NCBI RefSeq assembly: GCF_003258365.1
Contig: NZ_QHKM01000001.1
Coordinates: 434,001-498,000 of the forward strand
Source: Hymenobacter edaphi
GTDB taxonomy: Bacteria > Bacteroidota > Bacteroidia > Cytophagales > Hymenobacteraceae
DNA: 64,000 nt
Direction: 5' to 3'
Shown piece by piece: positions 1 through 64,000 of the stretch. Under the pieces are notes generated by a model. The model was not told where the DNA came from, made no database searches, and was given only the letters and a program-made list of their open reading frames with translations. How positions within the stretch are numbered: position 1 is the stretch's first letter; each line of letters starts with the position of its first letter. Both the position numbers and the translations under genes were made by a program.

Positions 1-129
1 GTGAAGCTCTCCCAAAAGTCCATTGCCGGCGCCGCGCCCGCCCTGTCGGCCTTGGGCCAGAGCAAGCGCAGCGTGAAGACCGAGCAGGAAGCCGTGGAGC
101 TGCTGCGCTCGGCCGACACGGCCAAATAA
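1..129 (+). CDS. 3' end of an unidentified protein (partial)
   Basis: An open frame enters from the left edge and ends at TAA 127-129, leaving 42 codons. The visible residues are Ala/Ser/Lys-rich and end in a charged helix (VKTEQEAVELLRSADTAK). I do not recognise the family. Codon use (GCC, CTG, GAG) is that of the neighbouring genes, and a strong hairpin follows the stop, which supports a real gene end. The GTG at position 1 could be an internal valine codon. Confidence 0.55.
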   Translation: MKLSQKSIAGAAPALSALGQSKRSVKTEQEAVELLRSADTAK

Positions 130-139
130 GCCGCCCCGG

Positions 140-196
140 CCCCACAGCACGAAGGCCGCCTCCCTGCGCAGGGGGGGCGGCCTTCGTGCTGTGGGG
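140..196. terminator. Strong palindrome, probable bidirectional terminator
   Basis: Arms 140-160 and 176-196 are complementary over 21 bases (CCCCACAGCACGAAGG and its complement) with a G-rich loop. It lies between the convergent ends of the left-edge gene (stop 129) and the META-domain gene (stop 208). No long T run follows, so termination is inferred from position and stem strength. Confidence 0.6.
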
Positions 197-207
197 CGGT
201 TCAGGCC

Positions 208-672
208 CTATTGGGTATACACGGCTTCGAGCCGCAGCAGGGGCGTGGTTTCGGCGGGCGGGCCGGGGTAGAGCCGCAGCGTGTCCCCGACGATGCGGAA
301 ATAGCTGACCTGGCCCAGGGCGCCCAGAAAGCGCGTTTCGGTGTCGAGGGCCGGGCAAGCCATTCGGGTGGTAAGCAGCTTGCTGAAGCGCACCTGTTCG
401 GGAGTGGGCTGCTCGTAGGTACCCGAAAAGCGGTTGCAGCCGGCGTTGCCCTGCACGCGGGTGTCGTCGGTGCGCAGCTGCAAGTCAACCTCGCGGCCCT
501 CGGTGGGCGGCGGCACTGCGTCGGGGCCGAGTTGGCGCAGCACCCAGCGGGTATTGCGCAGCGAGGCGGGCGGTGTGGTCGGGCCGGTGCCGGTGAGCTT
601 GGCGGGGCCGGCCGTCTGGCAAGCGGAAAGCAGGAGTCCGGCGGCCAGGAGGCGGAAACAAGTGGAAATCAT
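208..672 (-). CDS. META/HslJ-domain lipoprotein
   Basis: 154 residues. A lipoprotein signal peptide ends in LSAC (Cys18), so the mature protein is probably lipid-anchored in the envelope. From about residue 40 the chain matches the META/HslJ domain: NTRWVL, then GNAGCNRFSGTY, then TTRMACP, the usual order of conserved blocks. HslJ in E. coli is an outer-membrane protein linked to novobiocin resistance, but no enzyme activity is established for the family. The gene stands alone between hairpins; the ATG at 672 directly begins the signal peptide. Confidence 0.85.
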   Translation of the reverse strand: MISTCFRLLAAGLLLSACQTAGPAKLTGTGPTTPPASLRNTRWVLRQLGPDAVPPPTEGREVDLQLRTDDTRVQGNAGCNRFSGTYEQPTPEQVRFSKLLTTRMACPALDTETRFLGALGQVSYFRIVGDTLRLYPGPPAETTPLLRLEAVYTQ

Positions 673-877
673 AGCAGCAAGAGCAGGAATGAGCGCGGCA
701 ATCGGCCTTTCTTAACGCGGCGAAGCCGGCGGAGTTGGGCGTGTTTCGGCAACTGCCTGGTCTTGATATTATTACTGAATCGGCGGCGGGGCGTTGGTAG
801 CAGCCCGCAAAGCCGACGCCCCCGCCACCCGCTCGAAGAGGGGCCACGGGGGCGCGCAAGCGGAAGAGCGCCGGGAC

Positions 878-1210
878 TTAGTAGCTGCCCGAGGCAACGG
901 GCGGCGTGCGCAGGGCCCGGACCCGGTTGGCGGGGCTGGTGGTCTGCTGCCGCTCCAGCTGCTGCAGCTGCGCGTTCTGGGCGTTGTAGCGCATCACCAG
1001 CTGGTCGTAGGCCTGCAGCAGGGTTTGCAGTTGGGTTTTCAATTCCTTCAGCTCGGCCGCCTGGGCGTAGCGTGGGTCCATGGGCTCCGGGTCGCCAAAG
1101 CCGGTGACGGTGGCCGTGGGACGCTCGGCGGGCGTTTGGGCGTGGGCAGAAGCGTAGCCGAGCAGGAGCAGGGCGAAAAGGAGCAGAAAGCGGAGGAGCG
1201 TGGCAGGCAT
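878..1210 (-). CDS. Small secreted coiled-coil protein
   Basis: 110 residues from ATG 1210; upstream in-frame codons would add a non-signal-like extension and were not used. A hydrophobic signal peptide ending AHAQ is followed by a Gln/Leu-rich helix (about residues 50-90, with LKELKTQLQTLLQAYDQL) that looks like a short coiled coil. No domain is recognised. It is probably periplasmic. The 205-base gap to the META gene shows nothing I can name. Confidence 0.6.
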   Translation of the reverse strand: MPATLLRFLLLFALLLLGYASAHAQTPAERPTATVTGFGDPEPMDPRYAQAAELKELKTQLQTLLQAYDQLVMRYNAQNAQLQQLERQQTTSPANRVRALRTPPVASGSY

Positions 1211-1320
1211 TTTGTGTTGGATGGAGCGTGGTTTGAATGTGACAAAACTAGGTCGTCTGCATTCTGTCCACAATCACACGAACATGTGAGCCGGGCAACC
1301 GGCCGCCCCCGCCGCGCCCC

Positions 1321-2136
1321 TTAGTGCGGCAGCCGCACGCTCAGGCCCCCGCTGACCACGGCGCCGCGCTGGCCCGTAAAGGTCTGGCCCGCCCCCACAT
1401 CGAGGCGCAGACCGGGCAGGGGGCGCCAGTTCAGGCCCACCGTGCCGCCGTGGGTAAAGCCCTGCCGCCCAAAGCCGTAGGCTTCGGTAAAGAAACCGAA
1501 CTTGCCGGCCAGCGGCCCGTTCAGCGCCAGCGTGTAAAGAAACTGTCCCTGCTTGGTATCGGCGGCCCGGAAGCCGCTCTGGCTGAAGCCCAGGTTGGTT
1601 TCGAGGCCGAAGCGCTGCCCGATCTGCTGCGACACCAGGGCGCGGGCCGAGGCCAGCGGCTTGGCCAGGTGCAGGGCCTGGTCACCGGTTTTGGGCAGCG
1701 TCAGCTCGGTGAGAAACACCACCTGCGAGCGGGCATCCTGGTTGGTGGAAGCCAGCCACTTGGCACCCACGGTAAGCGGGGCCAGGCCGGCCGCCGTCGG
1801 GGCCACGTCGGCCCCGAGCAGGCGCGGGCCGGCGTGCTGGTAGCCCTGCGTGAGGCGCAGCTCCATGTGATTGAAGAAGCCCACGCGCAGCAGCCCCGCG
1901 GAAAGGGTACGGGCCTGGCCGCTGGCCGGTAGCTGCCGCTGGGTGCCCAGCTCCACCTGAAACTGGCCGGGCCGCAGCATGCTGGTCGTCACGGTCTGGC
2001 CCGGGCGGTCGGGCCGGATGTTGCGCACGAAGGGCGCGTCCTCGTTGTAGGTCGGATCGGTGGCGGGGGCCTGGGCCAAGGTGCGGCCGGTGGCAGCCGC
2101 AAACAGGGCGCCGGTCAGCAGGATGGTCGTACGCAT
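1321..2136 (-). CDS. Outer-membrane beta-barrel, PF13557-like transporter family
   Basis: 271 residues from ATG 2136, which begins a clear signal peptide (MRTTILLTGALFAAA, ending LAQ). The early block NIRPDRPGQT and the alternating hydrophobic strands up to the C-terminal SVRLPH are typical of the so-called phenol MetA-pathway transporter family, common single-chain barrels in Bacteroidota. Substrate unknown. A 35-residue upstream extension was rejected because it precedes the signal peptide. Confidence 0.7.
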   Translation of the reverse strand: MRTTILLTGALFAAATGRTLAQAPATDPTYNEDAPFVRNIRPDRPGQTVTTSMLRPGQFQVELGTQRQLPASGQARTLSAGLLRVGFFNHMELRLTQGYQHAGPRLLGADVAPTAAGLAPLTVGAKWLASTNQDARSQVVFLTELTLPKTGDQALHLAKPLASARALVSQQIGQRFGLETNLGFSQSGFRAADTKQGQFLYTLALNGPLAGKFGFFTEAYGFGRQGFTHGGTVGLNWRPLPGLRLDVGAGQTFTGQRGAVVSGGLSVRLPH

Positions 2137-2320
2137 GCTGTATCGACACGCAAGACCCGGTTGGTCGTTCAATAATTGTCCCGGAGAAAGGATTAACTTT
2201 AAAATCAAGGCAATCAGCCGGATTTAAATTGTTATTTTCAAAGAATTTGCCAAAAGTGGCAACATTGCTTGCCCGATTTCGTCAGCCGTGCGCAATGACC
2301 TCCTCCGTACTTTTCGCGCT

Positions 2321-3241
2321 ATGAAACACTGTTACCTGCTGCTGACGCTGCTACTGGGCTCTACGGCGGCCCGGGCCCAGAGCCCCGCCGCGCCGGCCGA
2401 TACTATTTCGCCCTGGAAAACCAAGTTTAAGGGCGCGCTGAACATCAGCGAAGCCCTGCTGTCGGACAACTGGAAGGGCGGGGGCGTGAGTTTTCTGGGC
2501 CTGAACGGGCTGCTGAACACGCAGGCCAACTACCGCCGCGACCGGCACAGCTGGGACAACCAGGCCGACCTGCTCTTCGCCTTCGCCCACAACAAGGGCC
2601 AGGGCTACCGCAAAAACCAGGACCGCCTGTTTCTCGACACCAAGTATGGCTACGGCATCAGCGGCGACTGGGACATGTTCTTCTCGCTGAACCTGCTCTC
2701 GCAGTTTGCCCGCGGCTACGAGTACGGCAAGGACGCCAGCGGCAACGAGCAGGCGCGGCTGGTGTCGTCGTGGTTTGCGCCGGCTTTTGTCACCGCCGCT
2801 TACGGCTTCGAGTACCACCCGGCCACCTTCTTCAAAGTACGCCTCGCGCCCTTCGCCCCGCGCATCACGTTTGTCAACCGGCCGGAGCGCTTTCTGGGCA
2901 CCGTGGGCGCCGAGCCCTACGGCGTGCGGCCCCCGCGCGAGGTGCGCCGCGAGTGGCTGGCCGCGCAGGTGCTGGCCGAGTTCGACAAGGACATCATGCA
3001 GAACGTGAACCTAAAGGCGCGTTACCTGCTGTTTGCCAACTACCAGGAGCTGCGCTGGCGCAGCATCGACCACCGCCTGGAGCTGGCCGTGACGGCCAAG
3101 GTCAACCGCTACATCAACGTGGCCGTGACCGGTATCGGCCTTTACGACCGCGACCAGGACGCGCATATTCAGGCCAGCCAGGCCCTGTCGCTGGGCTTCC
3201 TCTACACCTTCCAGAACTACGAGGACAAAAAGCAGCCGTAG
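2321..3241 (+). CDS. DUF3078 outer-membrane protein
   Basis: 306 residues from ATG 2321; the signal peptide ends ARAQ. The body begins WKTKFKGALNISEALLSDNWKGGG and continues with Tyr/Trp-rich amphipathic strands, the pattern of DUF3078, a Bacteroidota family predicted to form an outer-membrane barrel. An upstream GTG-like start (2288) would bury the signal peptide. It is divergent from the preceding barrel gene; the 184-base gap between them is AT-rich (2180-2280) and probably holds both promoters. Confidence 0.8.
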   Translation: MKHCYLLLTLLLGSTAARAQSPAAPADTISPWKTKFKGALNISEALLSDNWKGGGVSFLGLNGLLNTQANYRRDRHSWDNQADLLFAFAHNKGQGYRKNQDRLFLDTKYGYGISGDWDMFFSLNLLSQFARGYEYGKDASGNEQARLVSSWFAPAFVTAAYGFEYHPATFFKVRLAPFAPRITFVNRPERFLGTVGAEPYGVRPPREVRREWLAAQVLAEFDKDIMQNVNLKARYLLFANYQELRWRSIDHRLELAVTAKVNRYINVAVTGIGLYDRDQDAHIQASQALSLGFLYTFQNYEDKKQP

Positions 3242-3276
3242 CGGCGGTTTCTCCGGCCCACCGCCGCGGCGCCGGC

Positions 3277-3489
3277 CTAGTGCATGGAGTGCGTCTCCGT
3301 CTTGGTGGCGAAGCGCCGCATAATGAACTCGGCATCGTCGGGAATGCCGGTGCGCAGGCGCGCCACGGCCGTGTCCTGCCAGTGGCGCAGCTGCTCGGGG
3401 TCATGGCGGCGGTTGTGCAGGCGGTCGGGGTGCTCATCGAGCCACTGCTTGACGAAGCTGCGGGCCTGCTGGTCGGTCATGGGGTTCAT
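3277..3489 (-). CDS. Small hypothetical protein, 70 aa
   Basis: MNPMTDQQARSFVKQWL at the N-terminus, charged and helical throughout, with no signal peptide or membrane segment. Start 3489 is preferred over longer in-frame starts because the extension is arginine-rich and reads through the intergenic region. A second Met (3480) is also possible. Function unknown; it converges on the DUF3078 gene with 35 bases between stops. Confidence 0.6.
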   Translation of the reverse strand: MNPMTDQQARSFVKQWLDEHPDRLHNRRHDPEQLRHWQDTAVARLRTGIPDDAEFIMRRFATKTETHSMH

Positions 3490-3591
3490 GGGCGTAGGGA
3501 GTTGAGTTGCCGATACCCATAATATACAGCCAATTATCCCCGAAACGAATGCCGCCGGCCGCCGATTTTTTCGGCCCCCGACGGCTCTGCC

Positions 3592-3635
3592 CACGCGGCC
3601 CGTACCACCGCCGGGTGGTACGGGCCGCGTGGGTA
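3592..3635. terminator. 20-bp perfect hairpin
   Basis: CCCACGCGGCCCGTACCACC (3592-3611), a 4-base GCCG loop and the exact complement (3616-3635). It lies just downstream of the Arg/Asp-rich gene (minus strand, stop 3654) and is probably its terminator, although no U run is obvious. Confidence 0.6.
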
Positions 3636-3653
3636 CGCAAAGTCAGGCCGTCG

Positions 3654-4490
3654 TTAGCGACGGGGCTGGTTGTCGAGGTCGGGCGAGTCGGTCCAGCGGC
3701 GGTTCTGGTCGGGCTGGCGGCGCTCCTCCCACCGGTCCGCATCGGAAGGGCGGCGCAGGGCGCTGTTGCGGCTGTTGGGGTCGTAGAGGCTGCTGCTGTA
3801 GTCGTCGCCGTAGCCGTAGTCGGAGCGGGCCCCGTCGCGGTTGCTGCCGTCGTAGGGGCGGCGCGGCGCTGGGCGGTCGGCGGCACCGCGGCCCGCGGGC
3901 TGTCGACGGTCGTCGCCCCGCTCGGGGCGGCTAGCAAAATCGTCGCGGTAGTTTTCGTAGAAGCGGTCCGCGCCCCGGTCAAAGTCGCCGCGGGCGGGCA
4001 GGTTGCGGGCATCGTCGTAGCCCCGCTGACCCGCAGGAGCCCGGCCCTGGTCGCGGCGGGCGTGGGCCGGGTCGTCGGCGCGCCGGTCGCTGAGGTAGCC
4101 GGAAGTGCCTTCGGGGTGGTAGCTGCGGCTGCCGGCGGCGCGGCCCTGGGGGGCGTTGTCGTGGCGGCGGGTGTAGTCGGCGCGGCCGGCATCCGGGCGG
4201 CCCGGGCCGTAGCCGCGGCCGCGGTCGGAGCCAGCGTAGTCGCCGTAGTTGCTAAAGCCGCGGCGGCGGTCGTCGTCTTCCTGGTGGCGACGGCGGTCCT
4301 CGTCCTGGCTGCGCCGGGGCTGGTCCCAGGGGCTGTCGAAGTGGATGCGCTCCTCGCGGTCCGGCTCGCGCCAGTCAGGCCGGCGCGGCTCGTAGTTGTC
4401 GCCGAACCGGTCGTGGGGGCGGCGTTCGTGGGGACGGTTGCGGCTCCGGTCGTCGAGTTCGTCCGGGCGGCGGCTGCGGTGCTGGTTCAT
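3654..4490 (-). CDS. Arg/Asp-rich intrinsically disordered protein
   Basis: 278 residues from ATG 4490 (MNQHRSRRPDELDD). Composition is extreme: Arg, Asp, Gly, Tyr, Asn and Pro dominate, with hardly any hydrophobic stretch, and short motifs such as RRPD, DDRRR, YGYGDDY and RGYG recur. There is no signal peptide. Such R/D/Y-rich sequence resembles RNA-binding or condensate-forming disordered proteins, but that is only inference from composition. Biased codons and lack of out-of-frame stops make several shadow frames open here; this frame was chosen for its balanced acid/base pattern, ATG start and operon-like position. A 38-residue N-terminal extension is possible. Confidence 0.55.
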   Translation of the reverse strand: MNQHRSRRPDELDDRSRNRPHERRPHDRFGDNYEPRRPDWREPDREERIHFDSPWDQPRRSQDEDRRRHQEDDDRRRGFSNYGDYAGSDRGRGYGPGRPDAGRADYTRRHDNAPQGRAAGSRSYHPEGTSGYLSDRRADDPAHARRDQGRAPAGQRGYDDARNLPARGDFDRGADRFYENYRDDFASRPERGDDRRQPAGRGAADRPAPRRPYDGSNRDGARSDYGYGDDYSSSLYDPNSRNSALRRPSDADRWEERRQPDQNRRWTDSPDLDNQPRR

Positions 4491-4606
4491 GGGGTCGAGC
4501 GGGTTTGGTTGATAAGTGGTTTTACCCGCGCAGCGGGCCAGGGGTTGCCGTCCGGTGCGGTGCCCACTAAATCGGGCAACGACGGAGGCGTGACGACCTG
4601 GCATGG

Positions 4607-4828
4607 ATGCTCAACGTCAGCAACGATAGTGGTACTACTACTGCTTTAGCACCGCTGACCTGCGGTTGGAGTCGTAGTACCACTTCCGCCATTTCTACTA
4701 CTGCTGCTGCTTCCGCCACTGCTGCTACTTCCGCCACTGGTGCTATTGCTGCTGTAGCCGGCGGCATTGCAAACAGAAAACCCGCCGTGAAACACGACGG
4801 GCTTTTCTCTCACCAAACCTTGAAATAA
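4607..4828 (+). CDS. Thr/Ala-rich small ORF (doubtful), possible leader peptide
   Basis: 73 codons, ATG 4607, with runs of Thr (TTT early, then STT, ISTT) and Ala/Thr/Ser repeats encoded by ACT/GCT/TCC triplets; it runs into the hairpin 4781-4801. GGAGG lies about 20 bases upstream. The pattern, a threonine-codon-rich small ORF followed at once by a hairpin and T run, resembles an amino-acid attenuator, but no biosynthetic gene follows on this strand. It may equally be a trinucleotide-repeat spacer. The rest of 4491-4838 holds nothing else I can support. Confidence 0.25.
   Translation: MLNVSNDSGTTTALAPLTCGWSRSTTSAISTTAAASATAATSATGAIAAVAGGIANRKPAVKHDGLFSHQTLK
4777..4806. terminator. Hairpin with T runs on both strands, terminator of czcA
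   Basis: Stem CCCGCCGTG (4781-4789), AAA loop, CACGACGGG (4793-4801), flanked by AAAA on the left and CTTTT on the right, so it can act in both directions. It lies 32 bases past the czcA stop on the minus strand. Confidence 0.7.
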
Positions 4829-4838
4829 GGGCGCCGAC

Positions 4839-7800
4839 TTACACGGCGGCCAGCTCGCCGTGCGGTGCCGGTTCGGGCTCCGGCTGCGGGCCGTATTTGC
4901 TGTGCTCGGCGCGGTAGGCGCGCTCGAAAATCAGGGGGAAGATGAACAGCGTCAGCAGCGTGCCGGTGATGAGGCCGCCGATAACCACGATGGCCAGGGG
5001 CTTGGAGGTTTCGGAGCCGATGCCGGTGCTCAGCGCGGCCGGCAGCAGGCCGATGGTGGCCATCAGGGCGGTCATCACCACGGGACGCACGCGGCTGGTC
5101 ACGCCGTCGTAGATGCTGCTATCCAGGCTCATCTTCCTGAGCATGTTCTGCTTGAACACCGAAATGAGAATCACCCCGTTCTGAATGCAGATGCCGAAGA
5201 GGGCAATGAAGCCGATGCCGGCCGAGATGCTGAAGTTGGTGTGCGTGAGCAGGAGGGAGGCCACGCCGCCGATGATGGCAAAGGGCACGTTCAGCAGCAC
5301 CAGGCCGGCGTCCTTGAGGTTGCCGAAGAGGATGAACAGGATGAAGAAGATCAGCCCGAGCGAGATGGGCACCACCTGGGTGAGGCGCTGGGTGGCGCGG
5401 CGCTGGTTTTCGAAGTCGCCGGTCCACTTCAGGGTGTAGCCCTTGGGCAGGTGCACGGCCGCGGCCACTTTCTGCTGGGCCTCCTCGATGGTGGAGCCCA
5501 TGTCGCGGCCGCGGATGCTGAACTTGACGGCGGCGAAGCGCTTGTTGTCGTCGCGGTAGATGAGCGAGGGGCCGGTAACGGGGCCGATGCGGGCAATTTC
5601 CGATATCGGGATGGTTTTGCCGGCCTGCGTGGGCACCATTAGCTGGCCGATCTGGGCGGGCGTCTGGCGGTACTGCTGCTCGTAGCGGACGCGGATGGGG
5701 AATTTCCGCTCGCCCTCGTAGAGCTGGGTGGCCTGCTTGCCGCCCACGGCCATTTCCAGCACCGCGTTGGCGTCGGCTTTGCTCACGCCGTAGCTGGCCA
5801 TCTTGTTCTCGTCCAGCTCCACGTGCAGCTCCGGCTGGCCGATGTTGCGCAGCGCCCCGAGGTCGTCGATGCCCTTCACGGTCTTGAGGATGGCGTACAC
5901 CTCGCGGCCTCTCTCCTCCATCAGCTTCAGGTCGGTGCCGTAGATTTTGACCGCAATGGAGCCTTTCACGCCCGAGGCGGCTTCCTCCACGTTGTCCATG
6001 ATGGGCTGCGAGAAGTTGAAATCGACGCCGGGGAAGCGGCCCAGCTTCGCCTTCATGTGCTCGATGAGCTGCTCGCGGTAGGCGGCCGACTTCATCTTGC
6101 TTTGCACCTGCTTGGTGTGCTTGATCTGCACCAGGAACTCGTTGTTGTAGAAGCCCGTCGGGTCGGTGCCGTCGTTGGGCCGGCCGGTCTGGCTCACCAC
6201 GTCCGACACCTCGGGGAAGGAGAGAAACACCCGGCGCATCTCGTTGCAGAGCTTGTTGGACTCGTCCAGCCCGATGCTCAGCGGCAGCTGGGCCCGCACG
6301 TAGATGGAGCCCTCGTTCAGCTCCGGCAAGAACTCCGAGCCCAGGAACCTGAAGGCCCCGAGGCCGCCGGCCACCACCAGGGCCGCCACCAGCAGGCTGA
6401 CGGTTTTGCGGGCGTACGTGAAGCGGAAGAGGCCTTGGGCGCCGCGGTTGATGCCGCGCACGAAGAAGTTTTCCTTTTCCCGCACGTTCTTCTTGAGCAG
6501 GATGCTGGCCAGCACCGGCACCAGCGTGAGGGTGAAGATGAGCGCGCCGAGCAGGGCAAAGCCGAGCGTCCAGGCCAGCGGCGAGAACATTTTGCCCTCC
6601 ACTTTCTCGAAGGAGAAGATGGGCAGCAAAGCGGTGATGATGATGGCCTTGGAGAAGAAAATGGCCTTGCCCATGTCGCGGCCGGTTTTCTTGATCAAAC
6701 CCAGCTTGGCCAGCTTGTTGAACCGCTCCATGCCCTTCTTATGCGCCTCGTGGTCGAGGGCCACAAAGAGGCCTTCCACCATCACCACCGCCCCGTCGAT
6801 GATGATGCCGAAGTCGATGGCGCCCATGCTCAGCAGGTTCGCCGACATGCCCTTCAGGCGCAGGCAGATGAAGGCGAAGAGCAGGGCCAGCGGAATAATC
6901 ACCGACACGATGAAGGTGGTGCGCCAGTCGGCCATGAACAGGAATACGATGACCGTGACGAGCACGATGCCTTCGAGCAGGTTGTGAATCACCGTCTCCG
7001 TGCTGAAGTCGATGAGCTGCTGCCGGTCGTAGAAGGTCTTGATCTGCACGCCCGGGGGCAGGATTTTCTCGTTCAGCTCCTGCACCTTGTCCTGGAGGCG
7101 GGCAATGACTTCGGAGGGGTTTTCGCCCTTGCGCATCACCACGATGCCCTCCACCTTGTCGTCCTGCAGCCCGCGGCCCACCTTGCCCAGGCGCGGCAGG
7201 GCCGATTCCTGCACCGCGGCCACGTTCTTGATCAGAATGGGCGCGCCGTGCACGTTCTTGATGACGGTGTTGTTGATGTCGCCCACGTTGTTCAGCAGCC
7301 CGATGCCGCGCACCACGAAATTCTGCTGGCCCTCGTTGATGACGTCGCCGCCCACGTTGATATTGCTGCGCTGAATGGCCTCGTACACGTCGAGCGGGGT
7401 GATGCCGAAGGTCTGCAGCTTGGTGGGGTCCACGCTGATTTCGTAGCTTTTCACCTCGCCGCCGAAGCTGTTCACGTCGGCCACGCCGGGCACGGCCTTC
7501 AGGTTGCGCTCAATCACCCAGTCCTGGATGGTTTTCAGCTCCCGGGTGGTCTTGTCCTTGCTCTCGATGGTGTAGCGGTAGATTTCGCCGGTAGGGCCGT
7601 AGGGCGGCTGCACCTCGGGGGCTATGCCGTCGGGCAAATCCGCGCCCGTGAGCAGGTTGTTCACCTGTTGCCGGGCGAAGAAATCCTCCACGCCGTCGTC
7701 GAAAATCACCTTCACCACCGACAGGCCGAACAGCGAGGTGCTGCGCACCGAGGTCTTCTTCTGCACCGGGTTCAGCGCAATTTCGATGGGTGCCGTCACG

Positions 7801-8000
7801 AACTTCTCAATCTCCTCGGCCGAGCGGCCGGGCCACTGGGTGATGATGGTAATTTCGGTGTTGGTGACGTCCGGAAACGCCTCGATGGGCGTGTTGCGGT
7901 AGCTCACCACCCCGGCCACGATGGCCACCGCCGTCATCAGGAAGACGAACCCGCGGTTTTTAAGCGAAAAGGCAATGATGCCCTGGATGAACTTGTTCAT
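4839..8000 (-). CDS. czcA: CzcA/CusA-family heavy-metal RND efflux pump
   Basis: 1053 residues, the usual length for HME-RND pumps. A transmembrane helix near residues 14-33 starts the chain, followed by the periplasmic porter domain, a helix bundle from about 340, a second porter domain and a second bundle. The family-diagnostic block DFGIIIDGAVVMVEG is at 396-410; Asp402 lies in the proton-relay position of the HME1/2 (divalent cation) pattern. The pump exports metal ions (Co, Zn, Cd or Ni likely; Cu/Ag not excluded) through the periplasm with the CzcB-like and CzcC-like proteins encoded upstream. It is last in the minus-strand operon and separated from czcB by an inverted-repeat element. 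Confidence 0.92.
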   Translation of the reverse strand: MNKFIQGIIAFSLKNRGFVFLMTAVAIVAGVVSYRNTPIEAFPDVTNTEITIITQWPGRSAEEIEKFVTAPIEIALNPVQKKTSVRSTSLFGLSVVKVIFDDGVEDFFARQQVNNLLTGADLPDGIAPEVQPPYGPTGEIYRYTIESKDKTTRELKTIQDWVIERNLKAVPGVADVNSFGGEVKSYEISVDPTKLQTFGITPLDVYEAIQRSNINVGGDVINEGQQNFVVRGIGLLNNVGDINNTVIKNVHGAPILIKNVAAVQESALPRLGKVGRGLQDDKVEGIVVMRKGENPSEVIARLQDKVQELNEKILPPGVQIKTFYDRQQLIDFSTETVIHNLLEGIVLVTVIVFLFMADWRTTFIVSVIIPLALLFAFICLRLKGMSANLLSMGAIDFGIIIDGAVVMVEGLFVALDHEAHKKGMERFNKLAKLGLIKKTGRDMGKAIFFSKAIIITALLPIFSFEKVEGKMFSPLAWTLGFALLGALIFTLTLVPVLASILLKKNVREKENFFVRGINRGAQGLFRFTYARKTVSLLVAALVVAGGLGAFRFLGSEFLPELNEGSIYVRAQLPLSIGLDESNKLCNEMRRVFLSFPEVSDVVSQTGRPNDGTDPTGFYNNEFLVQIKHTKQVQSKMKSAAYREQLIEHMKAKLGRFPGVDFNFSQPIMDNVEEAASGVKGSIAVKIYGTDLKLMEERGREVYAILKTVKGIDDLGALRNIGQPELHVELDENKMASYGVSKADANAVLEMAVGGKQATQLYEGERKFPIRVRYEQQYRQTPAQIGQLMVPTQAGKTIPISEIARIGPVTGPSLIYRDDNKRFAAVKFSIRGRDMGSTIEEAQQKVAAAVHLPKGYTLKWTGDFENQRRATQRLTQVVPISLGLIFFILFILFGNLKDAGLVLLNVPFAIIGGVASLLLTHTNFSISAGIGFIALFGICIQNGVILISVFKQNMLRKMSLDSSIYDGVTSRVRPVVMTALMATIGLLPAALSTGIGSETSKPLAIVVIGGLITGTLLTLFIFPLIFERAYRAEHSKYGPQPEPEPAPHGELAAV

Positions 8001-8010
8001 GACTCTTTTT

Positions 8011-8144
8011 TAAGAAGCTAGGAGTCAGGAGTTAGGAGCTAGAATAGGGTGGCGCGGGGCCGCTCGGGAAGGGCAAGGCGGTGGCCGTCAGCCCCATTTT
8101 GGCTGACCTCCTAACTCCTTGCTTCTAGCTCCTAGCTTCTTCTA
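8011..8144. repeat. Intergenic inverted-repeat element A (AGGAGTTA/AGGAGCTA words)
   Basis: Left arm 8011-8042 repeats AAGAAGCTAGGAGTCAGGAG-like words; right arm 8107-8144 is the imperfect complement (CTCCTAACTCC, CTAGCTCCTAGCTTCTT). The GC-rich centre is unrelated. The right arm begins at the czcB stop codon (TAG, 8142-8144) and the left arm lies 10 bases before the czcA ATG, so the element fills the whole gap. Confidence 0.85.
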
Positions 8145-9248
8145 ATCATTCAGCTCGTCGTACACGAGCAGCTGGTTTTTGGCAATGATGACGTCGCCAT
8201 CCTTCAGGCCCGCGGCCACGTAGCTCACCGGGCCCACGGTCTTGGCTACCTGCACTGCGCGGGTTTCCACGTGCTGCCGGTCGCGGTACACCATCACGTA
8301 GTGGCGGTCCTTGTCGAAAATGACGGCCTCGGCGGGCACGGCCAGCATCCGGGCGTCCTCGGTGTTGAGCACGTTGATGCGGGCGTACATTTCGGGCTTG
8401 AGCAGGTAGCCGGGGTTGGGGAGGCGCACGCGCACCTTCATCACCTTGGCATCGGGGTCGAGCACGTTGAACACCTTGTCTATACGGCCCTGGAAGTGCT
8501 TGTCGGGGTAGGCCAGGGTGGTCACGTCGGCCTGGTAGCCCTCCTTCACCTTTGCAATGTCCGACTCAAACACGTTGGCCATAATCCACACGTCGTCGAG
8601 GTTCGACACGGTGAAGAGGTTCTGCACGTTGTCGGCGTTGAACTGCATGTGGTCGGTCACGTTCTTCTCCGTAATGAAGCCCGAAATCGGGGCCCGCAGC
8701 GTGTAGGTGCCGTCGGCCGAGACGCCGTAGATGCTCAGCTGCTTGCGCGACTTACCCACGTTGCTCTGGGCCTTTTGCAGCTCCTTGCGGGCCAGCGTCA
8801 CTTCCCGCTCCGAGGCCAGGCCGGCCTGAAACTGGTCTTCGGCCACCGCCAGGTTTTTGCGGGCAATGTCGAGGTCGGTGCCGGCGGTGCTGCTCTGGTT
8901 CTGTAGGTCGGCTATTTCGCCCGAGCGGATGACGGCCAGTACTTGGCCCTTCCGCACATGGTCGCCCAGCTCCACGTGGAGCTGCTCCACCACGCCGCCC
9001 ACCAAGGGGAATACCTGCACGGTTTTGTCGCCGTTGCCGGCAATCTGGCCCGATAGAGTCAGCTCGTTGCGCACCGGCTCGGCGCGCACCGTATCGAGCC
9101 GGATATCCTTCATCATCGTGTCGGACAGGGCGAAGGGCGCGGCCTCGGGTGCGGCGGGGGTGGCGTCGGTATCGGAACAGCTGCTGAGCAGGCCCGCGGC
9201 GGCCAGCGGAAACAGCAGGGCAGGAAGGGAGCGGGAGGAGCGAAGCAT
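8142..9248 (-). CDS. czcB: CzcB-type membrane-fusion lipoprotein of metal efflux
   Basis: 368 residues. Lipobox LSSC with Cys24 anchors it in a membrane. The chain shows the periplasmic-adaptor order: barrel-sandwich half (VFPLVGGVVEQLHVELGDHVRKG), an alpha hairpin (about 110-170, DIARKNLAVAEDQF), the second half-lipoyl block (TLRAPISGFITEKNV) and beta-barrel plus membrane-proximal domains. It bridges the RND pump and the outer-membrane channel. The GHxD-like metal chaperone extensions seen in some CusB proteins are not evident. It lies between czcC (gap 48 bases) and czcA. Confidence 0.9.
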   Translation of the reverse strand: MLRSSRSLPALLFPLAAAGLLSSCSDTDATPAAPEAAPFALSDTMMKDIRLDTVRAEPVRNELTLSGQIAGNGDKTVQVFPLVGGVVEQLHVELGDHVRKGQVLAVIRSGEIADLQNQSSTAGTDLDIARKNLAVAEDQFQAGLASEREVTLARKELQKAQSNVGKSRKQLSIYGVSADGTYTLRAPISGFITEKNVTDHMQFNADNVQNLFTVSNLDDVWIMANVFESDIAKVKEGYQADVTTLAYPDKHFQGRIDKVFNVLDPDAKVMKVRVRLPNPGYLLKPEMYARINVLNTEDARMLAVPAEAVIFDKDRHYVMVYRDRQHVETRAVQVAKTVGPVSYVAAGLKDGDVIIAKNQLLVYDELND

Positions 9249-9296
9249 GGCGGTATTGGTGAGGAGGCGCGCCGGGGGCGCTGGCGGTTGAATGAC

Positions 9297-10604
9297 TTAG
9301 TTGGCGGGCGTTAGCACGGGGCGGCCCACGGCGTAGTTGAGCTGCTCGTAGGCGCGGATGCGGTTGTTGCTGCGCTCATTGCGCTGCAGCAGGTTTTCCT
9401 TGTAGCTCTCGTAGAAGTCGAGGAACTCCACGATGGTGATGTTGCGCTGGGCGTAGCTGCGCTCGATGCCGTCGATGAGCTTGTCGAAATCGGCCGTGTT
9501 GCGGTCGGTGTTGGCCGACAGCTGCTCGGCCTGCTGGGCCAGCGTGTAGGCTTGGTACACTTCCTGGCGCACCTGCAGCTGCTGTTGCTGGAGCAGCGCC
9601 TGGCTGCCCTCCATCTGCGCCTTGGCCGTGCGGATATTGCCCTGGTTGCGGTTGAAGACGGGAATGGCCATGCCCAGGGTCACCGCGTTGTAGTTCTGGA
9701 TGTAGTTGCCGGCGCGGTCGTACACGTAGCCCACGGCCAGGTCCGGGGTGGCCAGGGCGTGCTGTAGGCGCAGGTTGGCCTGCTGCTGCTGCACCTGAGC
9801 GCGCCGGGCCCGCACGTCGGCCCGCACGTTCTGGGCCGAGTCGGCCAGGGCGGTTTCGCCCGGCGCCTGGGCCAGCGAGAGGGCCCGGATGGCGGCCACC
9901 GAGGCTTGGGGCAACAGGAAGGAGGCGGTTTCGTCGCGCAGCAGCACGTGCAGGTCGGCCTGGTCCTGGGTCATGTCGCGCAGCAGCGTCTGCCGCTCGG
10001 TTTCCAGGTCGAAAAGGAAGGCCTTGAGGCGCACCACGTCCTTCAGCGCGATGTTGCCCTTCTGGTACTGGCTTTCATACAGCCCGATGGTGCGGCGAAA
10101 TTCCGCAATCTGCCGGTCGTACACCCGCAGGCTCTGCTGCTTGAAGTACAGGTCGTAGAAGGTAGTGCGCAGCTGAAAGCGCAGCGTGCGCAGCAAGTCC
10201 TGCAGGTTGTACTGCTCGGCCAGGGCCTGCTGCTGGGCCACGTTGGCGGCGGCCTTGCGGCGCCCGGCAATGGCAAACAGCTGTTGCACCTGCACGATGC
10301 TGTTGCCCTGCTTGGTCACGTCGAGCACCCGGCGCGTCTGCGGGTTGTAGGTGTTCTGCTCGATGCTGATGGTGGGATTGTCCCACAGCCGCGCCTGCAG
10401 TATCTGCGCCTCCGCCGCCGACACGTTGTAGCGCTGGGCCAGCAGGGCGAAGTTCTGGTCGGCGAACTGCCGCTCGGCCTGCGCGAGGTCGAGGCGGGTG
10501 GTATCGGCGGGCGCCGGCAGGGCCGTCTGGGCGGCGGCCGTGGTGGCGGCCGTCAGCAGCAGGCCAGCGGCCAGGGAAAGAAAACGGAGCGAGGCACTAA
10601 GCAT
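9297..10604 (-). CDS. czcC: CzcC-type outer-membrane efflux channel (TolC superfamily)
   Basis: 435 residues from ATG 10604, with a signal peptide ending TAAAQ. Two long helical repeats typical of outer-membrane factors are visible (LDLAQAERQFADQNFALLAQRYNV near the start and the related pattern in the second half). An upstream TTG at 10625 was rejected. It starts the structural genes of the efflux operon and is preceded by an 11-bp-spaced repeat array (10646-10689) that may bind the response regulator encoded upstream. Confidence 0.88.
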   Translation of the reverse strand: MLSASLRFLSLAAGLLLTAATTAAAQTALPAPADTTRLDLAQAERQFADQNFALLAQRYNVSAAEAQILQARLWDNPTISIEQNTYNPQTRRVLDVTKQGNSIVQVQQLFAIAGRRKAAANVAQQQALAEQYNLQDLLRTLRFQLRTTFYDLYFKQQSLRVYDRQIAEFRRTIGLYESQYQKGNIALKDVVRLKAFLFDLETERQTLLRDMTQDQADLHVLLRDETASFLLPQASVAAIRALSLAQAPGETALADSAQNVRADVRARRAQVQQQQANLRLQHALATPDLAVGYVYDRAGNYIQNYNAVTLGMAIPVFNRNQGNIRTAKAQMEGSQALLQQQQLQVRQEVYQAYTLAQQAEQLSANTDRNTADFDKLIDGIERSYAQRNITIVEFLDFYESYKENLLQRNERSNNRIRAYEQLNYAVGRPVLTPAN

Positions 10605-10645
10605 TGTCGTCTGGTGAGTTGACAATGCAAGTGTACCGGCGCGGT

Positions 10646-10689
10646 ATTAGGGGGTGATTAGAGGTGGATTAGAAACGGATTAGAACCGG
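10646..10689. promoter_or_regulatory. Four 11-bp direct repeats, candidate response-regulator operator
   Basis: ATTAG occurs at 10646, 10657, 10668 and 10679, exactly 11 bases apart; units are ATTAGGGGGTG, ATTAGAGGTGG, ATTAGAAACGG and ATTAGAACCGG. OmpR/PhoB-type regulators classically bind direct repeats with 11-bp period. The array lies 42 bases upstream of the czcC ATG (minus strand). Its partner is inferred to be the regulator encoded at 12281-12961. Confidence 0.6.
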
Positions 10690-10782
10690 AATATTTTTTC
10701 AAGAAAGCGGCTCCCGGCGTTGCAAACGCCTGCCGGCGCCGGCCCGAAACTTCGCGTATTTTGCCGGCGGCCCCGCCGCCGC

Positions 10783-12153
10783 TCAGGCCGCTGGCCCAAA
10801 CACCACCTCCGCCACCGTGCCGCCGCCCGGCCGCGGCACGAGCGTGAGCTGCCCACCGTGCCGCCCGATGATGTTGCGCGCCAGCGGCAGCCCCACGCCG
10901 TGCCCCACCACGTGGCGCGAATTGTCGCCGCGGAAAAAGGGCTGAAACAGCCGGGCAAAGTCCTTTTCGGCAATGCCGATGCCCCGGTCGAGCACGTGCA
11001 GGCGCAGGGTGTGCGGAGCCGCGTACTCGAGGCGCAGCTCCACGCCTTGCTCGGCGGAGGAGTATTTCAGGGCGTTTTCCACCAGGTTGCTCACCGCCCG
11101 CCGCAGCAGCGCCCGGCTGCCGCGCACCACCAGCTGCTCGGCGTCGTCGGGCAGCTGGCCCAGCTGCACCTGCACCCGGCGCCGCTGCTCGGCGGGCAGC
11201 CCGTCGCGCACTTCCCACACCAGCTCGTCGAGGCGAATTTCTTCCTTGGGCAGCTCGGAAGCGTCGCCCTGGGCTAGCTCCAGCAGGTTGTTGACCAGCA
11301 CCCGAAACTGCAGCAGCTCCGTCAGCACCGAGCCCAGGGCCTCGCGGTAAGCCGGCGCGTCCCGTTCGCGCGCCATCAGCACCTGCAGCTCGCCGATGGT
11401 GGCCGTGAGCGGGGTGCGCAGCTCGTGGGAGGCGTTGCGCACGAAGGTGCCCTGGCTTTCAAAGGAGTCTTCCAGGCGCTCCAACATGCGGTTGAAGGTG
11501 CGGGCCAGGCGCGAAATTTCGTCGGGCTGCTCGTTGGGGCCCTCGTCGAGGCGCAGGTGCAGGTCGCGGGCCGTGATGCGGTCTGCCTGGTCGTTGATGT
11601 CGGCAATAGGGGCCAGGGCCCGGCCCGCAAACAGGCGCCCGGCCCCGTAGGTCAGCAGCAGGCTGATAACGAACACGGCCACCAGCGAAAGGGTCATGTA
11701 CTCGGTGCGGGCCTGGCCGGAGGCGTTTTCGGCCGCCGCCACGATGACAAACTCGCCCTGGTTGTCGCGGTAGAAAATGCCTACGGCCTGCCGCCGGCCC
11801 ATGGTGAAGAACACTTCTTTTTCGGCCACGATGCGCGCCAGCAGCGCCTCCGATACCTGCACCCGCTCGTCTTCCTCGATGAACGTGGGCTGCTTATGCG
11901 AGTCGTACACCTGCAGCACTTCGTTGGGCAGCGTCTGCATAAAGCGGCGCTGAAAGTCGCGGAAGGCATTGGCCCGCAGCTCGTCGCGCTCCAGGAAGAT
12001 ATAGCCCGTCACGTCGGCCCGGTCGCGCAGCCGGTCGTTGAACTGCTCGTGGGTGTAGTCGGCGTGGATGAGGAGCGTGGCCGACAGCGCCCCGAGCAGA
12101 ATCACGCCCACCAGGCCCACAAACAGCAGCGTAAGGCGGTTGCGGATGGTCAT
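10783..12153 (-). CDS. Sensor histidine kinase of the metal-efflux two-component system
   Basis: 456 residues from ATG 12153. Transmembrane helices at about 8-30 and 152-176 bracket a periplasmic sensor domain of about 120 residues. A HAMP domain follows (ALAPIADINDQADRI), then the phosphoacceptor box ASHELRTPL with His243 and an HATPase domain (NLVENALKYSS, DRGIGI, GVGLPLARNI). Architecture is that of CusS/CzcS kinases. The sensed metal is unknown. A 20-residue N-terminal extension would be translated from the repeat element and was rejected. The 178-base gap to czcC holds the 11-bp array and no other recognisable feature. Confidence 0.9.
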   Translation of the reverse strand: MTIRNRLTLLFVGLVGVILLGALSATLLIHADYTHEQFNDRLRDRADVTGYIFLERDELRANAFRDFQRRFMQTLPNEVLQVYDSHKQPTFIEEDERVQVSEALLARIVAEKEVFFTMGRRQAVGIFYRDNQGEFVIVAAAENASGQARTEYMTLSLVAVFVISLLLTYGAGRLFAGRALAPIADINDQADRITARDLHLRLDEGPNEQPDEISRLARTFNRMLERLEDSFESQGTFVRNASHELRTPLTATIGELQVLMARERDAPAYREALGSVLTELLQFRVLVNNLLELAQGDASELPKEEIRLDELVWEVRDGLPAEQRRRVQVQLGQLPDDAEQLVVRGSRALLRRAVSNLVENALKYSSAEQGVELRLEYAAPHTLRLHVLDRGIGIAEKDFARLFQPFFRGDNSRHVVGHGVGLPLARNIIGRHGGQLTLVPRPGGGTVAEVVFGPAA

Positions 12154-12285
12154 TCGGGTGAGATGGTGAAATGGTGATATAGTGAGTTGACGTCCTGGCG
12201 GCGCGGACGGCACACAAAGCTGCGGAAAAGCACAACCATCCGGCTGCGGGCGATATACGCTATTTCACCATTTCACCATTTCACC
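12154..12285. repeat. Intergenic inverted-repeat element B (GGTGAAAT words)
   Basis: Left arm 12157-12190 reads GGTGAGATGGTGAAATGG and onward; right arm 12261-12285 reads TATTTCACCATTTCACCATT and onward. It fills the gap between the response-regulator stop (TGA, which lies inside the arm at 12281-12283) and the kinase ATG (12153). Elements D and J use the same word. Confidence 0.88.
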
Positions 12286-12961
12286 GCTCATCTTCCCGCA
12301 TCACGTAGCCCATGCCCACCACGGTATGGATGAGCTTGGAGGGGAAGGGCTTGTCGACTTTGTTGCGCAGGTAGTTCACGTACACGTCGATGACGTTGGA
12401 GCCCGCGTCGAAGGAGTCTTCCCAGCTGTGCTCGGCTATTTCGGCCCGGCTCAGCACCCGGCCCTGGTTGCGCAGCAGCAGCTCCAGCAGCGCAAACTCG
12501 CGGGCGGTGAGCTTGAGCGGCTGCCCGGCCCGGGTCACGGTTTTGGCGGCCGTATCGAGGATCAGGTCGGCCAGGGCAAGGACGGCACCCTTCACCACGT
12601 GGCCGCGGCGGCGCACCAGGGCCCGCACCCGGGCCAGCAATTCCGGAAAGTCGAAGGGCTTGACCAGGTAGTCGTCGGCGCCGGCGTTGAAGCCTTCCAG
12701 CTTGTCGGTGGTGGTGCCCAGGGCCGTGAGCAGGAGCACGGGCACCTGCTGGTCGCGCTGCCGGATGGTTTTGAGCACCTCAAAGCCGCTCAGGCCCGGC
12801 AAAATCACATCGAGGATAATCAGGTCGAAGGCGTGCGAAAGGGCCAATCGGGCGCCGAAAGGACCGTCGTAGGCCACTTCCACGTCGAAATGCTCCTCCT
12901 CCAGCCCCTTGCGGATAAACGCCGACACCTTCGGCTCGTCCTCGACCAGTAGGATTTTCAT
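12281..12961 (-). CDS. OmpR-family response regulator of the metal-efflux locus
   Basis: 226 residues. The receiver domain has the acidic pair Glu7/Asp8, phosphoacceptor Asp51 and Lys101; the C-terminal winged helix (about 130-220) has the usual LTAREFALLELLLRNQG and VIDVYVNYLRNKVDK blocks. It most resembles CusR/CzcR regulators. It is the first gene of the minus-strand set, followed by its kinase. Its stop codon is the TGA inside element B. Confidence 0.92.
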   Translation of the reverse strand: MKILLVEDEPKVSAFIRKGLEEEHFDVEVAYDGPFGARLALSHAFDLIILDVILPGLSGFEVLKTIRQRDQQVPVLLLTALGTTTDKLEGFNAGADDYLVKPFDFPELLARVRALVRRRGHVVKGAVLALADLILDTAAKTVTRAGQPLKLTAREFALLELLLRNQGRVLSRAEIAEHSWEDSFDAGSNVIDVYVNYLRNKVDKPFPSKLIHTVVGMGYVMREDER

Positions 12962-12993
12962 AGGCGGGCTTGGGGTTAGTGCGTCGTCCGTGC

Positions 12994-13116
12994 TATGTAG
13001 CGCGAACCGCAGGTCGACGGGGGCAACTTGTAGTTCGCGAATCGTTGCTGACGTGCGGGCGTTACTTGTTCTGAAGCATCGTTCAACGATACGCGAAGCA
13101 GCGCTTCGCGCTACGG
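12994..13116. repeat. Dispersed repeat (AGCGCGAACCG...GGTCGACG family), copy 1
   Basis: AGCGCGAACCGCAGGTCGAC starts at 12999, with TAGTTCGCG internally and GCGCTTCGCGCTAC at the right end. A related copy in opposite orientation lies at 62450-62573. Both occupy intergenic gaps and have imperfect inverted ends. No coding potential is seen. The remainder of the 12962-13173 gap is otherwise unremarkable. Confidence 0.55.
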
Positions 13117-13173
13117 CGCACGCGGCCCGATCCGTCCATTGGTGACCTATTTGTTAGGCGTGCCGAATAAATT

Positions 13174-13515
13174 TTAGTCGTCCTCGTAGTCCAGCCCGAG
13201 CACGTTATTGAGGGCACCCTGCAGCTCCGAAGCAGCGTGCATCTGCCCGGCTTTGCGGGCCACGGTGAGGCCCGTACGCAGGATGTTTTCCGCCTCGTCG
13301 AGGTGGCCCTGTTCCTGCCGGAGCTTGCCGGCGTGGTAGTAAGTGCCCACGTAATCAGGGTGTTCCGTCAGAAGCTTCTGGTAGTACTGCCAGGCCGTGT
13401 CCACGTCGCCGGCCGAGCGGTACTCGGTGGCCAGCGCGTACACGGTAAAGGCGTCGGTCGGGTCTTCCTTATAGAAGGTGAGCAGTTGCTCCAGGCGGCT
13501 AGGTGCGGTTTCCAT
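13174..13515 (-). CDS. Small TPR protein
   Basis: 113 residues, no signal peptide. Two to three tetratricopeptide-like helical pairs are visible: DAFTVYALATEYRSAGDVDTA, then WQYYQKLLTEHPDYVGTYYHAG, then LRQEQGHLDEAENILRTGL. It is presumably a cytoplasmic protein-interaction module. It is divergent from etfB with 73 bases between starts. Confidence 0.75.
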   Translation of the reverse strand: METAPSRLEQLLTFYKEDPTDAFTVYALATEYRSAGDVDTAWQYYQKLLTEHPDYVGTYYHAGKLRQEQGHLDEAENILRTGLTVARKAGQMHAASELQGALNNVLGLDYEDD

Positions 13516-13531
13516 CGGCGGGATTTTCCAG

Positions 13532-13539
13532 TATCTTCG
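13532..13539 (+). promoter_or_regulatory. -7 element of etfB promoter (TATCTTCG)
   Basis: TATCTTCG differs from the Bacteroidota -7 consensus TAnnTTTG at one base and lies 49 bases before the etfB ATG. No clear -33 TTG was identified. Confidence 0.4.
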
Positions 13540-13588
13540 GCCCGAAATTAGGGCATTGCCCGCATCTTCTGACCCTTAAGTCGACCTG

Positions 13589-14329
13589 ATGAAGTTCCTC
13601 GTTTGCATTAGCAACGTCCCGGACACGACGACCAAAATCACGTTTACCCCGGATAATAAGGAGTTTAACAAGGCGGGCGTGCAGTTCGTCATCAATCCGT
13701 GGGATGAGTATGCACTCACTCGCGCTATTGAGCTCAAAGAAGCCCAGGGCAGCGGCACCGTCACGGTGCTCAACGTCGGGGAAGCCGACACCGAACCCAA
13801 CATCCGCAAAGCCCTGGCCATCGGTGCCGACGACGCCATCCGCGTCAACGCCGCCCCCAAAGATGCCTGGTTTGTGGCCCAGCAGATTGCTCATTACGCC
13901 AAGGAAGGCGGCTACGACGTTATCCTGATGGGCAAGGAAAGCATCGACTACAACGGCTTCCAGGTGCACGGCATGGTGGGCGAGTTGCTCGGCATCCCGA
14001 CGGTAGCCCCGGCCATGAAGCTGGACATGAGCGGCAACACCGCCACGCTGGAGCGCGAAATCGAAGGCGGCAAGGAAATCGTAGAGGTTGCGGCCCCGTT
14101 CGTGGCCAGCTGCCAGCAGCCGATGTGCGAGCCCCGCATCCCGAACATGCGCGGCATCATGACGGCCCGCACCAAGCCGCTGAAAGTGGTGGAAGCCGTG
14201 GGCGAAGGCGCCGCTACGGCCGTGGCCGAGTACCAGCTGCCGCCCAAAAAGCAGGGCGTGAAGCTCATCGACGCCGCCAATGCCGGCGAGCTGATCAAGC
14301 TGCTGCGCAACGAAGCCAAAGTCATCTAG
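13589..14329 (+). CDS. etfB: Electron transfer flavoprotein beta subunit
   Basis: 246 residues. N-terminal FLVCISNVPDTTTKI, INPWDEYALTRAIELKE and the AMP/nucleotide-fold block VILMGKESIDYNGFQVHGMVGELLGIP are typical. EtfAB takes electrons from acyl-CoA and other dehydrogenases and passes them to ETF:quinone oxidoreductase. It is followed by etfA with 126 bases between them, filled by element C. Confidence 0.95.
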   Translation: MKFLVCISNVPDTTTKITFTPDNKEFNKAGVQFVINPWDEYALTRAIELKEAQGSGTVTVLNVGEADTEPNIRKALAIGADDAIRVNAAPKDAWFVAQQIAHYAKEGGYDVILMGKESIDYNGFQVHGMVGELLGIPTVAPAMKLDMSGNTATLEREIEGGKEIVEVAAPFVASCQQPMCEPRIPNMRGIMTARTKPLKVVEAVGEGAATAVAEYQLPPKKQGVKLIDAANAGELIKLLRNEAKVI

Positions 14330-14453
14330 TTTAAGAGTTTATGGGTTTGTGAGTTAATGAGTTATTGTTCTTGCGTAGCGCAAGCCATGCTCATTGCTCC
14401 TGGATCCATATCCCTCCTTAACTCTTAAACTCCTCAACTCTCAAACTCAAACA
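14330..14453. repeat. Intergenic inverted-repeat element C (GAGTTTAA/TTGAGAGT words)
   Basis: Left arm 14330-14368 repeats GTTTAAGAGTTTATGGG-like words; right arm 14413-14453 has ACTCTTAAACTCC, CAACTCTC and AAACTC. It begins the base after the etfB stop and ends two bases before the etfA ATG (14456). Confidence 0.85.
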
Positions 14454-14455
14454 GC

Positions 14456-15433
14456 ATGTCTGTTCTCGTAGTAGTAGAATGCGATAAGGGCGAAGTGAAA
14501 AAATCTTCGCTGGAAGTAGCGTCGTACGGCGCGCAGGTGGCCCAGATGCTCGGCACCACGGCTACGGCCGTGGCGGTGGGCGAGGCCACCGAAGCCAACC
14601 TGGCCGCCCTGGGCGAGCAGGGCATCACGAAGGTGCTGTTCGACGCGGAGCCGCGGCTGAAGGACTTCGTCAACGGCGCGTACACCAAGCTGATTGCCGC
14701 CGCCGCCGACAAGGAGCAGGCCAAGGTAATCGTGCTGGCCAACTCGAACGTTGGCGCTTCGGTCGGCTCGCGCCTGGCGGTGCGTCTGAAGGCTTCGCTG
14801 GCCACCAACGTGGTGGAGCTGCCCAAAACCGACGGCGGCCAGTTCACGGTGAAGCGCGGCGCCTTCTCGGGAAAGGCCTTCGCTGATGTGACCCTGTCGG
14901 GCGACCGGAAAATCATTGCCGTTAAGAAAAACAGCATCGAAGCCCAGCACAACGGCGGCCAGACGGCCCAGGTGGAGCCGTTCACGGCCCAGCTGTCGGA
15001 TGCCGACTTTGCCGACGCGCCGAAGCAGGTTATCATGCAGGATCAGGCCGGGGGCATTCTACTGCCGGAGGCTGACAAAGTGGTATCGGGTGGCCGCGGT
15101 ATGAAGGGCCCGGAGAACTGGCACCTCATCGAGGACCTGGCCAAGGCGCTGGGCGCGGCTACGGCCTGCTCCAAGCCGGTGTCGGACGTCGACTGGCGCC
15201 CTCACCACGAGCACGTGGGCCAGACGGGCATCACCGTGTCGCCGAACTTGTATATTGCCTGCGGCATCTCGGGCGCCATCCAGCACCTGGCCGGCGTCAA
15301 CTCGTCGAAGGTTATCGTGGTCATCAACAAGGACCCCGAGGCTCCCTTCTTCAAGGCGGCCGACTACGGCATCGTGGGCGACGTGTTTGAGGTGCTGCCC
15401 AAGCTGACCCAGGCCGTAAAGGAACTGGGCTAG
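14456..15433 (+). CDS. etfA: Electron transfer flavoprotein alpha subunit
   Basis: 325 residues. The C-terminal FAD domain is clear: [55 protein letters not shown]. It pairs with EtfB. The ATG follows directly after the right arm of element C with no Shine-Dalgarno sequence, normal for this phylum. A terminator lies 20 bases past the stop. Confidence 0.96.
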
Positions 15434-15452
15434 CCGAGTGACTGCGCAACAG

Positions 15453-15495
15453 TGCGGGCGGGAAAAAATCAGCTAACATTTTCCCCCCGCCCGCA
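15453..15495. terminator. Terminator after etfA
   Basis: TGCGGGCGGGAAAA and TTTTCCCCCCGCCCGCA form an imperfect long stem, with AT-rich sequence on both sides of the loop, immediately downstream of the etfBA pair. Confidence 0.65.
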
Positions 15496-15552
15496 TTATT
15501 GCGTTAGAAGCAATTCAGTCACCCATCACCCATTCGCATACATTTCTCCCTC

Positions 15553-16194
15553 GTGAAGAAAATTCAGCTCGAAATTCTGGGCTTGTCCTCCAGCCAGTCG
15601 CAATCGGGGTCGTTTGCCCTGATTCTGGGCGAAAAGCACGGCAACCGCCGCTTGCCCATCATCATCGGCATGTTTGAGGCGCAGAGCATTGCCATCCAGA
15701 TCGAGAAAATCAACCCCAACCGCCCGCTCACGCACGACCTGTTCAAGTCGTTTGCCGAGCAGGTGCACGTAACTATCCTGGAAGTTCTGATTTCCGACCT
15801 CAAGGAAGGCGTGTTCTACTCCAAAATCGTGTGCTCCGACGGGGCCACCACGTTTGAGCTGGACTCGCGGCCTTCCGACGCCATTGCCATCGGCCTGCGC
15901 TTCGGCGTGCCGATTTACACGGTGGAAAGCGTGATGAGTGAAGCCGGTATCATCCTCTCCGACCTCGACGAAGGCGCTGAAACCGACGACGAGGACGATG
16001 ACGACGAGGACGACGACACCCCGAGCACCCCGCGCAGCGAGGTGGCCGAGCACAAGGAGCCCTCGGGCCAGGTGTCGCAGGAGGAGCTGACCAAGATGCT
16101 GGCCCAGGCCCTGGAACGCGAGGACTACGAGAAGGCCGCCAAAATCCGCGACGAGCTGAACAAGCGCGGCGACAAGGATAAAGGCCACGAATAG
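15553..16194 (+). CDS. Bifunctional nuclease (BFN/DUF151) family protein with C-terminal UVR motif
   Basis: 213 residues, GTG start at 15553. The N-terminal 130 residues are a DUF151 domain (LPIIIGMFEAQSIAI, RPLTHDLFKS, SRPSDAIAIGLRFGVPIY). An acidic linker of Asp/Glu (about 140-160) leads to a UvrB/UvrC-type motif (MLAQALEREDYEKAAKIRDEL). Plant and bacterial DUF151 proteins have reported RNase/DNase activity. The fusion with a UVR motif is common in this phylum. Cytoplasmic. Confidence 0.85.
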   Translation: MKKIQLEILGLSSSQSQSGSFALILGEKHGNRRLPIIIGMFEAQSIAIQIEKINPNRPLTHDLFKSFAEQVHVTILEVLISDLKEGVFYSKIVCSDGATTFELDSRPSDAIAIGLRFGVPIYTVESVMSEAGIILSDLDEGAETDDEDDDDEDDDTPSTPRSEVAEHKEPSGQVSQEELTKMLAQALEREDYEKAAKIRDELNKRGDKDKGHE

Positions 16195-16229
16195 CGGCCC
16201 GGCCGGCTGTTCCAGCCGTTCGATTCAGA

Positions 16230-16272
16230 AACACCACGGCCCGTTTCCGGTAAGGGGACGGGCCGTGGTGTT
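16230..16272. terminator. 15-bp hairpin terminator
   Basis: AACACCACGGCCCGT (16230-16244) and its exact complement (16258-16272) with a 13-base loop, 35 bases after the BFN gene stop. Confidence 0.7.
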
Positions 16273-16372
16273 ATCGTGTCGAGCAAGGCGAGCAACCAGG
16301 GTGAAAATAACCAGGCAGCATCCTGGCCCAGATGTCTTGCTTTGCTCGACCCGACAGGTTCGTTGGCCGCAA

Positions 16373-16400
16373 TTCCGTAGACTTGCGGCGCTTAATTTTG
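16373..16400 (+). promoter_or_regulatory. Promoter of the DinB-like gene (TTG ... TAATTTTG)
   Basis: -33 TTG at 16373-16375 and -7 TAATTTTG at 16393-16400, spacer 17. The -7 box ends only five bases before the ATG (16406), so the transcript may be leaderless or nearly so. Confidence 0.55.
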
Positions 16401-16405
16401 CCCCT

Positions 16406-16981
16406 ATGTCGACTCCCGAAACCCAGCCTGCCGCCGAGCAGGATCTGCGCTACCCCATCGGCCACTACCAGCTGCCCGAGCAGCCGCTGACGGCCGAGCA
16501 GCGCCACGGCTACATTCAGCAGCTGATGGCTTTGCCCACCGAGCTGCGCATGGCCCTCGACGGGCTCAGCGGGGAGCAGTTTGATACGCCCTACCGCCCG
16601 GGCGGCTGGACGGTGCGCCAGGTGCTGCACCACCTGCCCGACTCGCACGTGAACAGCTACACCCGCTTCCGCCTGGCGCTGACGGAGGACAACCCCACCA
16701 TCCGGCCCTACAACGAAGCCGCCTGGGCCCAGCTGCCCGACGTGACCATCGTGCCGCCCGACGTGTCGCTGATCCTGCTCGACGCGCTGCACGCCCGCTG
16801 GGTGGTGCTGCTCAGCCAGCTCACCGACGAGCAGTGGCAGCGCACCTGGTACCACCCGGAGTCGGAGCAGACGATTCGCCTCGATCAGGCCCTGGTGATG
16901 TACGCCTGGCACGGCCGACACCACATTGCGCACATCACCAGCCTGCGCAAACGCATGGGCTGGGGCAACTTTCAGCAGTAG
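16406..16981 (+). CDS. DinB/YfiT-like putative metal-dependent hydrolase (bacillithiol-transferase superfamily)
   Basis: 191 residues from ATG 16406; an upstream in-frame extension reads through the promoter and was rejected. The YfiT/DinB pattern is present: DLRYPIGHY at the N-terminus, PGGWTVRQVLHHLPDSHVN with the first metal histidine, and WHGRHHIAHI with the other two. Family members bind a divalent metal in a four-helix bundle and may transfer thiols. The in vivo substrate here is unknown. Confidence 0.85.
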   Translation: MSTPETQPAAEQDLRYPIGHYQLPEQPLTAEQRHGYIQQLMALPTELRMALDGLSGEQFDTPYRPGGWTVRQVLHHLPDSHVNSYTRFRLALTEDNPTIRPYNEAAWAQLPDVTIVPPDVSLILLDALHARWVVLLSQLTDEQWQRTWYHPESEQTIRLDQALVMYAWHGRHHIAHITSLRKRMGWGNFQQ

Positions 16982-17021
16982 GTAGAGCCCGGCGGCGGCG
17001 GCGCAAGCAAGCGGTTCACCT

Positions 17022-17217
17022 CGCTGTCATTGCGAGGCGCAGCCGTGGCAATCCTTCCTCCAGTAGAACCGCCGCTACAACGGGCACTACCCCAAGACGG
17101 CACCGCCCGAAACTGGTATCAGCAGTTTCGGGCGGTGCCGTTTTTGCTTTGTAGGCATTGCATCGGCGTCCCGTTGACCAGGACCGATTGCCGCGGCTGC
17201 GCCTCGCAATGACAGCG
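17022..17217. repeat. Composite palindrome (CATTGCGAGG outer arms, nested hairpin)
   Basis: Outer arms 17022-17053 and 17186-17217 are complementary over 32 bases with one mismatch (CGCTGTCATTGCGAGGCGCA...). Nested inside is a 17-bp stem, CGGCACCGCCCGAAACT 17098-17114 and 17124-17140, followed by TTTTTG, which should act as a terminator for the DinB-like gene. A second copy of the same design lies at 51015-51230. It fills the gap between two convergent genes. Confidence 0.85.
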
Positions 17218-17240
17218 GGTGCGGCCGTTGGCTCGTGCGG

Positions 17241-18047
17241 CTAGATGTCCTTGGAGGGCTCCTGGCGGATTTCTTCCAGGCTGCCGCCTTCCATCTCGAT
17301 GCGCTTGGCGGCGCGCACCAAGCTGCTGCTGAAGATAAACTCCTTCAACTCGGGCACCTGGGCGTTGAGGATTTCGTCCTTGGTGCCGTCCCAGAGCTTC
17401 TGGCCCTTGTGCAGGTACACGATATGGTCGCCGATTTCCACCACCGAGTTCATGTCGTGGGTGATGATGACGGTGGTGATGTTGTACTCGTGGGTAATTT
17501 CGTAGATCAGCTCGTCGATTTTGATGCTGGTGAGCGGGTCGAGGCCGGAGTTGGGCTCGTCGCAGAACAGGTAGGTACAGTTCGGGGCAATGGCGCGGGC
17601 GATGCCGACGCGCTTTTTCATGCCGCCCGACAGCTCGGAGGGCATCTTGTTGCCGGCCGCTTCGAGCCCCACGCGCTTCAGGCAGAACTCCACCCGGTCG
17701 CGCCGCTCGGCCCGGCTCATGTCGGGCGTGAGCATGCGCAGCGGGAATTCCACGTTCTCGAACACGTTCATCGAGTCGAACAGGGCCGAGGCCTGAAACA
17801 GCATGCCGATCTGCTTCCGGATTTCCTGGCGGATTTCGATTTTGTTGTTCGTGAAGACGGTGCCGTCGAAGGTAATGGAGCCGATGTCGGGCTTGAGCAA
17901 CCCCACGATGCACTTGAGCAGCACCGATTTGCCGGTGCCCGAACCGCCGAGCACCAGGTTGCACTTGCCCGTCTCGAAGGTACAGGTGACGCCTTTCAGA
18001 ATGGGTGCGTCGCCGAAGGATTTATGGATGTTGTGAATTTCGATCAT
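17241..18047 (-). CDS. mlaF: MlaF-type ABC transporter ATPase (MCE lipid transport)
   Basis: 268 residues. Walker A GGSGTGKS at 34-41, signature LSGGMKKR, Walker B YLFCDEPNSGLDP and switch His in IITHDMNS. The unusual Walker B DEPNSGLD and the partner permease are typical of MlaF/Ttg2A, which powers phospholipid transport between the two membranes. It follows mlaE in the same direction with element D between them. No MCE (MlaD) gene is adjacent. Confidence 0.88.
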   Translation of the reverse strand: MIEIHNIHKSFGDAPILKGVTCTFETGKCNLVLGGSGTGKSVLLKCIVGLLKPDIGSITFDGTVFTNNKIEIRQEIRKQIGMLFQASALFDSMNVFENVEFPLRMLTPDMSRAERRDRVEFCLKRVGLEAAGNKMPSELSGGMKKRVGIARAIAPNCTYLFCDEPNSGLDPLTSIKIDELIYEITHEYNITTVIITHDMNSVVEIGDHIVYLHKGQKLWDGTKDEILNAQVPELKEFIFSSSLVRAAKRIEMEGGSLEEIRQEPSKDI

Positions 18048-18050
18048 GTC

Positions 18051-18166
18051 ACAAGTGGTGAAATTGTGAGCTGGTGAACTGCTGAGTGTCGTTCTGGCTG
18101 CGCGAAATGCGTGGTCTGCGCCTCCCGAACGTCAACTCACCATTTCACCATCTCACTATTTCACCT
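18051..18166. repeat. Intergenic inverted-repeat element D (GGTGAAAT words)
   Basis: Left arm 18051-18084 (ACAAGTGGTGAAATTGTGAG...) and right arm 18133-18166 (CAACTCACCATTTCACCATC...). It lies exactly between the mlaE stop (18167) and the mlaF ATG (18047) and uses the same word as elements B and J. Confidence 0.88.
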
Positions 18167-18898
18167 TTAGAGAAGCGTGTAGGCCAGAACAAAGTCGCCG
18201 ATCAGAATGGCAATGATGGAGTGCGTGACGGCCGTGGTGCTGCTGGCGCCCACTTCCAGCGCGCCGCCTTCGGTGAAGTAGCCGCGGTAGGCCGAAATGG
18301 CCGACACTAGGAAGGCAAACACCACCGACTTGATCAGCGCAAACACGATGTTGTAGGGAATAAACGTGTCGCGGATGCCTTCCACGTATTCCTGGGCGGT
18401 CATGGCGCCGGAGAGCGTGCCGGCCAGGTAGCCGCCCAGAATCGAGAGGACCATGGCCAGGATAACCAGCAGCGGAAACGTGATGATGGAGCCCAGAATG
18501 CGCGGCAGCACCAGGTAGTTGCTGGAGTTGATGCCCATGACTTCCAGCGCGTCGATTTGTTCGGTGATGCGCATGGTGCCTAGGCCGCCGGCAATGCTGC
18601 TGCCCACTTTGCCCGCCAGCACGATGCTGGTGATGGTGGGGGCCAGCTCCAGAATGGTCATTTCGCGCACCATGTAGCCAATGGTCGACTTCGGAATGAG
18701 CGGGTTGATCAGGTTGTAGGCAATCTGCACGCAGGTTACGGCCCCGATAAAGGCGGAAACGATGCTCACGATGAAAATCGAATCGATGCCGATGAGCACG
18801 GCTTCGTCGAGGGTGCGGTTCCAGATAACTTTGACGCGCTCGGTGCGCACGAGCATGCTCTGCAGGAAAAGCAGAAACTGGCCGAAAACTTTGACCAT
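18167..18898 (-). CDS. mlaE: MlaE-type lipid ABC permease
   Basis: 243 residues with five or so membrane helices and the conserved MlaE core: SIVSAFIGAVTCVQIAYNL, REMTILELAPTITSIVLAGKVGSSIAGGLGTMRITEQIDALEVMGI, then LVLPRILGS. This permease moves lipids with MlaF and an MCE protein. First gene of the minus-strand pair; divergent from the SDR gene at 18983. Confidence 0.92.
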   Translation of the reverse strand: MVKVFGQFLLFLQSMLVRTERVKVIWNRTLDEAVLIGIDSIFIVSIVSAFIGAVTCVQIAYNLINPLIPKSTIGYMVREMTILELAPTITSIVLAGKVGSSIAGGLGTMRITEQIDALEVMGINSSNYLVLPRILGSIITFPLLVILAMVLSILGGYLAGTLSGAMTAQEYVEGIRDTFIPYNIVFALIKSVVFAFLVSAISAYRGYFTEGGALEVGASSTTAVTHSIIAILIGDFVLAYTLL

Positions 18899-18982
18899 AG
18901 TGAAGGCTGGCGAGAAAAAAATGAAACCGCCGGAGCGGGGCGGGCTTACATACGTACAAACCGCGAAACAATCTTACGCGAT

Positions 18983-19696
18983 ATGCAGAAAACAATTGTG
19001 GTGACGGGCGGCAGCAAGGGCATTGGCCGCGCCGTGCTGGAGCGTTTTGCCCGCGCCGGCTGGCGCCTGGTTACCTGCGCCCGCTCGGCCGAAGACCTCG
19101 ACGCGCTGCGCACCGACCTGGCCGCGCAATACCCCGACGTCGACTTCCAGGCCCTGCCCGCCGACCTGAGCAAGCCCAACGAAGCCCGCCGCTTCGTGGA
19201 TTTCGTGCTCGGTCTGGGCGGCGACGTGGACGTGCTGGTCAACAACGCCGGCTCCTTCGTGCCCGGCCGCCTGCAGGACGACGCCGCCGACGGCTCGACC
19301 CTGCGCGACATGCTGGCCGTAAACCTGCTGAGCACCTACGACGTGACCCGCGGCCTGCTGCCGCAGCTGCTGGAGCAGTCGGGGGCGCACATCTTCACCA
19401 TGTGCTCCACCGCCAGCCTGATGCCCTACCCCAACGGCGGCTCCTACGGGGTAGCCAAGTTTGCCCTCTACGGCCTGACCAAAAACCTGCGCGAGGAGCT
19501 GAAGCTCACCAACGTGCGCGTGACGGCCGTGCTGCCCGGCGCCACCTACACCGCCAGCTGGGAGGGCGTCGACCTGCCCCGGGAGCGGTTTATCCGGGCC
19601 GAGGACGTGGCCGAAGCCGTGTTCAGCACCTGGAGCCTCTCGCCCCAGGCCGTGGTGGAAGAGCTGCTGATCCGGCCCCAGCTGGGCGACATCTAA
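18983..19696 (+). CDS. Short-chain dehydrogenase/reductase
   Basis: 237 residues. Rossmann motif TGGSKGIG at 8-15, NNAG, catalytic YGVAK after a Ser-containing segment (CSTASL). It reduces or oxidises an unknown carbonyl/alcohol with NAD(P). ATG 18983 follows directly after an AT-rich stretch. No operon partner; a convergent gene lies downstream. Confidence 0.85.
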   Translation: MQKTIVVTGGSKGIGRAVLERFARAGWRLVTCARSAEDLDALRTDLAAQYPDVDFQALPADLSKPNEARRFVDFVLGLGGDVDVLVNNAGSFVPGRLQDDAADGSTLRDMLAVNLLSTYDVTRGLLPQLLEQSGAHIFTMCSTASLMPYPNGGSYGVAKFALYGLTKNLREELKLTNVRVTAVLPGATYTASWEGVDLPRERFIRAEDVAEAVFSTWSLSPQAVVEELLIRPQLGDI

Positions 19697-19699
19697 GGC

Positions 19700-19780
19700 G
19701 AGTTTAGGAGGGTAGGAGTTTAGGAGTCATTATTCGATAACTCATGGACTCCTACCCCCATACCCTCTTACCCTATTGCC
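19700..19780. repeat. Intergenic inverted-repeat element E (GGAGTTTA words)
   Basis: Left arm 19700-19730 (GAGTTTAGGAGGGTAGGAGT...) and right arm 19744-19780 (ATGGACTCCTACCCCCATAC...). It joins two convergent genes; the stop of the GIN-domain gene (19773-19775) lies within the right arm. Confidence 0.75.
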
Positions 19781-20555
19781 TAACCGCCCGGCCTTTGCCC
19801 GTCACGCTGATGTCTTTCTGCGCGGCGGAGCCGTTGTAGTACAGGCTGCCGTTGCCGGCTACGCGGGCGCCGAGGAAGTCGGTGGCCAGCACGTGGGCGT
19901 CGCCGTCGCCGAGCTTGTCCAGGTCGACGCTGGCGCGGCGGGCGCGCAGGCCCTGGGCGTAGAGGCTGCCCAGGTCGCCGACGGTGGCCACCAGCTCGTC
20001 GGTGCGGCCGGAGAGGCGCATGTCGCCCAGCTCGTAGAGGTCGACCCACAGCCGCTTGCTGTCGACGTCAAATTCCACGTCGCCGGCGCGGGCCAGGTGC
20101 AGAAAAAGCGTGTCCTGGCGGAAGGTGCCCTGGGTACGCAGGGTTTTCTCGCCGGTGTGGAACACGTCGGTGAGGCGCGGGGTGTGCAGCGTGACTTGGC
20201 GGGGCACGTCGTAGCGGCGCACCCAGTTGCAGCGGCTGGTGTTGCGGATGGTCAGCGTGCCGTCCTGCTCGGTCAGCTCCAGGTCTTCCTGCAGGTTCTG
20301 GCCGGTGCGCACCAGGGCATAGGTTTCCGCGTCCTGCACCACGGTTACTTCCACGTTGTCGTAGAGGCGCAGCACGCGGAAGGGGGCCAGCTCGCGCCGC
20401 TCCTCCGTCACCTTGCCGCTGCTCTTGAAACAGTCGCCTTCGTGGTCTTTGCGGCAGCCGCCGAGCAGCACGGCCGCTACCAGCAGGGCCGGGGCCGCGT
20501 ATGCCCCTAGCCGGCGGCGCGTGCTATCTTGCGCGCCCGTTTTGCAGCGGTTCAT
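19773..20555 (-). CDS. GIN-domain (DUF2807) lipoprotein
   Basis: 260 residues from ATG 20555, chosen because it precedes a signal peptide with lipobox-like LGGC. The rest is the auto-transporter-like head domain common in Bacteroidota: LAPFRVLRLYDNVEVTVVQ, repeated short beta strands rich in Asp/Gly (GDVEFDVDS, GDMRLSG, GNGSLYYNGSA). A much longer frame upstream (to 21266) is antisense to the second SDR gene and was rejected. Divergent from the SDR with 27 bases between starts. Confidence 0.8.
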   Translation of the reverse strand: MNRCKTGAQDSTRRRLGAYAAPALLVAAVLLGGCRKDHEGDCFKSSGKVTEERRELAPFRVLRLYDNVEVTVVQDAETYALVRTGQNLQEDLELTEQDGTLTIRNTSRCNWVRRYDVPRQVTLHTPRLTDVFHTGEKTLRTQGTFRQDTLFLHLARAGDVEFDVDSKRLWVDLYELGDMRLSGRTDELVATVGDLGSLYAQGLRARRASVDLDKLGDGDAHVLATDFLGARVAGNGSLYYNGSAAQKDISVTGKGRAVRQ

Positions 20556-20582
20556 CAACACTTTTTCCAACCTAACAACGTC

Positions 20583-21281
20583 ATGGATCTGAACGGCAAG
20601 GTAGCCATTGTCACGGGCGTCAGCAAAGGCATCGGCCTGGCCACGGCGGAGCTGCTGCTCCAGCGCGGGGCCGTGGTGGCCGGCTGGGGCCGCAGCCGCC
20701 CCGCCGAGCTGCAGCACGAGCGGTTTTCGTTTTTCGAATGCGACGTGCGCGACGAAGTGCAGGTGCAGGAAGCCCTGACCAATACGCAGCGGGAACTGGG
20801 CCAGGACGTGCACGTGCTCGTCAACAACGCCGGCCTGGGCATTTCGGGCGCCGTCGACGGGTTCAGCTCCGCCGACTGGCACCAGATGTTCGACACCAAC
20901 GTGCACGGATTGTTCTACTGCACCAAGGCCGTGCTGCCGCCCATGAAACGCCAGCAGCTGGGCCACATCGTCAATATCTCGTCCATTGCCGGCCTGACGG
21001 GCATCGAAATGATGGCTGGCTACTGCGCCACCAAGTACGCGGTGCGCGGCTTTTCGCACTCCATCTTCAAGGAAGTGCGCAAGGACGGCATCAAAGTCAC
21101 CTGCCTGTACCCGGGCTCCACGCAGACCAACTTCTTCGACGACATACCCGGCACCACAGCCAACGAGCACATGATGCAGCCCGCGGACATTGCCGGGGCC
21201 ATTGTCTACGCCCTCGAAACGCCGTTCAACTTCCACGTCGTGGACATGGAAATGCGGCCCCTGCAACCCAAAGGCCGCTAA
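20583..21281 (+). CDS. Short-chain dehydrogenase (FabG-like)
   Basis: 232 residues. TGVSKGIG near the N-terminus, NNAG, SSIAG and catalytic YCATK. Resembles 3-oxoacyl-ACP reductases and related SDR enzymes, substrate unknown. A TATCTTGC box at 20525-20532 may be its -7 element. A small membrane-protein gene starts four bases after the stop. Confidence 0.87.
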   Translation: MDLNGKVAIVTGVSKGIGLATAELLLQRGAVVAGWGRSRPAELQHERFSFFECDVRDEVQVQEALTNTQRELGQDVHVLVNNAGLGISGAVDGFSSADWHQMFDTNVHGLFYCTKAVLPPMKRQQLGHIVNISSIAGLTGIEMMAGYCATKYAVRGFSHSIFKEVRKDGIKVTCLYPGSTQTNFFDDIPGTTANEHMMQPADIAGAIVYALETPFNFHVVDMEMRPLQPKGR

Positions 21282-21284
21282 GCC

Positions 21285-21482
21285 GTGTTGCTGATCTGGG
21301 CCGCGTCGGTACTGCTGCTCTGGTACACGCTGCGCCAGTACCGGGCGGCGCGGCCGCAGCGGCGGCCGGTGCAGCGCACGTTCGTTATTCTGGCGCTGGC
21401 CTGGATTGTGCTGCTCGGCATCTGGGTGATTTTTCCGCTGGTGGCTTCCTGGGTCGGGGAGTACCTGCTGCGGAAGCCATAA
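21285..21482 (+). CDS. Small membrane protein, 65 aa
   Basis: GTG start, three bases past the SDR stop. Two predicted membrane helices (residues 2-14 and 32-54) flank a basic loop (RQYRAARPQRRPVQR). No family recognised. Tight spacing suggests co-transcription with the SDR gene. Confidence 0.55.
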   Translation: MLLIWAASVLLLWYTLRQYRAARPQRRPVQRTFVILALAWIVLLGIWVIFPLVASWVGEYLLRKP

Positions 21483-21511
21483 GTAGTTGTCTGACTGATA
21501 GCTGATTTGAT

Positions 21512-21745
21512 ATGGGCCAGAAGTGGAAATTGCCGCTGCCGCAGCCGCAGGAAAACGGCACGGATTACCTGGTGGCGGAAGACGACATCGACGGCACGGG
21601 CGGCGCCTATATCTACTACCTCAGTAGCATCAACCCCGCGCAGGGCTTCGACAGCTGGCACGAAACCCTGGCCGAGGCCTTGGATATGGCGGCCGAGTAC
21701 GGCTGCTGCCTCGAAGATTGGCAGCCCATGCCGCCCGAGGCTTAA
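21512..21745 (+). CDS. Hypothetical protein, 77 aa
   Basis: Begins MGQKWKLPLPQPQENG and is acidic; it contains Tyr-rich AYIYYLSSINP and a pair of cysteines (GCCLEDW). It has no signal peptide. It lies between the SDR cluster and gldA, 20 bases before the gldA start. Function unknown. Confidence 0.55.
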   Translation: MGQKWKLPLPQPQENGTDYLVAEDDIDGTGGAYIYYLSSINPAQGFDSWHETLAEALDMAAEYGCCLEDWQPMPPEA

Positions 21746-21753
21746 CGGACTTG

Positions 21754-21761
21754 TATCTTCG
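21754..21761 (+). promoter_or_regulatory. -7 element of gldA (TATCTTCG), possibly leaderless
   Basis: TATCTTCG ends four bases before the gldA ATG at 21766, with no clear -33 box. It has the same form as the box before etfB. Confidence 0.4.
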
Positions 21762-21765
21762 CGCA

Positions 21766-22692
21766 ATGGTTGAAATTTCTCACCTGACCAAGCTCTTCGG
21801 CCAGCAGGCCGCCGTCAACGACATTTCGTTCACGGCCGGCCGCGGCGAAATCCTGGGCTTTCTGGGCCCGAACGGCGCCGGCAAAAGCACCACCATGAAA
21901 ATTGCCACCGGCTACCTGCCGCCCAGCAGCGGCACGGTGCGCGTGGCCGATTTCGACGTGGTGGAGCAGCCCCTGGAAGTGCGCCGCCGCGTGGGCTACC
22001 TGCCCGAGCACAACCCGCTCTACCTCGACATGTACGTGCACGAGTACCTCGACTTCATCGGGCGCGTGCACGGCCTGGGGGGCAGCACGCTGCGCCAGCG
22101 GGTGCACGCGCTGGTGGGCCGCGTGGGCCTCACGCGCGAGCAGAACAAGCAGATCGGGGCCCTCTCCAAAGGCTACCGCCAGCGCGTGGGCCTGGCCCAG
22201 GCCCTCATTCACGACCCGCAGGTGCTCATCCTCGACGAGCCCACCACCGGCCTCGACCCCAACCAGATCGGCGAAATTCGCACGCTGATCCGCGAGCTGG
22301 GCCAGGATAAAACGGTCATCTTCTCGACTCATATTCTGCCCGAAGTGCAGGCCCTCTGCGACCGGGTGGTCATCATCAGCCGCGGCCAGCTGGTGGCCGA
22401 CGCGCCGGTGCGCGAGCTGGCCGGCCTCACCAAGGGCGGCGCCGTCATCCGCGCCGAGTTCGAGGGTACAATCGACCCGGCCCCGCTCTGGCAGCTGCCC
22501 GGCGTCAAAGCCGTAGAACAGGGCCAGGGCGGCGCCTGGATTATTCGCACCGAGGGCAAGGGCGACCAGCGCCGTGCCATTTCGCAGTTGGCCGCCCAGC
22601 AGGGCTGGCTGGTGCTGGGGCTGCGGCAGGAAGAACAGTCCTTGGAGCAGGTGTTCCAGGAGTTGACGACTTCCACGAAAATCGAAAAATAA
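21766..22692 (+). CDS. gldA: Gliding motility ABC transporter ATPase GldA
   Basis: 308 residues from ATG 21766. Walker A GPNGAGKST at 34-42, signature SKGYRQRVGLAQAL, Walker B LILDEPTTGLDPNQ, switch STHI. The DEPTTGLDPNQI context plus the C-terminal extension are typical of GldA, and gldF and gldG follow in order. GldAFG is an ABC transporter needed for gliding in Flavobacterium johnsoniae, possibly via lipoprotein or exopolysaccharide handling. Between gldA and gldF lies a 40-bp perfect inverted repeat. Confidence 0.92.
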   Translation: MVEISHLTKLFGQQAAVNDISFTAGRGEILGFLGPNGAGKSTTMKIATGYLPPSSGTVRVADFDVVEQPLEVRRRVGYLPEHNPLYLDMYVHEYLDFIGRVHGLGGSTLRQRVHALVGRVGLTREQNKQIGALSKGYRQRVGLAQALIHDPQVLILDEPTTGLDPNQIGEIRTLIRELGQDKTVIFSTHILPEVQALCDRVVIISRGQLVADAPVRELAGLTKGGAVIRAEFEGTIDPAPLWQLPGVKAVEQGQGGAWIIRTEGKGDQRRAISQLAAQQGWLVLGLRQEEQSLEQVFQELTTSTKIEK

Positions 22693-22695
22693 GAA

Positions 22696-22814
22696 CGTCA
22701 TGCTGAGCTTGTCGAAGCATCTCTACCGCTTCGTTAGATAGTAAAATCACTCGGCACGATATCCTGACAGAGCCAACGAAGCGGTAGAGATGCTTCGACA
22801 AGCTCAGCATGACG
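22696..22814. repeat. Perfect 40-bp inverted repeat inside the gld operon
   Basis: Arms 22696-22735 and 22775-22814 are exact reverse complements (CGTCATGCTGAGCTTGTCGA...), separated by 39 AT-rich bases. It begins four bases after the gldA stop. The motif CATGCTGAGCTTGTCGAAGC is a known type of dispersed intergenic repeat. A partial match (CTCATCCTGAAGCGTAGCCG) occurs at 31166. It resembles a REP/MITE-like mobile repeat. Confidence 0.88.
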
Positions 22815-22873
22815 GCCTAGTGGCCTGTATGCCAATCAGCGAAATCAAGTAAATCAGCGCTAACCAGCGGTTC

Positions 22874-23599
22874 ATGTTCGCCGTCCTTCGCAAAGAATTC
22901 AACGCCTTCCTCAACTCCCCGGTGGCCTACGTGGTGCTCGGCGTGTTTTTGGTGGCCACCGGCCTGTTCGTGTGGGTCTTCCCCGATAGCAGCGTGCTCG
23001 ACTACGGCTTTGCCGACCTGCAGACGCTGTTCAACCTGGCCCCCTGGATTTTCCTGTTCCTGATTCCGGCCATTACCATGCGCACCTTCGCCGAGGAAAA
23101 AAAGGCCGGCACCATCGAGCTGCTGCTCACCCGCCCGCTCACCGACGGGCAGCTGGTAGGAGGGAAGTACCTGGCCTGCCTGCTGCTGGCGTTGCTGGCC
23201 CTGGTGCCCACCCTGCTCTACTACTACTCCGTGGTGAAGCTTGGCGCCCCCGAAGGCAACATCGACTCCGCCGCCTTTGCCGGCTCGCTTATCGGCCTGG
23301 CCCTGCTGGCGGCCGTGTTTGCCGCCATCGGCGTGCTGGCTTCGGCCCTGACGCGTGACCAGATCATTGCCTTCCTCGTCGCCGTGGTCGGCTGCTTCCT
23401 CGTCTACTCCGGCTTCGATTCGCTGGCCTCGCTCTTCGACGGCGGCCCGGCCTACTACATCGGCCAGCTCGGCATTGCGGCCCACTACCGCGACCTGAGC
23501 AAGGGCCTGGTCGACTCGCGCGACCTGCTGTATTTCTTTTCCGTGGTAGCGGCCATGCTGCTGGCTACCCGCCTCGTGCTCCGCAGCCGCAACTGGTAA
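22874..23599 (+). CDS. gldF: Gliding motility ABC permease GldF
   Basis: 241 residues with six predicted membrane helices. N-terminal FAVLRKEFNAFLNSPVAYVVLG and AITMRTFAEEKKAGTIELLLTRPL are the ABC-2 permease blocks typical of GldF. It works with GldA and GldG. The gldG ATG follows 17 bases after its stop. Confidence 0.93.
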   Translation: MFAVLRKEFNAFLNSPVAYVVLGVFLVATGLFVWVFPDSSVLDYGFADLQTLFNLAPWIFLFLIPAITMRTFAEEKKAGTIELLLTRPLTDGQLVGGKYLACLLLALLALVPTLLYYYSVVKLGAPEGNIDSAAFAGSLIGLALLAAVFAAIGVLASALTRDQIIAFLVAVVGCFLVYSGFDSLASLFDGGPAYYIGQLGIAAHYRDLSKGLVDSRDLLYFFSVVAAMLLATRLVLRSRNW

Positions 23600-23616
23600 T
23601 CCGGACCTTCTGACGC

Positions 23617-25356
23617 ATGGAACCCACGCCCGCCGCCCCTACGCCCGCCCCGGTTGCCCCCGCCGCCTCGCGCAAGCAAAGTGACCTGCTCCGCTTCGGC
23701 CTGATTATCCTGGCCCTGGTGGTGCTCAACTTCGTCGCCCAGCAGTTCTTCTTCCGCCTCGACCTCACCGAGGACAAGCGCTACAGCATGGCCCCGGCCA
23801 CCAAGCAGCTGCTCGAAACCGCGCCCGAGCCCATTACCGTGACGGTGTACCTGGCCGGTGACTTTCCGCCCGCTTTCCGCCGCCTTTCGCAGGCTACCCG
23901 CGAGACGCTGGATGAGATGCAGATTCACGCCGGCTCCAAGCTGCGCTACGTCTTCGTCGACCCCTCGGCGGCTTCTTCCGAAGCCGACCGCAACAAGGAG
24001 TACCAGCGCCTGGTGCAGAAAGGCCTGCGCCCCACCAACCTCGGCGCCAACGAGGGCGGCAAGCGGGTCGAGAAAATCATCTTCCCCTGGGCCACCATCA
24101 CCGTGGGCAACCGCGAGGAAAACGTGCTGCTGCTGCGCGGCAACCAGGCCGCCCCGCCCGACGTGCGCCTCAACCAGAGCATCGAAGGCCTCGAATACGA
24201 GCTGGCCAGCGCCATCCGGCGGCTGGAGCCCTCGAAGCGCAAGCTCATCGGCATCGTGGAAGGCCACGGCGAGCCCGACAACGAGCACCTCTACGACCTC
24301 ATCGGCACGCTGCAGCGCGACTACAACGTGTACCGCATCGACCTCAACAAGGTCACCGAGCAGAACATGAAGGCCCTGGCGGCCGTCATCGTGGCCAAGC
24401 CCGAGCGGCCGTACTCCGACCCCGAGAAGTACCAGCTCGACAAGTTCATCACCGAGGGTGGCCGGGCCCTGTTCTTCGTGGATGCCATGCGCGTGAACCT
24501 GGACAGCGCCAACCGCGGCGGCATGCTCTCCTTCCCGCAGGAGCTGGGCCTGACGGACCTGCTGTTCACCTACGGCGCGCGCGTCAACGGGGACCTGATT
24601 CTGGACGTCAACTCCGGCCTCATCCCCATGGTCACCGGCATGTCGGGCAACAAGCCCCAGGTGGAGCCCATGCCCTGGCCGTTCTACCCGGTCGTGAACA
24701 ACTTCAGCCCGCACCCCATCACCCGCAACCTCGACGCGGTGTATCTCAAGTTCGTCAGCAGCATCGACACGGTGAAGGCCCGCGGCATCCGCAAAACGCC
24801 CTTGATGTTCACCTCGCGCTACACCCGCGTGCTGCCCGCCCCGGTGCCCATCAACCTCAACGACGCCCGCCTGCCCCCGGACCCCAAGCTGTATAAGAGC
24901 GGCCCCAAGCCTGTGGGCTATCTGCTCGAAGGCCAGTTCCGCTCCCTCTTCGCCAACCGCGCCAAGCCCGGCACCACGCAGTTTCAGCCCGCCCAGAGTC
25001 CCCAGGCCAAGCCCAGCAAAATCCTGCTCATTTCCGACGGCGACTTCGTGCGCAATGACCTCGACCCGAAAACCAAGCGCCCCCTGCGCCTGGGCTTCGA
25101 CCGCCTCGCCACCACCGAATTTGCCAACCGCGAACTGACCCAGAACGCCGTCGACTATCTGCTCGATGAATCCGGCCTGATCGGTGTGCGCGGCAAGCAA
25201 ATCACCCTGCGCCCCCTCGATAAGGTGAAAATCAACGCCGAAAAGCGCCAGTGGCAGCTACTGAACCTGGGTGCCCCGCTGGCCTTGCTGGCTGTGTTCG
25301 GGCTGGTAAGGGCCTGGCTGCGCAAGCGGAAGTACGCGTCGTTTGGAGTGGAGTAA
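23617..25356 (+). CDS. gldG: Gliding motility protein GldG
   Basis: 579 residues, near the usual GldG length. One N-terminal membrane helix (about 24-44), then the ABC-type uncharacterised transport domain (YSMAPATKQLLE, PITVTVYLAGDFPPAFRRL, IEGLEYELASAIRRL, IVEGHGEPDNEHLYDL) and a C-terminal helix (LALLAVFGLVRAWLRKRK). Third gene of gldAFG. It converges with the next gene, three bases between stops, with no hairpin. Confidence 0.93.
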   Translation: MEPTPAAPTPAPVAPAASRKQSDLLRFGLIILALVVLNFVAQQFFFRLDLTEDKRYSMAPATKQLLETAPEPITVTVYLAGDFPPAFRRLSQATRETLDEMQIHAGSKLRYVFVDPSAASSEADRNKEYQRLVQKGLRPTNLGANEGGKRVEKIIFPWATITVGNREENVLLLRGNQAAPPDVRLNQSIEGLEYELASAIRRLEPSKRKLIGIVEGHGEPDNEHLYDLIGTLQRDYNVYRIDLNKVTEQNMKALAAVIVAKPERPYSDPEKYQLDKFITEGGRALFFVDAMRVNLDSANRGGMLSFPQELGLTDLLFTYGARVNGDLILDVNSGLIPMVTGMSGNKPQVEPMPWPFYPVVNNFSPHPITRNLDAVYLKFVSSIDTVKARGIRKTPLMFTSRYTRVLPAPVPINLNDARLPPDPKLYKSGPKPVGYLLEGQFRSLFANRAKPGTTQFQPAQSPQAKPSKILLISDGDFVRNDLDPKTKRPLRLGFDRLATTEFANRELTQNAVDYLLDESGLIGVRGKQITLRPLDKVKINAEKRQWQLLNLGAPLALLAVFGLVRAWLRKRKYASFGVE

Positions 25357-25359
25357 AAC

Positions 25360-26226
25360 CTACAACGAACCCGACTCCGGCCAGTCACGCCAGTGCGTGT
25401 TGGGCGCAAGCGTAGGCCGATAACAACTGGGGTCATTGGTCGCCAGGACAGTTGCCAGCATCGGCCAGGTTTCATAGCTGCTGGGCCGGTTATGTTCCCA
25501 CTCGGCTTGGTTGTGGTCAGTTTGCAACTGTTGTTGCTGCTGTATCGAGGCCGCAAACGTCTCGAAACTCATGCCGCCTAATCCTGTCAGCTGTTTGTTG
25601 AAATCGTACGTCTGACGTATGGCATCGTCCGATAGGGCCGCGGGGGCTGAGAGGTCAAAATCCCGGTGATACCACTCATCCAGCACCAAAATCTTCGTTA
25701 GGTGCACCGGAATCGACTTATACAATTCCACGTCCGTGGCGCGGAATAAATCTTGGCATTGAGTTATCAGCAGCCGTCCGACTTCCTCCGGGCTGATGCG
25801 GTAGGGCTCGTATTCCACCAGGTCGATGTCCGCCGCTACGTAATCCGCTTTGCGCTGACTGAGTGGTACGGCTTGGCCGCGCACCAACAGGCTGGTGGCT
25901 GTTGGGGACAACAGTTCATCCGGAAAGGCAGTGGTGAAAGAGTCCCAGTCGACGGGAGCAACCTCGTAATAGTTGGTCGGACGGTCATTGTAGTGCTCTA
26001 GGTTGAGCAGGCAGTTGCCGTAGTAGTGAATATTCAACTCAAAACGGCCGCCGCGCGGGTTGTAACCGAGCCGCTCTATAGCTACCGCCCAGTCAGAATC
26101 ATCCCGAAACAGGTTGATCCGAGCATCAATCAAGTAGCTGTACGCGTCTCCCAAAGACACGAACTGGCAGTAATAACCATCATTTGACTGGTCAAGGGCA
26201 GTGAGGATGTCTTGCGCGGAAAGCAT
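25360..26226 (-). CDS. DUF7003-like hypothetical protein
   Basis: 288 residues from ATG 26226 (MLSAQDILTALDQ). The block YYCQFVSLGDAYSYLIDARINLF and NYYEVAPVDWDSF resemble a family of uncharacterised Bacteroidota proteins that I recall as DUF7003; the assignment is from memory. No signal peptide or membrane helix. A TTG 24 bases upstream is a weaker start. Lower GC than the surrounding genes suggests later acquisition or weaker selection. Followed upstream by a repeat-rich gap. Confidence 0.65.
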   Translation of the reverse strand: MLSAQDILTALDQSNDGYYCQFVSLGDAYSYLIDARINLFRDDSDWAVAIERLGYNPRGGRFELNIHYYGNCLLNLEHYNDRPTNYYEVAPVDWDSFTTAFPDELLSPTATSLLVRGQAVPLSQRKADYVAADIDLVEYEPYRISPEEVGRLLITQCQDLFRATDVELYKSIPVHLTKILVLDEWYHRDFDLSAPAALSDDAIRQTYDFNKQLTGLGGMSFETFAASIQQQQQLQTDHNQAEWEHNRPSSYETWPMLATVLATNDPSCYRPTLAPNTHWRDWPESGSL

Positions 26227-26361
26227 GTAGTAAGAAGATGAAATACTCAAATTTGCTGATTTTTCCCCGTCTGGCGCGAGTTTAGCGTAGCGTTACTCGC
26301 GCCCCGCTATGACGTGGAGGTACAGCCTCCACTGCCGCGCCAGCGGCAATGCGGAACCGCG

Positions 26362-26682
26362 CTAAATATCCGCATCACCCGCCCGAAACCGCCGATAATT
26401 CTCCATTAGCCCCAGAATATTCGCCGCTCCCACCGGATTAGCCGAATGCACGTTGCAGCGCTCCACCAGCAGCCCCTGCGCCACCAGCTACTTGGCGCAG
26501 TCGTAGCCGCTGGGCCGCTCGCAGTTCCGGGCCTCGTCCCAGCCCAGGTCGTGGTCGAAGGAAATTTCCGTCGGCGCGCCGCGCTGCTCGATGGTGGCCA
26601 CGAATTCCTCGAAGCTGCGCACCAGCACCCAGCCCTCGGTGCGGGGCGTGCGCAGCTCATCCAGATAGAGCTTGTAGGGCAT
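26362..26682 (-). pseudogene. Cyclic-phosphate-processing receiver (cREC)-like gene with one nonsense codon
   Basis: Reading from ATG 26682 the frame gives LYLDELRTP, FEEFVATIEQRG, SFDHDLG and GYDCAK, then TAG at 26488-26490, and continues open for 41 more codons (LVAQGLLVERCNVHSANPVG..., ending AGDADI) to TAG 26362-26364. In this small family a Trp follows DCAK, so a TGG-to-TAG change at codon 65 is the simplest explanation. Everything downstream is in frame and family-like. The protein may be truncated or rescued by readthrough. A sequencing error cannot be excluded. Confidence 0.8.
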
Positions 26683-26807
26683 CGGTAGGGGAGTACGGTT
26701 CGTAGAGACACAACCTGGCGTCTTATCGTTGAACGGCCCGTTGCTACAGTATACTCAGCAATGACGAAGACGCAAATAGGCGCTTCTACAGCGTACCACT
26801 GCTCATT

Positions 26808-27017
26808 ACAGACCTGACTGAGCGGCTTACAAGCTCCGCCCAACGCGTCACAGGCTCGGCCAAACCCCTTACAATGTCTGCCAAGCCCGTAACAGGTTCG
26901 GCCAAACCACTCACACGGTCCGCCAAACCCGTAGCAGGCTCCGCCAAGTGCCTCGCAAGCCTGTCCGAACGCTTCGCAGGACTCACCGAGCGCCGCGTTG
27001 CCGCGCTTGGCCCCGTC
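26808..27017. repeat. Degenerate 21-bp tandem array (about 10 units) upstream of dnaN
   Basis: Units starting ACA/GCA repeat every 21 bases with consensus ACAGGCTCCGCCAAACCCGTA: for example at 26829, 26850, 26871, 26892, 26913, 26934 and 26955. Because 21 is a multiple of three, several frames on both strands are open and give heptad-like peptides (SAKPVTG, LAEPVTG, CYGFGGP), none with better support than the others. The rest of 26683-27113 holds no gene I can support. Confidence 0.85.
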
Positions 27018-27070
27018 ACAAACCACGCCCATTCCCGCCCCGAAGCCCTAGTTTTCCGCGTATAGCCGTT

Positions 27071-27078
27071 TATCTTTG
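27071..27078 (+). promoter_or_regulatory. -7 element of dnaN promoter (TATCTTTG)
   Basis: TATCTTTG matches TAnnTTTG exactly and ends 35 bases before the dnaN ATG. The -33 region is a T run near 27052. Confidence 0.6.
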
Positions 27079-27113
27079 TCCTCCCCAAACCGACACATTT
27101 CCCAAAACCCTAT

Positions 27114-28238
27114 ATGAAGTTCATCGTCTCGTCCTCGGCGCTCCTCAAGCAGCTCCAGAGCATCAACGGCGTCGTCACGAGCAACCCCGTGGTACCCATC
27201 CTGGAGAACTTCCTCTTTGAAATCGAGAACGGCAAGCTCACCATCACGGCCTCCGACCTCGAAACCAGCATGATTACCGAGCTGCCCGTCGAAGCCCGCG
27301 AAGGCGGCCGCATCGCCGCCCCGGCCCGCATCCTGCTCGATACCCTCAAGAACCTGCCCGACCAGCCCGTCACCTTCACTCTCGACGAAGAGACGTACGG
27401 CATCGAAATCAGCTCGGCCAACGGCCGCTACAAGCTGGCCGGTGAAAACGCCACCGACTTTCCCCGCGTGCCCGTCGTGAAAGGCTCGGCTCCGGTCGAA
27501 ATTCCCTCCTCGTCGCTGCTGCGCGCCATCACCAAGACCATCTTCGCCGTCAGCACCGACGAGCTGCGCCCGGCCATGACCGGCATTCTGGTGCAGCTGG
27601 CCGACAACCAGGCCACCTTCGTGGCCACCGACGGCCACCGCCTGCTGCGCTACCGCCGCGCCGACGTGGCCGCCGGCCAGACGGCCAATCTCATCATTCC
27701 GCGCAAAGCGTTCAACCTGCTCAAAGGCGCCCTGCCCTCCGAGGCTACCCCGGTGCGCATGGAGTTCAACCAGAGCAACGCCTTCTTCTCGTTCAACCAG
27801 ATGCGCCTCGTGTGCCGCCTCATCGACGAGCGGTACCCCGACTACGAGAACGTAATTCCGGTGTCGAACCCCAACAAGCTCATCATCGACCGCGGCCAGC
27901 TGCTGAACTCGGTGAAGCGCATTGCCATCTACTCCAACAAGACCACCCACCAGGTGCGCCTGCGCCTGGCCGGGTCCGAGCTGACCATTTCGGCCGAAGA
28001 CCTGGACTTCTCCAACGAAGCCAACGAGAAGCTGCCCTGCCAGTACGACGGCGAAGACATGGAAATCGGCTTCAACGCCCGCTTCCTGATCGAAATGCTC
28101 TCCAACATTGACTCCGAGGAAATTACCCTGGAGCTGAGCACGCCCAACCGCGCCGGCCTGCTGATGCCCACCCTGGCCGAGGAAAACGAAAGCATCCTGA
28201 TGCTGGTCATGCCGGTGATGCTGAACAACTACGTTTAA
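27114..28238 (+). CDS. dnaN: DNA polymerase III beta subunit (sliding clamp)
   Basis: 374 residues, the normal clamp length. Begins MKFIVSSSALLKQLQSINGV and carries three repeats; conserved blocks include NPVVPILENFLFEI, FAVSTDELRPAMTGILVQL, FVATDGHRLLRYRR and the C-terminal LVMPVMLNNY. It tethers DNA polymerase III to DNA. The gene lies between gldG and gldC and is followed by element F. Confidence 0.97.
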   Translation: MKFIVSSSALLKQLQSINGVVTSNPVVPILENFLFEIENGKLTITASDLETSMITELPVEAREGGRIAAPARILLDTLKNLPDQPVTFTLDEETYGIEISSANGRYKLAGENATDFPRVPVVKGSAPVEIPSSSLLRAITKTIFAVSTDELRPAMTGILVQLADNQATFVATDGHRLLRYRRADVAAGQTANLIIPRKAFNLLKGALPSEATPVRMEFNQSNAFFSFNQMRLVCRLIDERYPDYENVIPVSNPNKLIIDRGQLLNSVKRIAIYSNKTTHQVRLRLAGSELTISAEDLDFSNEANEKLPCQYDGEDMEIGFNARFLIEMLSNIDSEEITLELSTPNRAGLLMPTLAEENESILMLVMPVMLNNYV

Positions 28239-28243
28239 CTTTT

Positions 28244-28328
28244 GATGTGCGAATGTGCTTGAATGTGCTGATGTGCTAATTGGTCATTCTCATTAGCACA
28301 TCGGCACATTCAAGCACATTCGCACATT
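28244..28328. repeat. Intergenic inverted-repeat element F (GTGCGAAT words)
   Basis: Left arm 28244-28280 (GATGTGCGAATGTGCTTGAA...) and right arm 28292-28328 (ATTAGCACATCGGCACATTC...) pair over 37 bases with two mismatches and an 11-base loop. It starts five bases after the dnaN stop and ends eight before the gldC ATG. Confidence 0.93.
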
Positions 28329-28336
28329 TACAACGC

Positions 28337-28675
28337 ATGAAAAAATCCGAAATCCGCTTCAGCATCGCCCTCGACGAGCAGAAAGTCCCCGAGGCCATCA
28401 GCTGGAGCGCTACCGACGCCGGCGCCGACATTCACTTCGCCAAGGCCATGAACATCTCGATCTGGGACCGGGAGGAGCGCGGCACCATGAAGATTGACCT
28501 CTGGACCAAGGACATGCCCGTCGACGAGATGAAACGCTTCTACGTGGACATGATCGGCTCGCTGGCCGAAAGCATCATCGCCGCTACCAACGACGAGTTC
28601 ATGGGCGCCAAGCTGCGGGCCGTGGGCAAGGAGCTGGCCCAGCACGTGGAGCAGGAAGAACGCGGCCAGCGCTAA
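28337..28675 (+). CDS. gldC: Gliding motility protein GldC
   Basis: 112 residues from ATG 28337; an upstream in-frame extension would be translated from element F and was rejected. MKKSEIRFSIALDEQKVPEAISWSA and DMPVDEMKRFYVDMIGSLAESI match GldC, a cytoplasmic protein that stabilises GldB in Flavobacterium johnsoniae. No gldB is visible nearby. Confidence 0.9.
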   Translation: MKKSEIRFSIALDEQKVPEAISWSATDAGADIHFAKAMNISIWDREERGTMKIDLWTKDMPVDEMKRFYVDMIGSLAESIIAATNDEFMGAKLRAVGKELAQHVEQEERGQR

Positions 28676-28761
28676 GCATCAAGCAAGCGCGCAACGCCGC
28701 TTCGCGCCCCCAGGGCACGCGACAAGGCCTGCAAGGCCGGGCTTCGCGCTCCAGCGCAAAA

Positions 28762-28792
28762 AAGCCCGCCCGGCGAATTGCCGGGCGGGCTT
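28762..28792. terminator. Bidirectional terminator between gldC and the next gene
   Basis: AAGCCCGCCCGGC and GCCGGGCGGGCTT with a short GAATT loop, preceded by an A run and followed by TCTCATTTT, between convergent genes. Confidence 0.8.
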
Positions 28793-28815
28793 CTCATTTT
28801 CAGGCCGTGCTGGGC

Positions 28816-29298
28816 TTAGCGCGTACGGTCGGCCGTGGTCTTGCTGTCGTCGCGGGTCTGGCTGATGGTGGCCCCTTTGGCGCTGGCCGGCAGCGGGTTC
28901 TGCACCGACTTCACGAGCATGATATCCGAAGCCTGGGCCGCGTAGTCCTTATCATACTTGTAGTAGGCCGAGCGGTTGCTGAAGTAGTTGCTGTACTGAT
29001 CGGTCGTCAGCACGGTGCGCAGCTCCCGGTCCCGCTCCTGGCACACCCCCTGGCACTGCTCGTCGATAACCCGGATGTTGCCTGCGTTGCGGGTTTCAAT
29101 GGCCGCCATCTTGGCCACCTTATCCTCGTTGATGGCGCGCAAGCGGGTGGTCTGGTAGTTATTCAGCCGCAGCTCGCGGGCCATCTGATTGGAGAGGCGT
29201 TCGGCGCGCTGCTGCACGACCGGGGACTTTTTGGTTTGGGCCTGTACGCCGAGGGCTACTCCCGTTGCCAGCGCAGCCGTTGCTAGGATCTTCTTCAT
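28816..29298 (-). CDS. Secreted helical protein, function unknown
   Basis: 160 residues from ATG 29298 (a second ATG at 29304 is equally possible). Signal peptide ending VQAQ. The mature part is helical with RAERLSNQMARELRLNNYQTTRLRAINEDKVAKM, suggesting a Spy/CpxP-like or similar periplasmic helical fold, but no motif is decisive. Two cysteines occur near the middle (QCQGVCQ). Confidence 0.6.
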   Translation of the reverse strand: MKKILATAALATGVALGVQAQTKKSPVVQQRAERLSNQMARELRLNNYQTTRLRAINEDKVAKMAAIETRNAGNIRVIDEQCQGVCQERDRELRTVLTTDQYSNYFSNRSAYYKYDKDYAAQASDIMLVKSVQNPLPASAKGATISQTRDDSKTTADRTR

Positions 29299-29429
29299 CG
29301 TCATGGCAAGTTCTATCGTTAGCGGGCCGAAGCCACGGAGTCGGAGTTGAGTGGAGGGCTGCCAAAGCAACCAACGCCCATTTCTAACGAAAAAGTGTGC
29401 CAACCGGTTCGGCCGAAACGGCTAAATGC

Positions 29430-29493
29430 CCAAAAGGCGGCCGGGCTGGTCGTTTCGGGAAGGAAAAAAATGACCAGCCCGGCCTCCTTTTGG
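29430..29493 (-). terminator. Terminator of dcd
   Basis: On the minus strand the 3' sequence of dcd folds into a long stem (CCAAAAGGAGGCCGGGCTGG with its imperfect complement) followed by a T run in the loop region (TTTTTTT). It lies directly past the dcd stop. Confidence 0.7.
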
Positions 29494-29505
29494 CCAGCGG
29501 GCGGC

Positions 29506-30042
29506 TTAGAACTTGTTCATCCACATCATCGACTCCACGGGCTGGTCGGTGCGCTGGTTGTACTTGGCGTTGGGCTTGCGGTTGTAGTAGTTCTGGATGG
29601 CGCCCTCCACGGTGAAGTAGATGAGCTGACCGATGGGCATGCCGCGGTAGATGCGCACGGGCTGCGTCACGCTGATTTCCAGCGTCCAGGTGTTGGAGAA
29701 GCCCACGTCGCCCTTGCCGGCGGTGGCGTGGATGTCGATGCCGAGGCGGCCCACCGAGCTCTTGCCCTCGAGGAAGGGCACGTGGGCGTGGGTTTCGGTG
29801 TATTCCTCAGTCACGCCGAGGTACAGGGTGTTCTGCTCGAGCACGAAGCCCTCCTCCGGAATTTCGAAAACGTCGATCTGGTTGTGCCGGCGGGCATCGA
29901 GCACCCGGTCGCGGTAGGTGGCCAGGTAGCGGCCCAGGTGTACGTCGTAGGAGTTGGTGCCGAGGCAGGCGCGGTCGTAGGGTTCAATTACGATGGTGCC
30001 GCGCTCCATCTCGGCCAGGATTTGCTCGTCGGTGAGAATCAT
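29506..30042 (-). CDS. dcd: dCTP deaminase
   Basis: 178 residues from ATG 30042; a TTG three codons upstream was rejected. Conserved Dcd blocks: GTNSYDVHLG near the N-terminus, EGKSSVGRLGIDIHATAGKGDVGF at the active site and IGQLIYF near the C-terminus. It deaminates dCTP to dUTP for thymidylate synthesis. Cytoplasmic, homotrimeric in the family. Element G separates it from the upstream gene end. Confidence 0.93.
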   Translation of the reverse strand: MILTDEQILAEMERGTIVIEPYDRACLGTNSYDVHLGRYLATYRDRVLDARRHNQIDVFEIPEEGFVLEQNTLYLGVTEEYTETHAHVPFLEGKSSVGRLGIDIHATAGKGDVGFSNTWTLEISVTQPVRIYRGMPIGQLIYFTVEGAIQNYYNRKPNAKYNQRTDQPVESMMWMNKF

Positions 30043-30049
30043 TTGGGTC

Positions 30050-30162
30050 AATTAAAAATCAAAAATCAAGAATGAAAAATCAGGCCTGAATAGCCTCCGC
30101 CAGCCCATTCCAGGGTTAGGGAGACGATTCATTTTTAATTTTTAATTCTCAATTTTTAATTG
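30050..30162. repeat. Intergenic inverted-repeat element G (AATTAAAAAT words)
   Basis: Left arm 30050-30084 (AATTAAAAATCAAAAATCAA...) and right arm 30131-30162 (ATTTTTAATTTTTAATTCTC...). The stop codon of the neighbouring gene (TAA, 30156-30158) lies inside the right arm, so the arm also encodes the last residues EIN. Confidence 0.83.
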
Positions 30163-31037
30163 ATTTCGTCGTCTTCGTAGCGGTCCTCGGGGAGGACGGC
30201 GGCGGGGCGCCGGGCGGGCGCGGGGGCCGCCTCGTCCTCGTCCTGAGGTTCGGGCTCCACCGTGAGGCTGTTGAGCTGGGCGCGCATGCCGGGCACGACC
30301 GACAGGGTCAGGTACAGCAGCAGCGCCAGCGACGCCACCGCGCAGAGCAGGGTGGTATAATCCAACCAGTCGTGGCGGGCGGCGCCGTACTCCCCGAGCG
30401 GACGAGGGCGGGCAGCGGGCTCAGCGGCGGCTATTTCCGCTTCGGCAGTGGGGGTGCCGTCTTCCAGCGGCTGGGTCAGGGGCGCCTCGGCGCTGGCGTC
30501 CACGTCGGCGGGGGGCACGTTGGCCGCGTCGACCAGCAGCTCCTCGGGCGCGGGGTCCTCGGAAGCGTTGAACTGGGCGCTGGCCTGCTTGATGTAGCGC
30601 TGCAGGCCGTGAATCAGGCCGGCGCGCTCGTCGCGGGGCAGGCCGCGGATAAAGAACTCGAAGTTGGAGTCGATGAGGATGCCGTTGAGCTGCTTTTCGA
30701 ACTCTACCAGGTCGGTGCGGCCCTTGCCGAAGCGGTTTTTGTAGCGCTCGGCCACGCCGTTGTAGTTACGAAACAGAGTCTTGAGGTCGTCACGGCCGGG
30801 GAAGTCGTCAAACTCGCGGCGGGCCTTGGCCGTGCGCAGCGTGACGGGGAACTTGCGGCGGGTGAAGGCTTTGTCGTAGACGGCTTCCATGGTGCGGAAG
30901 TTCATCTCGTCGACGGCGCGGTCGTAGAGCTGCTTGTTCTGCGCGGCGGTTTTTTCGGTTTGGGCGCGCAGCGTCAGCGGCACTGCCAACAGCACGAGCA
31001 GCAGGCTCCAGAACCCCAAACGGTAGCGGTAAGGCAT
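30156..31037 (-). CDS. Hypothetical exported protein with C-terminal membrane helix
   Basis: 293 residues from ATG 31037, which starts a signal peptide ending LRAQ. The first half is basic and helical (DRAVDEMNFRTMEAVYDKAFTR); a Pro/Ala/Glu-rich linker (about 170-225) leads to a membrane helix (LLCAVASLALLLYLTLSVV) and an acidic tail. No domain recognised. A promoter (TATCTTTG) lies just upstream and supports this start over the one at 31094. Confidence 0.7.
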   Translation of the reverse strand: MPYRYRLGFWSLLLVLLAVPLTLRAQTEKTAAQNKQLYDRAVDEMNFRTMEAVYDKAFTRRKFPVTLRTAKARREFDDFPGRDDLKTLFRNYNGVAERYKNRFGKGRTDLVEFEKQLNGILIDSNFEFFIRGLPRDERAGLIHGLQRYIKQASAQFNASEDPAPEELLVDAANVPPADVDASAEAPLTQPLEDGTPTAEAEIAAAEPAARPRPLGEYGAARHDWLDYTTLLCAVASLALLLYLTLSVVPGMRAQLNSLTVEPEPQDEDEAAPAPARRPAAVLPEDRYEDDEIN

Positions 31038-31061
31038 AGCGGGCAGCAAACGGTTTGGGGG

Positions 31062-31094
31062 CAAAGATAGACCGCGGATGGGGTATGATGCCAA
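31062..31094 (-). promoter_or_regulatory. Bacteroidota promoter (TTG ... TATCTTTG)
   Basis: On the minus strand -33 TTG (31092-31094) and -7 TATCTTTG (31062-31069) with a 22-base spacer, 24 bases upstream of the ATG at 31037. Confidence 0.6.
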
Positions 31095-31244
31095 ACCGAT
31101 GCCTACGATGCGGATAAATGAGGGCTTAGGGCTTGGAATAAGCTAAAATGCCGGGTGTCGCCCCTCATCCTGAAGCGTAGCCGAAGGGCCTTCCTGGCAC
31201 CCCGTACCGCTGCTGCCAACAACGCGCAGACGCTGTAGCGAAGT

Positions 31245-31316
31245 GCACCAACGCCGAAGCGCCGCCACCGTCGCCCGGACGATTGGGCGTTGGTGGCGGC
31301 GCTTCGGCGTTGGTGC
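31245..31316. repeat. 25-bp perfect hairpin (GCACCAACGCCGAAGC...)
   Basis: Arms 31245-31269 and 31292-31316 are exact complements with a 22-base loop. A related 22-bp hairpin occurs at 48381-48433 (both contain ACCAA, AAGCGC and GCCACC). Placed in the 361-base gap between the exported protein start and the hemL stop, where no gene is evident; CTCATCCTGAAGCGTAGCCG at 31166-31185 resembles another dispersed repeat. Confidence 0.75.
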
Positions 31317-31398
31317 GCGGTTCGAGGCCGGTCCTTGGGCTACGTCAACCTGCGGCTTGCGGTGCTTGGGGTGAGGTTCGATTGCCCCTGCTGGCCTC

Positions 31399-32721
31399 CT
31401 ACAGCCCGTGGGCTTCGCGCAGGGAGGCGCGGCAGGCCGTCAGGTACAGGTCCACCAGGTCGTCGGTGACGGCGGTGCTCACGAACAGGGCCTCGAACTG
31501 CGAGGGCGCCAGGTAGATGCCGCGGTGCAGCATGGCGCGGAAGTAGCGGCCGAAGGCGTCCAGGTCGGCGGTTTTGGCAGAGGCCAGGTCGGTGACGGGC
31601 TGCTGGGTGAAGAACACGTTCCACATCGAGCCGACGCGGTTGACGGTGTAGTGCAGGCCCAGCTCGGCGGCAATCTGCCGGGTGCCGTCGGCCAGCAGGG
31701 CGCTGGTGCGCTCCAGCTGCTGGTACACTTCGGGATGCTCGTGGAGGTAGCGCAGCTGGGCCAAGCCGGCGGCGGTGGCAATGGGGTTGCCGGAGAGCGT
31801 GCCGGCCTGGTACACCTTGCCGGCCGGAGCCACCTGGTCCATGATTTCCTTTTTGCCGCCGTAGGCGCCCACCGGCATGCCGCCGCCGATGATTTTGCCC
31901 AGCGTGGTCATGTCCGGGTCGATGCCGAACAGCTCCTGCGCGCCGCCGCGGGCGAGGCGGAAGCCGGTCATCACCTCGTCGAAGATGTAAACGATGCCGT
32001 GCCGGGTGCACAGCTCGCGCAGGCCCTGCAGGAAGCCCTCGGCGGGCGGCACCAGCCCGATGTTGCCCACCACGGGCTCCAGAATGATGGCCGCAATCTG
32101 CTCGGGGTTGGCCTCGATGGCGGCGGCCACGGCGGCGAGGTCGTTGTAGGGCACGGTGAGCGTGTCCTGAGCCACGCCCTCGGTCACGCCGGGCGAGTCG
32201 GGGGTGCCGAGGGTGAGGGCGCCCGAGCCGGCCGCAATCAGGAAAGAGTCGCCGTGGCCGTGGTAGCAGCCCTCGAACTTCAGAATCTTGGCGCGGCCGG
32301 TGTAGCCGCGGGCCACCCGGATGGCCGACATGGTGGCCTCGGTGCCGGAGTTGACCAGGCGTACCTTCTCAATGCTGGGCACCATCTCGATGATCAGCTC
32401 GGCCATTTCCACCTCGCGGCGGGTGGGGGCGCCGAAGGACAGCGACGCGGGCAGGGCCTGGGCCACGGCGTCGAGCACAATCTGCGGGGCGTGGCCCAGA
32501 ATCATCGGGCCCCACGAGTTGATAAAATCGAGGTAGCGGTTGCCGTCCACGTCGGTGAGCCAGGCGCCCTGGGCCGACTGCATAAAGACGGGGTGGCCGC
32601 CCACGGCGCGGAAGGCGCGCACCGGCGAATTGACTCCGCCCGGAATCAGGTCTTTGGCGCGGGTGAAGAGCTGGTCGCTGGTCGAGAGGTTGAGGTCGGT
32701 AGCGGGAGAGGCTTGCTGCAT
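31399..32721 (-). CDS. hemL: Glutamate-1-semialdehyde 2,1-aminomutase
   Basis: 440 residues from ATG 32721, normal for GSAM. DQLFTRAKDLIPGGVNSPVRAF at the N-terminus, VNSGTEATMSAIRVARGYTGR, YHGHGDSFL, Asp248 in FDEV and PLP lysine Lys276 in LGKIIGGGMPVGAYGG. It makes 5-aminolevulinate for heme. A long N-terminal extension is open in this frame (to 33270) but lacks homology and lies upstream of the promoter at 32768-32775. Confidence 0.96.
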   Translation of the reverse strand: MQQASPATDLNLSTSDQLFTRAKDLIPGGVNSPVRAFRAVGGHPVFMQSAQGAWLTDVDGNRYLDFINSWGPMILGHAPQIVLDAVAQALPASLSFGAPTRREVEMAELIIEMVPSIEKVRLVNSGTEATMSAIRVARGYTGRAKILKFEGCYHGHGDSFLIAAGSGALTLGTPDSPGVTEGVAQDTLTVPYNDLAAVAAAIEANPEQIAAIILEPVVGNIGLVPPAEGFLQGLRELCTRHGIVYIFDEVMTGFRLARGGAQELFGIDPDMTTLGKIIGGGMPVGAYGGKKEIMDQVAPAGKVYQAGTLSGNPIATAAGLAQLRYLHEHPEVYQQLERTSALLADGTRQIAAELGLHYTVNRVGSMWNVFFTQQPVTDLASAKTADLDAFGRYFRAMLHRGIYLAPSQFEALFVSTAVTDDLVDLYLTACRASLREAHGL

Positions 32722-32767
32722 AGGGGCCGAACACGCGCCGGGGAGGGTTGGTGCCGGCGGCGCGCGA

Positions 32768-32775
32768 CAAAGATA
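32768..32775 (-). promoter_or_regulatory. -7 element of hemL promoter (TATCTTTG)
   Basis: Exact TAnnTTTG match on the minus strand, 46 bases upstream of the hemL ATG. No -33 TTG at the usual distance is evident. Confidence 0.5.
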
Positions 32776-32954
32776 GACCGCGACAGGTACTGACCTAGCA
32801 GCTGCAAAATCGCGCAGGAAGGGGCCCGGCAACGGGCTATGGCGCCGCGGTAACATCTGCTTGGCCGCACCGGACGGCAACTGCTTGGCCGGCAGCGGCC
32901 GTCGGCACTCAACCCCGGCCGGCACCGGCAGAGAAAGAGAAGAGGAGTTTTGCC

Positions 32955-33629
32955 TTACTGCTCGTGAGCGGAAGGGATATGCTCCTTGGGTCTTAGATTT
33001 CGCTGCCCGCGGCTTAGCTGCTTTGTTACAAACCGGCCCTGCGGGGTAACTGCGTAAGCCGTAACCACCGAGTCGAGCACGTTCGGCTCGTTCTGCGCAT
33101 CCGAATCGTTTTCCTCGCGGGCGGTAACGAGCAGTTCCCCGTTGCCCGTGGGGCGCATCAACGCTTCGGCGTGCCACTGCCCATCCAGGCCCCGAGCCGC
33201 AATCCGTACCGAGTCCAGCACCGCCGAGCCGGTCGGCGACGTGGTCAGGTAATACAAATCCTCGCAGCAATCCTCGTGGCGCCAGAGCACGGTCAGCAAG
33301 TTGTAGGCCGGGCAGCGCAGGGAGTCGAGCAGGACCAAATCCACGTACTCGTTGTAGTCTTTGAAAAAGCCAGGCAGCCGGGGCGTGCGGCGCAGCATGG
33401 CCTGCACAACCTTGGGGCTGAGCCGCGGCTTCGCCCTGAGCTGCGCAAAATCGTACGCCGGCAGCGGGCAGGGAGCCGGGGCTGCGGTAACGGGGGCAGC
33501 GGCCGCCGGGGGCGAAACCACGGGACTAGCGGGTTTTTCTTCCGGGCCCGTGGTGCAGCTGACCACCGCCAGCACCAACGTAGCTGCCAGCCCCAGCGGG
33601 GCACAGGTTTGGGCTTTCTTCCGAATCAT
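32955..33629 (-). CDS. Hypothetical lipoprotein
   Basis: 224 residues, ATG 33629. Signal peptide with a lipobox-like VVSC, then a Pro/Ala linker and a folded part with a cysteine cluster (HEDCCEDLYYL). No family recognised. It lies between dgt and hemL on the same strand. The 233 bases towards hemL hold its promoter and little else. Confidence 0.65.
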   Translation of the reverse strand: MIRKKAQTCAPLGLAATLVLAVVSCTTGPEEKPASPVVSPPAAAAPVTAAPAPCPLPAYDFAQLRAKPRLSPKVVQAMLRRTPRLPGFFKDYNEYVDLVLLDSLRCPAYNLLTVLWRHEDCCEDLYYLTTSPTGSAVLDSVRIAARGLDGQWHAEALMRPTGNGELLVTAREENDSDAQNEPNVLDSVVTAYAVTPQGRFVTKQLSRGQRNLRPKEHIPSAHEQ

Positions 33630-33724
33630 GTGCTTCTCTTGGCGTCTAGGCCGGGCTCTGGGTACCCTTTCGAACCAGGTGGTCAGCAGGGCGCTACACC
33701 CGTGCCGTACGGCGCGGCCTTACT

Positions 33725-35098
33725 TTAGAATCCCTTTGGCAAATCGATGCCCTTGATGGTGCGGAAGAGGCTAAGCGCGTTCTGGTCGGTGAGGGTGCCC
33801 ACGTAGTCGGTGAGCAGGATGATTTGCTCGTAGGCCGAGAGGTCGGCCTGGGCACCGGTGGCACGGTGGTGGGCGGGCAGCAGCTCGAGCAGCTTGCGCG
33901 AACGGGCCGAGGCGGCGGGGTCGAAGGTGGCGTAGAGAAAGGCGTCGAGCAGGCCGGCCAGCACCTCGAAGCCGGCGGCTTCGATCTGCAAAACCGGCTG
34001 GCTGCGGTAGAGGTGCTGCACCGAGAGCTGCTGAATTTCCTGCAGCTGCGGCCAGCACTCCAGCTCCTGGATCAGGCAGTCGTCGTAGTCGCCGGTGAGC
34101 ATGGCCGGGGCGTGGCGGGCAAACACCTGGGCGGTTTCGGCCACCAGCTTGCCGATCAGGCGGGCGCGCAGGTAGCCCAGCTCCTCGCGCCAGTCGTGCC
34201 ACTGCACGGTGCGGGGGCGGTCGGCGGGGTCGGCCAGGATGACGCGCAGGCGCTGCAGGCCCTCGGCCGGGGGCAGCAGGCCGAGCTTGAGCGCGTCCTC
34301 GAAGTCGATGATGCGGTAGCAGATGTCGTCGGCGGCTTCGACGAGGAAGGCCAGCGGGTGGCGGTGGTAGAAGTCGGGGGCCGCCGCCTTGGGCAGCAGG
34401 CCCAGGTCCTGGGCCACGTGCTGGAAGCGGGCGGCCTCGGTCTGGAAATGGCCGAATTTCTTTTCGCTGGCCCCGCCGGTCTGGTCGCCGGCCTCCACCT
34501 GCGAAGGGCGCGGGTACTTGGTGAAGGCGCCGAGCGTGGCGTAGGTCAGGCCGAGGCCGGCCGTGCCGCTGCTGTGGGCCGGGTAGGTGTGGGTGAGCAC
34601 GCGGAACCCGGCCGCGTTGCCGCCGAAGTGCTGCAGATCGGTGCGCTGGGCGGCCGAGAGGGTGCGCACGAAGGGCTCGGCGGCGGGGCTGCTGAAGTAG
34701 GCCGCCACGGCGTCTTCGCCGGCGTGGCCGAAGGGCGGGTTGCCGATGTCGTGGGCCAGGCAGGCGGCGGCCACGATGTCGCCGCAGTCGGCATCGAAAA
34801 AGGGCAGCTCCCCGGCCAGCGCGGGGTCGTGCTCCATCAGCAGGCGCCCGCCGAAGCGGCCCAGGGAGCGGCCCACGCAGGCCGTTTCGAGGGAGTGCGT
34901 CAGGCGGGTGTGCACGAAGTCGGTTTCGGGCAGGGGCACGTTCTGGGCCTGGCGCTGCAGGCGGCGGAAGGCCGAGCTGAACACCACCCGGTCGTAGTCC
35001 TGCACGAAGGCGCCGCGCACGGGCGCCGCGTCGGACACGACGTGCAGCTGGGGCTGAGCGGGGTAGCGGCGGCGCGAGAGCAGCCGCGACCAGGACAT
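33725..35098 (-). CDS. dgt: dGTP triphosphohydrolase (HD domain)
   Basis: 457 residues from ATG 35098. HD-domain metal ligands are visible: His68 in HTRLTHSLE and His116-Asp117 in LAHDIGNPPFGH. FSSAFRRLQRQAQN and DICYRIIDFEDA are typical Dgt blocks. It hydrolyses dNTPs (dGTP preferred in E. coli) to nucleoside and triphosphate. A longer start (35125) was set aside; a TATCTTGC box at 35133-35140 fits the 35098 start. Confidence 0.9.
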   Translation of the reverse strand: MSWSRLLSRRRYPAQPQLHVVSDAAPVRGAFVQDYDRVVFSSAFRRLQRQAQNVPLPETDFVHTRLTHSLETACVGRSLGRFGGRLLMEHDPALAGELPFFDADCGDIVAAACLAHDIGNPPFGHAGEDAVAAYFSSPAAEPFVRTLSAAQRTDLQHFGGNAAGFRVLTHTYPAHSSGTAGLGLTYATLGAFTKYPRPSQVEAGDQTGGASEKKFGHFQTEAARFQHVAQDLGLLPKAAAPDFYHRHPLAFLVEAADDICYRIIDFEDALKLGLLPPAEGLQRLRVILADPADRPRTVQWHDWREELGYLRARLIGKLVAETAQVFARHAPAMLTGDYDDCLIQELECWPQLQEIQQLSVQHLYRSQPVLQIEAAGFEVLAGLLDAFLYATFDPAASARSRKLLELLPAHHRATGAQADLSAYEQIILLTDYVGTLTDQNALSLFRTIKGIDLPKGF

Positions 35099-35213
35099 GG
35101 GGGCGGGGGAGGAGGCGAGGTGCATGCGGCGGGCAAGATACGCAGGCGGGGGCACCGCACCTCAGGCTCCCTCTTCCAGCGCAGGGAAGCCACGGCGCGG
35201 TGAGGGGCGGCAA

Positions 35214-35510
35214 TCAGCCCGGGGCGGTGGCCACGACGTGCAGCAGCGCCAGGTGCGAGCCAAGCCGGGCACTGGCGCAATACACCTGGCGCAGGGTGTC
35301 GACGGGCGGCGGGGGCTCATGCGCGGCGGTCAGCAGAGCCTGAAGCTGCTGCCAGCCGGGCAGGTCCAGGCCCGCAACGGGCTGGTAGTCGAACGGCGCA
35401 ACCCATACCCGAAGTGCCTGCGCCGGATTGTGGGCAGTTGCCCGGGAGATGTAACTGCCACCACGATAATCCAGGAAGAAAGTATAGAGGGGCAGGGTGA
35501 CTTGTGGCAA
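35214..35510 (-). CDS. Hypothetical protein, 98 aa
   Basis: TTG start at 35510; no ATG or GTG is available. PLYTFFLDYRGGSYISRATA and PAQALRVWV resemble small Bacteroidota proteins seen elsewhere without function. No signal peptide. It lies on its own between dgt and the DUF1361 gene. Confidence 0.55.
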   Translation of the reverse strand: MPQVTLPLYTFFLDYRGGSYISRATAHNPAQALRVWVAPFDYQPVAGLDLPGWQQLQALLTAAHEPPPPVDTLRQVYCASARLGSHLALLHVVATAPG

Positions 35511-35533
35511 TCCTGGAACTGATTCGCAGAAGC

Positions 35534-36223
35534 TTACTCTTCCGCCGTCACCTGCAGCCGGCCCAGGGCCCGCAGCGTGAGGTAGCCCAGCAGCAGGAAG
35601 GCGCCGAATAGCACGGTCACGCCCCAGGCGCGGGGGTGCGAGGCTGGGTGCAGCAGGGTGCCCAGGATGTCGTAGGCCAGGCTGAAGGGGTTGGTCAGGA
35701 TGTCCCAGCTGTTCCAGCGCAGAAAGCGGCCGAGGTACACGCCGTAGGAGCTGAGCGTGAGGGCCACCGTGCTAAACACCCAGCCCGCTGCCCAGCCCAG
35801 GCGCTCCTCCACGAAGCGCTGCATATCGAGCAGGGAGGCGTAGCCGAGCATCAGCCCGTTCCAGGCGGCGGTCAGGATGAGCGTCAGGTCGTACCAGCGC
35901 GGCACGCCGGGGTACTGGCCCAGGTGCAGCAGGTCGGTGAGGATGTAGGGCGCGTTGGGGAAGAAGAGCAGCCACAGCAGGCCCACCGGCAGCAGCCAGC
36001 GGCGCCGGGCAGTGGGCGTCAGCAGCCCCAGCGCCAGGCTCAGGCCGAGCGGGACGGCGGCCAGAAACAGATTCCAGAGCAGGAAAACGAAGGTGATGTG
36101 GTGCGTCCAGAACACGCGAAACACGATGAGCACCGTGCTCAGGGCCAGCGAGGCGCCCAGCACGAGCACCAGGCCGAAGCGCTGGCGCAGCAGGGCTGGG
36201 GCGGCGGGGGATAGAGTAGCCAT
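35534..36223 (-). CDS. DUF1361 membrane protein
   Basis: 229 residues with seven or so membrane helices. LLFFPNAPYILTDLLHLGQYP is the DUF1361 signature, followed by WYDLTLILTAAWNGLMLGYASL. Integral inner-membrane protein of unknown role. The divergent gap upstream contains a strong hairpin and an 11-bp repeat array. Confidence 0.88.
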   Translation of the reverse strand: MATLSPAAPALLRQRFGLVLVLGASLALSTVLIVFRVFWTHHITFVFLLWNLFLAAVPLGLSLALGLLTPTARRRWLLPVGLLWLLFFPNAPYILTDLLHLGQYPGVPRWYDLTLILTAAWNGLMLGYASLLDMQRFVEERLGWAAGWVFSTVALTLSSYGVYLGRFLRWNSWDILTNPFSLAYDILGTLLHPASHPRAWGVTVLFGAFLLLGYLTLRALGRLQVTAEE

Positions 36224-36296
36224 AGCGAAAAGAGGATGGGCGAAGCCGCATCAACGCCGGCGCGGCGGCAATCGGTATAGCGGAAGATAACGAAAA

Positions 36297-36336
36297 GGCG
36301 GCAGGCCCGGGCGGAGCCCCGCCCGGGCCTGCCGCC
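36297..36336. terminator. 18-bp perfect hairpin in a divergent gap
   Basis: GGCGGCAGGCCCGGGCGG (36297-36314), AGCC loop, exact complement 36319-36336. It lies between divergent genes, so a terminator role would imply an unannotated transcript; a small RNA or regulatory hairpin is possible. No T run follows. Confidence 0.5.
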
Positions 36337-36421
36337 GGCCAAAAAGATGAAGCGCCCCGCCCGGCTGGACGACGCGCTTCATTACTTGCACTCATTCACC
36401 TGCCAAGAAATGGGGGCCAGC

Positions 36422-36465
36422 TTAAGTTCAGATTAAGGGGAGCTTAAACCTGCGTTAAAAAAGCC
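36422..36465. promoter_or_regulatory. Four 11-bp-spaced TTAA repeats, candidate Pho-box-like operator
   Basis: TTAAG/TTAAA at 36422, 36433, 36444 and 36455, exactly 11 bases apart (TTAAGTTCAGA, TTAAGGGGAGC, TTAAACCTGCG, TTAAAAAAGCC). The spacing and the TTAA core resemble PhoB-family direct repeats such as the cyanobacterial Pho box. It lies upstream of the TPR/periplasmic-fold gene (36607) and of DUF1361 (36223). Confidence 0.55.
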
Positions 36466-36542
36466 GGGGCCGGGCCGGCCGCCGTCGGGGCTGAGGCGGG
36501 CCGGCCGCGCGCCGGGCTGTATCGTGGCGCAGGCCAACTGCG

Positions 36543-36550
36543 TACCTTTG
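36543..36550 (+). promoter_or_regulatory. -7 element (TACCTTTG)
   Basis: Exact TAnnTTTG match, 56 bases upstream of the ATG at 36607. No clear -33 TTG. Confidence 0.5.
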
Positions 36551-36606
36551 CCCGCCGGGCCGGCCTGAGCGGCCCGGTTTGTCCTCCCCGTTGACCACTT
36601 TCCCTT

Positions 36607-38589
36607 ATGCGGTCCTTTCTCGCGTGTTTTCTCGTGACGTCGGCGGCGCTGGCCGGGCCGGTGCTGGCCCAGCAGCCCACGCCCGCCAAGCCGGCCCCGG
36701 CCAAACCAGCGGCCACCAGGCCGGCACCCAGCGCCCCGCCGAAAACCTCGGCGGCGCCCGGCAAAACGACGGCCACGCCCGCGAAGCCCGGCAGCCCCGC
36801 CGCCAAGCCCGCGACAACCACCGCGCCCAAACCCGCCGCCAAGCCCGCGGCCGGCACCGGCACCCCGGCCAAAACGGCCACCACTGCGGCGCCCGTTACG
36901 GCCCCGGCCGCCCCGAAGCCCGCTGCGAAACCCGCGCCGCCGCTGCCCGCTAACCTCGGCTCCCAGGACCCGAACGTGCGCTACCGCAACGGCAAAACCC
37001 TTATCGACCAGGCCCGCTACGACCTGGCCCTGGAGGAGCTGCTGCCGCTCACGGCGCCCGCCGCCAGGTTTGCCAAGGCCCCCGAAGCCGCCTACCTCTA
37101 CGCCGTGGCCGCCAGCCGCGCCCGCCGCTGGGCCGAGGCCGAGCAGATGCTCAACCTGCTGCGCACCGAGTACCCGCAGTGGCCGGGCCTGCCCGACGCC
37201 TACTTCCTGCAGGGGCAGGTGTCCTTTGAGCAGGGCGACACCGACAACGCCCTGCAGGTGCTCAGCCAGCTGCCGCCCACCCAGCTGCGCGCCCCGCGCA
37301 CGGCCATGAAAACCACCTACCTGGCCCGCCTGCGCGACAAAGCCCTGTGGCAAAACCTGGTGCGCCGCTACCCCCAGGACACCGTGCTGGCCCGCTCCTA
37401 CGCCGAGCAGCTGGTCTTCGGCGGCCTCTACACCGATGCCGACCGCCCGCAGCTCGACCAGCTGGTGCAGCAGTACGGCCTCGACCGCACCCGCTACGTG
37501 CCGCGCCCCCGGCCCCAGAAAAAGAGCAGCTACAACGTGGCCGTGCTCCTGCCCTTCGAGTTCGACGACCCGAGCTGGGAGACGCGCCGCCGCCTGCAGT
37601 TCGTCACCGATCTGTACGCCGGCATGAAGCTGGCCCAGGACTCCTTGCAGCGCGAAGGCCGCTTCGTGAACCTCTACGCCTACGACACCGGCGCCGACAC
37701 CCTGCAACTCAAGCAGCTCTTGCTGCAGCCCGAACTGGCTGGCATGGACCTGATTATCGGGCCGGTGTACAAGCCCGGTGCCCGCATTCTGGCCCGCTAC
37801 GCCCAGCAAAACCAGATTGTGGCCGTGAACCCCCTGTCGCAGGACGGGGCGCTGGTGCAGGACAACGCCTGGTACTACCTCTACGAGCCGAGCACCGCCA
37901 CCCAGGGCCGCGCGGCGGCCGAATACGCCTACCGCACCTTCAACAATAGCCGCCCGGCCGTGGTGTTCCACGAAGACACCCGCGACGACGCGGCCTTCGC
38001 CGAAGCCTACCGGAAAACCTACGAGGCCCTCGGCGGTAAGGTCACGGCCCTGCGCCGCATCGACTCCGACAACGCCGAAAGCCTTAACGCCGGCTTCGGC
38101 GGCCTCGATCTGAAAAGCGCCGGGCACCTGGTGGTGGCCTCCGACCACCGCAAGGCCGGCCCCTTCGCGCTGGGCGTGATGCAGGCGCAGGGCCTGACTA
38201 TGCCGCTGATTACCTACGCTTCCTGGCAGGAAAACCCCAGTATTAGCCTTGGCCAGCTCGACCGCCGCGACATCCACTTCCTGCAGCCCAAGTACCTCGA
38301 CCTGAGCCTGCCGGGCGTGCGCCGCTTCCGCCAGCTCTACACCCAGCAGCAGAATATTCCGCCCTCGGTGTTTGCTGCCTCGGGCTTCGAGCTGCTCTAC
38401 TATTTCGGGGCGCAGCTGCACCAGAACGGCCCCGCCTTCCAGCAGCCGCTGGCCAACTCCGGCCCCGTATCGGCGCCGCTGTTTCAGGGCATCGGCTACC
38501 CCCAGCAGGCCCACGACAACCAGTACGTGCCCATCACCAAGCTGGAGCGCCTGGAAATCGAGGTACAGAACCCGGTGGGAGTGCGCTAG
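36607..38589 (+). CDS. TPR plus periplasmic-binding-fold protein (LpoA-like/ABC substrate-binding-like)
   Basis: 660 residues. Signal peptide, then a Pro/Ala/Lys-rich low-complexity linker (about 22-112), then TPR-like helices (NGKTLIDQARYDLALEELLPL, AYLYAVAASRARRWAEAEQML) and a type I periplasmic-binding fold from about 305 (YNVAVLLPFEFDDPSWE, MDLIIGPVYKPGARILARYAQQ). This TPR plus Peripla_BP order is that of LpoA-like activators and Bacteroidota substrate-binding-like proteins. Partner unknown. Confidence 0.7.
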   Translation: MRSFLACFLVTSAALAGPVLAQQPTPAKPAPAKPAATRPAPSAPPKTSAAPGKTTATPAKPGSPAAKPATTTAPKPAAKPAAGTGTPAKTATTAAPVTAPAAPKPAAKPAPPLPANLGSQDPNVRYRNGKTLIDQARYDLALEELLPLTAPAARFAKAPEAAYLYAVAASRARRWAEAEQMLNLLRTEYPQWPGLPDAYFLQGQVSFEQGDTDNALQVLSQLPPTQLRAPRTAMKTTYLARLRDKALWQNLVRRYPQDTVLARSYAEQLVFGGLYTDADRPQLDQLVQQYGLDRTRYVPRPRPQKKSSYNVAVLLPFEFDDPSWETRRRLQFVTDLYAGMKLAQDSLQREGRFVNLYAYDTGADTLQLKQLLLQPELAGMDLIIGPVYKPGARILARYAQQNQIVAVNPLSQDGALVQDNAWYYLYEPSTATQGRAAAEYAYRTFNNSRPAVVFHEDTRDDAAFAEAYRKTYEALGGKVTALRRIDSDNAESLNAGFGGLDLKSAGHLVVASDHRKAGPFALGVMQAQGLTMPLITYASWQENPSISLGQLDRRDIHFLQPKYLDLSLPGVRRFRQLYTQQQNIPPSVFAASGFELLYYFGAQLHQNGPAFQQPLANSGPVSAPLFQGIGYPQQAHDNQYVPITKLERLEIEVQNPVGVR

Positions 38590-38704
38590 GGTGGGTAGAC
38601 GGTAACTGAAAATGGGCTTCTGCTGCTTCCTGGGCCCCTCGGCTCACTGTTCACCCCCTGGGCCACGAAGGCCTTGAGGACTGCCGTAAGCCGCCAGATC
38701 AAGC

Positions 38705-38734
38705 ACAAGCCCGCTCCATCCGGTGCGGGCTTGT
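38705..38734 (+). terminator. Terminator after the TPR/periplasmic-fold gene
   Basis: ACAAGCCCGC and GCGGGCTTGT pair around TCCATCCGGT, followed by TTCATT. It lies 115 bases past the stop at 38589. Confidence 0.6.
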
Positions 38735-38806
38735 TCATTGGCTCCCAGGGGCCGCAACTGCTGCGTTGTTTAAATTTCCCTGACCGGCTCCCCGATGGTG
38801 TTTTGA

Positions 38807-38926
38807 GGGGAGCTGGGCGTCCGGCTGCGCCCCGAGCTGTTCCGCGTCGGCGTGGCCAATGCCGGCCCCACCTACGACCAGCTGTACCGGCAGGCCCGCG
38901 GGGCCGCCGCGCCGGGCGCACCGTAG
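38807..38926 (+). pseudogene. 3' fragment of a lost protein-coding gene
   Basis: A 39-codon frame with strongly coding-like composition (ELGVRLRPELFRVGVANAG, then PTYDQLYRQARG, ending GAP) runs to TAG 38924-38926. It has no start codon; a TGA lies immediately upstream at 38804-38806. This looks like the surviving C-terminus of a deleted or decayed gene. Family not recognised. The rest of 38590-38951 holds only the terminator. Confidence 0.45.
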
Positions 38927-38951
38927 CGACTTGGAACGGAGCCGGCAGAGC

Positions 38952-39200
38952 TTACATCGGCTGGCGCAGCCCGAGGAGGCCGTAGACCAAACTGGTCAGG
39001 TAGGCTACTGCCAGCAGCCCCGCCAGGCCCAGCAAAAACAGCAGCCAGAACGCGGCCCCCGCGGCCAGCATGCCCGGCAGGCCGCGGTACGGGTGCCGGA
39101 GCATGCGGCGGTGGTACCGGTAGGCCAGCCAGCCGTAGCCAGCCAGCAGCAGGTAGTTGCCGGGAAACAAAAACAGGAAAGACAGCAGATCCGCGCTCAT
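38952..39200 (-). CDS. Small two/three-helix membrane protein
   Basis: 82 residues from ATG 39200, with hydrophobic helices at about 5-24 and 42-74 and a basic loop (YRYHRRMLRHPYR) between. Function unknown. It lies downstream of guaA on the same strand, separated by a terminator. Confidence 0.6.
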   Translation of the reverse strand: MSADLLSFLFLFPGNYLLLAGYGWLAYRYHRRMLRHPYRGLPGMLAAGAAFWLLFLLGLAGLLAVAYLTSLVYGLLGLRQPM

Positions 39201-39233
39201 ATGGCCCTGCTTGTAGGCCCTGGCAAACTACGC

Positions 39234-39269
39234 AAAAAGCCGCTCCGGTTTCCCGAAGCGGCTTTTTTT
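39234..39269. terminator. Terminator of guaA (bidirectional)
   Basis: AAAAAGCCGCT and AGCGGCTTTTTTT pair around a short loop; T runs on both strands. It is 32 bases past the guaA stop on the minus strand. Confidence 0.85.
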
Positions 39270-39300
39270 ACTTCTTAAGCTGCAAACTCGTAAACCAGCT

Positions 39301-40833
39301 CTATTCCCACTCAATCGTCGCCGGCGGCTTCGACGAAATGTCGTAGACCACGCGGTTGATACCGCGCACCTGGTTGATGATGCGGTTCGACACGTCGGCC
39401 AGGAAGTCGTAGGGCAGGTGGGCCCAGTCGGCGGTCATGCCGTCGACGCTGGTGACGGCGCGCAGGGCCACCACCTGCTCGTAGGTTCGCTCATCGCCCA
39501 TCACGCCCACGCTCTGAATGGGCAGCAGAATGGCGCCGGCCTGCCACACCTTTTCGTAGAGGCCGGTCTGGTGCAGCGCGTCGATGAAGACGGCGTCGGC
39601 GGCCTGCAGCAGGCGCACTTTCTCGGGTGTGATGTCGCCCAGGATGCGGATGCCCAGGCCGGGGCCGGGGAAGGGGTGGCGGTGCAGGATGTGGTGGGGC
39701 AGGCCGAGGGTTTCGCCCACTTCGCGCACTTCGTCCTTGAAGAGCATGCGCAGCGGCTCCACCACTTTCAGGTTCATCTGCTCGGGCAGGCCGCCCACGT
39801 TGTGGTGGCTCTTGATGGTCACCGCCGGGCCTTTCACCGATACCGACTCAATCACGTCGGGGTAGATGGTGCCCTGGGCCAGCCACCGGGCGCCCTCCAC
39901 TTTGTGCGCCTCGCGGTCGAACACCTCGATGAAGGTGCGGCCGATGGCCTTGCGCTTCTGCTCGGGGTCGGTGAGGCCCTTCAGCGCCGCGTAAAACGCC
40001 TCCGAGGCGTCCACGCCGGTCACGTTCAGCCCCAGGCCCTGGTAGGAGTGAAGCACGCTCTCAAACTCCTCCTTGCGCAGCAGCCCGTTGTTCACGAAGA
40101 TGCCGTGCAGGCGCGGCCCGATGGCCCGGTGCAGCAGCAGCGCGGCCACCGAGGAGTCGACGCCGCCCGAAAGGCCCAGAATCACCTGGTCGTCGGGCCC
40201 GATGGTGCGCTGCAGCGCGGCCACCGAGGAATCCACGTAGTGCTCGGGCGTCCAGTCCTGGGCGCACTGGCAGATGTCGACCACGAAGTTGCGCAGCAGC
40301 TGCTTGCCCTGGGTGGAGTGCGTCACCTCGGGGTGAAACTGGATGCCGTAGGTCGGCTGCCCCTGGATGTGGTAGGCGGCCACTTCCACTTCCGGGGTGC
40401 TGGCAATGATGTCGTAGCCGGCTGGCAGGGTCTTGATGGTGTCGCCGTGCGACATCCACACCTGCGAGTCCAGGCTCAGGCCCTGCATCAGCGGGGAGTT
40501 TTGCTCGATACGGGCCAGACGGGCGCGGCCGTACTCGCGGATGGTGGCCGGCAGCACCTCGCCGCCGCCCTGCTGGGCCAGCAGCTGCGCGCCGTAGCAC
40601 ACGCCGAGCACCGGCACGCGGCCCAGGTACCTGGAGAGGTCGGGGTTGGGTGCCTCCGGGTCGCGCACCGAGCACGGACTACCTGAAAGCACAACGCCCC
40701 GGATATCCTCAGTGAGGTCCGGGGCGTGCGTGAAGGGGTGGATTTCGCAGAACACGTTCAGCTCGCGGATGCGCCGCGCAATCAGCTGTGTGTACTGCGA
40801 CCCGAAATCAAGGATCAGAATCTGTTGAGGCAT
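39301..40833 (-). CDS. guaA: GMP synthase (glutamine-hydrolysing)
   Basis: 510 residues from ATG 40833; an in-frame TTG two codons upstream overlaps the -7 box and was rejected. Class I amidotransferase domain first ([20 protein letters not shown], nucleophile Cys79 in [17 protein letters not shown]), then the ATP-pyrophosphatase P-loop SGGVDSS and the dimerisation domain ending PPATIEWE. It makes GMP from XMP, glutamine and ATP. The -7 box ends three bases before the ATG, so the mRNA may be leaderless. Confidence 0.97.
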
Positions 40834-40836
40834 GGG

Positions 40837-40868
40837 CAAAGGTAGGGCCGCAAACCGTTGCCATCCAA
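40837..40868 (-). promoter_or_regulatory. guaA promoter (TTG ... TACCTTTG)
   Basis: On the minus strand -33 TTG (40866-40868), spacer 21, -7 TACCTTTG (40837-40844). The start codon is at 40831-40833, so transcription should begin at or near the ATG. Confidence 0.6.
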
Positions 40869-41055
40869 GCCCGGGGCCGGGGCTAATGCGCCGACGCCGG
40901 GTGGCGGGCCGGCGCGGCGGGCCGGAGTTGGATGCGAAAAAGAACCGGCTTGATTATTCGGACAAGGTGCTGAAAACGCGGGAATTGGCTTGCATCGAAT
41001 ATGCAGAATTCGCTTTCTTACACCACGTTCCGAAATTCTGCCCTCTACCTACCGC

Positions 41056-41841
41056 GTGCAAAAACTTTTACTGCTTCTTCTCCTGACGACCGGCGCCGCC
41101 CAGGCCCAGTCGCTCGACCTGCTGCCGCCCGGCGGGGCCGTAGTGCCCCCGCCGCCCCCGGCCGCCGCGCCCCTGCCCGCCGCGCCGCCGCGCTCGACCT
41201 GGCAGGGCGGCCTGCTCATGGGCCACGATCTGTTTCGGGTTACCAACCAGCGCCCGGCCTTTTCGGTGGGCCAGTACCGCGTGGTGCCGCGCATGACCAC
41301 GCCCGCCCCGGGCTTCCGCATCGGCTTCTGGGCCCGCTACAACTTCGGCCCCGGCCGCCGCTGGCTGCTGCAGCCCGAGGCCTCGTACTCACGCAGCCAG
41401 AGCTGGCACCGCGTCACCAACACGGCCGCCTCCACCGCCCCCGGCCCCCCGCCCAATGCCGACTTCAGCGCCATGTCGACCAGCCAGGACTGGCAGCGGC
41501 TCAACCTGGCGCTGCCCGTGGGCTACCGCCTCACGCGCCACCTGGTGGTGCTCGGCGGGCCGGTGCTGGCCCGGCGCATTCCCACCGGCTACGAGCGGCT
41601 CGACCAGGGCTACTCCCGGCGCATCGTCGAGAGCATCAACCACAGCATGCGCCGCAACGGGCTGGCCTGGCAGGCGGGCGTGGGCTACGAAGCCGGCCGG
41701 GTGCTGCTCACCGCCCGCTACGAGCGCAGCCTGCTGCACGTGGCCCGCGACATCGAGCTCGACGGGCAGCGCTACGCCTTCCGGCACTTTGCCAGCCAGG
41801 TGAGTTTTGGGGCGGCTCTGCGGGTGGCGCCGCTGCGCTGA
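41056..41841 (+). CDS. Outer-membrane beta-barrel protein
   Basis: 261 residues from GTG 41056, which begins a signal peptide (VQKLLLLLLLTTG, ending AQAQ); the ATG at 40990 would add a non-signal extension. A Pro/Ala linker (about 30-47) precedes amphipathic strands with a porin-like pattern (GFWARYNFGPGRRWLLQPEASYS). Function unknown. The 222-base gap to guaA shows no other feature. Confidence 0.65.
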   Translation: MQKLLLLLLLTTGAAQAQSLDLLPPGGAVVPPPPPAAAPLPAAPPRSTWQGGLLMGHDLFRVTNQRPAFSVGQYRVVPRMTTPAPGFRIGFWARYNFGPGRRWLLQPEASYSRSQSWHRVTNTAASTAPGPPPNADFSAMSTSQDWQRLNLALPVGYRLTRHLVVLGGPVLARRIPTGYERLDQGYSRRIVESINHSMRRNGLAWQAGVGYEAGRVLLTARYERSLLHVARDIELDGQRYAFRHFASQVSFGAALRVAPLR

Positions 41842-41940
41842 GTTGCTTTTTTTCACGGCCCGGAGTACTTCTAAACCAGCCGGTTTGGCGGGCCAGGGCC
41901 GCTGCTGATGCAGTTTTTTGCGGCAATTCGGTACCCGAGC

Positions 41941-41972
41941 TTGTTTCGGGCCGAATTGCCGTTGTATCTTTG
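41941..41972 (+). promoter_or_regulatory. ffs promoter (TTG ... TATCTTTG) with a flanking palindrome
   Basis: -33 TTG 41941-41943, spacer 21, -7 TATCTTTG 41965-41972, placing the RNA start near 41977. An 11-bp inverted repeat (CGGCAATTCGG 41921-41931, CCGAATTGCCG 41951-41961) straddles the -33 region. Confidence 0.75.
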
Positions 41973-41976
41973 CACC

Positions 41977-42066
41977 GGCGAATCAGTACGACCAGCTCCC
42001 GCTGAACTCCCCCAGGACCGGAAGGTAGCAAGGGCAGGCGGTTGTAGCGGTGCGATACTGGTTCGC
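41977..42066 (+). ncRNA. ffs: Signal recognition particle RNA (small bacterial type)
   Basis: The core sequence CCCCCAGGACCGGAAGGTAG followed by CAAGGGCAG is the conserved SRP RNA apical loop that binds Ffh. The ends GGCGAATCAGTA (41977-) and TACTGGTTCGCT (-42066) pair, and a T run (42066-42075) terminates transcription. It sits alone in the 386-base gap between the outer-membrane barrel gene and fsa. Confidence 0.96.
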
Positions 42067-42144
42067 TTTTTTTTTGCCCTGGCCCGTCGCGGCCGGCTGC
42101 GAAACGTTTGATCCTATCGGCTTCGTTTGCGGAGTCGGGTCAGC

Positions 42145-42185
42145 CACAAAATCCGCGGAATCCGCAAAATCCGGCGAATCCGTGG
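42145..42185. repeat. Dispersed intergenic repeat (ATCCGCGGAATCCGC), copy 1
   Basis: CACAAAATCCGCGGAATCCG and onward to ATCCGTGG, built from ATCCG words. A variant of the same 42-bp sequence is at 45081-45122. Both lie in short intergenic gaps near promoters or terminators. Confidence 0.7.
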
Positions 42186-42186
42186 T

Positions 42187-42194
42187 TAGCTTTG
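42187..42194 (+). promoter_or_regulatory. -7 element of fsa promoter (TAGCTTTG)
   Basis: TAGCTTTG fits TAnnTTTG and ends 33 bases before the fsa ATG, immediately after dispersed repeat copy 1. Confidence 0.5.
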
Positions 42195-42227
42195 GGCCAG
42201 CATTTTCCTTTTTAAGCGTTTCCCCCG

Positions 42228-42884
42228 ATGAAGTTTTTCATTGACACCGCCAACCTGAAGGACATTCAGGAAGCCGTGGAGCTTGGTGTGCTCGACGGCG
42301 TAACCACCAACCCCTCGCTGATGGCCAAGGAAGGCATTGGCGGCGTGGACAACGTGATGGCCCACTACAAGCGCATCTGCGAGCTGGTGGACGGCGACGT
42401 GTCGGCCGAGGTTATCGGCACCACCTACGAGGACATCATCCGCGAAGGCGAGGAGCTGGCCGAGCTGCACCCCAACATCGTGGTGAAGGTGCCCATGATC
42501 CGCGACGGCGTGAAGGCCATCAAGTACTTCTCGGAGAAAGGCATCAAAACCAACTGCACGCTGATTTTCACGGCCGGGCAGGCCCTGCTGGCCGCCAAGG
42601 CCGGCGCCACCTACGTGTCGCCCTTCGTCGGCCGCCTCGACGACATCGGCCACGACGGCATTCAGCTCATCGAGCAGATCGTACAGATTTTCGGCAACTA
42701 CGGCTACCCCACGCAGGTGCTGGCCGCCTCGCTGCGCCACGTGCCGCACCTGATTCAGTGCGCCGAAGTGGGCGCCGACGTGGTGACCTGCCCGCTGAGC
42801 GTTATCACCGGCCTGCTCAACCACCCCCTGACCGACAAAGGCCTGGCCACCTTCCTGGCCGACCACAAGAAGGTTAACGGGTAA
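42228..42884 (+). CDS. fsa: Fructose-6-phosphate aldolase / small transaldolase
   Basis: 218 residues, the compact TalC/FSA form. [29 protein letters not shown], catalytic Lys87 in [36 protein letters not shown]. It may act as transaldolase in the pentose phosphate pathway or as fructose-6-P aldolase; sequence alone does not separate these. Element H follows. Confidence 0.93.
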
Positions 42885-42892
42885 CTCGCATA

Positions 42893-42979
42893 AGGAGCTA
42901 GGAGTGAGAAGATAGAAGCCAGAAGGTGCCAAATCTGGCCAGCTGCTCCTATCTTCTCACTCCTAACTTCTAGCTCCTC
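42893..42979. repeat. Intergenic inverted-repeat element H (AGGAGCTA words)
   Basis: Left arm 42893-42921 (GGAGCTAGGAGTGAGAAGAT...) and right arm 42946-42979 (GCTCCTATCTTCTCACTCCT...). It ends four bases before the ATG of the next gene (42984) and uses words related to element A. Confidence 0.88.
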
Positions 42980-42983
42980 CTGC

Positions 42984-43187
42984 ATGTACATCATCAAAGT
43001 CAAAGGCAAGGCGAAGATTCCGGACTACATCCAGCTCCGCGACAGTGACTTCGTGCTCATTGCCTACTTCCGCGCCGACCGCCCGCTGAAGGATTTGCAC
43101 CGCTACGGGCTGGAGGGCAAGGAAACCGAGCTGGCCGCCGTTATCGAGCAGCTGGAGTTCGGCAAGCTGCAGCCGCTGGCCATTTAA
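42984..43187 (+). CDS. Small conserved-looking protein, 67 aa
   Basis: MYIIKVKGKAKIPDYIQLRDSDF and so on; mixed alpha/beta, charged, cytoplasmic. No domain recognised. It lies directly after element H and is probably co-transcribed with fsa. Confidence 0.6.
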   Translation: MYIIKVKGKAKIPDYIQLRDSDFVLIAYFRADRPLKDLHRYGLEGKETELAAVIEQLEFGKLQPLAI

Positions 43188-43289
43188 GCCGACGGCTTTT
43201 CAGGTGTCCTGGGTGGCTGGCCGTGCGCCGGGCGCCCAGGATACTTATTTTAGCGCCCGGTCTCCACCGTTTCGCCCGCCAGACCCCGC

Positions 43290-44000
<711 letters not shown>

Positions 44001-44090
44001 GCCCTGTCCAAAGCGGAATGAGCTTAACACAAAAGCGCCGTAGAATGGCTTGAACGGGGTGATTTTTGATTTTTACTTCTCCATTTCTAA

Positions 44091-44987
44091 TTGAACCCCG
44101 CTGGTCTGTCGGTGCTGATTCCGGTGTATAACTGGCCCGTGGAAGGGCTGGTGCGCGCCCTGCTGGCCCAACTGTCCGACTGGCCCGGCCCGGCGGAAAT
44201 CCTGCTGCTCGACGACGGCTCGGCGCCGGCGTTTCGGCAGCGCCACCGGCCGCTGGCGGCGCTGCCCGGGGTGCAGTACGCGGAGCTGCCGCGCAACGTG
44301 GGCCGTGCGGCCATTCGCAACCAGCTAGCGGCGCGGGCGCAATACCCCTGGCTGCTGCTGCTCGACAACGACTCTTCGCTGCCCGATGCGCAGTTTCTGG
44401 CCCGCTACGCCGCCGCCGCGGCCCAGGCGCCGGTGCTCGTGGGCGGCACCTGCTACGCCCCCACGCCGCCCGCCGAGGCGACCCTGCGCCTGCGCTGGCA
44501 CTACGGCCGGCAGCGGGAGCAGCGCCCCGCCGCCCGGCGTCAGCCGCAGCCCTACGCCCAGCTGACCATCAACAACCTGCTGATTCAAGCGGAAGTACTC
44601 CGCCGCTTCAGCCTCGATGAGCGCCTGACGCGCTACGGCCACGAGGACACCAAGTTCGGCTGGCACCTGCGCGCAGCGGGCGTGCCCGTGCTCCACCTCG
44701 ACAACCCCGTGCTGCACGACGGGCTGGAGCCCGCCGAGGTGTTTCTGCGCAAGTCGCGCGACGCGGTGCGCAACCTGGCCGTGCTGTACCGCGCCGAGGG
44801 CCTCGGCACCGACACGCGCTTGTTGCACGCCGCCCTACGCCTGCGCCGCCTGGGCCTGGCCGGCGGCGCCCGCCGCACCTTGCAGGCGCTGGAGCCGCGC
44901 CTGCGCCGGCAGGTGCTCGGAGCCGCGCCCAACCTGCGCGCCCTGGACCTGCTGAAGCTGCTGTGGCTGCTGCAGGAATTGACGTAA
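44091..44987 (+). CDS. Family 2 glycosyltransferase
   Basis: 298 residues from a TTG start (44091) inside element I; no ATG or GTG is suitably placed. GT-A fold motifs: LSVLIPVYNWP, DDGS at 41-44, DxD-like D92-N93-D94 in LLLDNDSSLP, and GHEDTKFGWHLR. It transfers a nucleotide-activated sugar, probably at the inner membrane. It follows ftsE in the same direction. Confidence 0.85.
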   Translation: MNPAGLSVLIPVYNWPVEGLVRALLAQLSDWPGPAEILLLDDGSAPAFRQRHRPLAALPGVQYAELPRNVGRAAIRNQLAARAQYPWLLLLDNDSSLPDAQFLARYAAAAAQAPVLVGGTCYAPTPPAEATLRLRWHYGRQREQRPAARRQPQPYAQLTINNLLIQAEVLRRFSLDERLTRYGHEDTKFGWHLRAAGVPVLHLDNPVLHDGLEPAEVFLRKSRDAVRNLAVLYRAEGLGTDTRLLHAALRLRRLGLAGGARRTLQALEPRLRRQVLGAAPNLRALDLLKLLWLLQELT

Positions 44988-45028
44988 TCGGGTTTTTCGG
45001 GGCTCATTCCGAGCGCAGCGAGAAATGA

Positions 45029-45063
45029 AAAACGGCCGCTTCGGAAAACCGAAGCGGCCGTTT
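45029..45063. terminator. Bidirectional terminator
   Basis: GAAAAACGGCCGCTTCGG and CCGAAGCGGCCGTTTC pair around AAAA, between the convergent glycosyltransferase gene and the coiled-coil lipoprotein gene. Confidence 0.85.
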
Positions 45064-45080
45064 CACTCGAAACAATCGTC

Positions 45081-45122
45081 CACAAAATCTGCGGAATCCG
45101 GATGAATCCGCAGAATCCGTGG
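45081..45122. repeat. Dispersed intergenic repeat (ATCTGCGGAATCCGG), copy 2
   Basis: CACAAAATCTGCGGAATCCG and onward to AATCCGTGG, a variant of the element at 42145-42185. It ends four bases before the stop of the next gene (45126). Confidence 0.7.
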
Positions 45123-45125
45123 TCC

Positions 45126-46037
45126 TTAGTCGTTGTCGGTGTTTTTCACTTCCGACTTCACTTCCTTGTAGCCTTCCTTGGTTTTCTCGCCGACTTTCTT
45201 GGCGGCGTTGCCGATTTTCTGGCCCACCGTCTTGCCGGTTTCCTTTACGTCGGTGGCGGTGTTCGAGGCGGCCTGGCCGACTTTGCTACGCTCGTCGCGG
45301 GTTTCCATTTCGGCTTCGCTGGCTTCGGCGCGCACTTCGTTGGCGCCCTGCTCGGCGCGGATGCCGGCCTTGTCAGCCGATTTGAAGGCGGCGTATTTCA
45401 GCTTTTCCTTCTGAATTTCGGCCAGGTCCTTGGCCGGCACGTCGCCTTTCACCTTGTCGTAGGCTTCGTCCAGGGCGCGCCACTCGGCGTTGATGTAGCG
45501 CCAGTCCTCGATGTCGTACTGGTTTTCGCGGGCTTTCACGTTGGCCACAAACGACTCGTAGGTCTGGCGGGCGTTGGCGGCCGTGATGCTGGCGGCCGGG
45601 TTCACCGGCGTGTAGTACTTGCCGGGCTTGGTGGGCATGGCCGCGCTGCCCGAGGCGCCGCCGGCGCTCATGCTGGCCGTGTAGGCGGCGCTGCGCTTGT
45701 CGTAGGCCGTGGTGTAGCGCGTCTTGAGCTGCTCGTATTCCTGCTTGCGGGCTTCGTCCCAGTTGCTCATATCGGCCTCGGCGGCGGCCACTTTGGCGTC
45801 GTACTCGTCCTTGAGCTGCTTGGTTTCCTCGTCCCACTCGGCCTGGGTTTTGTTGCCCACGGCTTCGGCGTTGGTTTCGGTGTTGGTCACGAAGGTCTGG
45901 AAGTCTTCGTAGGCCTGGTCGGTTTCAGCGGCGGCCTCCTGGCGGTCGGCGCGGTTGCAGCTGGCGGTGGTGAAAGCCACGCCGCCGCCGAGCAGCAGCA
46001 GGGAGAGAGCGTGGGTGGTCAGGGTCTTCTTAAACAT
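45126..46037 (-). CDS. Coiled-coil lipoprotein (DUF6565-like)
   Basis: 303 residues from ATG 46037; lipobox-like TTASC after the signal peptide. Highly charged and helical (DQAYEDFQTFVTNTETNAEAVG, EWDEETKQLKDEYDAKVAAAEADM) with a Lys/Ala/Thr repeat tail (VGQKIGNAAKKVGEKTKEGYKEV) like LEA/apolipoprotein-type repeats. Resembles an uncharacterised Hymenobacter/Bacteroidota family that I recall as DUF6565. Likely periplasmic. Confidence 0.7.
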   Translation of the reverse strand: MFKKTLTTHALSLLLLGGGVAFTTASCNRADRQEAAAETDQAYEDFQTFVTNTETNAEAVGNKTQAEWDEETKQLKDEYDAKVAAAEADMSNWDEARKQEYEQLKTRYTTAYDKRSAAYTASMSAGGASGSAAMPTKPGKYYTPVNPAASITAANARQTYESFVANVKARENQYDIEDWRYINAEWRALDEAYDKVKGDVPAKDLAEIQKEKLKYAAFKSADKAGIRAEQGANEVRAEASEAEMETRDERSKVGQAASNTATDVKETGKTVGQKIGNAAKKVGEKTKEGYKEVKSEVKNTDND

Positions 46038-46240
46038 GGTCGTAGCTAGGTTACGGTGGGGAAGGAGACGCCCGCGTTGCGGCAGCGGGCATTTGGGCCG
46101 CATTAACGCAGCCTCAACATAGCAGGTTACGCATACACCCCACGAAAGGATCAGTCCGGGCGGATTTTCAGGCGGCGGCCGGCGTCGCCTATCTTTAGCG
46201 CCCCGCGCCGCGTGGTGCGGGTTCGTTTCGATTTCCCGCT

Positions 46241-47398
46241 TTGCCTGCCCTGTTGCCCGCCGCCCCGCCCGCGCCCATCCGCCTGCTCGATCTGCCCGCC
46301 CAGCACGCGGCCATTCAGCCCGACCTCGACGCGGCCCTGCGGCGCGTGCTGCAGGAAGGCGCCTTCATCCAGGGGCCCGACGTGCCGCTGTTCGCCGACG
46401 AGCTGGGCCGCTACCTCGGCGGGGCCCGCGTGGTGCCCTGCGCCAACGGCACCGACGCGCTGCAGCTGGCCCTGATGAGCCTCGCCCTGCAGCCCGGCGA
46501 CGAGGTCATCGTGCCGGCTTTCACCTACGTGGCCACCGCCGAAGCCGCCGCCATCCTGGGCCTGCGCCCCGTGCCCGCCGACGTCGACCCCGCGACCTTC
46601 AACCTCGACCCGGCCGCCGCCGAAGCCGCCATTACCGCGCGCACCCGCGCCATTCTCTGCGTGCACCTCTACGGGCAGTGCGCCGACCTGACGGCCCTGC
46701 GCCAGCTGGCCGACCGCCGCGGCCTGGCCTTGATCGAAGACAACGCCCAGGCCATCGGGGCCACCTGGCAGCGGCCCGATGGCACCGTGGCCTACGCCGG
46801 CGCGGTGGGCGAGGTGGGCACTACGTCGTTTTTTCCCTCCAAAAACCTCGGCTGCCTCGGCGACGGCGGCGCCCTCATCACCCGCGACGAGGCCCGTGCC
46901 ACCCTGCTCGACGAACTGGCCAACCACGGCCAGGCGCGCGGCCGCAAGTACGTGCACCAGCGCCTGGGCCTGAACTCCCGCCTCGATACCCTGCAGGCGG
47001 CCCTGCTGCGGGTGAAGCTGCGCCACCTGGCCGACTGGACCGCCGCCCGCCAGCGCGTGGCCGCCCAGTACGACGCGCTGCTGGCCGAAGCGCCCGGCCT
47101 GCGCACCCCGCAGCGGCAGGCCGGCAGCAGCCACGTCTTCCACCAGTACACCCTCACGCTCGATACCGAAGCCCGGCGCGACGGGCTGCAGCAGCACCTG
47201 CAGCGCCACGGCGTGCCCTCGGTGGTGTATTACCCGGTGCCGGTGCACCGGCAGCCCGCCTACGAGTACCTGGGCTACGGGGCCGGCCGGTTTCCGGTAG
47301 CCGAGCAGCTGTGCCGTACGGTGCTGTCGCTGCCCATTCACCCGGGCCTGACGCCGGAGCAGGTGGCGTACGTGGCGGCAGCGGTGCGGGCTTACTGA
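46241..47398 (+). CDS. DegT/DnrJ/EryC1/StrS-family PLP aminotransferase
   Basis: 385 residues from TTG 46241 (no ATG or GTG precedes the domain; TTG 46253 is an alternative). IRLLDLPAQHAAIQPDLDAAL, Asp167 in IEDNAQAIGA and PLP lysine Lys201 in FFPSKNLGCLGDGGAL. Such enzymes aminate nucleotide-linked keto-sugars for surface polysaccharides. With the Gfo/Idh/MocA gene downstream it may form a WlbE/WlbA-like pair for 2,3-diamino sugars; that pairing is inference. A TATCTTTA box at 46190-46197 may be its -7 element. Confidence 0.88.
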   Translation: MPALLPAAPPAPIRLLDLPAQHAAIQPDLDAALRRVLQEGAFIQGPDVPLFADELGRYLGGARVVPCANGTDALQLALMSLALQPGDEVIVPAFTYVATAEAAAILGLRPVPADVDPATFNLDPAAAEAAITARTRAILCVHLYGQCADLTALRQLADRRGLALIEDNAQAIGATWQRPDGTVAYAGAVGEVGTTSFFPSKNLGCLGDGGALITRDEARATLLDELANHGQARGRKYVHQRLGLNSRLDTLQAALLRVKLRHLADWTAARQRVAAQYDALLAEAPGLRTPQRQAGSSHVFHQYTLTLDTEARRDGLQQHLQRHGVPSVVYYPVPVHRQPAYEYLGYGAGRFPVAEQLCRTVLSLPIHPGLTPEQVAYVAAAVRAY

Positions 47399-47476
47399 GG
47401 CCGGCCGCGCGGGTGGCGCCGCTGGCACCATTTTTTCCGGACGGCCGTACAAACCCCCATCGTTTCTCCACTGCCC

Positions 47477-48304
47477 ATGTTCCGTTCCCTTTCCTTCCTT
47501 GCCGCCTCCGCCCTGGCCGTAGCCGGGCTGACGGCCGCCGCCGTGCACCAGCCCGCCGCCGCGCCGGCCCAGGGCTTCAACATCTTCTCCGTCGACCAGG
47601 ACGTGGCGCTGGGCGCCCAGGTAGCGCACCAGACCGACTCCATGTACCAGGCCAAGGGCCAGCTGATGGCCCGCGGCAGCCATGCCCGCGCCTACCAGCT
47701 GCTCGACGGCGTGGTGAACCGCGTGCTCGACAACGGCAACCTGAAGTACCGCACGAAGTTTCCCTGGGACGTGAAGCTCATCAAGGACGACGCCACCCAG
47801 AACGCGTTTGCCACCCCGGGCGGGCACATTTACGTGTTTACCGGCCTGGTGAAGTTCCTCGACAACGAAAGCCAGCTGGCCGGCGTGCTGGGCCACGAAA
47901 TTGCCCACGCCGACCGCCGCCACAGCACCCAGCTGCTGCAGCGCCAGTACGGGGTGGGCATGCTGGCCAGCGTGGTGCTGGGCAAAAACCAGGGCATGCT
48001 CGCCCAGATTGCCAACGGCCTGGCCGGCGTCACCTCGCTGAAGTTCAGCCGCACCTTCGAGCAGGAAGCCGATAAGTACTCCACCGTATACCTCAACGGC
48101 ACCCGCTACTACGCCTGCGACGGCGCGGCCGGCTTCTTCATCAAGGCCGAAAAGCAGGGCAGCGGCAACCCGCCGGAATTCCTGAGCACCCACCCCAACC
48201 CCGGCTCCCGCATTCAGGCCATTCAGAACAACGCCCGCTCCTTGGGCTGCACCGGCCGCTCGGTGAGCAACAGCAACTTCGAGGAGCTGAAGCGCCTGCT
48301 GTAG
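47477..48304 (+). CDS. M48 family zinc metalloprotease
   Basis: 275 residues with a signal peptide. Zinc motif HEIAH at 140-144 in VLGHEIAHADRRHSTQ, and the third ligand Glu in TFEQEADKYST. Resembles the BepA/LoiP group of periplasmic M48 proteases involved in outer-membrane protein quality control. No TPR region follows. Confidence 0.88.
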   Translation: MFRSLSFLAASALAVAGLTAAAVHQPAAAPAQGFNIFSVDQDVALGAQVAHQTDSMYQAKGQLMARGSHARAYQLLDGVVNRVLDNGNLKYRTKFPWDVKLIKDDATQNAFATPGGHIYVFTGLVKFLDNESQLAGVLGHEIAHADRRHSTQLLQRQYGVGMLASVVLGKNQGMLAQIANGLAGVTSLKFSRTFEQEADKYSTVYLNGTRYYACDGAAGFFIKAEKQGSGNPPEFLSTHPNPGSRIQAIQNNARSLGCTGRSVSNSNFEELKRLL

Positions 48305-48380
48305 AAGCCAAGACGTCAGCCTGCAGCTACGCCGAACCGAGAGTCGGCACAGCCAAAGACCTTCCTCGTATCCAGCGCCA

Positions 48381-48433
48381 ACCAAGAAGCGCAGCCACCA
48401 ACGTCCTTGATGTTGGTGGCTGCGCTTCTTGGT
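48381..48433. terminator. 22-bp perfect hairpin
   Basis: ACCAAGAAGCGCAGCCACCA and two more bases (48381-48402), a 9-base loop, exact complement 48412-48433. It follows the M48 protease gene. It is related to the palindrome at 31245-31316. Confidence 0.75.
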
Positions 48434-48484
48434 ATTCAACCTTCAGCAAATCAGGAAATAGTATACAAAGCCGAGGTTAAATCG

Positions 48485-48521
48485 TGTAGACTATTTTCAA
48501 CAAAGCTGAAAATAGTCTACA
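48485..48521. promoter_or_regulatory. 15-bp AT-rich palindrome before the Gfo/Idh/MocA gene
   Basis: TGTAGACTATTTTCA (48485-48499), a 7-base loop, and its exact complement (48507-48521). It lies 120 bases upstream of the GTG at 48641 in an unusually AT-rich patch (48440-48525). It could be an operator or a hairpin in the leader. Confidence 0.5.
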
Positions 48522-48640
48522 GTATGTGCTGACGGTTGGCAGATACCAGCAGCTAAGCAGCCGTTTGGTGCACTTGCCACGGCTTTGCCGCAGAGGTCGA
48601 CGACTGGCCCGCATCCGGCGCTTTTTTCGGAGCTTGCGGC

Positions 48641-49684
48641 GTGCTGTCTTCTGATTCCACTTCTGCTGCCGCGGCGCCGGTCCGCTTCGCTATCTGCGGC
48701 GTGGGCCACATCGGCCGCCGCCATGCCTCGCTGGTGGCGCGCCACCCCGGCGCCACGCTCACGGCCCTCATCGATACCAACGAGGCGCTGCGGTCGGGCC
48801 TCGAAGCCGAGTTTGCGGGCGTGCCCTTCTTCACCTCCCTCGACGACTACCTCGCCCACGGCCCCCAGGCCGACGTGCTGACGGTGGCCACTCCGAATTA
48901 CCTGCACGCCCCGCAGGCCATCCGGGGGCTGCGCGCGGGGCTGCACGCGGTGGTCGAAAAGCCCATTGCCCTGCGCAAAGCCGACGCCGAAGACCTCGTG
49001 CACACGGCTTTGCAGACGGGCCGGCTGGTGTTCGGGGTGATGCAGAACCGCTACTCGCCGCCCGCCGCCTGGCTGAAGCAGGTGGTCGACGAGGGCCGCC
49101 TGGGCCAGGTCTATCTGGTGCAGCTGAACTGCTTCTGGAACCGCGACGCCCGCTACTACCGCCCCGGCAGCTGGCACGGTACCCGGCAGCAGGACGGCGG
49201 CACGCTCTTCACCCAGTTCAGCCACTTCATCGACCTACTCTACTGGGTATTCGGCGACATCCACAACATCACGGCCCGCTTCCGCGACTTCAACCACCAG
49301 CAGCTCACCGAATTTGAGGACAGCGGGCTGGTGACGTTCGACCTGGTGCGCGGCGGCTCGGGCACCCTGCAGTACAGCACCGCCGTGTGGGACCGGAACC
49401 TGGAAAGCTCCCTGACGGTGGTGGCCGAGCACGGCAGCCTGCGCCTCGGCGGGCAGTACATGGACAAAGTGGAGTACTGCCACCTGCAGGATTACGTGAT
49501 GCCCGCACTGCCGCCCACCAACCCGGCCAACAACTACGGGCCTTACCAGGGCTCGGCGGCCAACCACGTGCAGGTCATCGAAAACGTGGTGGACACAGTG
49601 CAGCGCCGCGGTTTTGCTACCACCAACGCGCTGGAGGGGCTGAAGGTGGTGGACATCATCGAGCGGATTTATAATTTGAAGTAA
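48641..49684 (+). CDS. Gfo/Idh/MocA-family oxidoreductase
   Basis: 347 residues from GTG 48641. GxGxxG fingerprint at 20-25 in CGVGHIGRRHA, catalytic-like E106-K107-P108 in VVEKPIAL, and the substrate domain GGTLFTQFSHFIDLLYWVFGD. It oxidises or reduces an NAD(P)-linked sugar substrate. Similar to WlbA-type UDP-sugar dehydrogenases; the aminotransferase gene upstream (46241) supports a role in sugar-nucleotide synthesis. Confidence 0.87.
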   Translation: MLSSDSTSAAAAPVRFAICGVGHIGRRHASLVARHPGATLTALIDTNEALRSGLEAEFAGVPFFTSLDDYLAHGPQADVLTVATPNYLHAPQAIRGLRAGLHAVVEKPIALRKADAEDLVHTALQTGRLVFGVMQNRYSPPAAWLKQVVDEGRLGQVYLVQLNCFWNRDARYYRPGSWHGTRQQDGGTLFTQFSHFIDLLYWVFGDIHNITARFRDFNHQQLTEFEDSGLVTFDLVRGGSGTLQYSTAVWDRNLESSLTVVAEHGSLRLGGQYMDKVEYCHLQDYVMPALPPTNPANNYGPYQGSAANHVQVIENVVDTVQRRGFATTNALEGLKVVDIIERIYNLK

Positions 49685-49693
49685 GCGGTGACA

Positions 49694-50224
49694 ATGCGTG
49701 TATTGACGGATAGCGGTTTGGTGCTGAAGCAGCTACGTTGGGACGAGTGGTTGATTGTTGGCTTGTACGCAGTACTGGTTGCATGGCCTGAGTGGCTACT
49801 CTCGTTGATGCTTAGGCGCCAGCTGCACTACAGTGCAAAAGAAGTATTGTCATTAAGCTTTGTCGGCTTCATCGTTGGACTCTTGATGATTGCCTTCGCG
49901 CCCGGCACGCGGTTCCGCAATGTGTATTTTTCGCTTGGCTGGCTGGGGCTAAGTAGCTGGCTGGCGGTGCGCAGTCATGGGGTAGCGCTGGAGCCGTTGG
50001 TTCTTTTTCTCTTGTACCAGGCTGTGCGGTGGCACTTCTGGAACCGGTATCAACGCGAACTAGTGCCAGCCAGCGTTAGCCGCGCAGGATATGAACACGA
50101 TTATTATCGGCTGGAAAAACGTTATGGCTCCTCCGAAGATATTGGCTACACCAAATTCTTGTTTCGTACCGGAATGGTGTTGCTTTTTCTGCTGTCATGG
50201 ATGGGCATTCGTCTGGTTTCGTAA
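49694..50224 (+). CDS. Small membrane protein of unknown function
   Basis: 176 residues from ATG 49694 (a GTG six bases earlier is possible). Four predicted membrane helices (about 20-35, 50-66, 75-108, 155-175). Noticeably lower GC and different codon choice (TTG, GTT, CGT) than its neighbours, suggesting recent acquisition. Unrecognised. It lies between the oxidoreductase and EcsC genes. Confidence 0.6.
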   Translation: MRVLTDSGLVLKQLRWDEWLIVGLYAVLVAWPEWLLSLMLRRQLHYSAKEVLSLSFVGFIVGLLMIAFAPGTRFRNVYFSLGWLGLSSWLAVRSHGVALEPLVLFLLYQAVRWHFWNRYQRELVPASVSRAGYEHDYYRLEKRYGSSEDIGYTKFLFRTGMVLLFLLSWMGIRLVS

Positions 50225-50242
50225 TGGCCAGTTAGAATTGTT

Positions 50243-50986
50243 ATGAACTTCAACGAACCCCAAGCCCTGACCGAACTCTACCGTTGGCAGCAGAAGATGC
50301 AGGCCACGCCCGGCCCGCTCGACCGCCTCACCCGCACGGTGCAGACGCGCCTGAATGGCCTGCTGCCCGAAAAGCTGCACCAGGCCATTACCGCCACCAT
50401 CAGGCAGATGGTGCGCGGGGTGCTGTTCGGCTCCACCCACCTCACGCGCCGTCCGCTGACCGAGGGCACCCTGGCCGAGCGGGAGGAAGTGGTGCGCCAG
50501 CGCATCCGCCGCTACCGGCACGTGGCCATGGTGGAAGGCGCCGCCACCGGTGCGGCCGGCTTCTTCGTCGGGCTCACGGATTTTCCGCTGCTGCTGGGCA
50601 TCAAGCTCAAGCTGCTCTTCGACGTGGCCGCGCTTTACGGCTACGACGTGCAGGACTACACCGAGCGGCTGTACCTGCTGCACGTGTTTCAGCTGGCCTT
50701 CAGCAGCCAGCACACCCGCAACGCCACCTACCAGCGTCTGGCCCACTGGGACGAGTACCGCCAAAGCCTGCCGCCCGACGCCGCCGACTTCGACTGGCGC
50801 ACCTTCCAGCAGGAGTACCGCGACTACATCGACCTCGCGAAGCTGGCCCAGCTGATACCGTTCATCGGCGCGGCCGTGGGGGCGGTGGCCAACTACCGTC
50901 TGCTGGAACAGCTCGGCGAAACGGCCATGAACTGCTACCGGATGCGGTATTTCGAAGCGGAAGCGGCGGAAGACAAGGCGGAATAG
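50243..50986 (+). CDS. EcsC-family protein
   Basis: 247 residues. AMVEGAATGAAGFFVGLTDFPLLLGIKLKLLFDVAALYGYDV and IPFIGAAVGAVANYRLLEQLGETAMNCYRMRYF match the EcsC domain, a membrane-associated family of unclear function (first seen beside the EcsAB transporter in Bacillus). It follows the small membrane protein on the same strand. Confidence 0.85.
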   Translation: MNFNEPQALTELYRWQQKMQATPGPLDRLTRTVQTRLNGLLPEKLHQAITATIRQMVRGVLFGSTHLTRRPLTEGTLAEREEVVRQRIRRYRHVAMVEGAATGAAGFFVGLTDFPLLLGIKLKLLFDVAALYGYDVQDYTERLYLLHVFQLAFSSQHTRNATYQRLAHWDEYRQSLPPDAADFDWRTFQQEYRDYIDLAKLAQLIPFIGAAVGAVANYRLLEQLGETAMNCYRMRYFEAEAAEDKAE

Positions 50987-51014
50987 CACTGGCTGACGGC
51001 GCGGGTGGCCGTCC

Positions 51015-51230
51015 TTGCGAGCAACGCGAAGCAACCGCAGGAAGGCGTAGCCAATCGTTCCTTCAGCAGCACCGCCGCCGTAATGCCCTCCAACCGAAAA
51101 CAGCGCCGCCCGAACCTGCAGATACCAGGTTTCGGGCGGCGCTGTTATGGTTTTCTGCCAATTGGGCCTGTTGCGCCGAGAGGGGAACGATTGGCTACGC
51201 CTTCCTGCGGTTGCTTCGCGTTGCTCGCAA
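51015..51230. repeat. Composite palindrome with 47-bp perfect outer arms and nested hairpin
   Basis: Outer arms 51015-51061 and 51184-51230 are exact complements (TTGCGAGCAACGCGAAGCAA...). Nested is an imperfect 20-bp stem (AACAGCGCCGCCCGAACCTG 51099-51118; 51126-51146). A 9-bp tandem GCAATGACC (three copies) follows the right arm. It resembles the element at 17022-17217, in the opposite orientation. It fills the 321-base gap between two convergent genes. Confidence 0.88.
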
Positions 51231-51307
51231 TGACCGCAATGACCGCAATGACCGCAAGGACTGCCGGTGTGGCCGTGGTCGGCCGGCTGGCACCGCTGCT
51301 TTTCAGC

Positions 51308-52852
51308 CTAGCCCTTCACCTGCTTGCGGATCCACTCCAGAATCGTGAGCTGCACCTGCTGCGACACGACGGGCTGCTGCTGGCCGTTGATGAGGGGCCA
51401 CTCCTGCGGCGGGGCCTGGAACGTGTGATTGAAGCCCTCAAGGCGGCGGAACTGGGCGCGCTTGTTGTCCTTCAGCGCCTTTTCCAGCGCGTTGAGGTTG
51501 CTGGGCTGCAACTGCTGGTCGTCGGTGCCGTGGAGCAGGAGCAGGGCCGCGCGCAGCTGCCCGAAATTGGTGGTGGGCAGGTAGTTGAGGTAGGCGCGGT
51601 ACCAGGGCGCGGTCATTTCCGTGGCCAGGGCCTGGGCGTCGGCGGCGGGCAGGTCGGGCTGCTGCTGGCGCAGCATGTTCAGCACGATGGCCTGGGCCTG
51701 GCCGTTGTCGGCGGTGTGGCGCACGATTTCCATCATCGGCCGCTGGCGCTTGTAGCGGCCGTCGAGCTGCTTTTTATCGGCGGCGCGCTGGCGCATCTGC
51801 TGCTGGCCCACGTAGGTGTCGATCTGGGCCGAGTTGGCGCCTTTGGTGCGCAGTTCAGCCACTTTTTCGGCCGTGGCCTGCTGCTGGCGCAGGCGGCGGC
51901 GGGCGGCGTTTTCCTGGGCCGTATCGGCTTCGCCGGCTTTCAGAAAGCCCAGCGTGGGGCGCTGCGCCATTACCTCGTAGCCAGGCGTGCCCGCCCCGGC
52001 CAGCGACACCACGAAGGCCGGGCCCAGCGGCTGGGCCGCCACTTCCAGGGCCACGTTGGCGCCGGTGCCCACCCCGATGATGCCCAGCTGGGCAATGTCG
52101 ATGCGGGGGCGGGTGCGCAGAAAGTTCAGCGCCACCTGGGCGTCCTTCTGCAAGTCGAGCGGGGTAGCGCTGCGCCAGTCGCCGCCCGACTGGCCCACGC
52201 CGCGGTCGTCGAGGCGGAGCACGGCCACGCCGTGGCGGGTGAGGTAGTCGGCCATGGCTCCGAACAGCTTGTAGTCGCCCTGCGAGGCGTCGCGGTCCTG
52301 GGGGCCGAGGTCGGAGAGCAGCAGCACGGCGGGGAAGGGGCCCTCGCCGGGCGGCACGGTGAGCGTGCCGGCCAGCTTGGTATTGTCGTGGGCGCTGGTG
52401 AAGCTGATGTCCTCGACGCGGTAGGGCGGCGGAAACTTAAACGTCTTGGGCTGGGGCGGCAGCGGGGTAAACTGCAGCGTGAGCATTGTCGACGGGAAGC
52501 CCTGCTGACGCCACTGGCCCTGCAGCTGCTGGCCGTCGGCCGAGCGCAGGCACACGTAGCTGCAGCCCAATTCCTGCGAGTCGAAAATAATGGTGTCAGC
52601 CTTGAGGTCGACGGTGAGCAGGGCGCGGTTGATGCGCTGAGCGGGCACGCTGAGCACGGCAAAGCGGGTGCCGTTGGCCAGCTCCGTCACGGTGATGCTC
52701 AGCGGCAAAGAGCCGCCGGGCACCGTCAGCGGGCCTTTCCATTCGCCTTCGAGCGTGGCTTTCACGGCCGGCGGCGTTTGGGCCACGGCCAGTAGCGGGG
52801 CGAGTAGCACGAGCAACAACCAGCCGAACGCGCTGGCAAGCAACTTCTTCAT
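51308..52852 (-). CDS. Alpha/beta hydrolase family protein with Gly in place of the nucleophile Ser
   Basis: 514 residues from ATG 52852, with signal peptide. N-terminal beta-rich domain (GEWKGPLTVPGG), then an alpha/beta hydrolase fold: oxyanion region LLLSDLGPQDRDAS, VLRLDDRGVGQS, the nucleophile elbow GIIGVGTGANVALE with Gly262 (codon GGC, 52067-52069) where Ser is expected, acid at 444/445 in HGTDDQQ and His476 in GFNHTFQ. The acid and His are kept. It is either a pseudoenzyme or one using another nucleophile. An upstream start (52996) was rejected. Confidence 0.8.
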   Translation of the reverse strand: MKKLLASAFGWLLLVLLAPLLAVAQTPPAVKATLEGEWKGPLTVPGGSLPLSITVTELANGTRFAVLSVPAQRINRALLTVDLKADTIIFDSQELGCSYVCLRSADGQQLQGQWRQQGFPSTMLTLQFTPLPPQPKTFKFPPPYRVEDISFTSAHDNTKLAGTLTVPPGEGPFPAVLLLSDLGPQDRDASQGDYKLFGAMADYLTRHGVAVLRLDDRGVGQSGGDWRSATPLDLQKDAQVALNFLRTRPRIDIAQLGIIGVGTGANVALEVAAQPLGPAFVVSLAGAGTPGYEVMAQRPTLGFLKAGEADTAQENAARRRLRQQQATAEKVAELRTKGANSAQIDTYVGQQQMRQRAADKKQLDGRYKRQRPMMEIVRHTADNGQAQAIVLNMLRQQQPDLPAADAQALATEMTAPWYRAYLNYLPTTNFGQLRAALLLLHGTDDQQLQPSNLNALEKALKDNKRAQFRRLEGFNHTFQAPPQEWPLINGQQQPVVSQQVQLTILEWIRKQVKG

Positions 52853-52947
52853 GCCGTAAAAGTAGCAAGGCCCGCCGCTGCAGCCGCACCCGGGGCGACC
52901 AATCAGCGGCGGGCGTCGCCGAAAAGGAATGCAGCGTGGCCGAACGG

Positions 52948-53949
52948 CTAGGGCAGCAGCACCCGGTCGATGACGTGGACCACGCCGTTGGTGCACTGAA
53001 TGTCGGGAATGACCATGTTAGCCGTCTGCCCGTTGTTGCCATTGGCGCGCACCGTCAGCGTGCCGTCCACGAAGGGGCCGAAGGTGACGTTGCCGCCGCC
53101 GGCCGAGCCCGCCGGGGCGTTTTCGGGCAGCTCCGGGGTGAATCTGGCGCCGGGCAGGGCGTGCTGCAGCAGCACCGCCGCTACCGTGCTTTTGGGCAGC
53201 TTGCGCACATCGGCGGGCACGTAGCCGGCGGGCGAGCCGGGCGTCACCTGCGCGGCCGTCAGCAGGTTGCGGAAGGCCTGGTCGTTGGGGGCAAAGACGG
53301 TGAACGGGCCGGGGCTGGAAAGCGTGGCGGCCAGGTCGGCGTAGAGCACGGCCTCCACCAGAAACGTCAGGTCGGGCTGCACGAAGACCTGGCCCTGGCT
53401 CACGGCCACGGCCGAGCCCACGATGTTGGCCCCCGTAGCCAGCAGCACTTTGTCGATGACGTGCACCGTGCCGTTGGAAGCGCGCACGTCGGTAGCCAGG
53501 ATGCGCGAGCCGTTGACGTAGGTGCTGCCGCCGCGGGTGATGACGCGGCGCGTCAGGCCCTGGAGGGCCGAGGGCGAAGTGCTGCCGGCCTGCAGGGCGC
53601 TGCCCGCCAGCGTGCCACCCGTCACGTGGTAAAACAGCGTGTTGGTCAGGAACTCCCGGTTGAGCACCAGCAGATCGGGGGCGCTGCGCAGGCCGAGGCG
53701 GGCAAAGGCGGCGTTGTTGGGGGCAAACACGGTGTAGTTGCCCTGCGAGGCCGGGTCGGGGTTGCGGTTCGAGAGGATGCCCACCACGCCGCCGCGCACG
53801 GCCGCATCTTCGAGCACGCTGAAGTCGTCGTTGGCCACGGCAATGCCGGCAATCGACGGGTTCGACTCGGTGTTCTTGTTGCAGCCGCTGAGCACGGAAG
53901 CGGCGGTTAATCCCAAAATGGGAAGCAGGAGGCGTAGGTGTGCAAGCAT
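52948..53949 (-). CDS. FAS1 (fasciclin) domain lipoprotein, two domains
   Basis: 333 residues with lipobox LSGC (Cys23). Two FAS1 repeats each carry YTVFAPNNAAF/FTVFAPNDQAF (H1-like) and GTVHVIDKVLL/GVVHVIDRVLL (H2). FAS1 domains mediate adhesion. It lies upstream of the hydrolase on the same strand. Confidence 0.9.
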   Translation of the reverse strand: MLAHLRLLLPILGLTAASVLSGCNKNTESNPSIAGIAVANDDFSVLEDAAVRGGVVGILSNRNPDPASQGNYTVFAPNNAAFARLGLRSAPDLLVLNREFLTNTLFYHVTGGTLAGSALQAGSTSPSALQGLTRRVITRGGSTYVNGSRILATDVRASNGTVHVIDKVLLATGANIVGSAVAVSQGQVFVQPDLTFLVEAVLYADLAATLSSPGPFTVFAPNDQAFRNLLTAAQVTPGSPAGYVPADVRKLPKSTVAAVLLQHALPGARFTPELPENAPAGSAGGGNVTFGPFVDGTLTVRANGNNGQTANMVIPDIQCTNGVVHVIDRVLLP

Positions 53950-54177
53950 GGAGGCGAAAGGGTTTTTGGCGGATTGGCGGCGAAGCCGACTACAAACGGG
54001 GCCTGTTGGGCGAGTGGATTTACCCGTTCAACAAATTTTTCTCCCGCTATGGGAATCCGAAGGTAATCTTGTTGCCGTAGCTAGCGCGCTTCAATTAGGC
54101 AAGCACCGGAAACTGCCCTCTCAACGGCCCGACTTACTCGCTGAAGCGCCTAGTCCTCCACCACTTCCTGCTCCTCC

Positions 54178-55074
54178 ATGCAACAACCTCTCCTCTCGAC
54201 CTTTTTGGCCGGGGCGGCCCTGCTGTGCGCCGTCACGGCCGGTCAGGCCCAAAGTCTGATTACCGGCTTCATGGCCGGTAAGGGCCACGGCTCGGTGGTA
54301 TTTACCGGCACGGCCGAGCGCTACCGCAACGTGTTTCTGGTACCCGAGAAAGTCGACGCCGTGCCGATTTACCGGGAAGTGCGCGTGTCCTCGGTCAGCC
54401 TGTTTGCCAACTACGGCCTCACCGACAAGATTGAGGCCGTGGTGAGTTTGCCGTTTATCCAGTCGACGGGGCGGGCCAACAAGACGGTGCTCGATTCGCT
54501 GGGCTCGACCTACACCAACACCCGCAGCGGCCTGCAGGACTTTTCGGCCTTTGTGAAGTTCAAGGCGTTTTCGGCGCCGGTGGGCAACAGCCAGCTCGAT
54601 CTGCTGGGCGCAGTGGGCGTGAGCACGCCCGCCAGCAGCTACCAGAGCAAGGCCGATTTGGGCTACATCATTGCCATCGGCAACCGGGCCACCAAGTATA
54701 CCACGGTGGGCGTGGCCCACCTGCGCACGCCCTCGGGCGTGTTCGTGACGGGGCAGGCCGGCTACAGCGTGCGCACCAACCCGGTGCCCGACGCCTTCGT
54801 GGCCGACGGCAAGGTGGGCTACGCTGGCCTGAAGCTCTACGGCGAAGCCTGGGTGTCGTACCAGCAGTCGAGCAGCCAAGGCACCGACATTCTGCAGCCC
54901 GGCTTCACGGGCTTGTTCACCGCTACCCGCGTCAACTACACCCGCGTGGGCGTGAGCCTCTACAAGCCGCTCAGCAAGGGCGTGGGTATCATTCTGGGCG
55001 CCAGCCAGTACTTGGCCGGCCGCAACGTGGGCCAGTCGACGGGCGTGTCGGCGGGCGTGTCGTACAACTACTAG
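54178..55074 (+). CDS. Outer-membrane beta-barrel transporter-like protein
   Basis: 298 residues. Signal peptide (ends GQAQ), then strands with barrel periodicity (GSVVFTGTAERYRNVFLVPEK, VSSVSLFANYGLTDKIEAVVSLPFIQS) ending in SAGVSYNY, a typical C-terminal aromatic. Function unknown. The following 572-base gap carries the SAM-I riboswitch; nothing else is seen in it. Confidence 0.7.
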   Translation: MQQPLLSTFLAGAALLCAVTAGQAQSLITGFMAGKGHGSVVFTGTAERYRNVFLVPEKVDAVPIYREVRVSSVSLFANYGLTDKIEAVVSLPFIQSTGRANKTVLDSLGSTYTNTRSGLQDFSAFVKFKAFSAPVGNSQLDLLGAVGVSTPASSYQSKADLGYIIAIGNRATKYTTVGVAHLRTPSGVFVTGQAGYSVRTNPVPDAFVADGKVGYAGLKLYGEAWVSYQQSSSQGTDILQPGFTGLFTATRVNYTRVGVSLYKPLSKGVGIILGASQYLAGRNVGQSTGVSAGVSYNY

Positions 55075-55190
55075 CCGCGCGTTTTCTGAGCTAGAAACGC
55101 AAACTTGTTAAGTCAGCCCGGTGGGGCGGTGGTCGTGCGGCCGCCGCGCCGCCGGGCTGCCGGCGTTTCGGGGCGAGTTGGCGGCTGAAG

Positions 55191-55222
55191 TTGCAAGTGC
55201 CGGCGACGCGGGCGTACCTTTG
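55191..55222 (+). promoter_or_regulatory. Promoter of the SAM-riboswitch transcript (TTG ... TACCTTTG)
   Basis: -33 TTG 55191-55193, spacer 21, -7 TACCTTTG 55215-55222. RNA should begin near 55228, just before the riboswitch. Confidence 0.65.
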
Positions 55223-55249
55223 CCGCATCAATTCTTTACTGCTGAAGGA

Positions 55250-55348
55250 TTGTTTTTATACAGAGGCGTGGAGAGACAGGCTCCGTGAAGCGCCGGCAAC
55301 CCCCGGGAACGTCCCGAACGGTGCCAAGTCCTGACCATATAAAAACAA
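55250..55348 (+). promoter_or_regulatory. SAM-I (S-box) riboswitch
   Basis: P1 is an 11-bp perfect stem, TTGTTTTTATA (55250-55260) with TATAAAAACAA (55338-55348). The core GAGGCGTGGAGAGACAGGCT, then CGTGAAGCGCCGGCAACC and CGGTGCCAAGTCCTGACC, is the SAM-I consensus. It binds S-adenosylmethionine. The only downstream gene in this direction is the APC permease 300 bases away, so SAM probably represses an amino-acid importer. No terminator/antiterminator pair is obvious before the ATG. Confidence 0.92.
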
Positions 55349-55645
55349 GTTGCTGTGGGCTTTTTGCACCCGTTTCCCGCTTCGTTTGCCAACCACCCTG
55401 CTGCCGCCGCGCTGCACGGCTGCTGTTGTTGCTGAAGCTCCCCCTCGGCGGCGCCGACTGATTTGCGGCCTACAGGTTCCTAGCGGTGGCTAGCGGGCCG
55501 GCCATTTCCCCGTTTCTTATTGTTCATCACCCGCTGCCCCGCACCCCGCGCGGGCGTGCGGCTGCTTCGTCGTCTGCGGGCGGGCGAAGCAGCGCGGCGG
55601 GCTTACTGCTGCCCCGGCCGTGGAAGCCGGGGCGCTACCTCATTT

Positions 55646-57115
55646 ATGCTCAAAAAATCCTTGGAGCTGCTGCGGCTGGAAGCCGCGGAAAGCGGCTCGC
55701 ACACGCTCAAGCGCAGCCTCGGCCCGCTCAACCTCATTGCCATCGGCGTGGGCGTCATCATCGGGGCGGGGCTGTTTTCGCTCACCGGCATTGCCGCCGC
55801 CAACCATACCGGCCCGGCCGTTACGCTTTCGTTTATCGTGGCCGCCATTGGCTGCGCGTTTTCGGCTTTGTGCTACGCCGAGTTTGCCTCCATGGTGCCG
55901 GTGGCCGGCTCGGCCTACACCTACTCGTATGCCACGATGGGGGAGCTGTTTGCCTGGATTATCGGCTGGGATTTGGTGCTGGAGTACTCGGTGGGGGCGG
56001 CCACGGTAGCCATCAGCTGGTCGCAGTACCTGGTGAAATTCCTCTCCAAATACGGCCTGCATTTGCCGCCGCAGCTGGTGATGTCGCCCTGGGAAACCGC
56101 GCAGTTGGCCGACGGCTCGGTGGTGCAAGGCTGGGTGAACCTGCCGGCGGTGCTGGTGGTGCTGGCCATTACGGCCATCATCGTGCGCGGCACGCAGGGC
56201 TCGGCCTGGTTCAACGCCGTGGTGGTGGCTCTGAAGGTGGCGGTGGTGCTGGTGTTCATCGGCCTGGGCTGGCAGTACATCGACCCGGCCAACTACCACC
56301 CTTACATTCCCGAGAATACCGGCAAATTCGGCGAGTTCGGCTGGAGCGGCATTCTGCGCGGGGCGGGCGTGGTGTTCTTCGTTTTCATCGGCTTCGACAT
56401 CGTGGCCACGATGGCGCAGGAGGCGCGCAATCCGCAGCGCAACATGCCCATCGGCATCATCGGCTCGCTGCTGGTGTGCACGGTGCTGTTCGTGGTGTTC
56501 GGCTACGTGATGACGGGGCTGGCCAACTACACCGAGTTCAAAAACAGCGCCGCGCCGGTGGCCGTGGCCATCGAAAAGACGCCCTACGGCTGGCTGTCGA
56601 CGGCCATTATCGGGGCCATTCTGATCGGCTACACTTCGGTTATCCTGGTCGACTTGCTGGGCCAGAGCCGGGTGTTTTTCTCCATGAGCCGGGACGGGCT
56701 GTTGCCGCGGGTCTTCGCCGAAATTCACCCGCGCTTCCAGACGCCGCACAAGTCCAACCTGCTGCTGGGCGCTTTTATCAGCCTGTTCGCGGGCCTGGTG
56801 CCCATTCAGGTGGTGGGCGAAATGTGCAGCATCGGCACCCTGCTGGCCTTCGTGATGGTGTGCGTGGGCGTGCTCATCATGCGCAAGCGGGAACCCGACG
56901 CCCCGCGCGCCTTTCGCACGCCCTGGGTGCCGCTGGTGCCCATTCTGGGCATCGTCACCTGCCTGGTGATGATGCTGAGCCTGCCCGGCGACACCTGGAT
57001 TCGCCTGTTCGTGTGGCTGGCCATCGGCTTGCTGATCTACTTCGGCTACGGCAAAAAGCACAGTAAGCTGGGCCGGCAGCAGGCTGCCACTGCGGCGGCT
57101 GGTAGCCAGCCGTAG
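55646..57115 (+). CDS. APC-family amino-acid permease (CAT/YfnA-like)
   Basis: 489 residues from ATG 55646, 12-14 membrane helices. Signature GVGVIIGAGLFSLTG, EFASMVPVAGSAYTYSY, FFVFIGFDIVATMAQEARNPQRNMPIGI, DLLGQSRVFFSMSRDGLLP are those of cationic-amino-acid-transporter-type APC permeases. Its SAM-I leader suggests methionine (or a precursor) as cargo; this is inference. A TTG start upstream in the same frame was rejected. Confidence 0.9.
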   Translation: MLKKSLELLRLEAAESGSHTLKRSLGPLNLIAIGVGVIIGAGLFSLTGIAAANHTGPAVTLSFIVAAIGCAFSALCYAEFASMVPVAGSAYTYSYATMGELFAWIIGWDLVLEYSVGAATVAISWSQYLVKFLSKYGLHLPPQLVMSPWETAQLADGSVVQGWVNLPAVLVVLAITAIIVRGTQGSAWFNAVVVALKVAVVLVFIGLGWQYIDPANYHPYIPENTGKFGEFGWSGILRGAGVVFFVFIGFDIVATMAQEARNPQRNMPIGIIGSLLVCTVLFVVFGYVMTGLANYTEFKNSAAPVAVAIEKTPYGWLSTAIIGAILIGYTSVILVDLLGQSRVFFSMSRDGLLPRVFAEIHPRFQTPHKSNLLLGAFISLFAGLVPIQVVGEMCSIGTLLAFVMVCVGVLIMRKREPDAPRAFRTPWVPLVPILGIVTCLVMMLSLPGDTWIRLFVWLAIGLLIYFGYGKKHSKLGRQQAATAAAGSQP

Positions 57116-57294
57116 CGCGGTTTTCGGCTATGCCTTGCTGCGGGTTTGGCTTGGGCCGGGTTTGGGTCGACAAGCTACAGGCCGGCGCTACGGTCCGGGT
57201 CGGCGCGCGTCCGCCCGAACGATTGTCGTTCACGCGGACGCGGGCTGAAGCCCGCGCTACGGGCTATCTTGCGGGCCGATTTTTATCGTTTCGT

Positions 57295-58221
57295 ATGCAA
57301 ACCGAACTGTCAGCTACCCCCGCCGCGCTGGGGACTACGGTCATTGAAGTTTTAGCCGCCGAAGCGCCGGCGCCACCCGCCCCCGCCCCGCCGGCTTACC
57401 CGACTTATAAGGAGAGCTGGCTGGCGCTGGGGTGGTTCCTGCTGGTGGCGCTGCTGGTGACGGCGGTGTTTTTCGGTGTGGCCAACCTGGCGGCCCTGCC
57501 GCCCCGCTATTCGCTGCTGGTTACGCTACTGGCCGGCGACGCGGCCAAGGCGCTCGTCGTAGTGTTTCTGACCTGGTACGTGGGGCGGGCGCGCTTGCGG
57601 CCGCTGCGGCTGCTGGCGCAGCGCGAGCGGCTGGGCGTGTACGCCGTGCTGCTGCTGGTGGCGGCGGCGCAGCTGCCGTTGCGGAGCCTGTTGCACCGAC
57701 TGGGCCTGCCCACCTGGGGGATGGATGCGGTGATTACCCGCATGGAGCAGTTTCCGCTGGCGGCTGCCTTTACTATCTGCGTGGCGGCGCCGGTATTGGA
57801 GGAGCTACTGTTTCGGGGCGTGCTGTTGCCGGGGCTGCTGCGCAACTACGGGCCCGCGCGGGCCATCCTGCAATCGGGCCTGGTGTTTGGCGTGTTTCAC
57901 CTCAACCCGGCCCAGGCGCTGAGCGCGGGCCTGCTGGGTCTGCTGCTGGGCTGGGTGTACTGGCGCACTGACTCTCTGCTGGCCTGCATGTGGCTGCATT
58001 TCCTGAACAATGCCGCCGCCTGGACGCTGGAGCAACTGCCCGCTTTCCGCCGCTACGATTCGGTGGCCGATCTGCTGCCCCGCGGCGGAGCCCTGGTTTT
58101 CACCTTAGCCGCGCTGCTGGGGCTGCTGGCCCTGGGTATCTGGTTGCTAGCTGGGCTCACGCGCCCAGCCCGCCGCGCAGCTTCTGCAGCAGCGGCTGCA
58201 CCTCCGGCACGGCCCGCGTGA
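57295..58221 (+). CDS. CPBP (Abi) family intramembrane metalloprotease
   Basis: 308 residues from ATG 57295. Membrane helices throughout; Glu169-Glu170 and Arg174 in EELLFRG, His202 in FGVFHLNPA and the last motif in HFLNN fit the CPBP family (intramembrane glutamic/metallo proteases). An Ala/Pro tail (about residues 288-308) overlaps the 3' end of the convergent flippase gene by 65 bases. The upstream gap (57116-57294) has a GC-rich palindrome at 57207-57242 and a TATCTTGC box. Confidence 0.85.
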   Translation: MQTELSATPAALGTTVIEVLAAEAPAPPAPAPPAYPTYKESWLALGWFLLVALLVTAVFFGVANLAALPPRYSLLVTLLAGDAAKALVVVFLTWYVGRARLRPLRLLAQRERLGVYAVLLLVAAAQLPLRSLLHRLGLPTWGMDAVITRMEQFPLAAAFTICVAAPVLEELLFRGVLLPGLLRNYGPARAILQSGLVFGVFHLNPAQALSAGLLGLLLGWVYWRTDSLLACMWLHFLNNAAAWTLEQLPAFRRYDSVADLLPRGGALVFTLAALLGLLALGIWLLAGLTRPARRAASAAAAAPPARPA

Positions 58222-59635
58222 ACAGCACCCCGGCGGCGTACACCACCGTCAGGGCCGCAGAGCGCAGCAGCATGGTCACGAACAACGAATGCACCGGGGG
58301 CACGAGCCAGCCCGCCAGCGCGGCCGCCCCGGCAGCGCCCAGGATGAGCCCGATGCGGTAATCGAAGGGCTGCAGGCGGTAGGCGTGCCACACAAACCAG
58401 GTGCGGGCCACGTTGATGCTCGTCAGCGCCAGCAGGGCGGCCCAGGCGGCGCCCACCATGCCCAGCGGCGGAATCAGCAGCAGATTCAGCCCCACCGTGC
58501 CCGCGGCCAGGGCCACGTTGAACACCAGATCGAAGCGGTAGCGCGGGGAGGTGACGACGATCAGGCCGTTGACGCCGGTAATGCCGTCGAGCAGGCGGCC
58601 GGCCAGCAGAATCCAGACGATGGTGGTGCCGGCGGCGTACTCGGGCTTCATCAGCGAGTAGATAAAGTCCAGGTTCAGGCCGATGCCCAGGGCCAGGTAG
58701 CAGCCCAGCACGGTGTTGAGGCGGGTGGTACGGCGGTAGAACTCGGCCATGCGGGCCATGTCCTGCTCCTTCCAGTAGTCGGCCAGCAGCGGAAAGGCAA
58801 TCTTGTAGAGCGAGCGGAACGGAATGGTGAGGGCCGTGCTGATGAAGAAGGCCGTGGTGTAGATGCCGGCGGCCTTCAGGTTCACCTTCGAGCCCACCAT
58901 CAGGGCGTCGATGGAGCTGATGACGGTGCCCGAAATATTGGAAAGCAGCGCAAAGGCCCCGAAGCTGAGCAGCTCGCGCACCGGCCGCACTTGCAGCGCC
59001 GCCCGCGTGGGCCGCAGGTGCAGCTCGCCGATGTAGGCCAGGTAGCCGGTGAGCAGCAAGGCGAGGACGCTGTTGACCAGGATGTAGGCCAGCACGAACT
59101 GGTGAAACGTGAGGTAGCCCAGCCCGAACAGCAGCGTGACGCCGGCAATGAGCACGCGCAGCAGCACTTCCTGCAAAAACGAGGAAAACGCGGTGTGATA
59201 GAGGCCCTTCAGGTAGGCATCCTGCAGCGAGTAGAGCAGGGTGAACAGGGCCAGCAGCGCGCACCAGCCGTAGTAGGGCCCGAGCAGGGCCGCGTCGGCG
59301 TCGTAGGCCCGCAGAATCAGCGGCCGGCCCAGCCAGTAGGCCAGCGAAATGACGGCGAAGCCGAGCATGGGCAGCCCCAGCAGCAGCGGCAGAAAGCCCT
59401 GGTGGCCGGCCTCCCGGTTGCGGAAATAGGGAAAGAAGCGGATGCCCGCGCTGGCGAAGCCAAAGGCCGCCAGCTGGGCGTAGATGGTGGCCAGGCTCAG
59501 CAGCACCCGCGTCAGGCCCACCTGGTCGGCCGCCAGGAAGCGCGGCATCAGCAGGGCCGTATTGACGAAGCCCAGCCCCAGCCCGAAGTAGGAAATAATG
59601 GTATTGCGCAGCCCCTGGCGCTGAACGATGCCCAA
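58157..59635 (-). CDS. Polysaccharide flippase (Wzx/MATE-like)
   Basis: 492 residues from TTG 59635, inside the edge of element J. Fourteen or so membrane helices; N-terminal RNTIISYFGLGLGFVNTALLMPRFL and LSNISGTVISSIDALMVG match polysaccharide biosynthesis flippases, which move undecaprenyl-linked glycans to the periplasm. Last gene of the minus-strand surface polysaccharide set. Convergent overlap with the CPBP gene. Confidence 0.88.
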   Translation of the reverse strand: MGIVQRQGLRNTIISYFGLGLGFVNTALLMPRFLAADQVGLTRVLLSLATIYAQLAAFGFASAGIRFFPYFRNREAGHQGFLPLLLGLPMLGFAVISLAYWLGRPLILRAYDADAALLGPYYGWCALLALFTLLYSLQDAYLKGLYHTAFSSFLQEVLLRVLIAGVTLLFGLGYLTFHQFVLAYILVNSVLALLLTGYLAYIGELHLRPTRAALQVRPVRELLSFGAFALLSNISGTVISSIDALMVGSKVNLKAAGIYTTAFFISTALTIPFRSLYKIAFPLLADYWKEQDMARMAEFYRRTTRLNTVLGCYLALGIGLNLDFIYSLMKPEYAAGTTIVWILLAGRLLDGITGVNGLIVVTSPRYRFDLVFNVALAAGTVGLNLLLIPPLGMVGAAWAALLALTSINVARTWFVWHAYRLQPFDYRIGLILGAAGAAALAGWLVPPVHSLFVTMLLRSAALTVVYAAGVLFTRAVPEVQPLLQKLRGGLGA

Positions 59636-59734
59636 ATGGTGAAATGGTGAAATGGTAAAATGGTGAGTGACGGCCTAGCGGCGTGGCTGTTGCCAGAACG
59701 ACAAACTCACCATTTCACTATTTCACCATCTCAC
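59633..59734. repeat. Intergenic inverted-repeat element J (GGTGAAAT words)
   Basis: Left arm 59633-59667 (CAAATGGTGAAATGGTGAAA...) and right arm 59704-59734 (AACTCACCATTTCACTATTT...). The deacetylase stop (TAG, 59718-59720) and its last codons (EMVK) lie in the right arm; the flippase TTG start lies at the left arm edge. Confidence 0.88.
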
Positions 59735-61115
59735 AAATTGCCCGTCCCGTCAAGAAAGCGGTTTGGCGGCTGCGAAGGTAGGCCATGATGCGGTGGAACT
59801 CGCGCGGGCCGTTCACCGTGTTGGCCGGGTCGAAGTTCTCGTTGTGCCAGAGCAGGGTGAACACGCCCCCGAACCGCTCGATTTCCCGCAGCATGGGCTC
59901 GACGGCGGGCAGGATTTCGTCGGGGGCCAGCTGCAGGTAGCGGGGGTGGTGCAGGGTGGCGTCCATCAGGTTCAGCGGAATTTCGAGGAAGCCGCAGGGG
60001 CGGTTATTGGCGAAATCGTAGGGATGAAACGGGTGGCAGTAACTGTGGCGGAAGCCAAAGTGCTCGGCAAAGCCCAGGGTAGAATCGTATTCGAAGCCGG
60101 TCGTTTCCAGTGCAAACGGCGTGTGGCGCGGCTCCCAGCGCAGATAATGGAAGCGGTTGCCGCAGACTTCCCGCGCCTCCGGCATCAGCTCCAGAACTTC
60201 AAGCAGAGCAAGGTGTTCCAGCGTCAGGGCGAGGTCAAAATCAGACGTGCCGATACTGCCGTGAACGGCTATTTCATTGCCCCAGTCGCGTAGCAGACGT
60301 ATTTGCTGCTTGATGTCCCCGGCATTGATGCGGTAGTCGGCATTAGGCGTGCCCGTCTCGCTCGGCCGATGGCTACCCAAAAAAAAGAACGCGCTTTTCG
60401 CGCCATAGCGGGCTACTTCTTCCCCAACCTGCTTGAGGTTGTCCCAGGCATCGGGCCGCGTCCAGCGCCGCCATAGTTGCTGGCCGAAGCCAAGCCAGTT
60501 CCGCCGGCGCAGCGCCTCCTTGGCCGGCTCCTTCCAGGCGCTGTACAAGTTGTCGATGTCGTGGGTGACGAAAGTGGCGAAGGGGGCATCGGCGACCCAG
60601 CGGCGCGGACGCAACGGCTGGCCCGTCACGTGCTCCACGGCCACCCGTAGGACGTCGAAGTAGTAGTTGACCACCGGCACTTCCACGAAGCCAAAGAAGT
60701 CCTGCACGCTGGCGCTGAACGGAAAGCGGCCATGCTGGTCGCGCTTGTTCGAAAAGTATTCCTGCCAGCCACTGAGCAGGTAAAAAGCTGCTGAAACGAT
60801 GTCGACGTGGATTTCGGCTCGGCCTGGTGCCAGCGTTAGCAGCGACCCTTCGATATGCGGTGTGAAGAAAAACGGTAGCTCCCGGCCCATCCACGCCAGG
60901 AAGGCCGGCGGCGACGGAAACGGCTCCGTTTGGCTGAAAAAGTCTCCGGCGCCGTTCGCTATTTCGATGCTCGGCCGTGTGGCGGCGTAGCCGATGGTCG
61001 GCAGCTCACCCTCGACTTCGTAGGCCATGCGAAAATGCCGGAGCACGTAGGCCAGCCGAGCTTCGGCCGAAACCGGTTGGGCATTCAGCGGCGGAAGGGA
61101 AGATAAATCAGCCAT
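59718..61115 (-). CDS. Polysaccharide deacetylase family protein
   Basis: 465 residues, long for the family. The NodB-like metal motif starts at FVTHDIDNLYSAW and continues with NEIAVHGSIGTSD, HTPFALETTGFEYDSTLGF, CHPFHPYDF and FTLLWHNENFD. An N-terminal domain of about 180 residues of unknown function precedes it. Probably deacetylates a surface sugar. Its C-terminal EMVK is encoded by element J. ATG 61115. Confidence 0.85.
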   Translation of the reverse strand: MADLSSLPPLNAQPVSAEARLAYVLRHFRMAYEVEGELPTIGYAATRPSIEIANGAGDFFSQTEPFPSPPAFLAWMGRELPFFFTPHIEGSLLTLAPGRAEIHVDIVSAAFYLLSGWQEYFSNKRDQHGRFPFSASVQDFFGFVEVPVVNYYFDVLRVAVEHVTGQPLRPRRWVADAPFATFVTHDIDNLYSAWKEPAKEALRRRNWLGFGQQLWRRWTRPDAWDNLKQVGEEVARYGAKSAFFFLGSHRPSETGTPNADYRINAGDIKQQIRLLRDWGNEIAVHGSIGTSDFDLALTLEHLALLEVLELMPEAREVCGNRFHYLRWEPRHTPFALETTGFEYDSTLGFAEHFGFRHSYCHPFHPYDFANNRPCGFLEIPLNLMDATLHHPRYLQLAPDEILPAVEPMLREIERFGGVFTLLWHNENFDPANTVNGPREFHRIMAYLRSRQTAFLTGRAICEMVK

Positions 61116-61124
61116 GCCTGCAAA

Positions 61125-62441
61125 TTACGCCCCGGCGGCCAGCCAGGCGTCCAGCTCGCGCAGGGCCAGCTGCTGGCTGCGGCCTTCGTCGGGCGTGCCG
61201 AGCGTGGCGCAGTAGTAGGCGGCGCGCCGGTAGTGGTCGGTGGGCTTGCGGGCCACGTAGCCGCGCAGCAGCTGGCCCAGCTCGTCCAGCGAAAAGGCGC
61301 GGTCCACCAGGCCGTGGGCGGCGTAGCCGTAGTAGTCGTCGGCCACGCCGTGCTGGCCGAAGCGGTAGTAGAGGCTCACCAGGTTCAGCAAAGTGGCTTC
61401 GAGGTGGGTGGAGGTGTCGGCCGCAATCAGCGCGTCGTGGCGCTGCAAAAACTCAAACACCGACTCCTGGCGGGCATCCGAAAACGCCAGCTGCGGGAAA
61501 CGGGTGCGTAGCTCCTGGAAGCTGCGCGAGTCGCTGGGGTGGGCGCGGAAAGTGAACTGCAGCGCCGGAAACGCGGTCAGCAGGTACGTCACCGCCGCTT
61601 CGATGCCGGCCGTGTCGTCGAGCGTATTCGTCGCCAGGGCCACGCGCTGCACCCGCGGCTGCTCGTTGCGCTGCCGCACGAAGGCGTCGGCCTTGGGCAT
61701 GCCTACCAGCCGCGTCTGCCCGCGCACGGGGCCGCAGAGCCGGTACTTGTCCAGCGCGTCCTGGCCTTCGAGCAGGCTCAGGTCGAAGCCCAGGGGCGGG
61801 AAGTTTACGCTGACGCTGGCGTGCTGCACGTAGGCCGTGGGCACGCCCTCGCGGCGGCAGGCCAGCAGCAGGGCGCGGGCGTCGTCGTTGTGGTCGTTGG
61901 CGAAGACCACCGCCCGCGGCCGGTAGTGGCGCAGCGCCCGGCGGTACACCTCGTAGTAACCGATGGCGTTGAAAATCAAGTCGAAAAACCGCCAGGCCCG
62001 GCGCCCTTCCGTGCGCAGCAGCCCAACCAGCACCAACGGCAGCTGCCAGTAATACAGCAGCTTGCGCCGCAAGGAAAGGCGGTTGACCTGCTGGTTGTAG
62101 CGCCCGATCTGCTTGGCCTGCCCCGCCAGCAGCACCGCATCGGCCCGGTGCTCCCGGATAAAGCGCAGCGAGTCGTAGTTGTTCTGGCTGACCACGTATA
62201 GCCACACCGCCCCGCGCAGCTGCTCGGGGTTGCGGATGGGCTTGAACGCGTTGCCCACAAGTCGCACGGCCGCGTAGCCCAGCACCTTGGCCAGGCGCTT
62301 GAGCGGGTTGCCGGGCGAAATCGACTCCAACAGCGCCCGCGGAAACGCTTCGAAGTGGTCGGTGAAGCGCACGTACAGCAGGTCGCGCAGCCGGGCGGTG
62401 CGGGTGGGCGGGACGGCGTCGGTGGGAGTGGTGCGGGGCAA
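61125..62441 (-). CDS. Glycosyltransferase-like protein of a surface polysaccharide cluster
   Basis: 438 residues from TTG 62441; no ATG or GTG lies at the start of the conserved region. VVFANDHNDDARALLLACRREGVPTAYVQHASVS and the later ATNTLDDTAGIEAAVTYLL/FRAHPSDSRSFQEL blocks resemble CDP-glycerol glycerophosphotransferase and capsule GT-B-type enzymes. No membrane helix is convincing. Its stop is nine bases before the deacetylase ATG, so they are co-transcribed. Confidence 0.7.
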   Translation of the reverse strand: MPRTTPTDAVPPTRTARLRDLLYVRFTDHFEAFPRALLESISPGNPLKRLAKVLGYAAVRLVGNAFKPIRNPEQLRGAVWLYVVSQNNYDSLRFIREHRADAVLLAGQAKQIGRYNQQVNRLSLRRKLLYYWQLPLVLVGLLRTEGRRAWRFFDLIFNAIGYYEVYRRALRHYRPRAVVFANDHNDDARALLLACRREGVPTAYVQHASVSVNFPPLGFDLSLLEGQDALDKYRLCGPVRGQTRLVGMPKADAFVRQRNEQPRVQRVALATNTLDDTAGIEAAVTYLLTAFPALQFTFRAHPSDSRSFQELRTRFPQLAFSDARQESVFEFLQRHDALIAADTSTHLEATLLNLVSLYYRFGQHGVADDYYGYAAHGLVDRAFSLDELGQLLRGYVARKPTDHYRRAAYYCATLGTPDEGRSQQLALRELDAWLAAGA

Positions 62442-62449
62442 AGCTGAGT

Positions 62450-62573
62450 GTAGCGCGAACTTTTAGTTCGCGTTTAACGGAACAACGAATCAGAGCCAGA
62501 AGCGGCACATGCGCAATACGCGACCTGAAAATTGACTGCGTCGACCTTCGGTTCGCGCTGCATACGCTGCTAC
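62450..62573. repeat. Dispersed repeat (AGCGCGAAC...GGTCGACG family), copy 2
   Basis: TAGCGCGAACTTTTAGTTCG at the left and, on the minus strand, AGCGCGAACCGAAGGTCGAC at the right. It matches 12994-13116 in opposite orientation. The PIG-L stop codon (62570-62572) lies inside its right end. Confidence 0.6.
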
Positions 62574-63280
62574 CCGATGTGGCGCACCAGCATAAACGCC
62601 TCGGCAAACGGCTGGCCGATAACCACGCCCCAGCGCTGAGCCAGGATGCGCAGGGCCTCCGGGGAGCGGGGGTGCGGGTACGGCCGCTTCTCAAACTCGT
62701 AAGCCTCCATGCCGCTAATCTTGGCCTGCACGTCGTCCTCCGTGACGGCCAGAAACACGTTCGGCAGAAACGGATTCGGGTAGCTGGCCGCCTGCCATTC
62801 GGTGCTGGAGGGGGTCTCGCAGGCCAGGATGGTGCGCATCGGCTCGCCCGGCACGGGGCGGCTGCCCGTTACCACGGCCTCGAAGGTGCGGCGGTGGTCG
62901 ATGTTGGTGTCGCCGCCGTGGTGGGTGAAGATGTAGTCGGGCTGAAACTGCTCCTTTTCCTGCTCGAACACCTTCACCAGATCCAGCAAATCCACCGAGT
63001 CGAAGCGGTTGTCGGCAAAATCGTAGATGCCGGTGGAGCCGTAGCCGATGGCCGCCGCTGCCCGCTCGATGTTCGAGCGGTGCACGCGCAGCTCCTCGGC
63101 CCACTTTTCCGGGTCGCGCACTTCCGAGCGGGAAGTAATACCCTCGCCCAGGATGACGGCCCGGGCCGTGCAGCCGTGGCGGTGCACGAGGCGGTGAATG
63201 GTGGCGCCCAAACCCAGCAATTCGTCGTCGGGGTGGGCTACCACGACTAGGACTTTCTTCCCTTCGAAATCAAACGGCAT
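62570..63280 (-). CDS. PIG-L family deacetylase
   Basis: 236 residues. VVAHPDDELLGLGATI (AHPDDE 15-20) and THHGGDTNIDHRRTFEAV are the metal-binding motifs. These enzymes remove N-acetyl groups from sugar-linked amides. The stop lies within a dispersed repeat. It starts 11 bases inside the end of the acyltransferase gene (63270), a coupled arrangement. Confidence 0.93.
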   Translation of the reverse strand: MPFDFEGKKVLVVVAHPDDELLGLGATIHRLVHRHGCTARAVILGEGITSRSEVRDPEKWAEELRVHRSNIERAAAAIGYGSTGIYDFADNRFDSVDLLDLVKVFEQEKEQFQPDYIFTHHGGDTNIDHRRTFEAVVTGSRPVPGEPMRTILACETPSSTEWQAASYPNPFLPNVFLAVTEDDVQAKISGMEAYEFEKRPYPHPRSPEALRILAQRWGVVIGQPFAEAFMLVRHIG

Positions 63281-64000
63281 CGGGCGAAACGGCTAGCAGA
63301 CGGCGGTATTCCTCGGGCAGTACCGACGAGAACGGGCGGCCGGTGTAAAACTTGATGCCCCGGCGGCGCAGGAAGTCACGGAAATCCTCCTCGACTTCGC
63401 CGAAGGCCCCGGCGGCTTGCATAGTGGTGAGGTCGAACACCGCCGCGTTGCAGTGAATGCGCTGGCTGTCGGCGTCGAAGCGCAGCTGCGCGCGGAGCTG
63501 CTTGTACTCGGCCAGCTCCTGGTAGTCGGCCAGCACGCGCTGCACCAGCTGGTCGTTGCGCTGCGCATCGTGGCTGGGGTACACGTTTTCGCGCAGAATC
63601 TTTACCGGGATGCCACCGGCCAGGCAGCCGTCGGGCAGGTCCTTGTTGATGAGCGAGTTGGTGCCGATAACCACGTTGTTGCCGATGCGGCGGTTGGGCA
63701 GCACCGTCGACTTGGCGGGCAGCCACACCCGGTTGCCGATGCTCACCGGCCCGAAATCGGCCGGGAAGCCCTCCAGAATGGGCAGGTAGGAGCCGTGCGT
63801 CCACACGGCCACGTCCTCGCCGATGCCCACGTACTCCCCGATGTCGATGTGGTGGTTGACGTTCAGCGTGATGCGGGCGCAGATCATGGAGTAGCTCCCC
63901 ACGGTCAGGTGGGCATCCGGGCTGAACTTGCCGCCGTGCCCGACCACCACGTTCGAGTCCCAGTACACGTAGCGGCCCACTTTCACGGTGCGCGCCGTCA
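63270..64000 (-). CDS. Left-handed beta-helix acyltransferase (start beyond window edge)
   Basis: About 240 visible residues. Hexapeptide repeats are clear: IGEYVGIGEDVAVW, VSIGNRVWLPAKSTVLPNRRIGNNVVIGTNSLINKDLPDG. Family: LbH/WbbJ-type O- or N-acetyltransferases that modify surface sugars. A GTG at 63984-63986 is in frame, but the frame continues to the edge (TARTVKVGRYVYW), so the real start probably lies just outside the window. First visible gene of the polysaccharide set. It has a C-terminal extension after the helix (about residues 150-240) of unknown role. Confidence 0.85.
   Translation of the reverse strand, partial: TARTVKVGRYVYWDSNVVVGHGGKFSPDAHLTVGSYSMICARITLNVNHHIDIGEYVGIGEDVAVWTHGSYLPILEGFPADFGPVSIGNRVWLPAKSTVLPNRRIGNNVVIGTNSLINKDLPDGCLAGGIPVKILRENVYPSHDAQRNDQLVQRVLADYQELAEYKQLRAQLRFDADSQRIHCNAAVFDLTTMQAAGAFGEVEEDFRDFLRRRGIKFYTGRPFSSVLPEEYRRLLAVSPDAV

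What the first reader, a model, noticed from the sequence alone, without database searches (positions are those of the whole stretch)
8011..59734. A family of gap-filling inverted repeats with one architecture but different repeat words
Ten intergenic gaps are filled by imperfect inverted repeats made of a 7-12 base word repeated two to four times per arm: 8011-8144, 12154-12285, 14330-14453, 18051-18166, 19700-19780, 28244-28328, 30050-30162, 42893-42979, 43956-44092, 59633-59734. At least five unrelated words are used, yet the design is constant: the element starts at or within a few bases of one stop codon and ends within 0-10 bases of the next start (or stop) codon, with an unrelated central spacer. 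Nine of ten lie between co-directional genes. A shared architecture with unrelated sequence argues for a process that rebuilds the arms (for example repeat-word expansion plus arm correction) or for selection on RNA structure. I know of no name for this class.
Basis: partly seen in the sequence, partly recalled or inferred. Interest (0 to 1): 0.85.

Follow-up and report, generated by a model that had tools for sequence, protein, structure and literature searches.

The report
Swappable word-built hairpins between operon genes
Many gaps between neighbouring genes in the bacterium Hymenobacter are filled from stop codon to start codon by a hairpin built of a repeated 7- or 8-letter word, and related species often keep a hairpin in the same gap while the word itself has been exchanged, which looks like a crowded, fast-turning set of tiny mobile repeats.

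Summary
Nine of the ten elements beat shuffled sequence; E9 (43956-44092) does not. The host is a Hymenobacter. Word period is 7 or 8, arms about 32 nt. In 50-300 bp gaps of the genus, hairpins of any kind lie in 135/296 co-directional, 26/41 convergent and 0/68 divergent gaps. The main new result is in relatives. The etfB-etfA gap is 93-189 bp in 27 of 29 Hymenobacter-type loci, with different words in different species (ten families, at least 18 changes on the etf tree), but 1-5 bp in 19 of 19 Pontibacter-type loci. Against the sister species (etf coding 96.8% identical) the ten gaps have median identity 55.5%, divergent gaps 89%; hairpin occupancy is mostly kept. In this genome the GGTGARNT word belongs to a dispersed family with conserved inner ends, whose facing arms pair no better than arms dealt out at random, so pairing comes from sharing the word, not from arm copying. 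Best reading: several families of non-autonomous REP/MITE-like repeats with word-array ends replace one another in 3'-end gaps. No mobilising enzyme or clean empty site was found; selection for any hairpin is a serious rival.

The parts
8012..8141 (-). E1, word YAGRAGY (period 7), arms 8111-8141 and 8012-8042; between HlyD-type gene 8142-9248 and AcrB-type gene 4839-8000
   Evidence: MFE z -4.8, arm score 38 vs shuffle max 28; Pfam
12157..12285 (-). E2, word GGTGARNT (period 8), outer arms 12260-12285 and 12157-12182; between response-regulator and histidine-kinase genes; covers the regulator's stop codon
   Evidence: z -5.9; arms; edge; Pfam
14330..14445 (+). E3, word GAGTTTAT (period 8), arms 14330-14361 and 14414-14445; between etfB and etfA
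   Evidence: z -4.4; Pfam; ortholog gaps
18057..18165 (-). E4, word GGTGARNT, arms 18118-18165 and 18057-18103; between MlaE permease gene and an ABC ATPase gene
   Evidence: z -7.9; Pfam; ortholog gaps
19700..19767 (.). E5, TAGGAG/GAGTTTA-type words, arms 19700-19730 and 19737-19767; the only convergent gap of the ten
   Evidence: z -4.6, arm score 30 vs shuffle max 20; not scored as occupied by the second criterion
28245..28327 (+). E6, word AATGTGC (irregular spacing), arms 28245-28280 and 28292-28327, 97% complementary; between dnaN and gldC
   Evidence: z -14.1; Pfam
30050..30154 (-). E7, word AATTAAA-type (period 7), arms 30128-30154 and 30050-30076; upstream of a dCTP-deaminase/dUTPase-like gene
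   Evidence: z -5.0; Pfam
42893..42971 (+). E8, word YAGRAGY (period 7), arms 42893-42919 and 42945-42971; after the transaldolase gene
   Evidence: z -6.6; Pfam
43960..44090 (+). E9, AATTAAG/AATTTTTAATT-type words, arms 43960-43987 and 44063-44090; weakest; 5' arm lies in the end of the called ABC ATPase ORF
   Evidence: not beyond shuffles: z -0.9, arm score 24 = shuffle max
59634..59739 (-). E10, word GGTGARNT, arms 59705-59739 and 59634-59668; upstream ORF (DUF7033) ends inside the arm
   Evidence: z -10.2; gap 94% identical in the sister species

Best explanation
The elements are copies of several families of short non-autonomous, REP/MITE-like repeats. Each is about 80-130 bp, with two inward-facing arrays of about four copies of one degenerate 7- or 8-bp word as its ends. 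Families spread by copying within a genome (shown for GGTGA: dispersed copies with common inner ends; probe abundance differs strongly between species). They persist on the 3'-end side of genes, in co-directional and convergent gaps, and almost never in divergent gaps (shown). In orthologous gaps one element is often exchanged for another family, including REP-type hairpins (shown as pattern). Exchange by insertion plus loss of the older copy, and an enzyme acting in trans, are inferred. The hairpin results mainly from the two ends carrying the same word (shown for the GGTGA family only). A mild benefit of having some hairpin at these 3' ends may help to keep one copy (inferred).
For: Dispersed family: 61 hits of a two-word probe in this genome, 0 in the reversed control. 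40 parses (39 distinct elements; one of L166 is a second parse) with four words in 32 left and 28 right arms and opposite inner-end types in 28 of 40. Abundance: GGTGAAAT x3 gives 94 hits here, 122 in G003, 61 in G016, 30 in G006, 27 in G001, 0-2 in the other 21 of 26 genomes; GCACATTAG x3 gives 104 in G016, 0 here. Orthologous exchange. Exchange stops at the codons: E3 flanks 97-100% identical over 30-150 nt (the first 39 nt of etfA identical). Mixed or nested gaps, read by eye (L080 E1, L084 E1, L088 E2, L095 E3). At 47399 a GGTGA element in G003, decayed in G001 and absent here, supplies the gene's stop codon. G016 cassettes: word arms outside, REP-type arms inside, terminator-like hairpin innermost in 4 of 16 stretches viewed, inner sequence shared by three loci. 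Periodic arms average 39% G+C; the window is 64.8%.
Against: No target-site duplication or clean filled/empty pair was shown. No enzyme: Y1_Tnp (PF01797) has 0 matches in G001, G006 and G008, which carry the words, and the one copy here is flanked by other palindromes. Occupancy is kept more than free gain and loss would give: co-directional/convergent gaps here versus sister are both 16, neither 16, one only 6. Exact stop-to-start replacement is hard to get by plain insertion. The concentric order words > REP > terminator is not what random nesting predicts. L080 and L096 etf arms differ at the same word position in all five words of both arms, which looks like concerted change. Inner-end conservation was tested in one family only; the few TAGGAGT copies viewed show no obvious common inner end.
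Confidence: 0.5

Rival explanations
1. Selection for an RNA hairpin of any sequence between cistrons (mRNA processing, 3'-end protection, or insulation of neighbouring ORFs); the sequence is free, so families replace each other.
For: Occupancy kept while sequence is lost; word and REP-type hairpins swap at one site (L094, L095, L097, L099); 0/68 divergent gaps of 50-300 bp and 0/30, 0/24, 0/23 in three orthologous divergent gaps; gap length of 60-160 bp in 29 of 31 at etf and 22 of 25 at mlaE-F.
Against: No element-specific pairing in 35 GGTGA elements (p 0.23); many gaps hold no hairpin that passes (etf 23 of 30 pass, mlaE-F 11 of 24); other gaps vary widely in length (15434, 16195, 22693, 23600); Pontibacter-type relatives do without at etf; selection for a hairpin does not call for 7/8-bp words.
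Confidence: 0.25
2. In-place rewriting: arrays turn over by slippage or conversion within the hairpin and the other arm is corrected, so words drift in concert at a fixed site.
For: Exact stop-to-start replacement; L080 and L096 differ at one word position in 5 of 5 words of both arms; long tandem runs of one word; 19 of 48 hairpin-chosen elements pair in register; small pairing excess at GGTGA word position 7.
Against: Flat similarity at lags 7, 14, 21; neighbouring words less alike than shuffled (10 identical vs 18.8 expected, p 0.008); GGTGA copies dispersed with common inner ends; no overall compensation in that family.
Confidence: 0.15
3. The words are tandem binding sites for a protein (DNA or RNA), the inverted arrays being two facing platforms; word families follow different proteins.
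For: Word core conserved, two or three positions free, about four words per arm; MacGregor 2015 proposes S1, Csp or Csr proteins for heptamer TAACTGA arrays (PMC4679880, abstract).
Against: Ten families at one site and replacement by REP hairpins without words; no candidate protein tested here.
Confidence: 0.07
4. Ordinary intrinsic terminators or chance inverted repeats.
For: Strong terminator-like stems do occur in convergent gaps at 17096-17142 and 28762-28792; E9 is no better than chance.
Against: In the two stretches scanned (8000-20000 and 28000-45000, which hold E1-E9) one weak terminator-like site (30082-30096, 5 pairs) lies inside an element (the scan allows loops of 3-8 only, so long-loop hairpins cannot score); shuffles reject chance for nine of ten.
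Confidence: 0.03

Closest known systems
REP repeats of the GTAG and CGTC super-families (PMC3733652, abstract and passages) and REPINs (PMC3116915, passages)
   Same: Dispersed, palindromic, mostly between unidirectional or convergent ORFs and close to 3' ends; REPINs are two inverted arms with a spacer; CGTC repeats occur in Bacteroidetes and are said to lack a dedicated transposase.
   Different: Arms here are arrays of a 7/8-bp word with free positions; several word families per genome; no GTAG/CGTC tag seen on the word elements; tight stop-to-start fit; family exchange between species at fixed gaps.
TAACTGA heptamer direct repeats of Beggiatoaceae, Cyanobacteria and five Bacteroidetes (PMC4679880, abstract, passages, sections 9 and 12)
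   Same: Intergenic arrays of a 7-bp word, with stop codons in one reading direction.
   Different: Direct repeats (one indirect repeat in the main genome), mostly just upstream of start codons; here inverted pairs of arrays, many words, filling the gap from stop codon to start codon.
Cyanobacterial STRR heptanucleotide repeats (recalled; seen here only as a term in search listings)
   Same: Short tandem 7-mers in intergenic DNA (recalled).
   Different: Not compared here.
BrickBuilt MITE of Porphyromonas gingivalis (PMC4596501, abstract and outline)
   Same: Tandem repeat inside a miniature inverted-repeat element, always intergenic.
   Different: 23-bp repeat unit between leader and tail parts that carry small inverted ends; here the 7/8-bp words are the ends.
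Dimorphic microdiversity loci of bacterial genomes (PMC2884548, passages)
   Same: One segment replaced by another at a fixed locus, some of them palindromic units.
   Different: No shared architecture; here the replacements keep arms, length class and edges.

Membership tests
REP/REPIN | Dispersed extragenic palindromes in many copies, favouring co-directional and convergent gaps | tested here: met
   own GGTGA copies 16 co-directional, 4 convergent, 1 in a called divergent gap, 19 not placed
REP/REPIN | GTAG or CGTC tag at one end | tested here: not met
   Read by eye from the word elements; no tag scan was run. CGTC-type starts do occur in the separate GTCATNCTGAGC repeats
REP/REPIN | RAYT (Y1 transposase) flanked by the same repeat | tested here: not met
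   One Y1_Tnp here, flanked by other palindromes; 0 matches in G001, G006, G008; Y1 flanks in other genomes were not viewed
MITE | Short, non-coding, terminal inverted repeats, multiple copies | tested here: met
MITE | Target-site duplication and a parent transposon with the same ends | tested here: inconclusive
   Two presence/absence gaps aligned show no clear duplication; no parent transposon was sought beyond Y1_Tnp
TAACTGA/STRR heptamer repeats | Tandem 7-bp words | tested here: met
   37 of 54 periodic elements have best period 7 or 14, 13 have 8, 4 other (two of the 54 are repeats of one element each)
TAACTGA/STRR heptamer repeats | Direct, not inverted, arrays upstream of start codons | tested here: not met
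   Arms inverted by construction of the set; 5' arm median 3 nt from the stop codon
Known structured RNA (Rfam 15) | Match at gathering score | tested here: not met
   Only small SRP 41969-42072 and SAM riboswitch 55253-55345 in the window
Intrinsic terminator | Compact GC stem followed by a T run | tested here: not met
   for E1-E9, one weak site inside E7; scan limited to loops of 3-8; E10 not scanned

The most novel reading that the evidence does not exclude
Word hairpins are a self-renewing class of sequence: at a fixed gap all words of both arms change in concert (as L080 versus L096 at etfB-etfA, the same position in 5 of 5 words of each arm) while position and architecture persist, because some process or co-evolving factor reads the word rather than the locus.
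Probability: 0.15. Interest if true: 0.88.

Novelty: new variant of a known kind. Interest (0 to 1): 0.66.

Why it matters
Gaps between neighbouring genes of conserved pairs (etfB-etfA, mlaE-ATPase, dnaN-gldC, regulator-kinase) have had their content exchanged wholesale between sister species while the coding flanks stayed, at etfB-etfA, 97-100% identical. That is a very fast-turning kind of bacterial intergenic DNA with a fixed architecture. It gives a natural experiment, one gap with ten or more different fillings, so 'any hairpin will do' versus 'selfish repeat' can be tested directly. It also links REP-type palindromes and tandem heptamer repeats, which the papers seen here treat apart.

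Tried and rejected
RAYT as the mover: only one Y1_Tnp here, with other flanks, and three genomes with words have none. Stop-codon cassette (words closing all three frames from either side): only a modest excess, 2.0 vs 1.81 +- 0.06 frames closed, all three 0.33 vs 0.21 in shuffles, and several words (GTTGCCA, GGTTTTT, TGCTTGG) hold no stop; kept as a side effect, though 8 of 21 placed GGTGA copies hold a neighbour's stop codon. Purine bias of the 5' arm: mean 0.58, above 0.5 in only 38 of 54. Alternating words (period 14 better than 7): not real, lags 7, 14 and 21 are equal. Plasmids as carriers: the E2 region gave 8 hits, all over its response-regulator part, E8 gave none; BLAST masks simple repeats, so this is weak. 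Import of the gap with its flanks from another species: flanks stay sister-like at the gaps that could be compared; ungapped flank comparison failed on a side of seven gaps (9249, 10605, 16982, 30043, 47399, 57116, 61029), one of them E7. Intrastrand-triplex repeats: the paper's passages seen name none of the groups asked for. Literature for this class: searches; only the top 2-20 rows of each listing were seen (one search had none), and none describes it in Hymenobacter.

Limits: gene calls are my own codon-score calls, not annotation, and etfA was first called 39 nt short, so the E3 gap (identity part) holds 39 conserved coding bases. Word families and nested gaps were assigned by eye. Sets chosen by hairpin favour pairing. 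Hairpin criteria differ. L093 was mis-parsed at etf (506 nt). Two of the 54 periodic elements and one of the 40 parses are repeats. Of 22 GGTGA places without a locus, 20 were fetched.
Full report
What was checked. I called genes by codon score and named flanking genes by Pfam. Nine of the ten inverted repeats beat 200 dinucleotide shuffles in folding energy (z -4.4 to -14.1) and 100 shuffles in arm alignment; E9 does not (z -0.9). By a second, gap-limited criterion in that call E5, E9 and E10 are not scored as occupied. Nine gaps are co-directional, one convergent. Gene pairs include HlyD/AcrB, response regulator/kinase, etfB/etfA, MlaE/ATPase and dnaN/gldC; that some of them form operons is inference from gene order, no transcript data were seen.

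How general. I took the window plus 29 loci around etfA (28 titled Hymenobacter, one Solirubrum; about 5-21 kb each). In gaps of 50-300 bp, hairpins beyond 20 shuffles occur in 135 of 296 co-directional, 26 of 41 convergent and 0 of 68 divergent gaps; 32 and 1 of these hairpin gaps also pass a tandem-word test. In 19 loci of Pontibacter, Rufibacter, Adhaeribacter and Botryobacter the hairpin figures are 23 of 83, 12 of 18 and 0 of 26. So hairpins of any kind avoid divergent gaps, and most are not word hairpins. Two exceptions are known to me: a 383-bp divergent gap here (36224-36606) passes the laxer test, and one own GGTGA copy falls in a called divergent gap. In a wider set of 439 co-directional or convergent gaps, 219 had a hairpin, and 54 of these had arms periodic beyond all 60 shuffles: best period 7 in 16, 14 in 21, 8 in 13, others in 4. 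The 5' arm starts a median 3 nt after the stop codon; median arm 32 nt, loop 33. In 36 period-7 elements letter identity is 0.69 at lags 7, 14 and 21 and 0.17-0.31 at other lags up to 24; in 12 period-8 elements it is 0.65, 0.63 and 0.55 at lags 8, 16 and 24. So words look like equal draws from one degenerate word rather than a slippage ladder.

The same gap in relatives. At etfB-etfA (80 loci) the 29 Hymenobacter/Solirubrum loci have gaps of 93-189 bp in 27, 25 bp in one (L087), and one mis-parsed (L093). The 19 Pontibacter-type loci have 1-5 bp in all 19. Of the other 32 loci a few also hold inverted words by eye (L127, L128, L129, L131, L133). In 30 orthologous gaps 23 pass the hairpin test. 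Words differ between Hymenobacter species: AATTATG, AGAACTT, GAGTTTAT, GAGTTAT, GAGACAT, GGTTTTT and more, plus REP-type palindromes in L094, L095, L097 and L099; L084 and L098 could not be classed. On a tree of etfBA coding DNA (35 rows) twelve labels need 21 changes (least possible 11; shuffled mean 24.8, as low in 1 of 200); without unclassified and empty rows ten families need 18. At mlaE-ATPase, 25 species carry 12 labels with 13 changes, and ten classified families in 19 species need 10, so that gap keeps its families more along the tree; 11 of 24 pass the hairpin test there. Lengths of 60-160 bp hold for 29 of 31 at etf and 22 of 25 at mlaE, but other co-directional gaps vary more: 15 of 32 at 15434, 14 of 23 at 22693, and 11 of 21 under 30 bp at 23600.

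Sister comparison. Window and L126 share etf coding DNA at 96.8%. Between window and G003 the ten gaps have median identity 55.5% (46-94), eight divergent gaps 89% (74-100; p 0.0014), and 14 hairpin-free co-directional or convergent gaps 80.5% (48-95; p 0.08, not significant). Hairpin occupancy in co-directional and convergent gaps is both 16, neither 16, one only 6. At E3 the flanks are 97-100% identical for 30-150 nt on each side of a different filling; at E6 92-97% and at E8 90-99%. E10 (94%) and E4 (71%) kept their family.

Anatomy of one family. Forty GGTGA parses (39 distinct elements) came from 50 own-genome loci chosen by a two-word probe, so decayed copies are under-sampled; a three-word probe finds 94 sites. 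The word is RGTGARNT with positions 6 and 7 free; 32 left and 28 right arms have four words. Inner ends are of opposite type in 28 of 40 parses. Neighbouring words are less alike than shuffled (identical 10 vs 18.8 expected, p 0.008). Facing words match 6.64 of 8 letters against 6.52 +- 0.07 for shuffled partners; position 7 alone shows an excess, p 0.004. Dealing whole right arms among 35 elements gives 0.822 +- 0.009 against 0.829 observed, p 0.23, and with G-U pairs p 0.29. So pairing comes from sharing the word. In the hairpin-chosen mixed set 19 of 48 pair better than with permuted words, so this is not universal. Of 21 copies with called neighbours, 16 lie in co-directional, 4 in convergent and 1 in divergent gaps, and 8 hold a neighbour's stop codon in the arm; 19 could not be placed.

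Spread and composites. Probe counts differ strongly between genomes. Reversed-pattern controls are 0 in all 26 genomes for GCACATTAG; for GGTGAAAT they are 0 except 15 in G001 and 1 in G003; for the AT-rich GAATTATG they reach 22 in G004 and 17 in G015, above the true counts there (4 and 4), so that probe is only telling where it is far above control, as in G003 (66 vs 2), G005 (55 vs 1) and G016 (51 vs 0). In 16 G016 stretches picked from probe hits, four (L236, L238, L239, L240) show word arms outside, REP-type arms inside and a terminator-like hairpin innermost; inner sequence is shared by L237, L238 and L240. In this genome three GGTGA copies (L009, L013, L173) enclose a terminator-like hairpin.

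Mechanism. Shown: dispersal of the GGTGA family, site preference, exchange at orthologous gaps bounded by codons, pairing by shared word in that family. Inferred: movement by an enzyme in trans, loss of the old copy at each exchange, and a possible mild benefit of having one hairpin. Not found: enzyme, target duplication, clean empty site. The concerted one-letter difference between L080 and L096 (5 of 8 left-arm and 5 of 11 right-arm differences fall on one word position) is left unexplained.

Standing against what is known. It works like REP/REPIN or MITE families, but the GTAG/CGTC tag (by eye) and the RAYT link were not met, so I do not file it as a REP. It shares 7-bp words with the TAACTGA repeats (PMC4679880), but those are direct arrays near start codons. 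The literature searches (open-licence PMC papers only, top rows of each listing) showed no account of this class in Hymenobacter.

Noticed in passing
window 22696-22814, 51008-51237, 16998-17241: Long REP-type palindromes (CGTCATGCTGAGC... and TCATTGCGAGC...). At 22696 the sister species has another palindrome family; at 16998 the arms enclose a terminator-like hairpin that G003 and G001 also have; at 51008 they enclose a second inverted repeat.
   Followed up: partly
L160 1256-2060 (G000:C41 near 41082): A lone RAYT-like Y1 transposase gene flanked by long inverted copies of an ACGAGTC/GGGAGTC palindrome, perhaps a REP family of its own.
   Followed up: no
window 41969-42072 and 55253-55345, + strand: Small SRP RNA and a SAM riboswitch aptamer by Rfam.
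   Followed up: no
L236, L238, L239, L240 (G016): Russian-doll cassettes: word arms outside, REP-type arms inside, terminator-like hairpin innermost, in that order in these four of the 16 stretches viewed.
   Followed up: partly
L246; G000:C1:91515-91625; L088 response-regulator gap: Long tandem runs of one word (about 9 to 17 copies); in the last two no matching second array was seen.
   Followed up: no
L080, L093, L095, L096 at etfB-etfA: Similar word pattern with G (L080, L093) or A (L096) at one position of the words; L095 keeps an outer-arm remnant beside a REP hairpin.
   Followed up: partly
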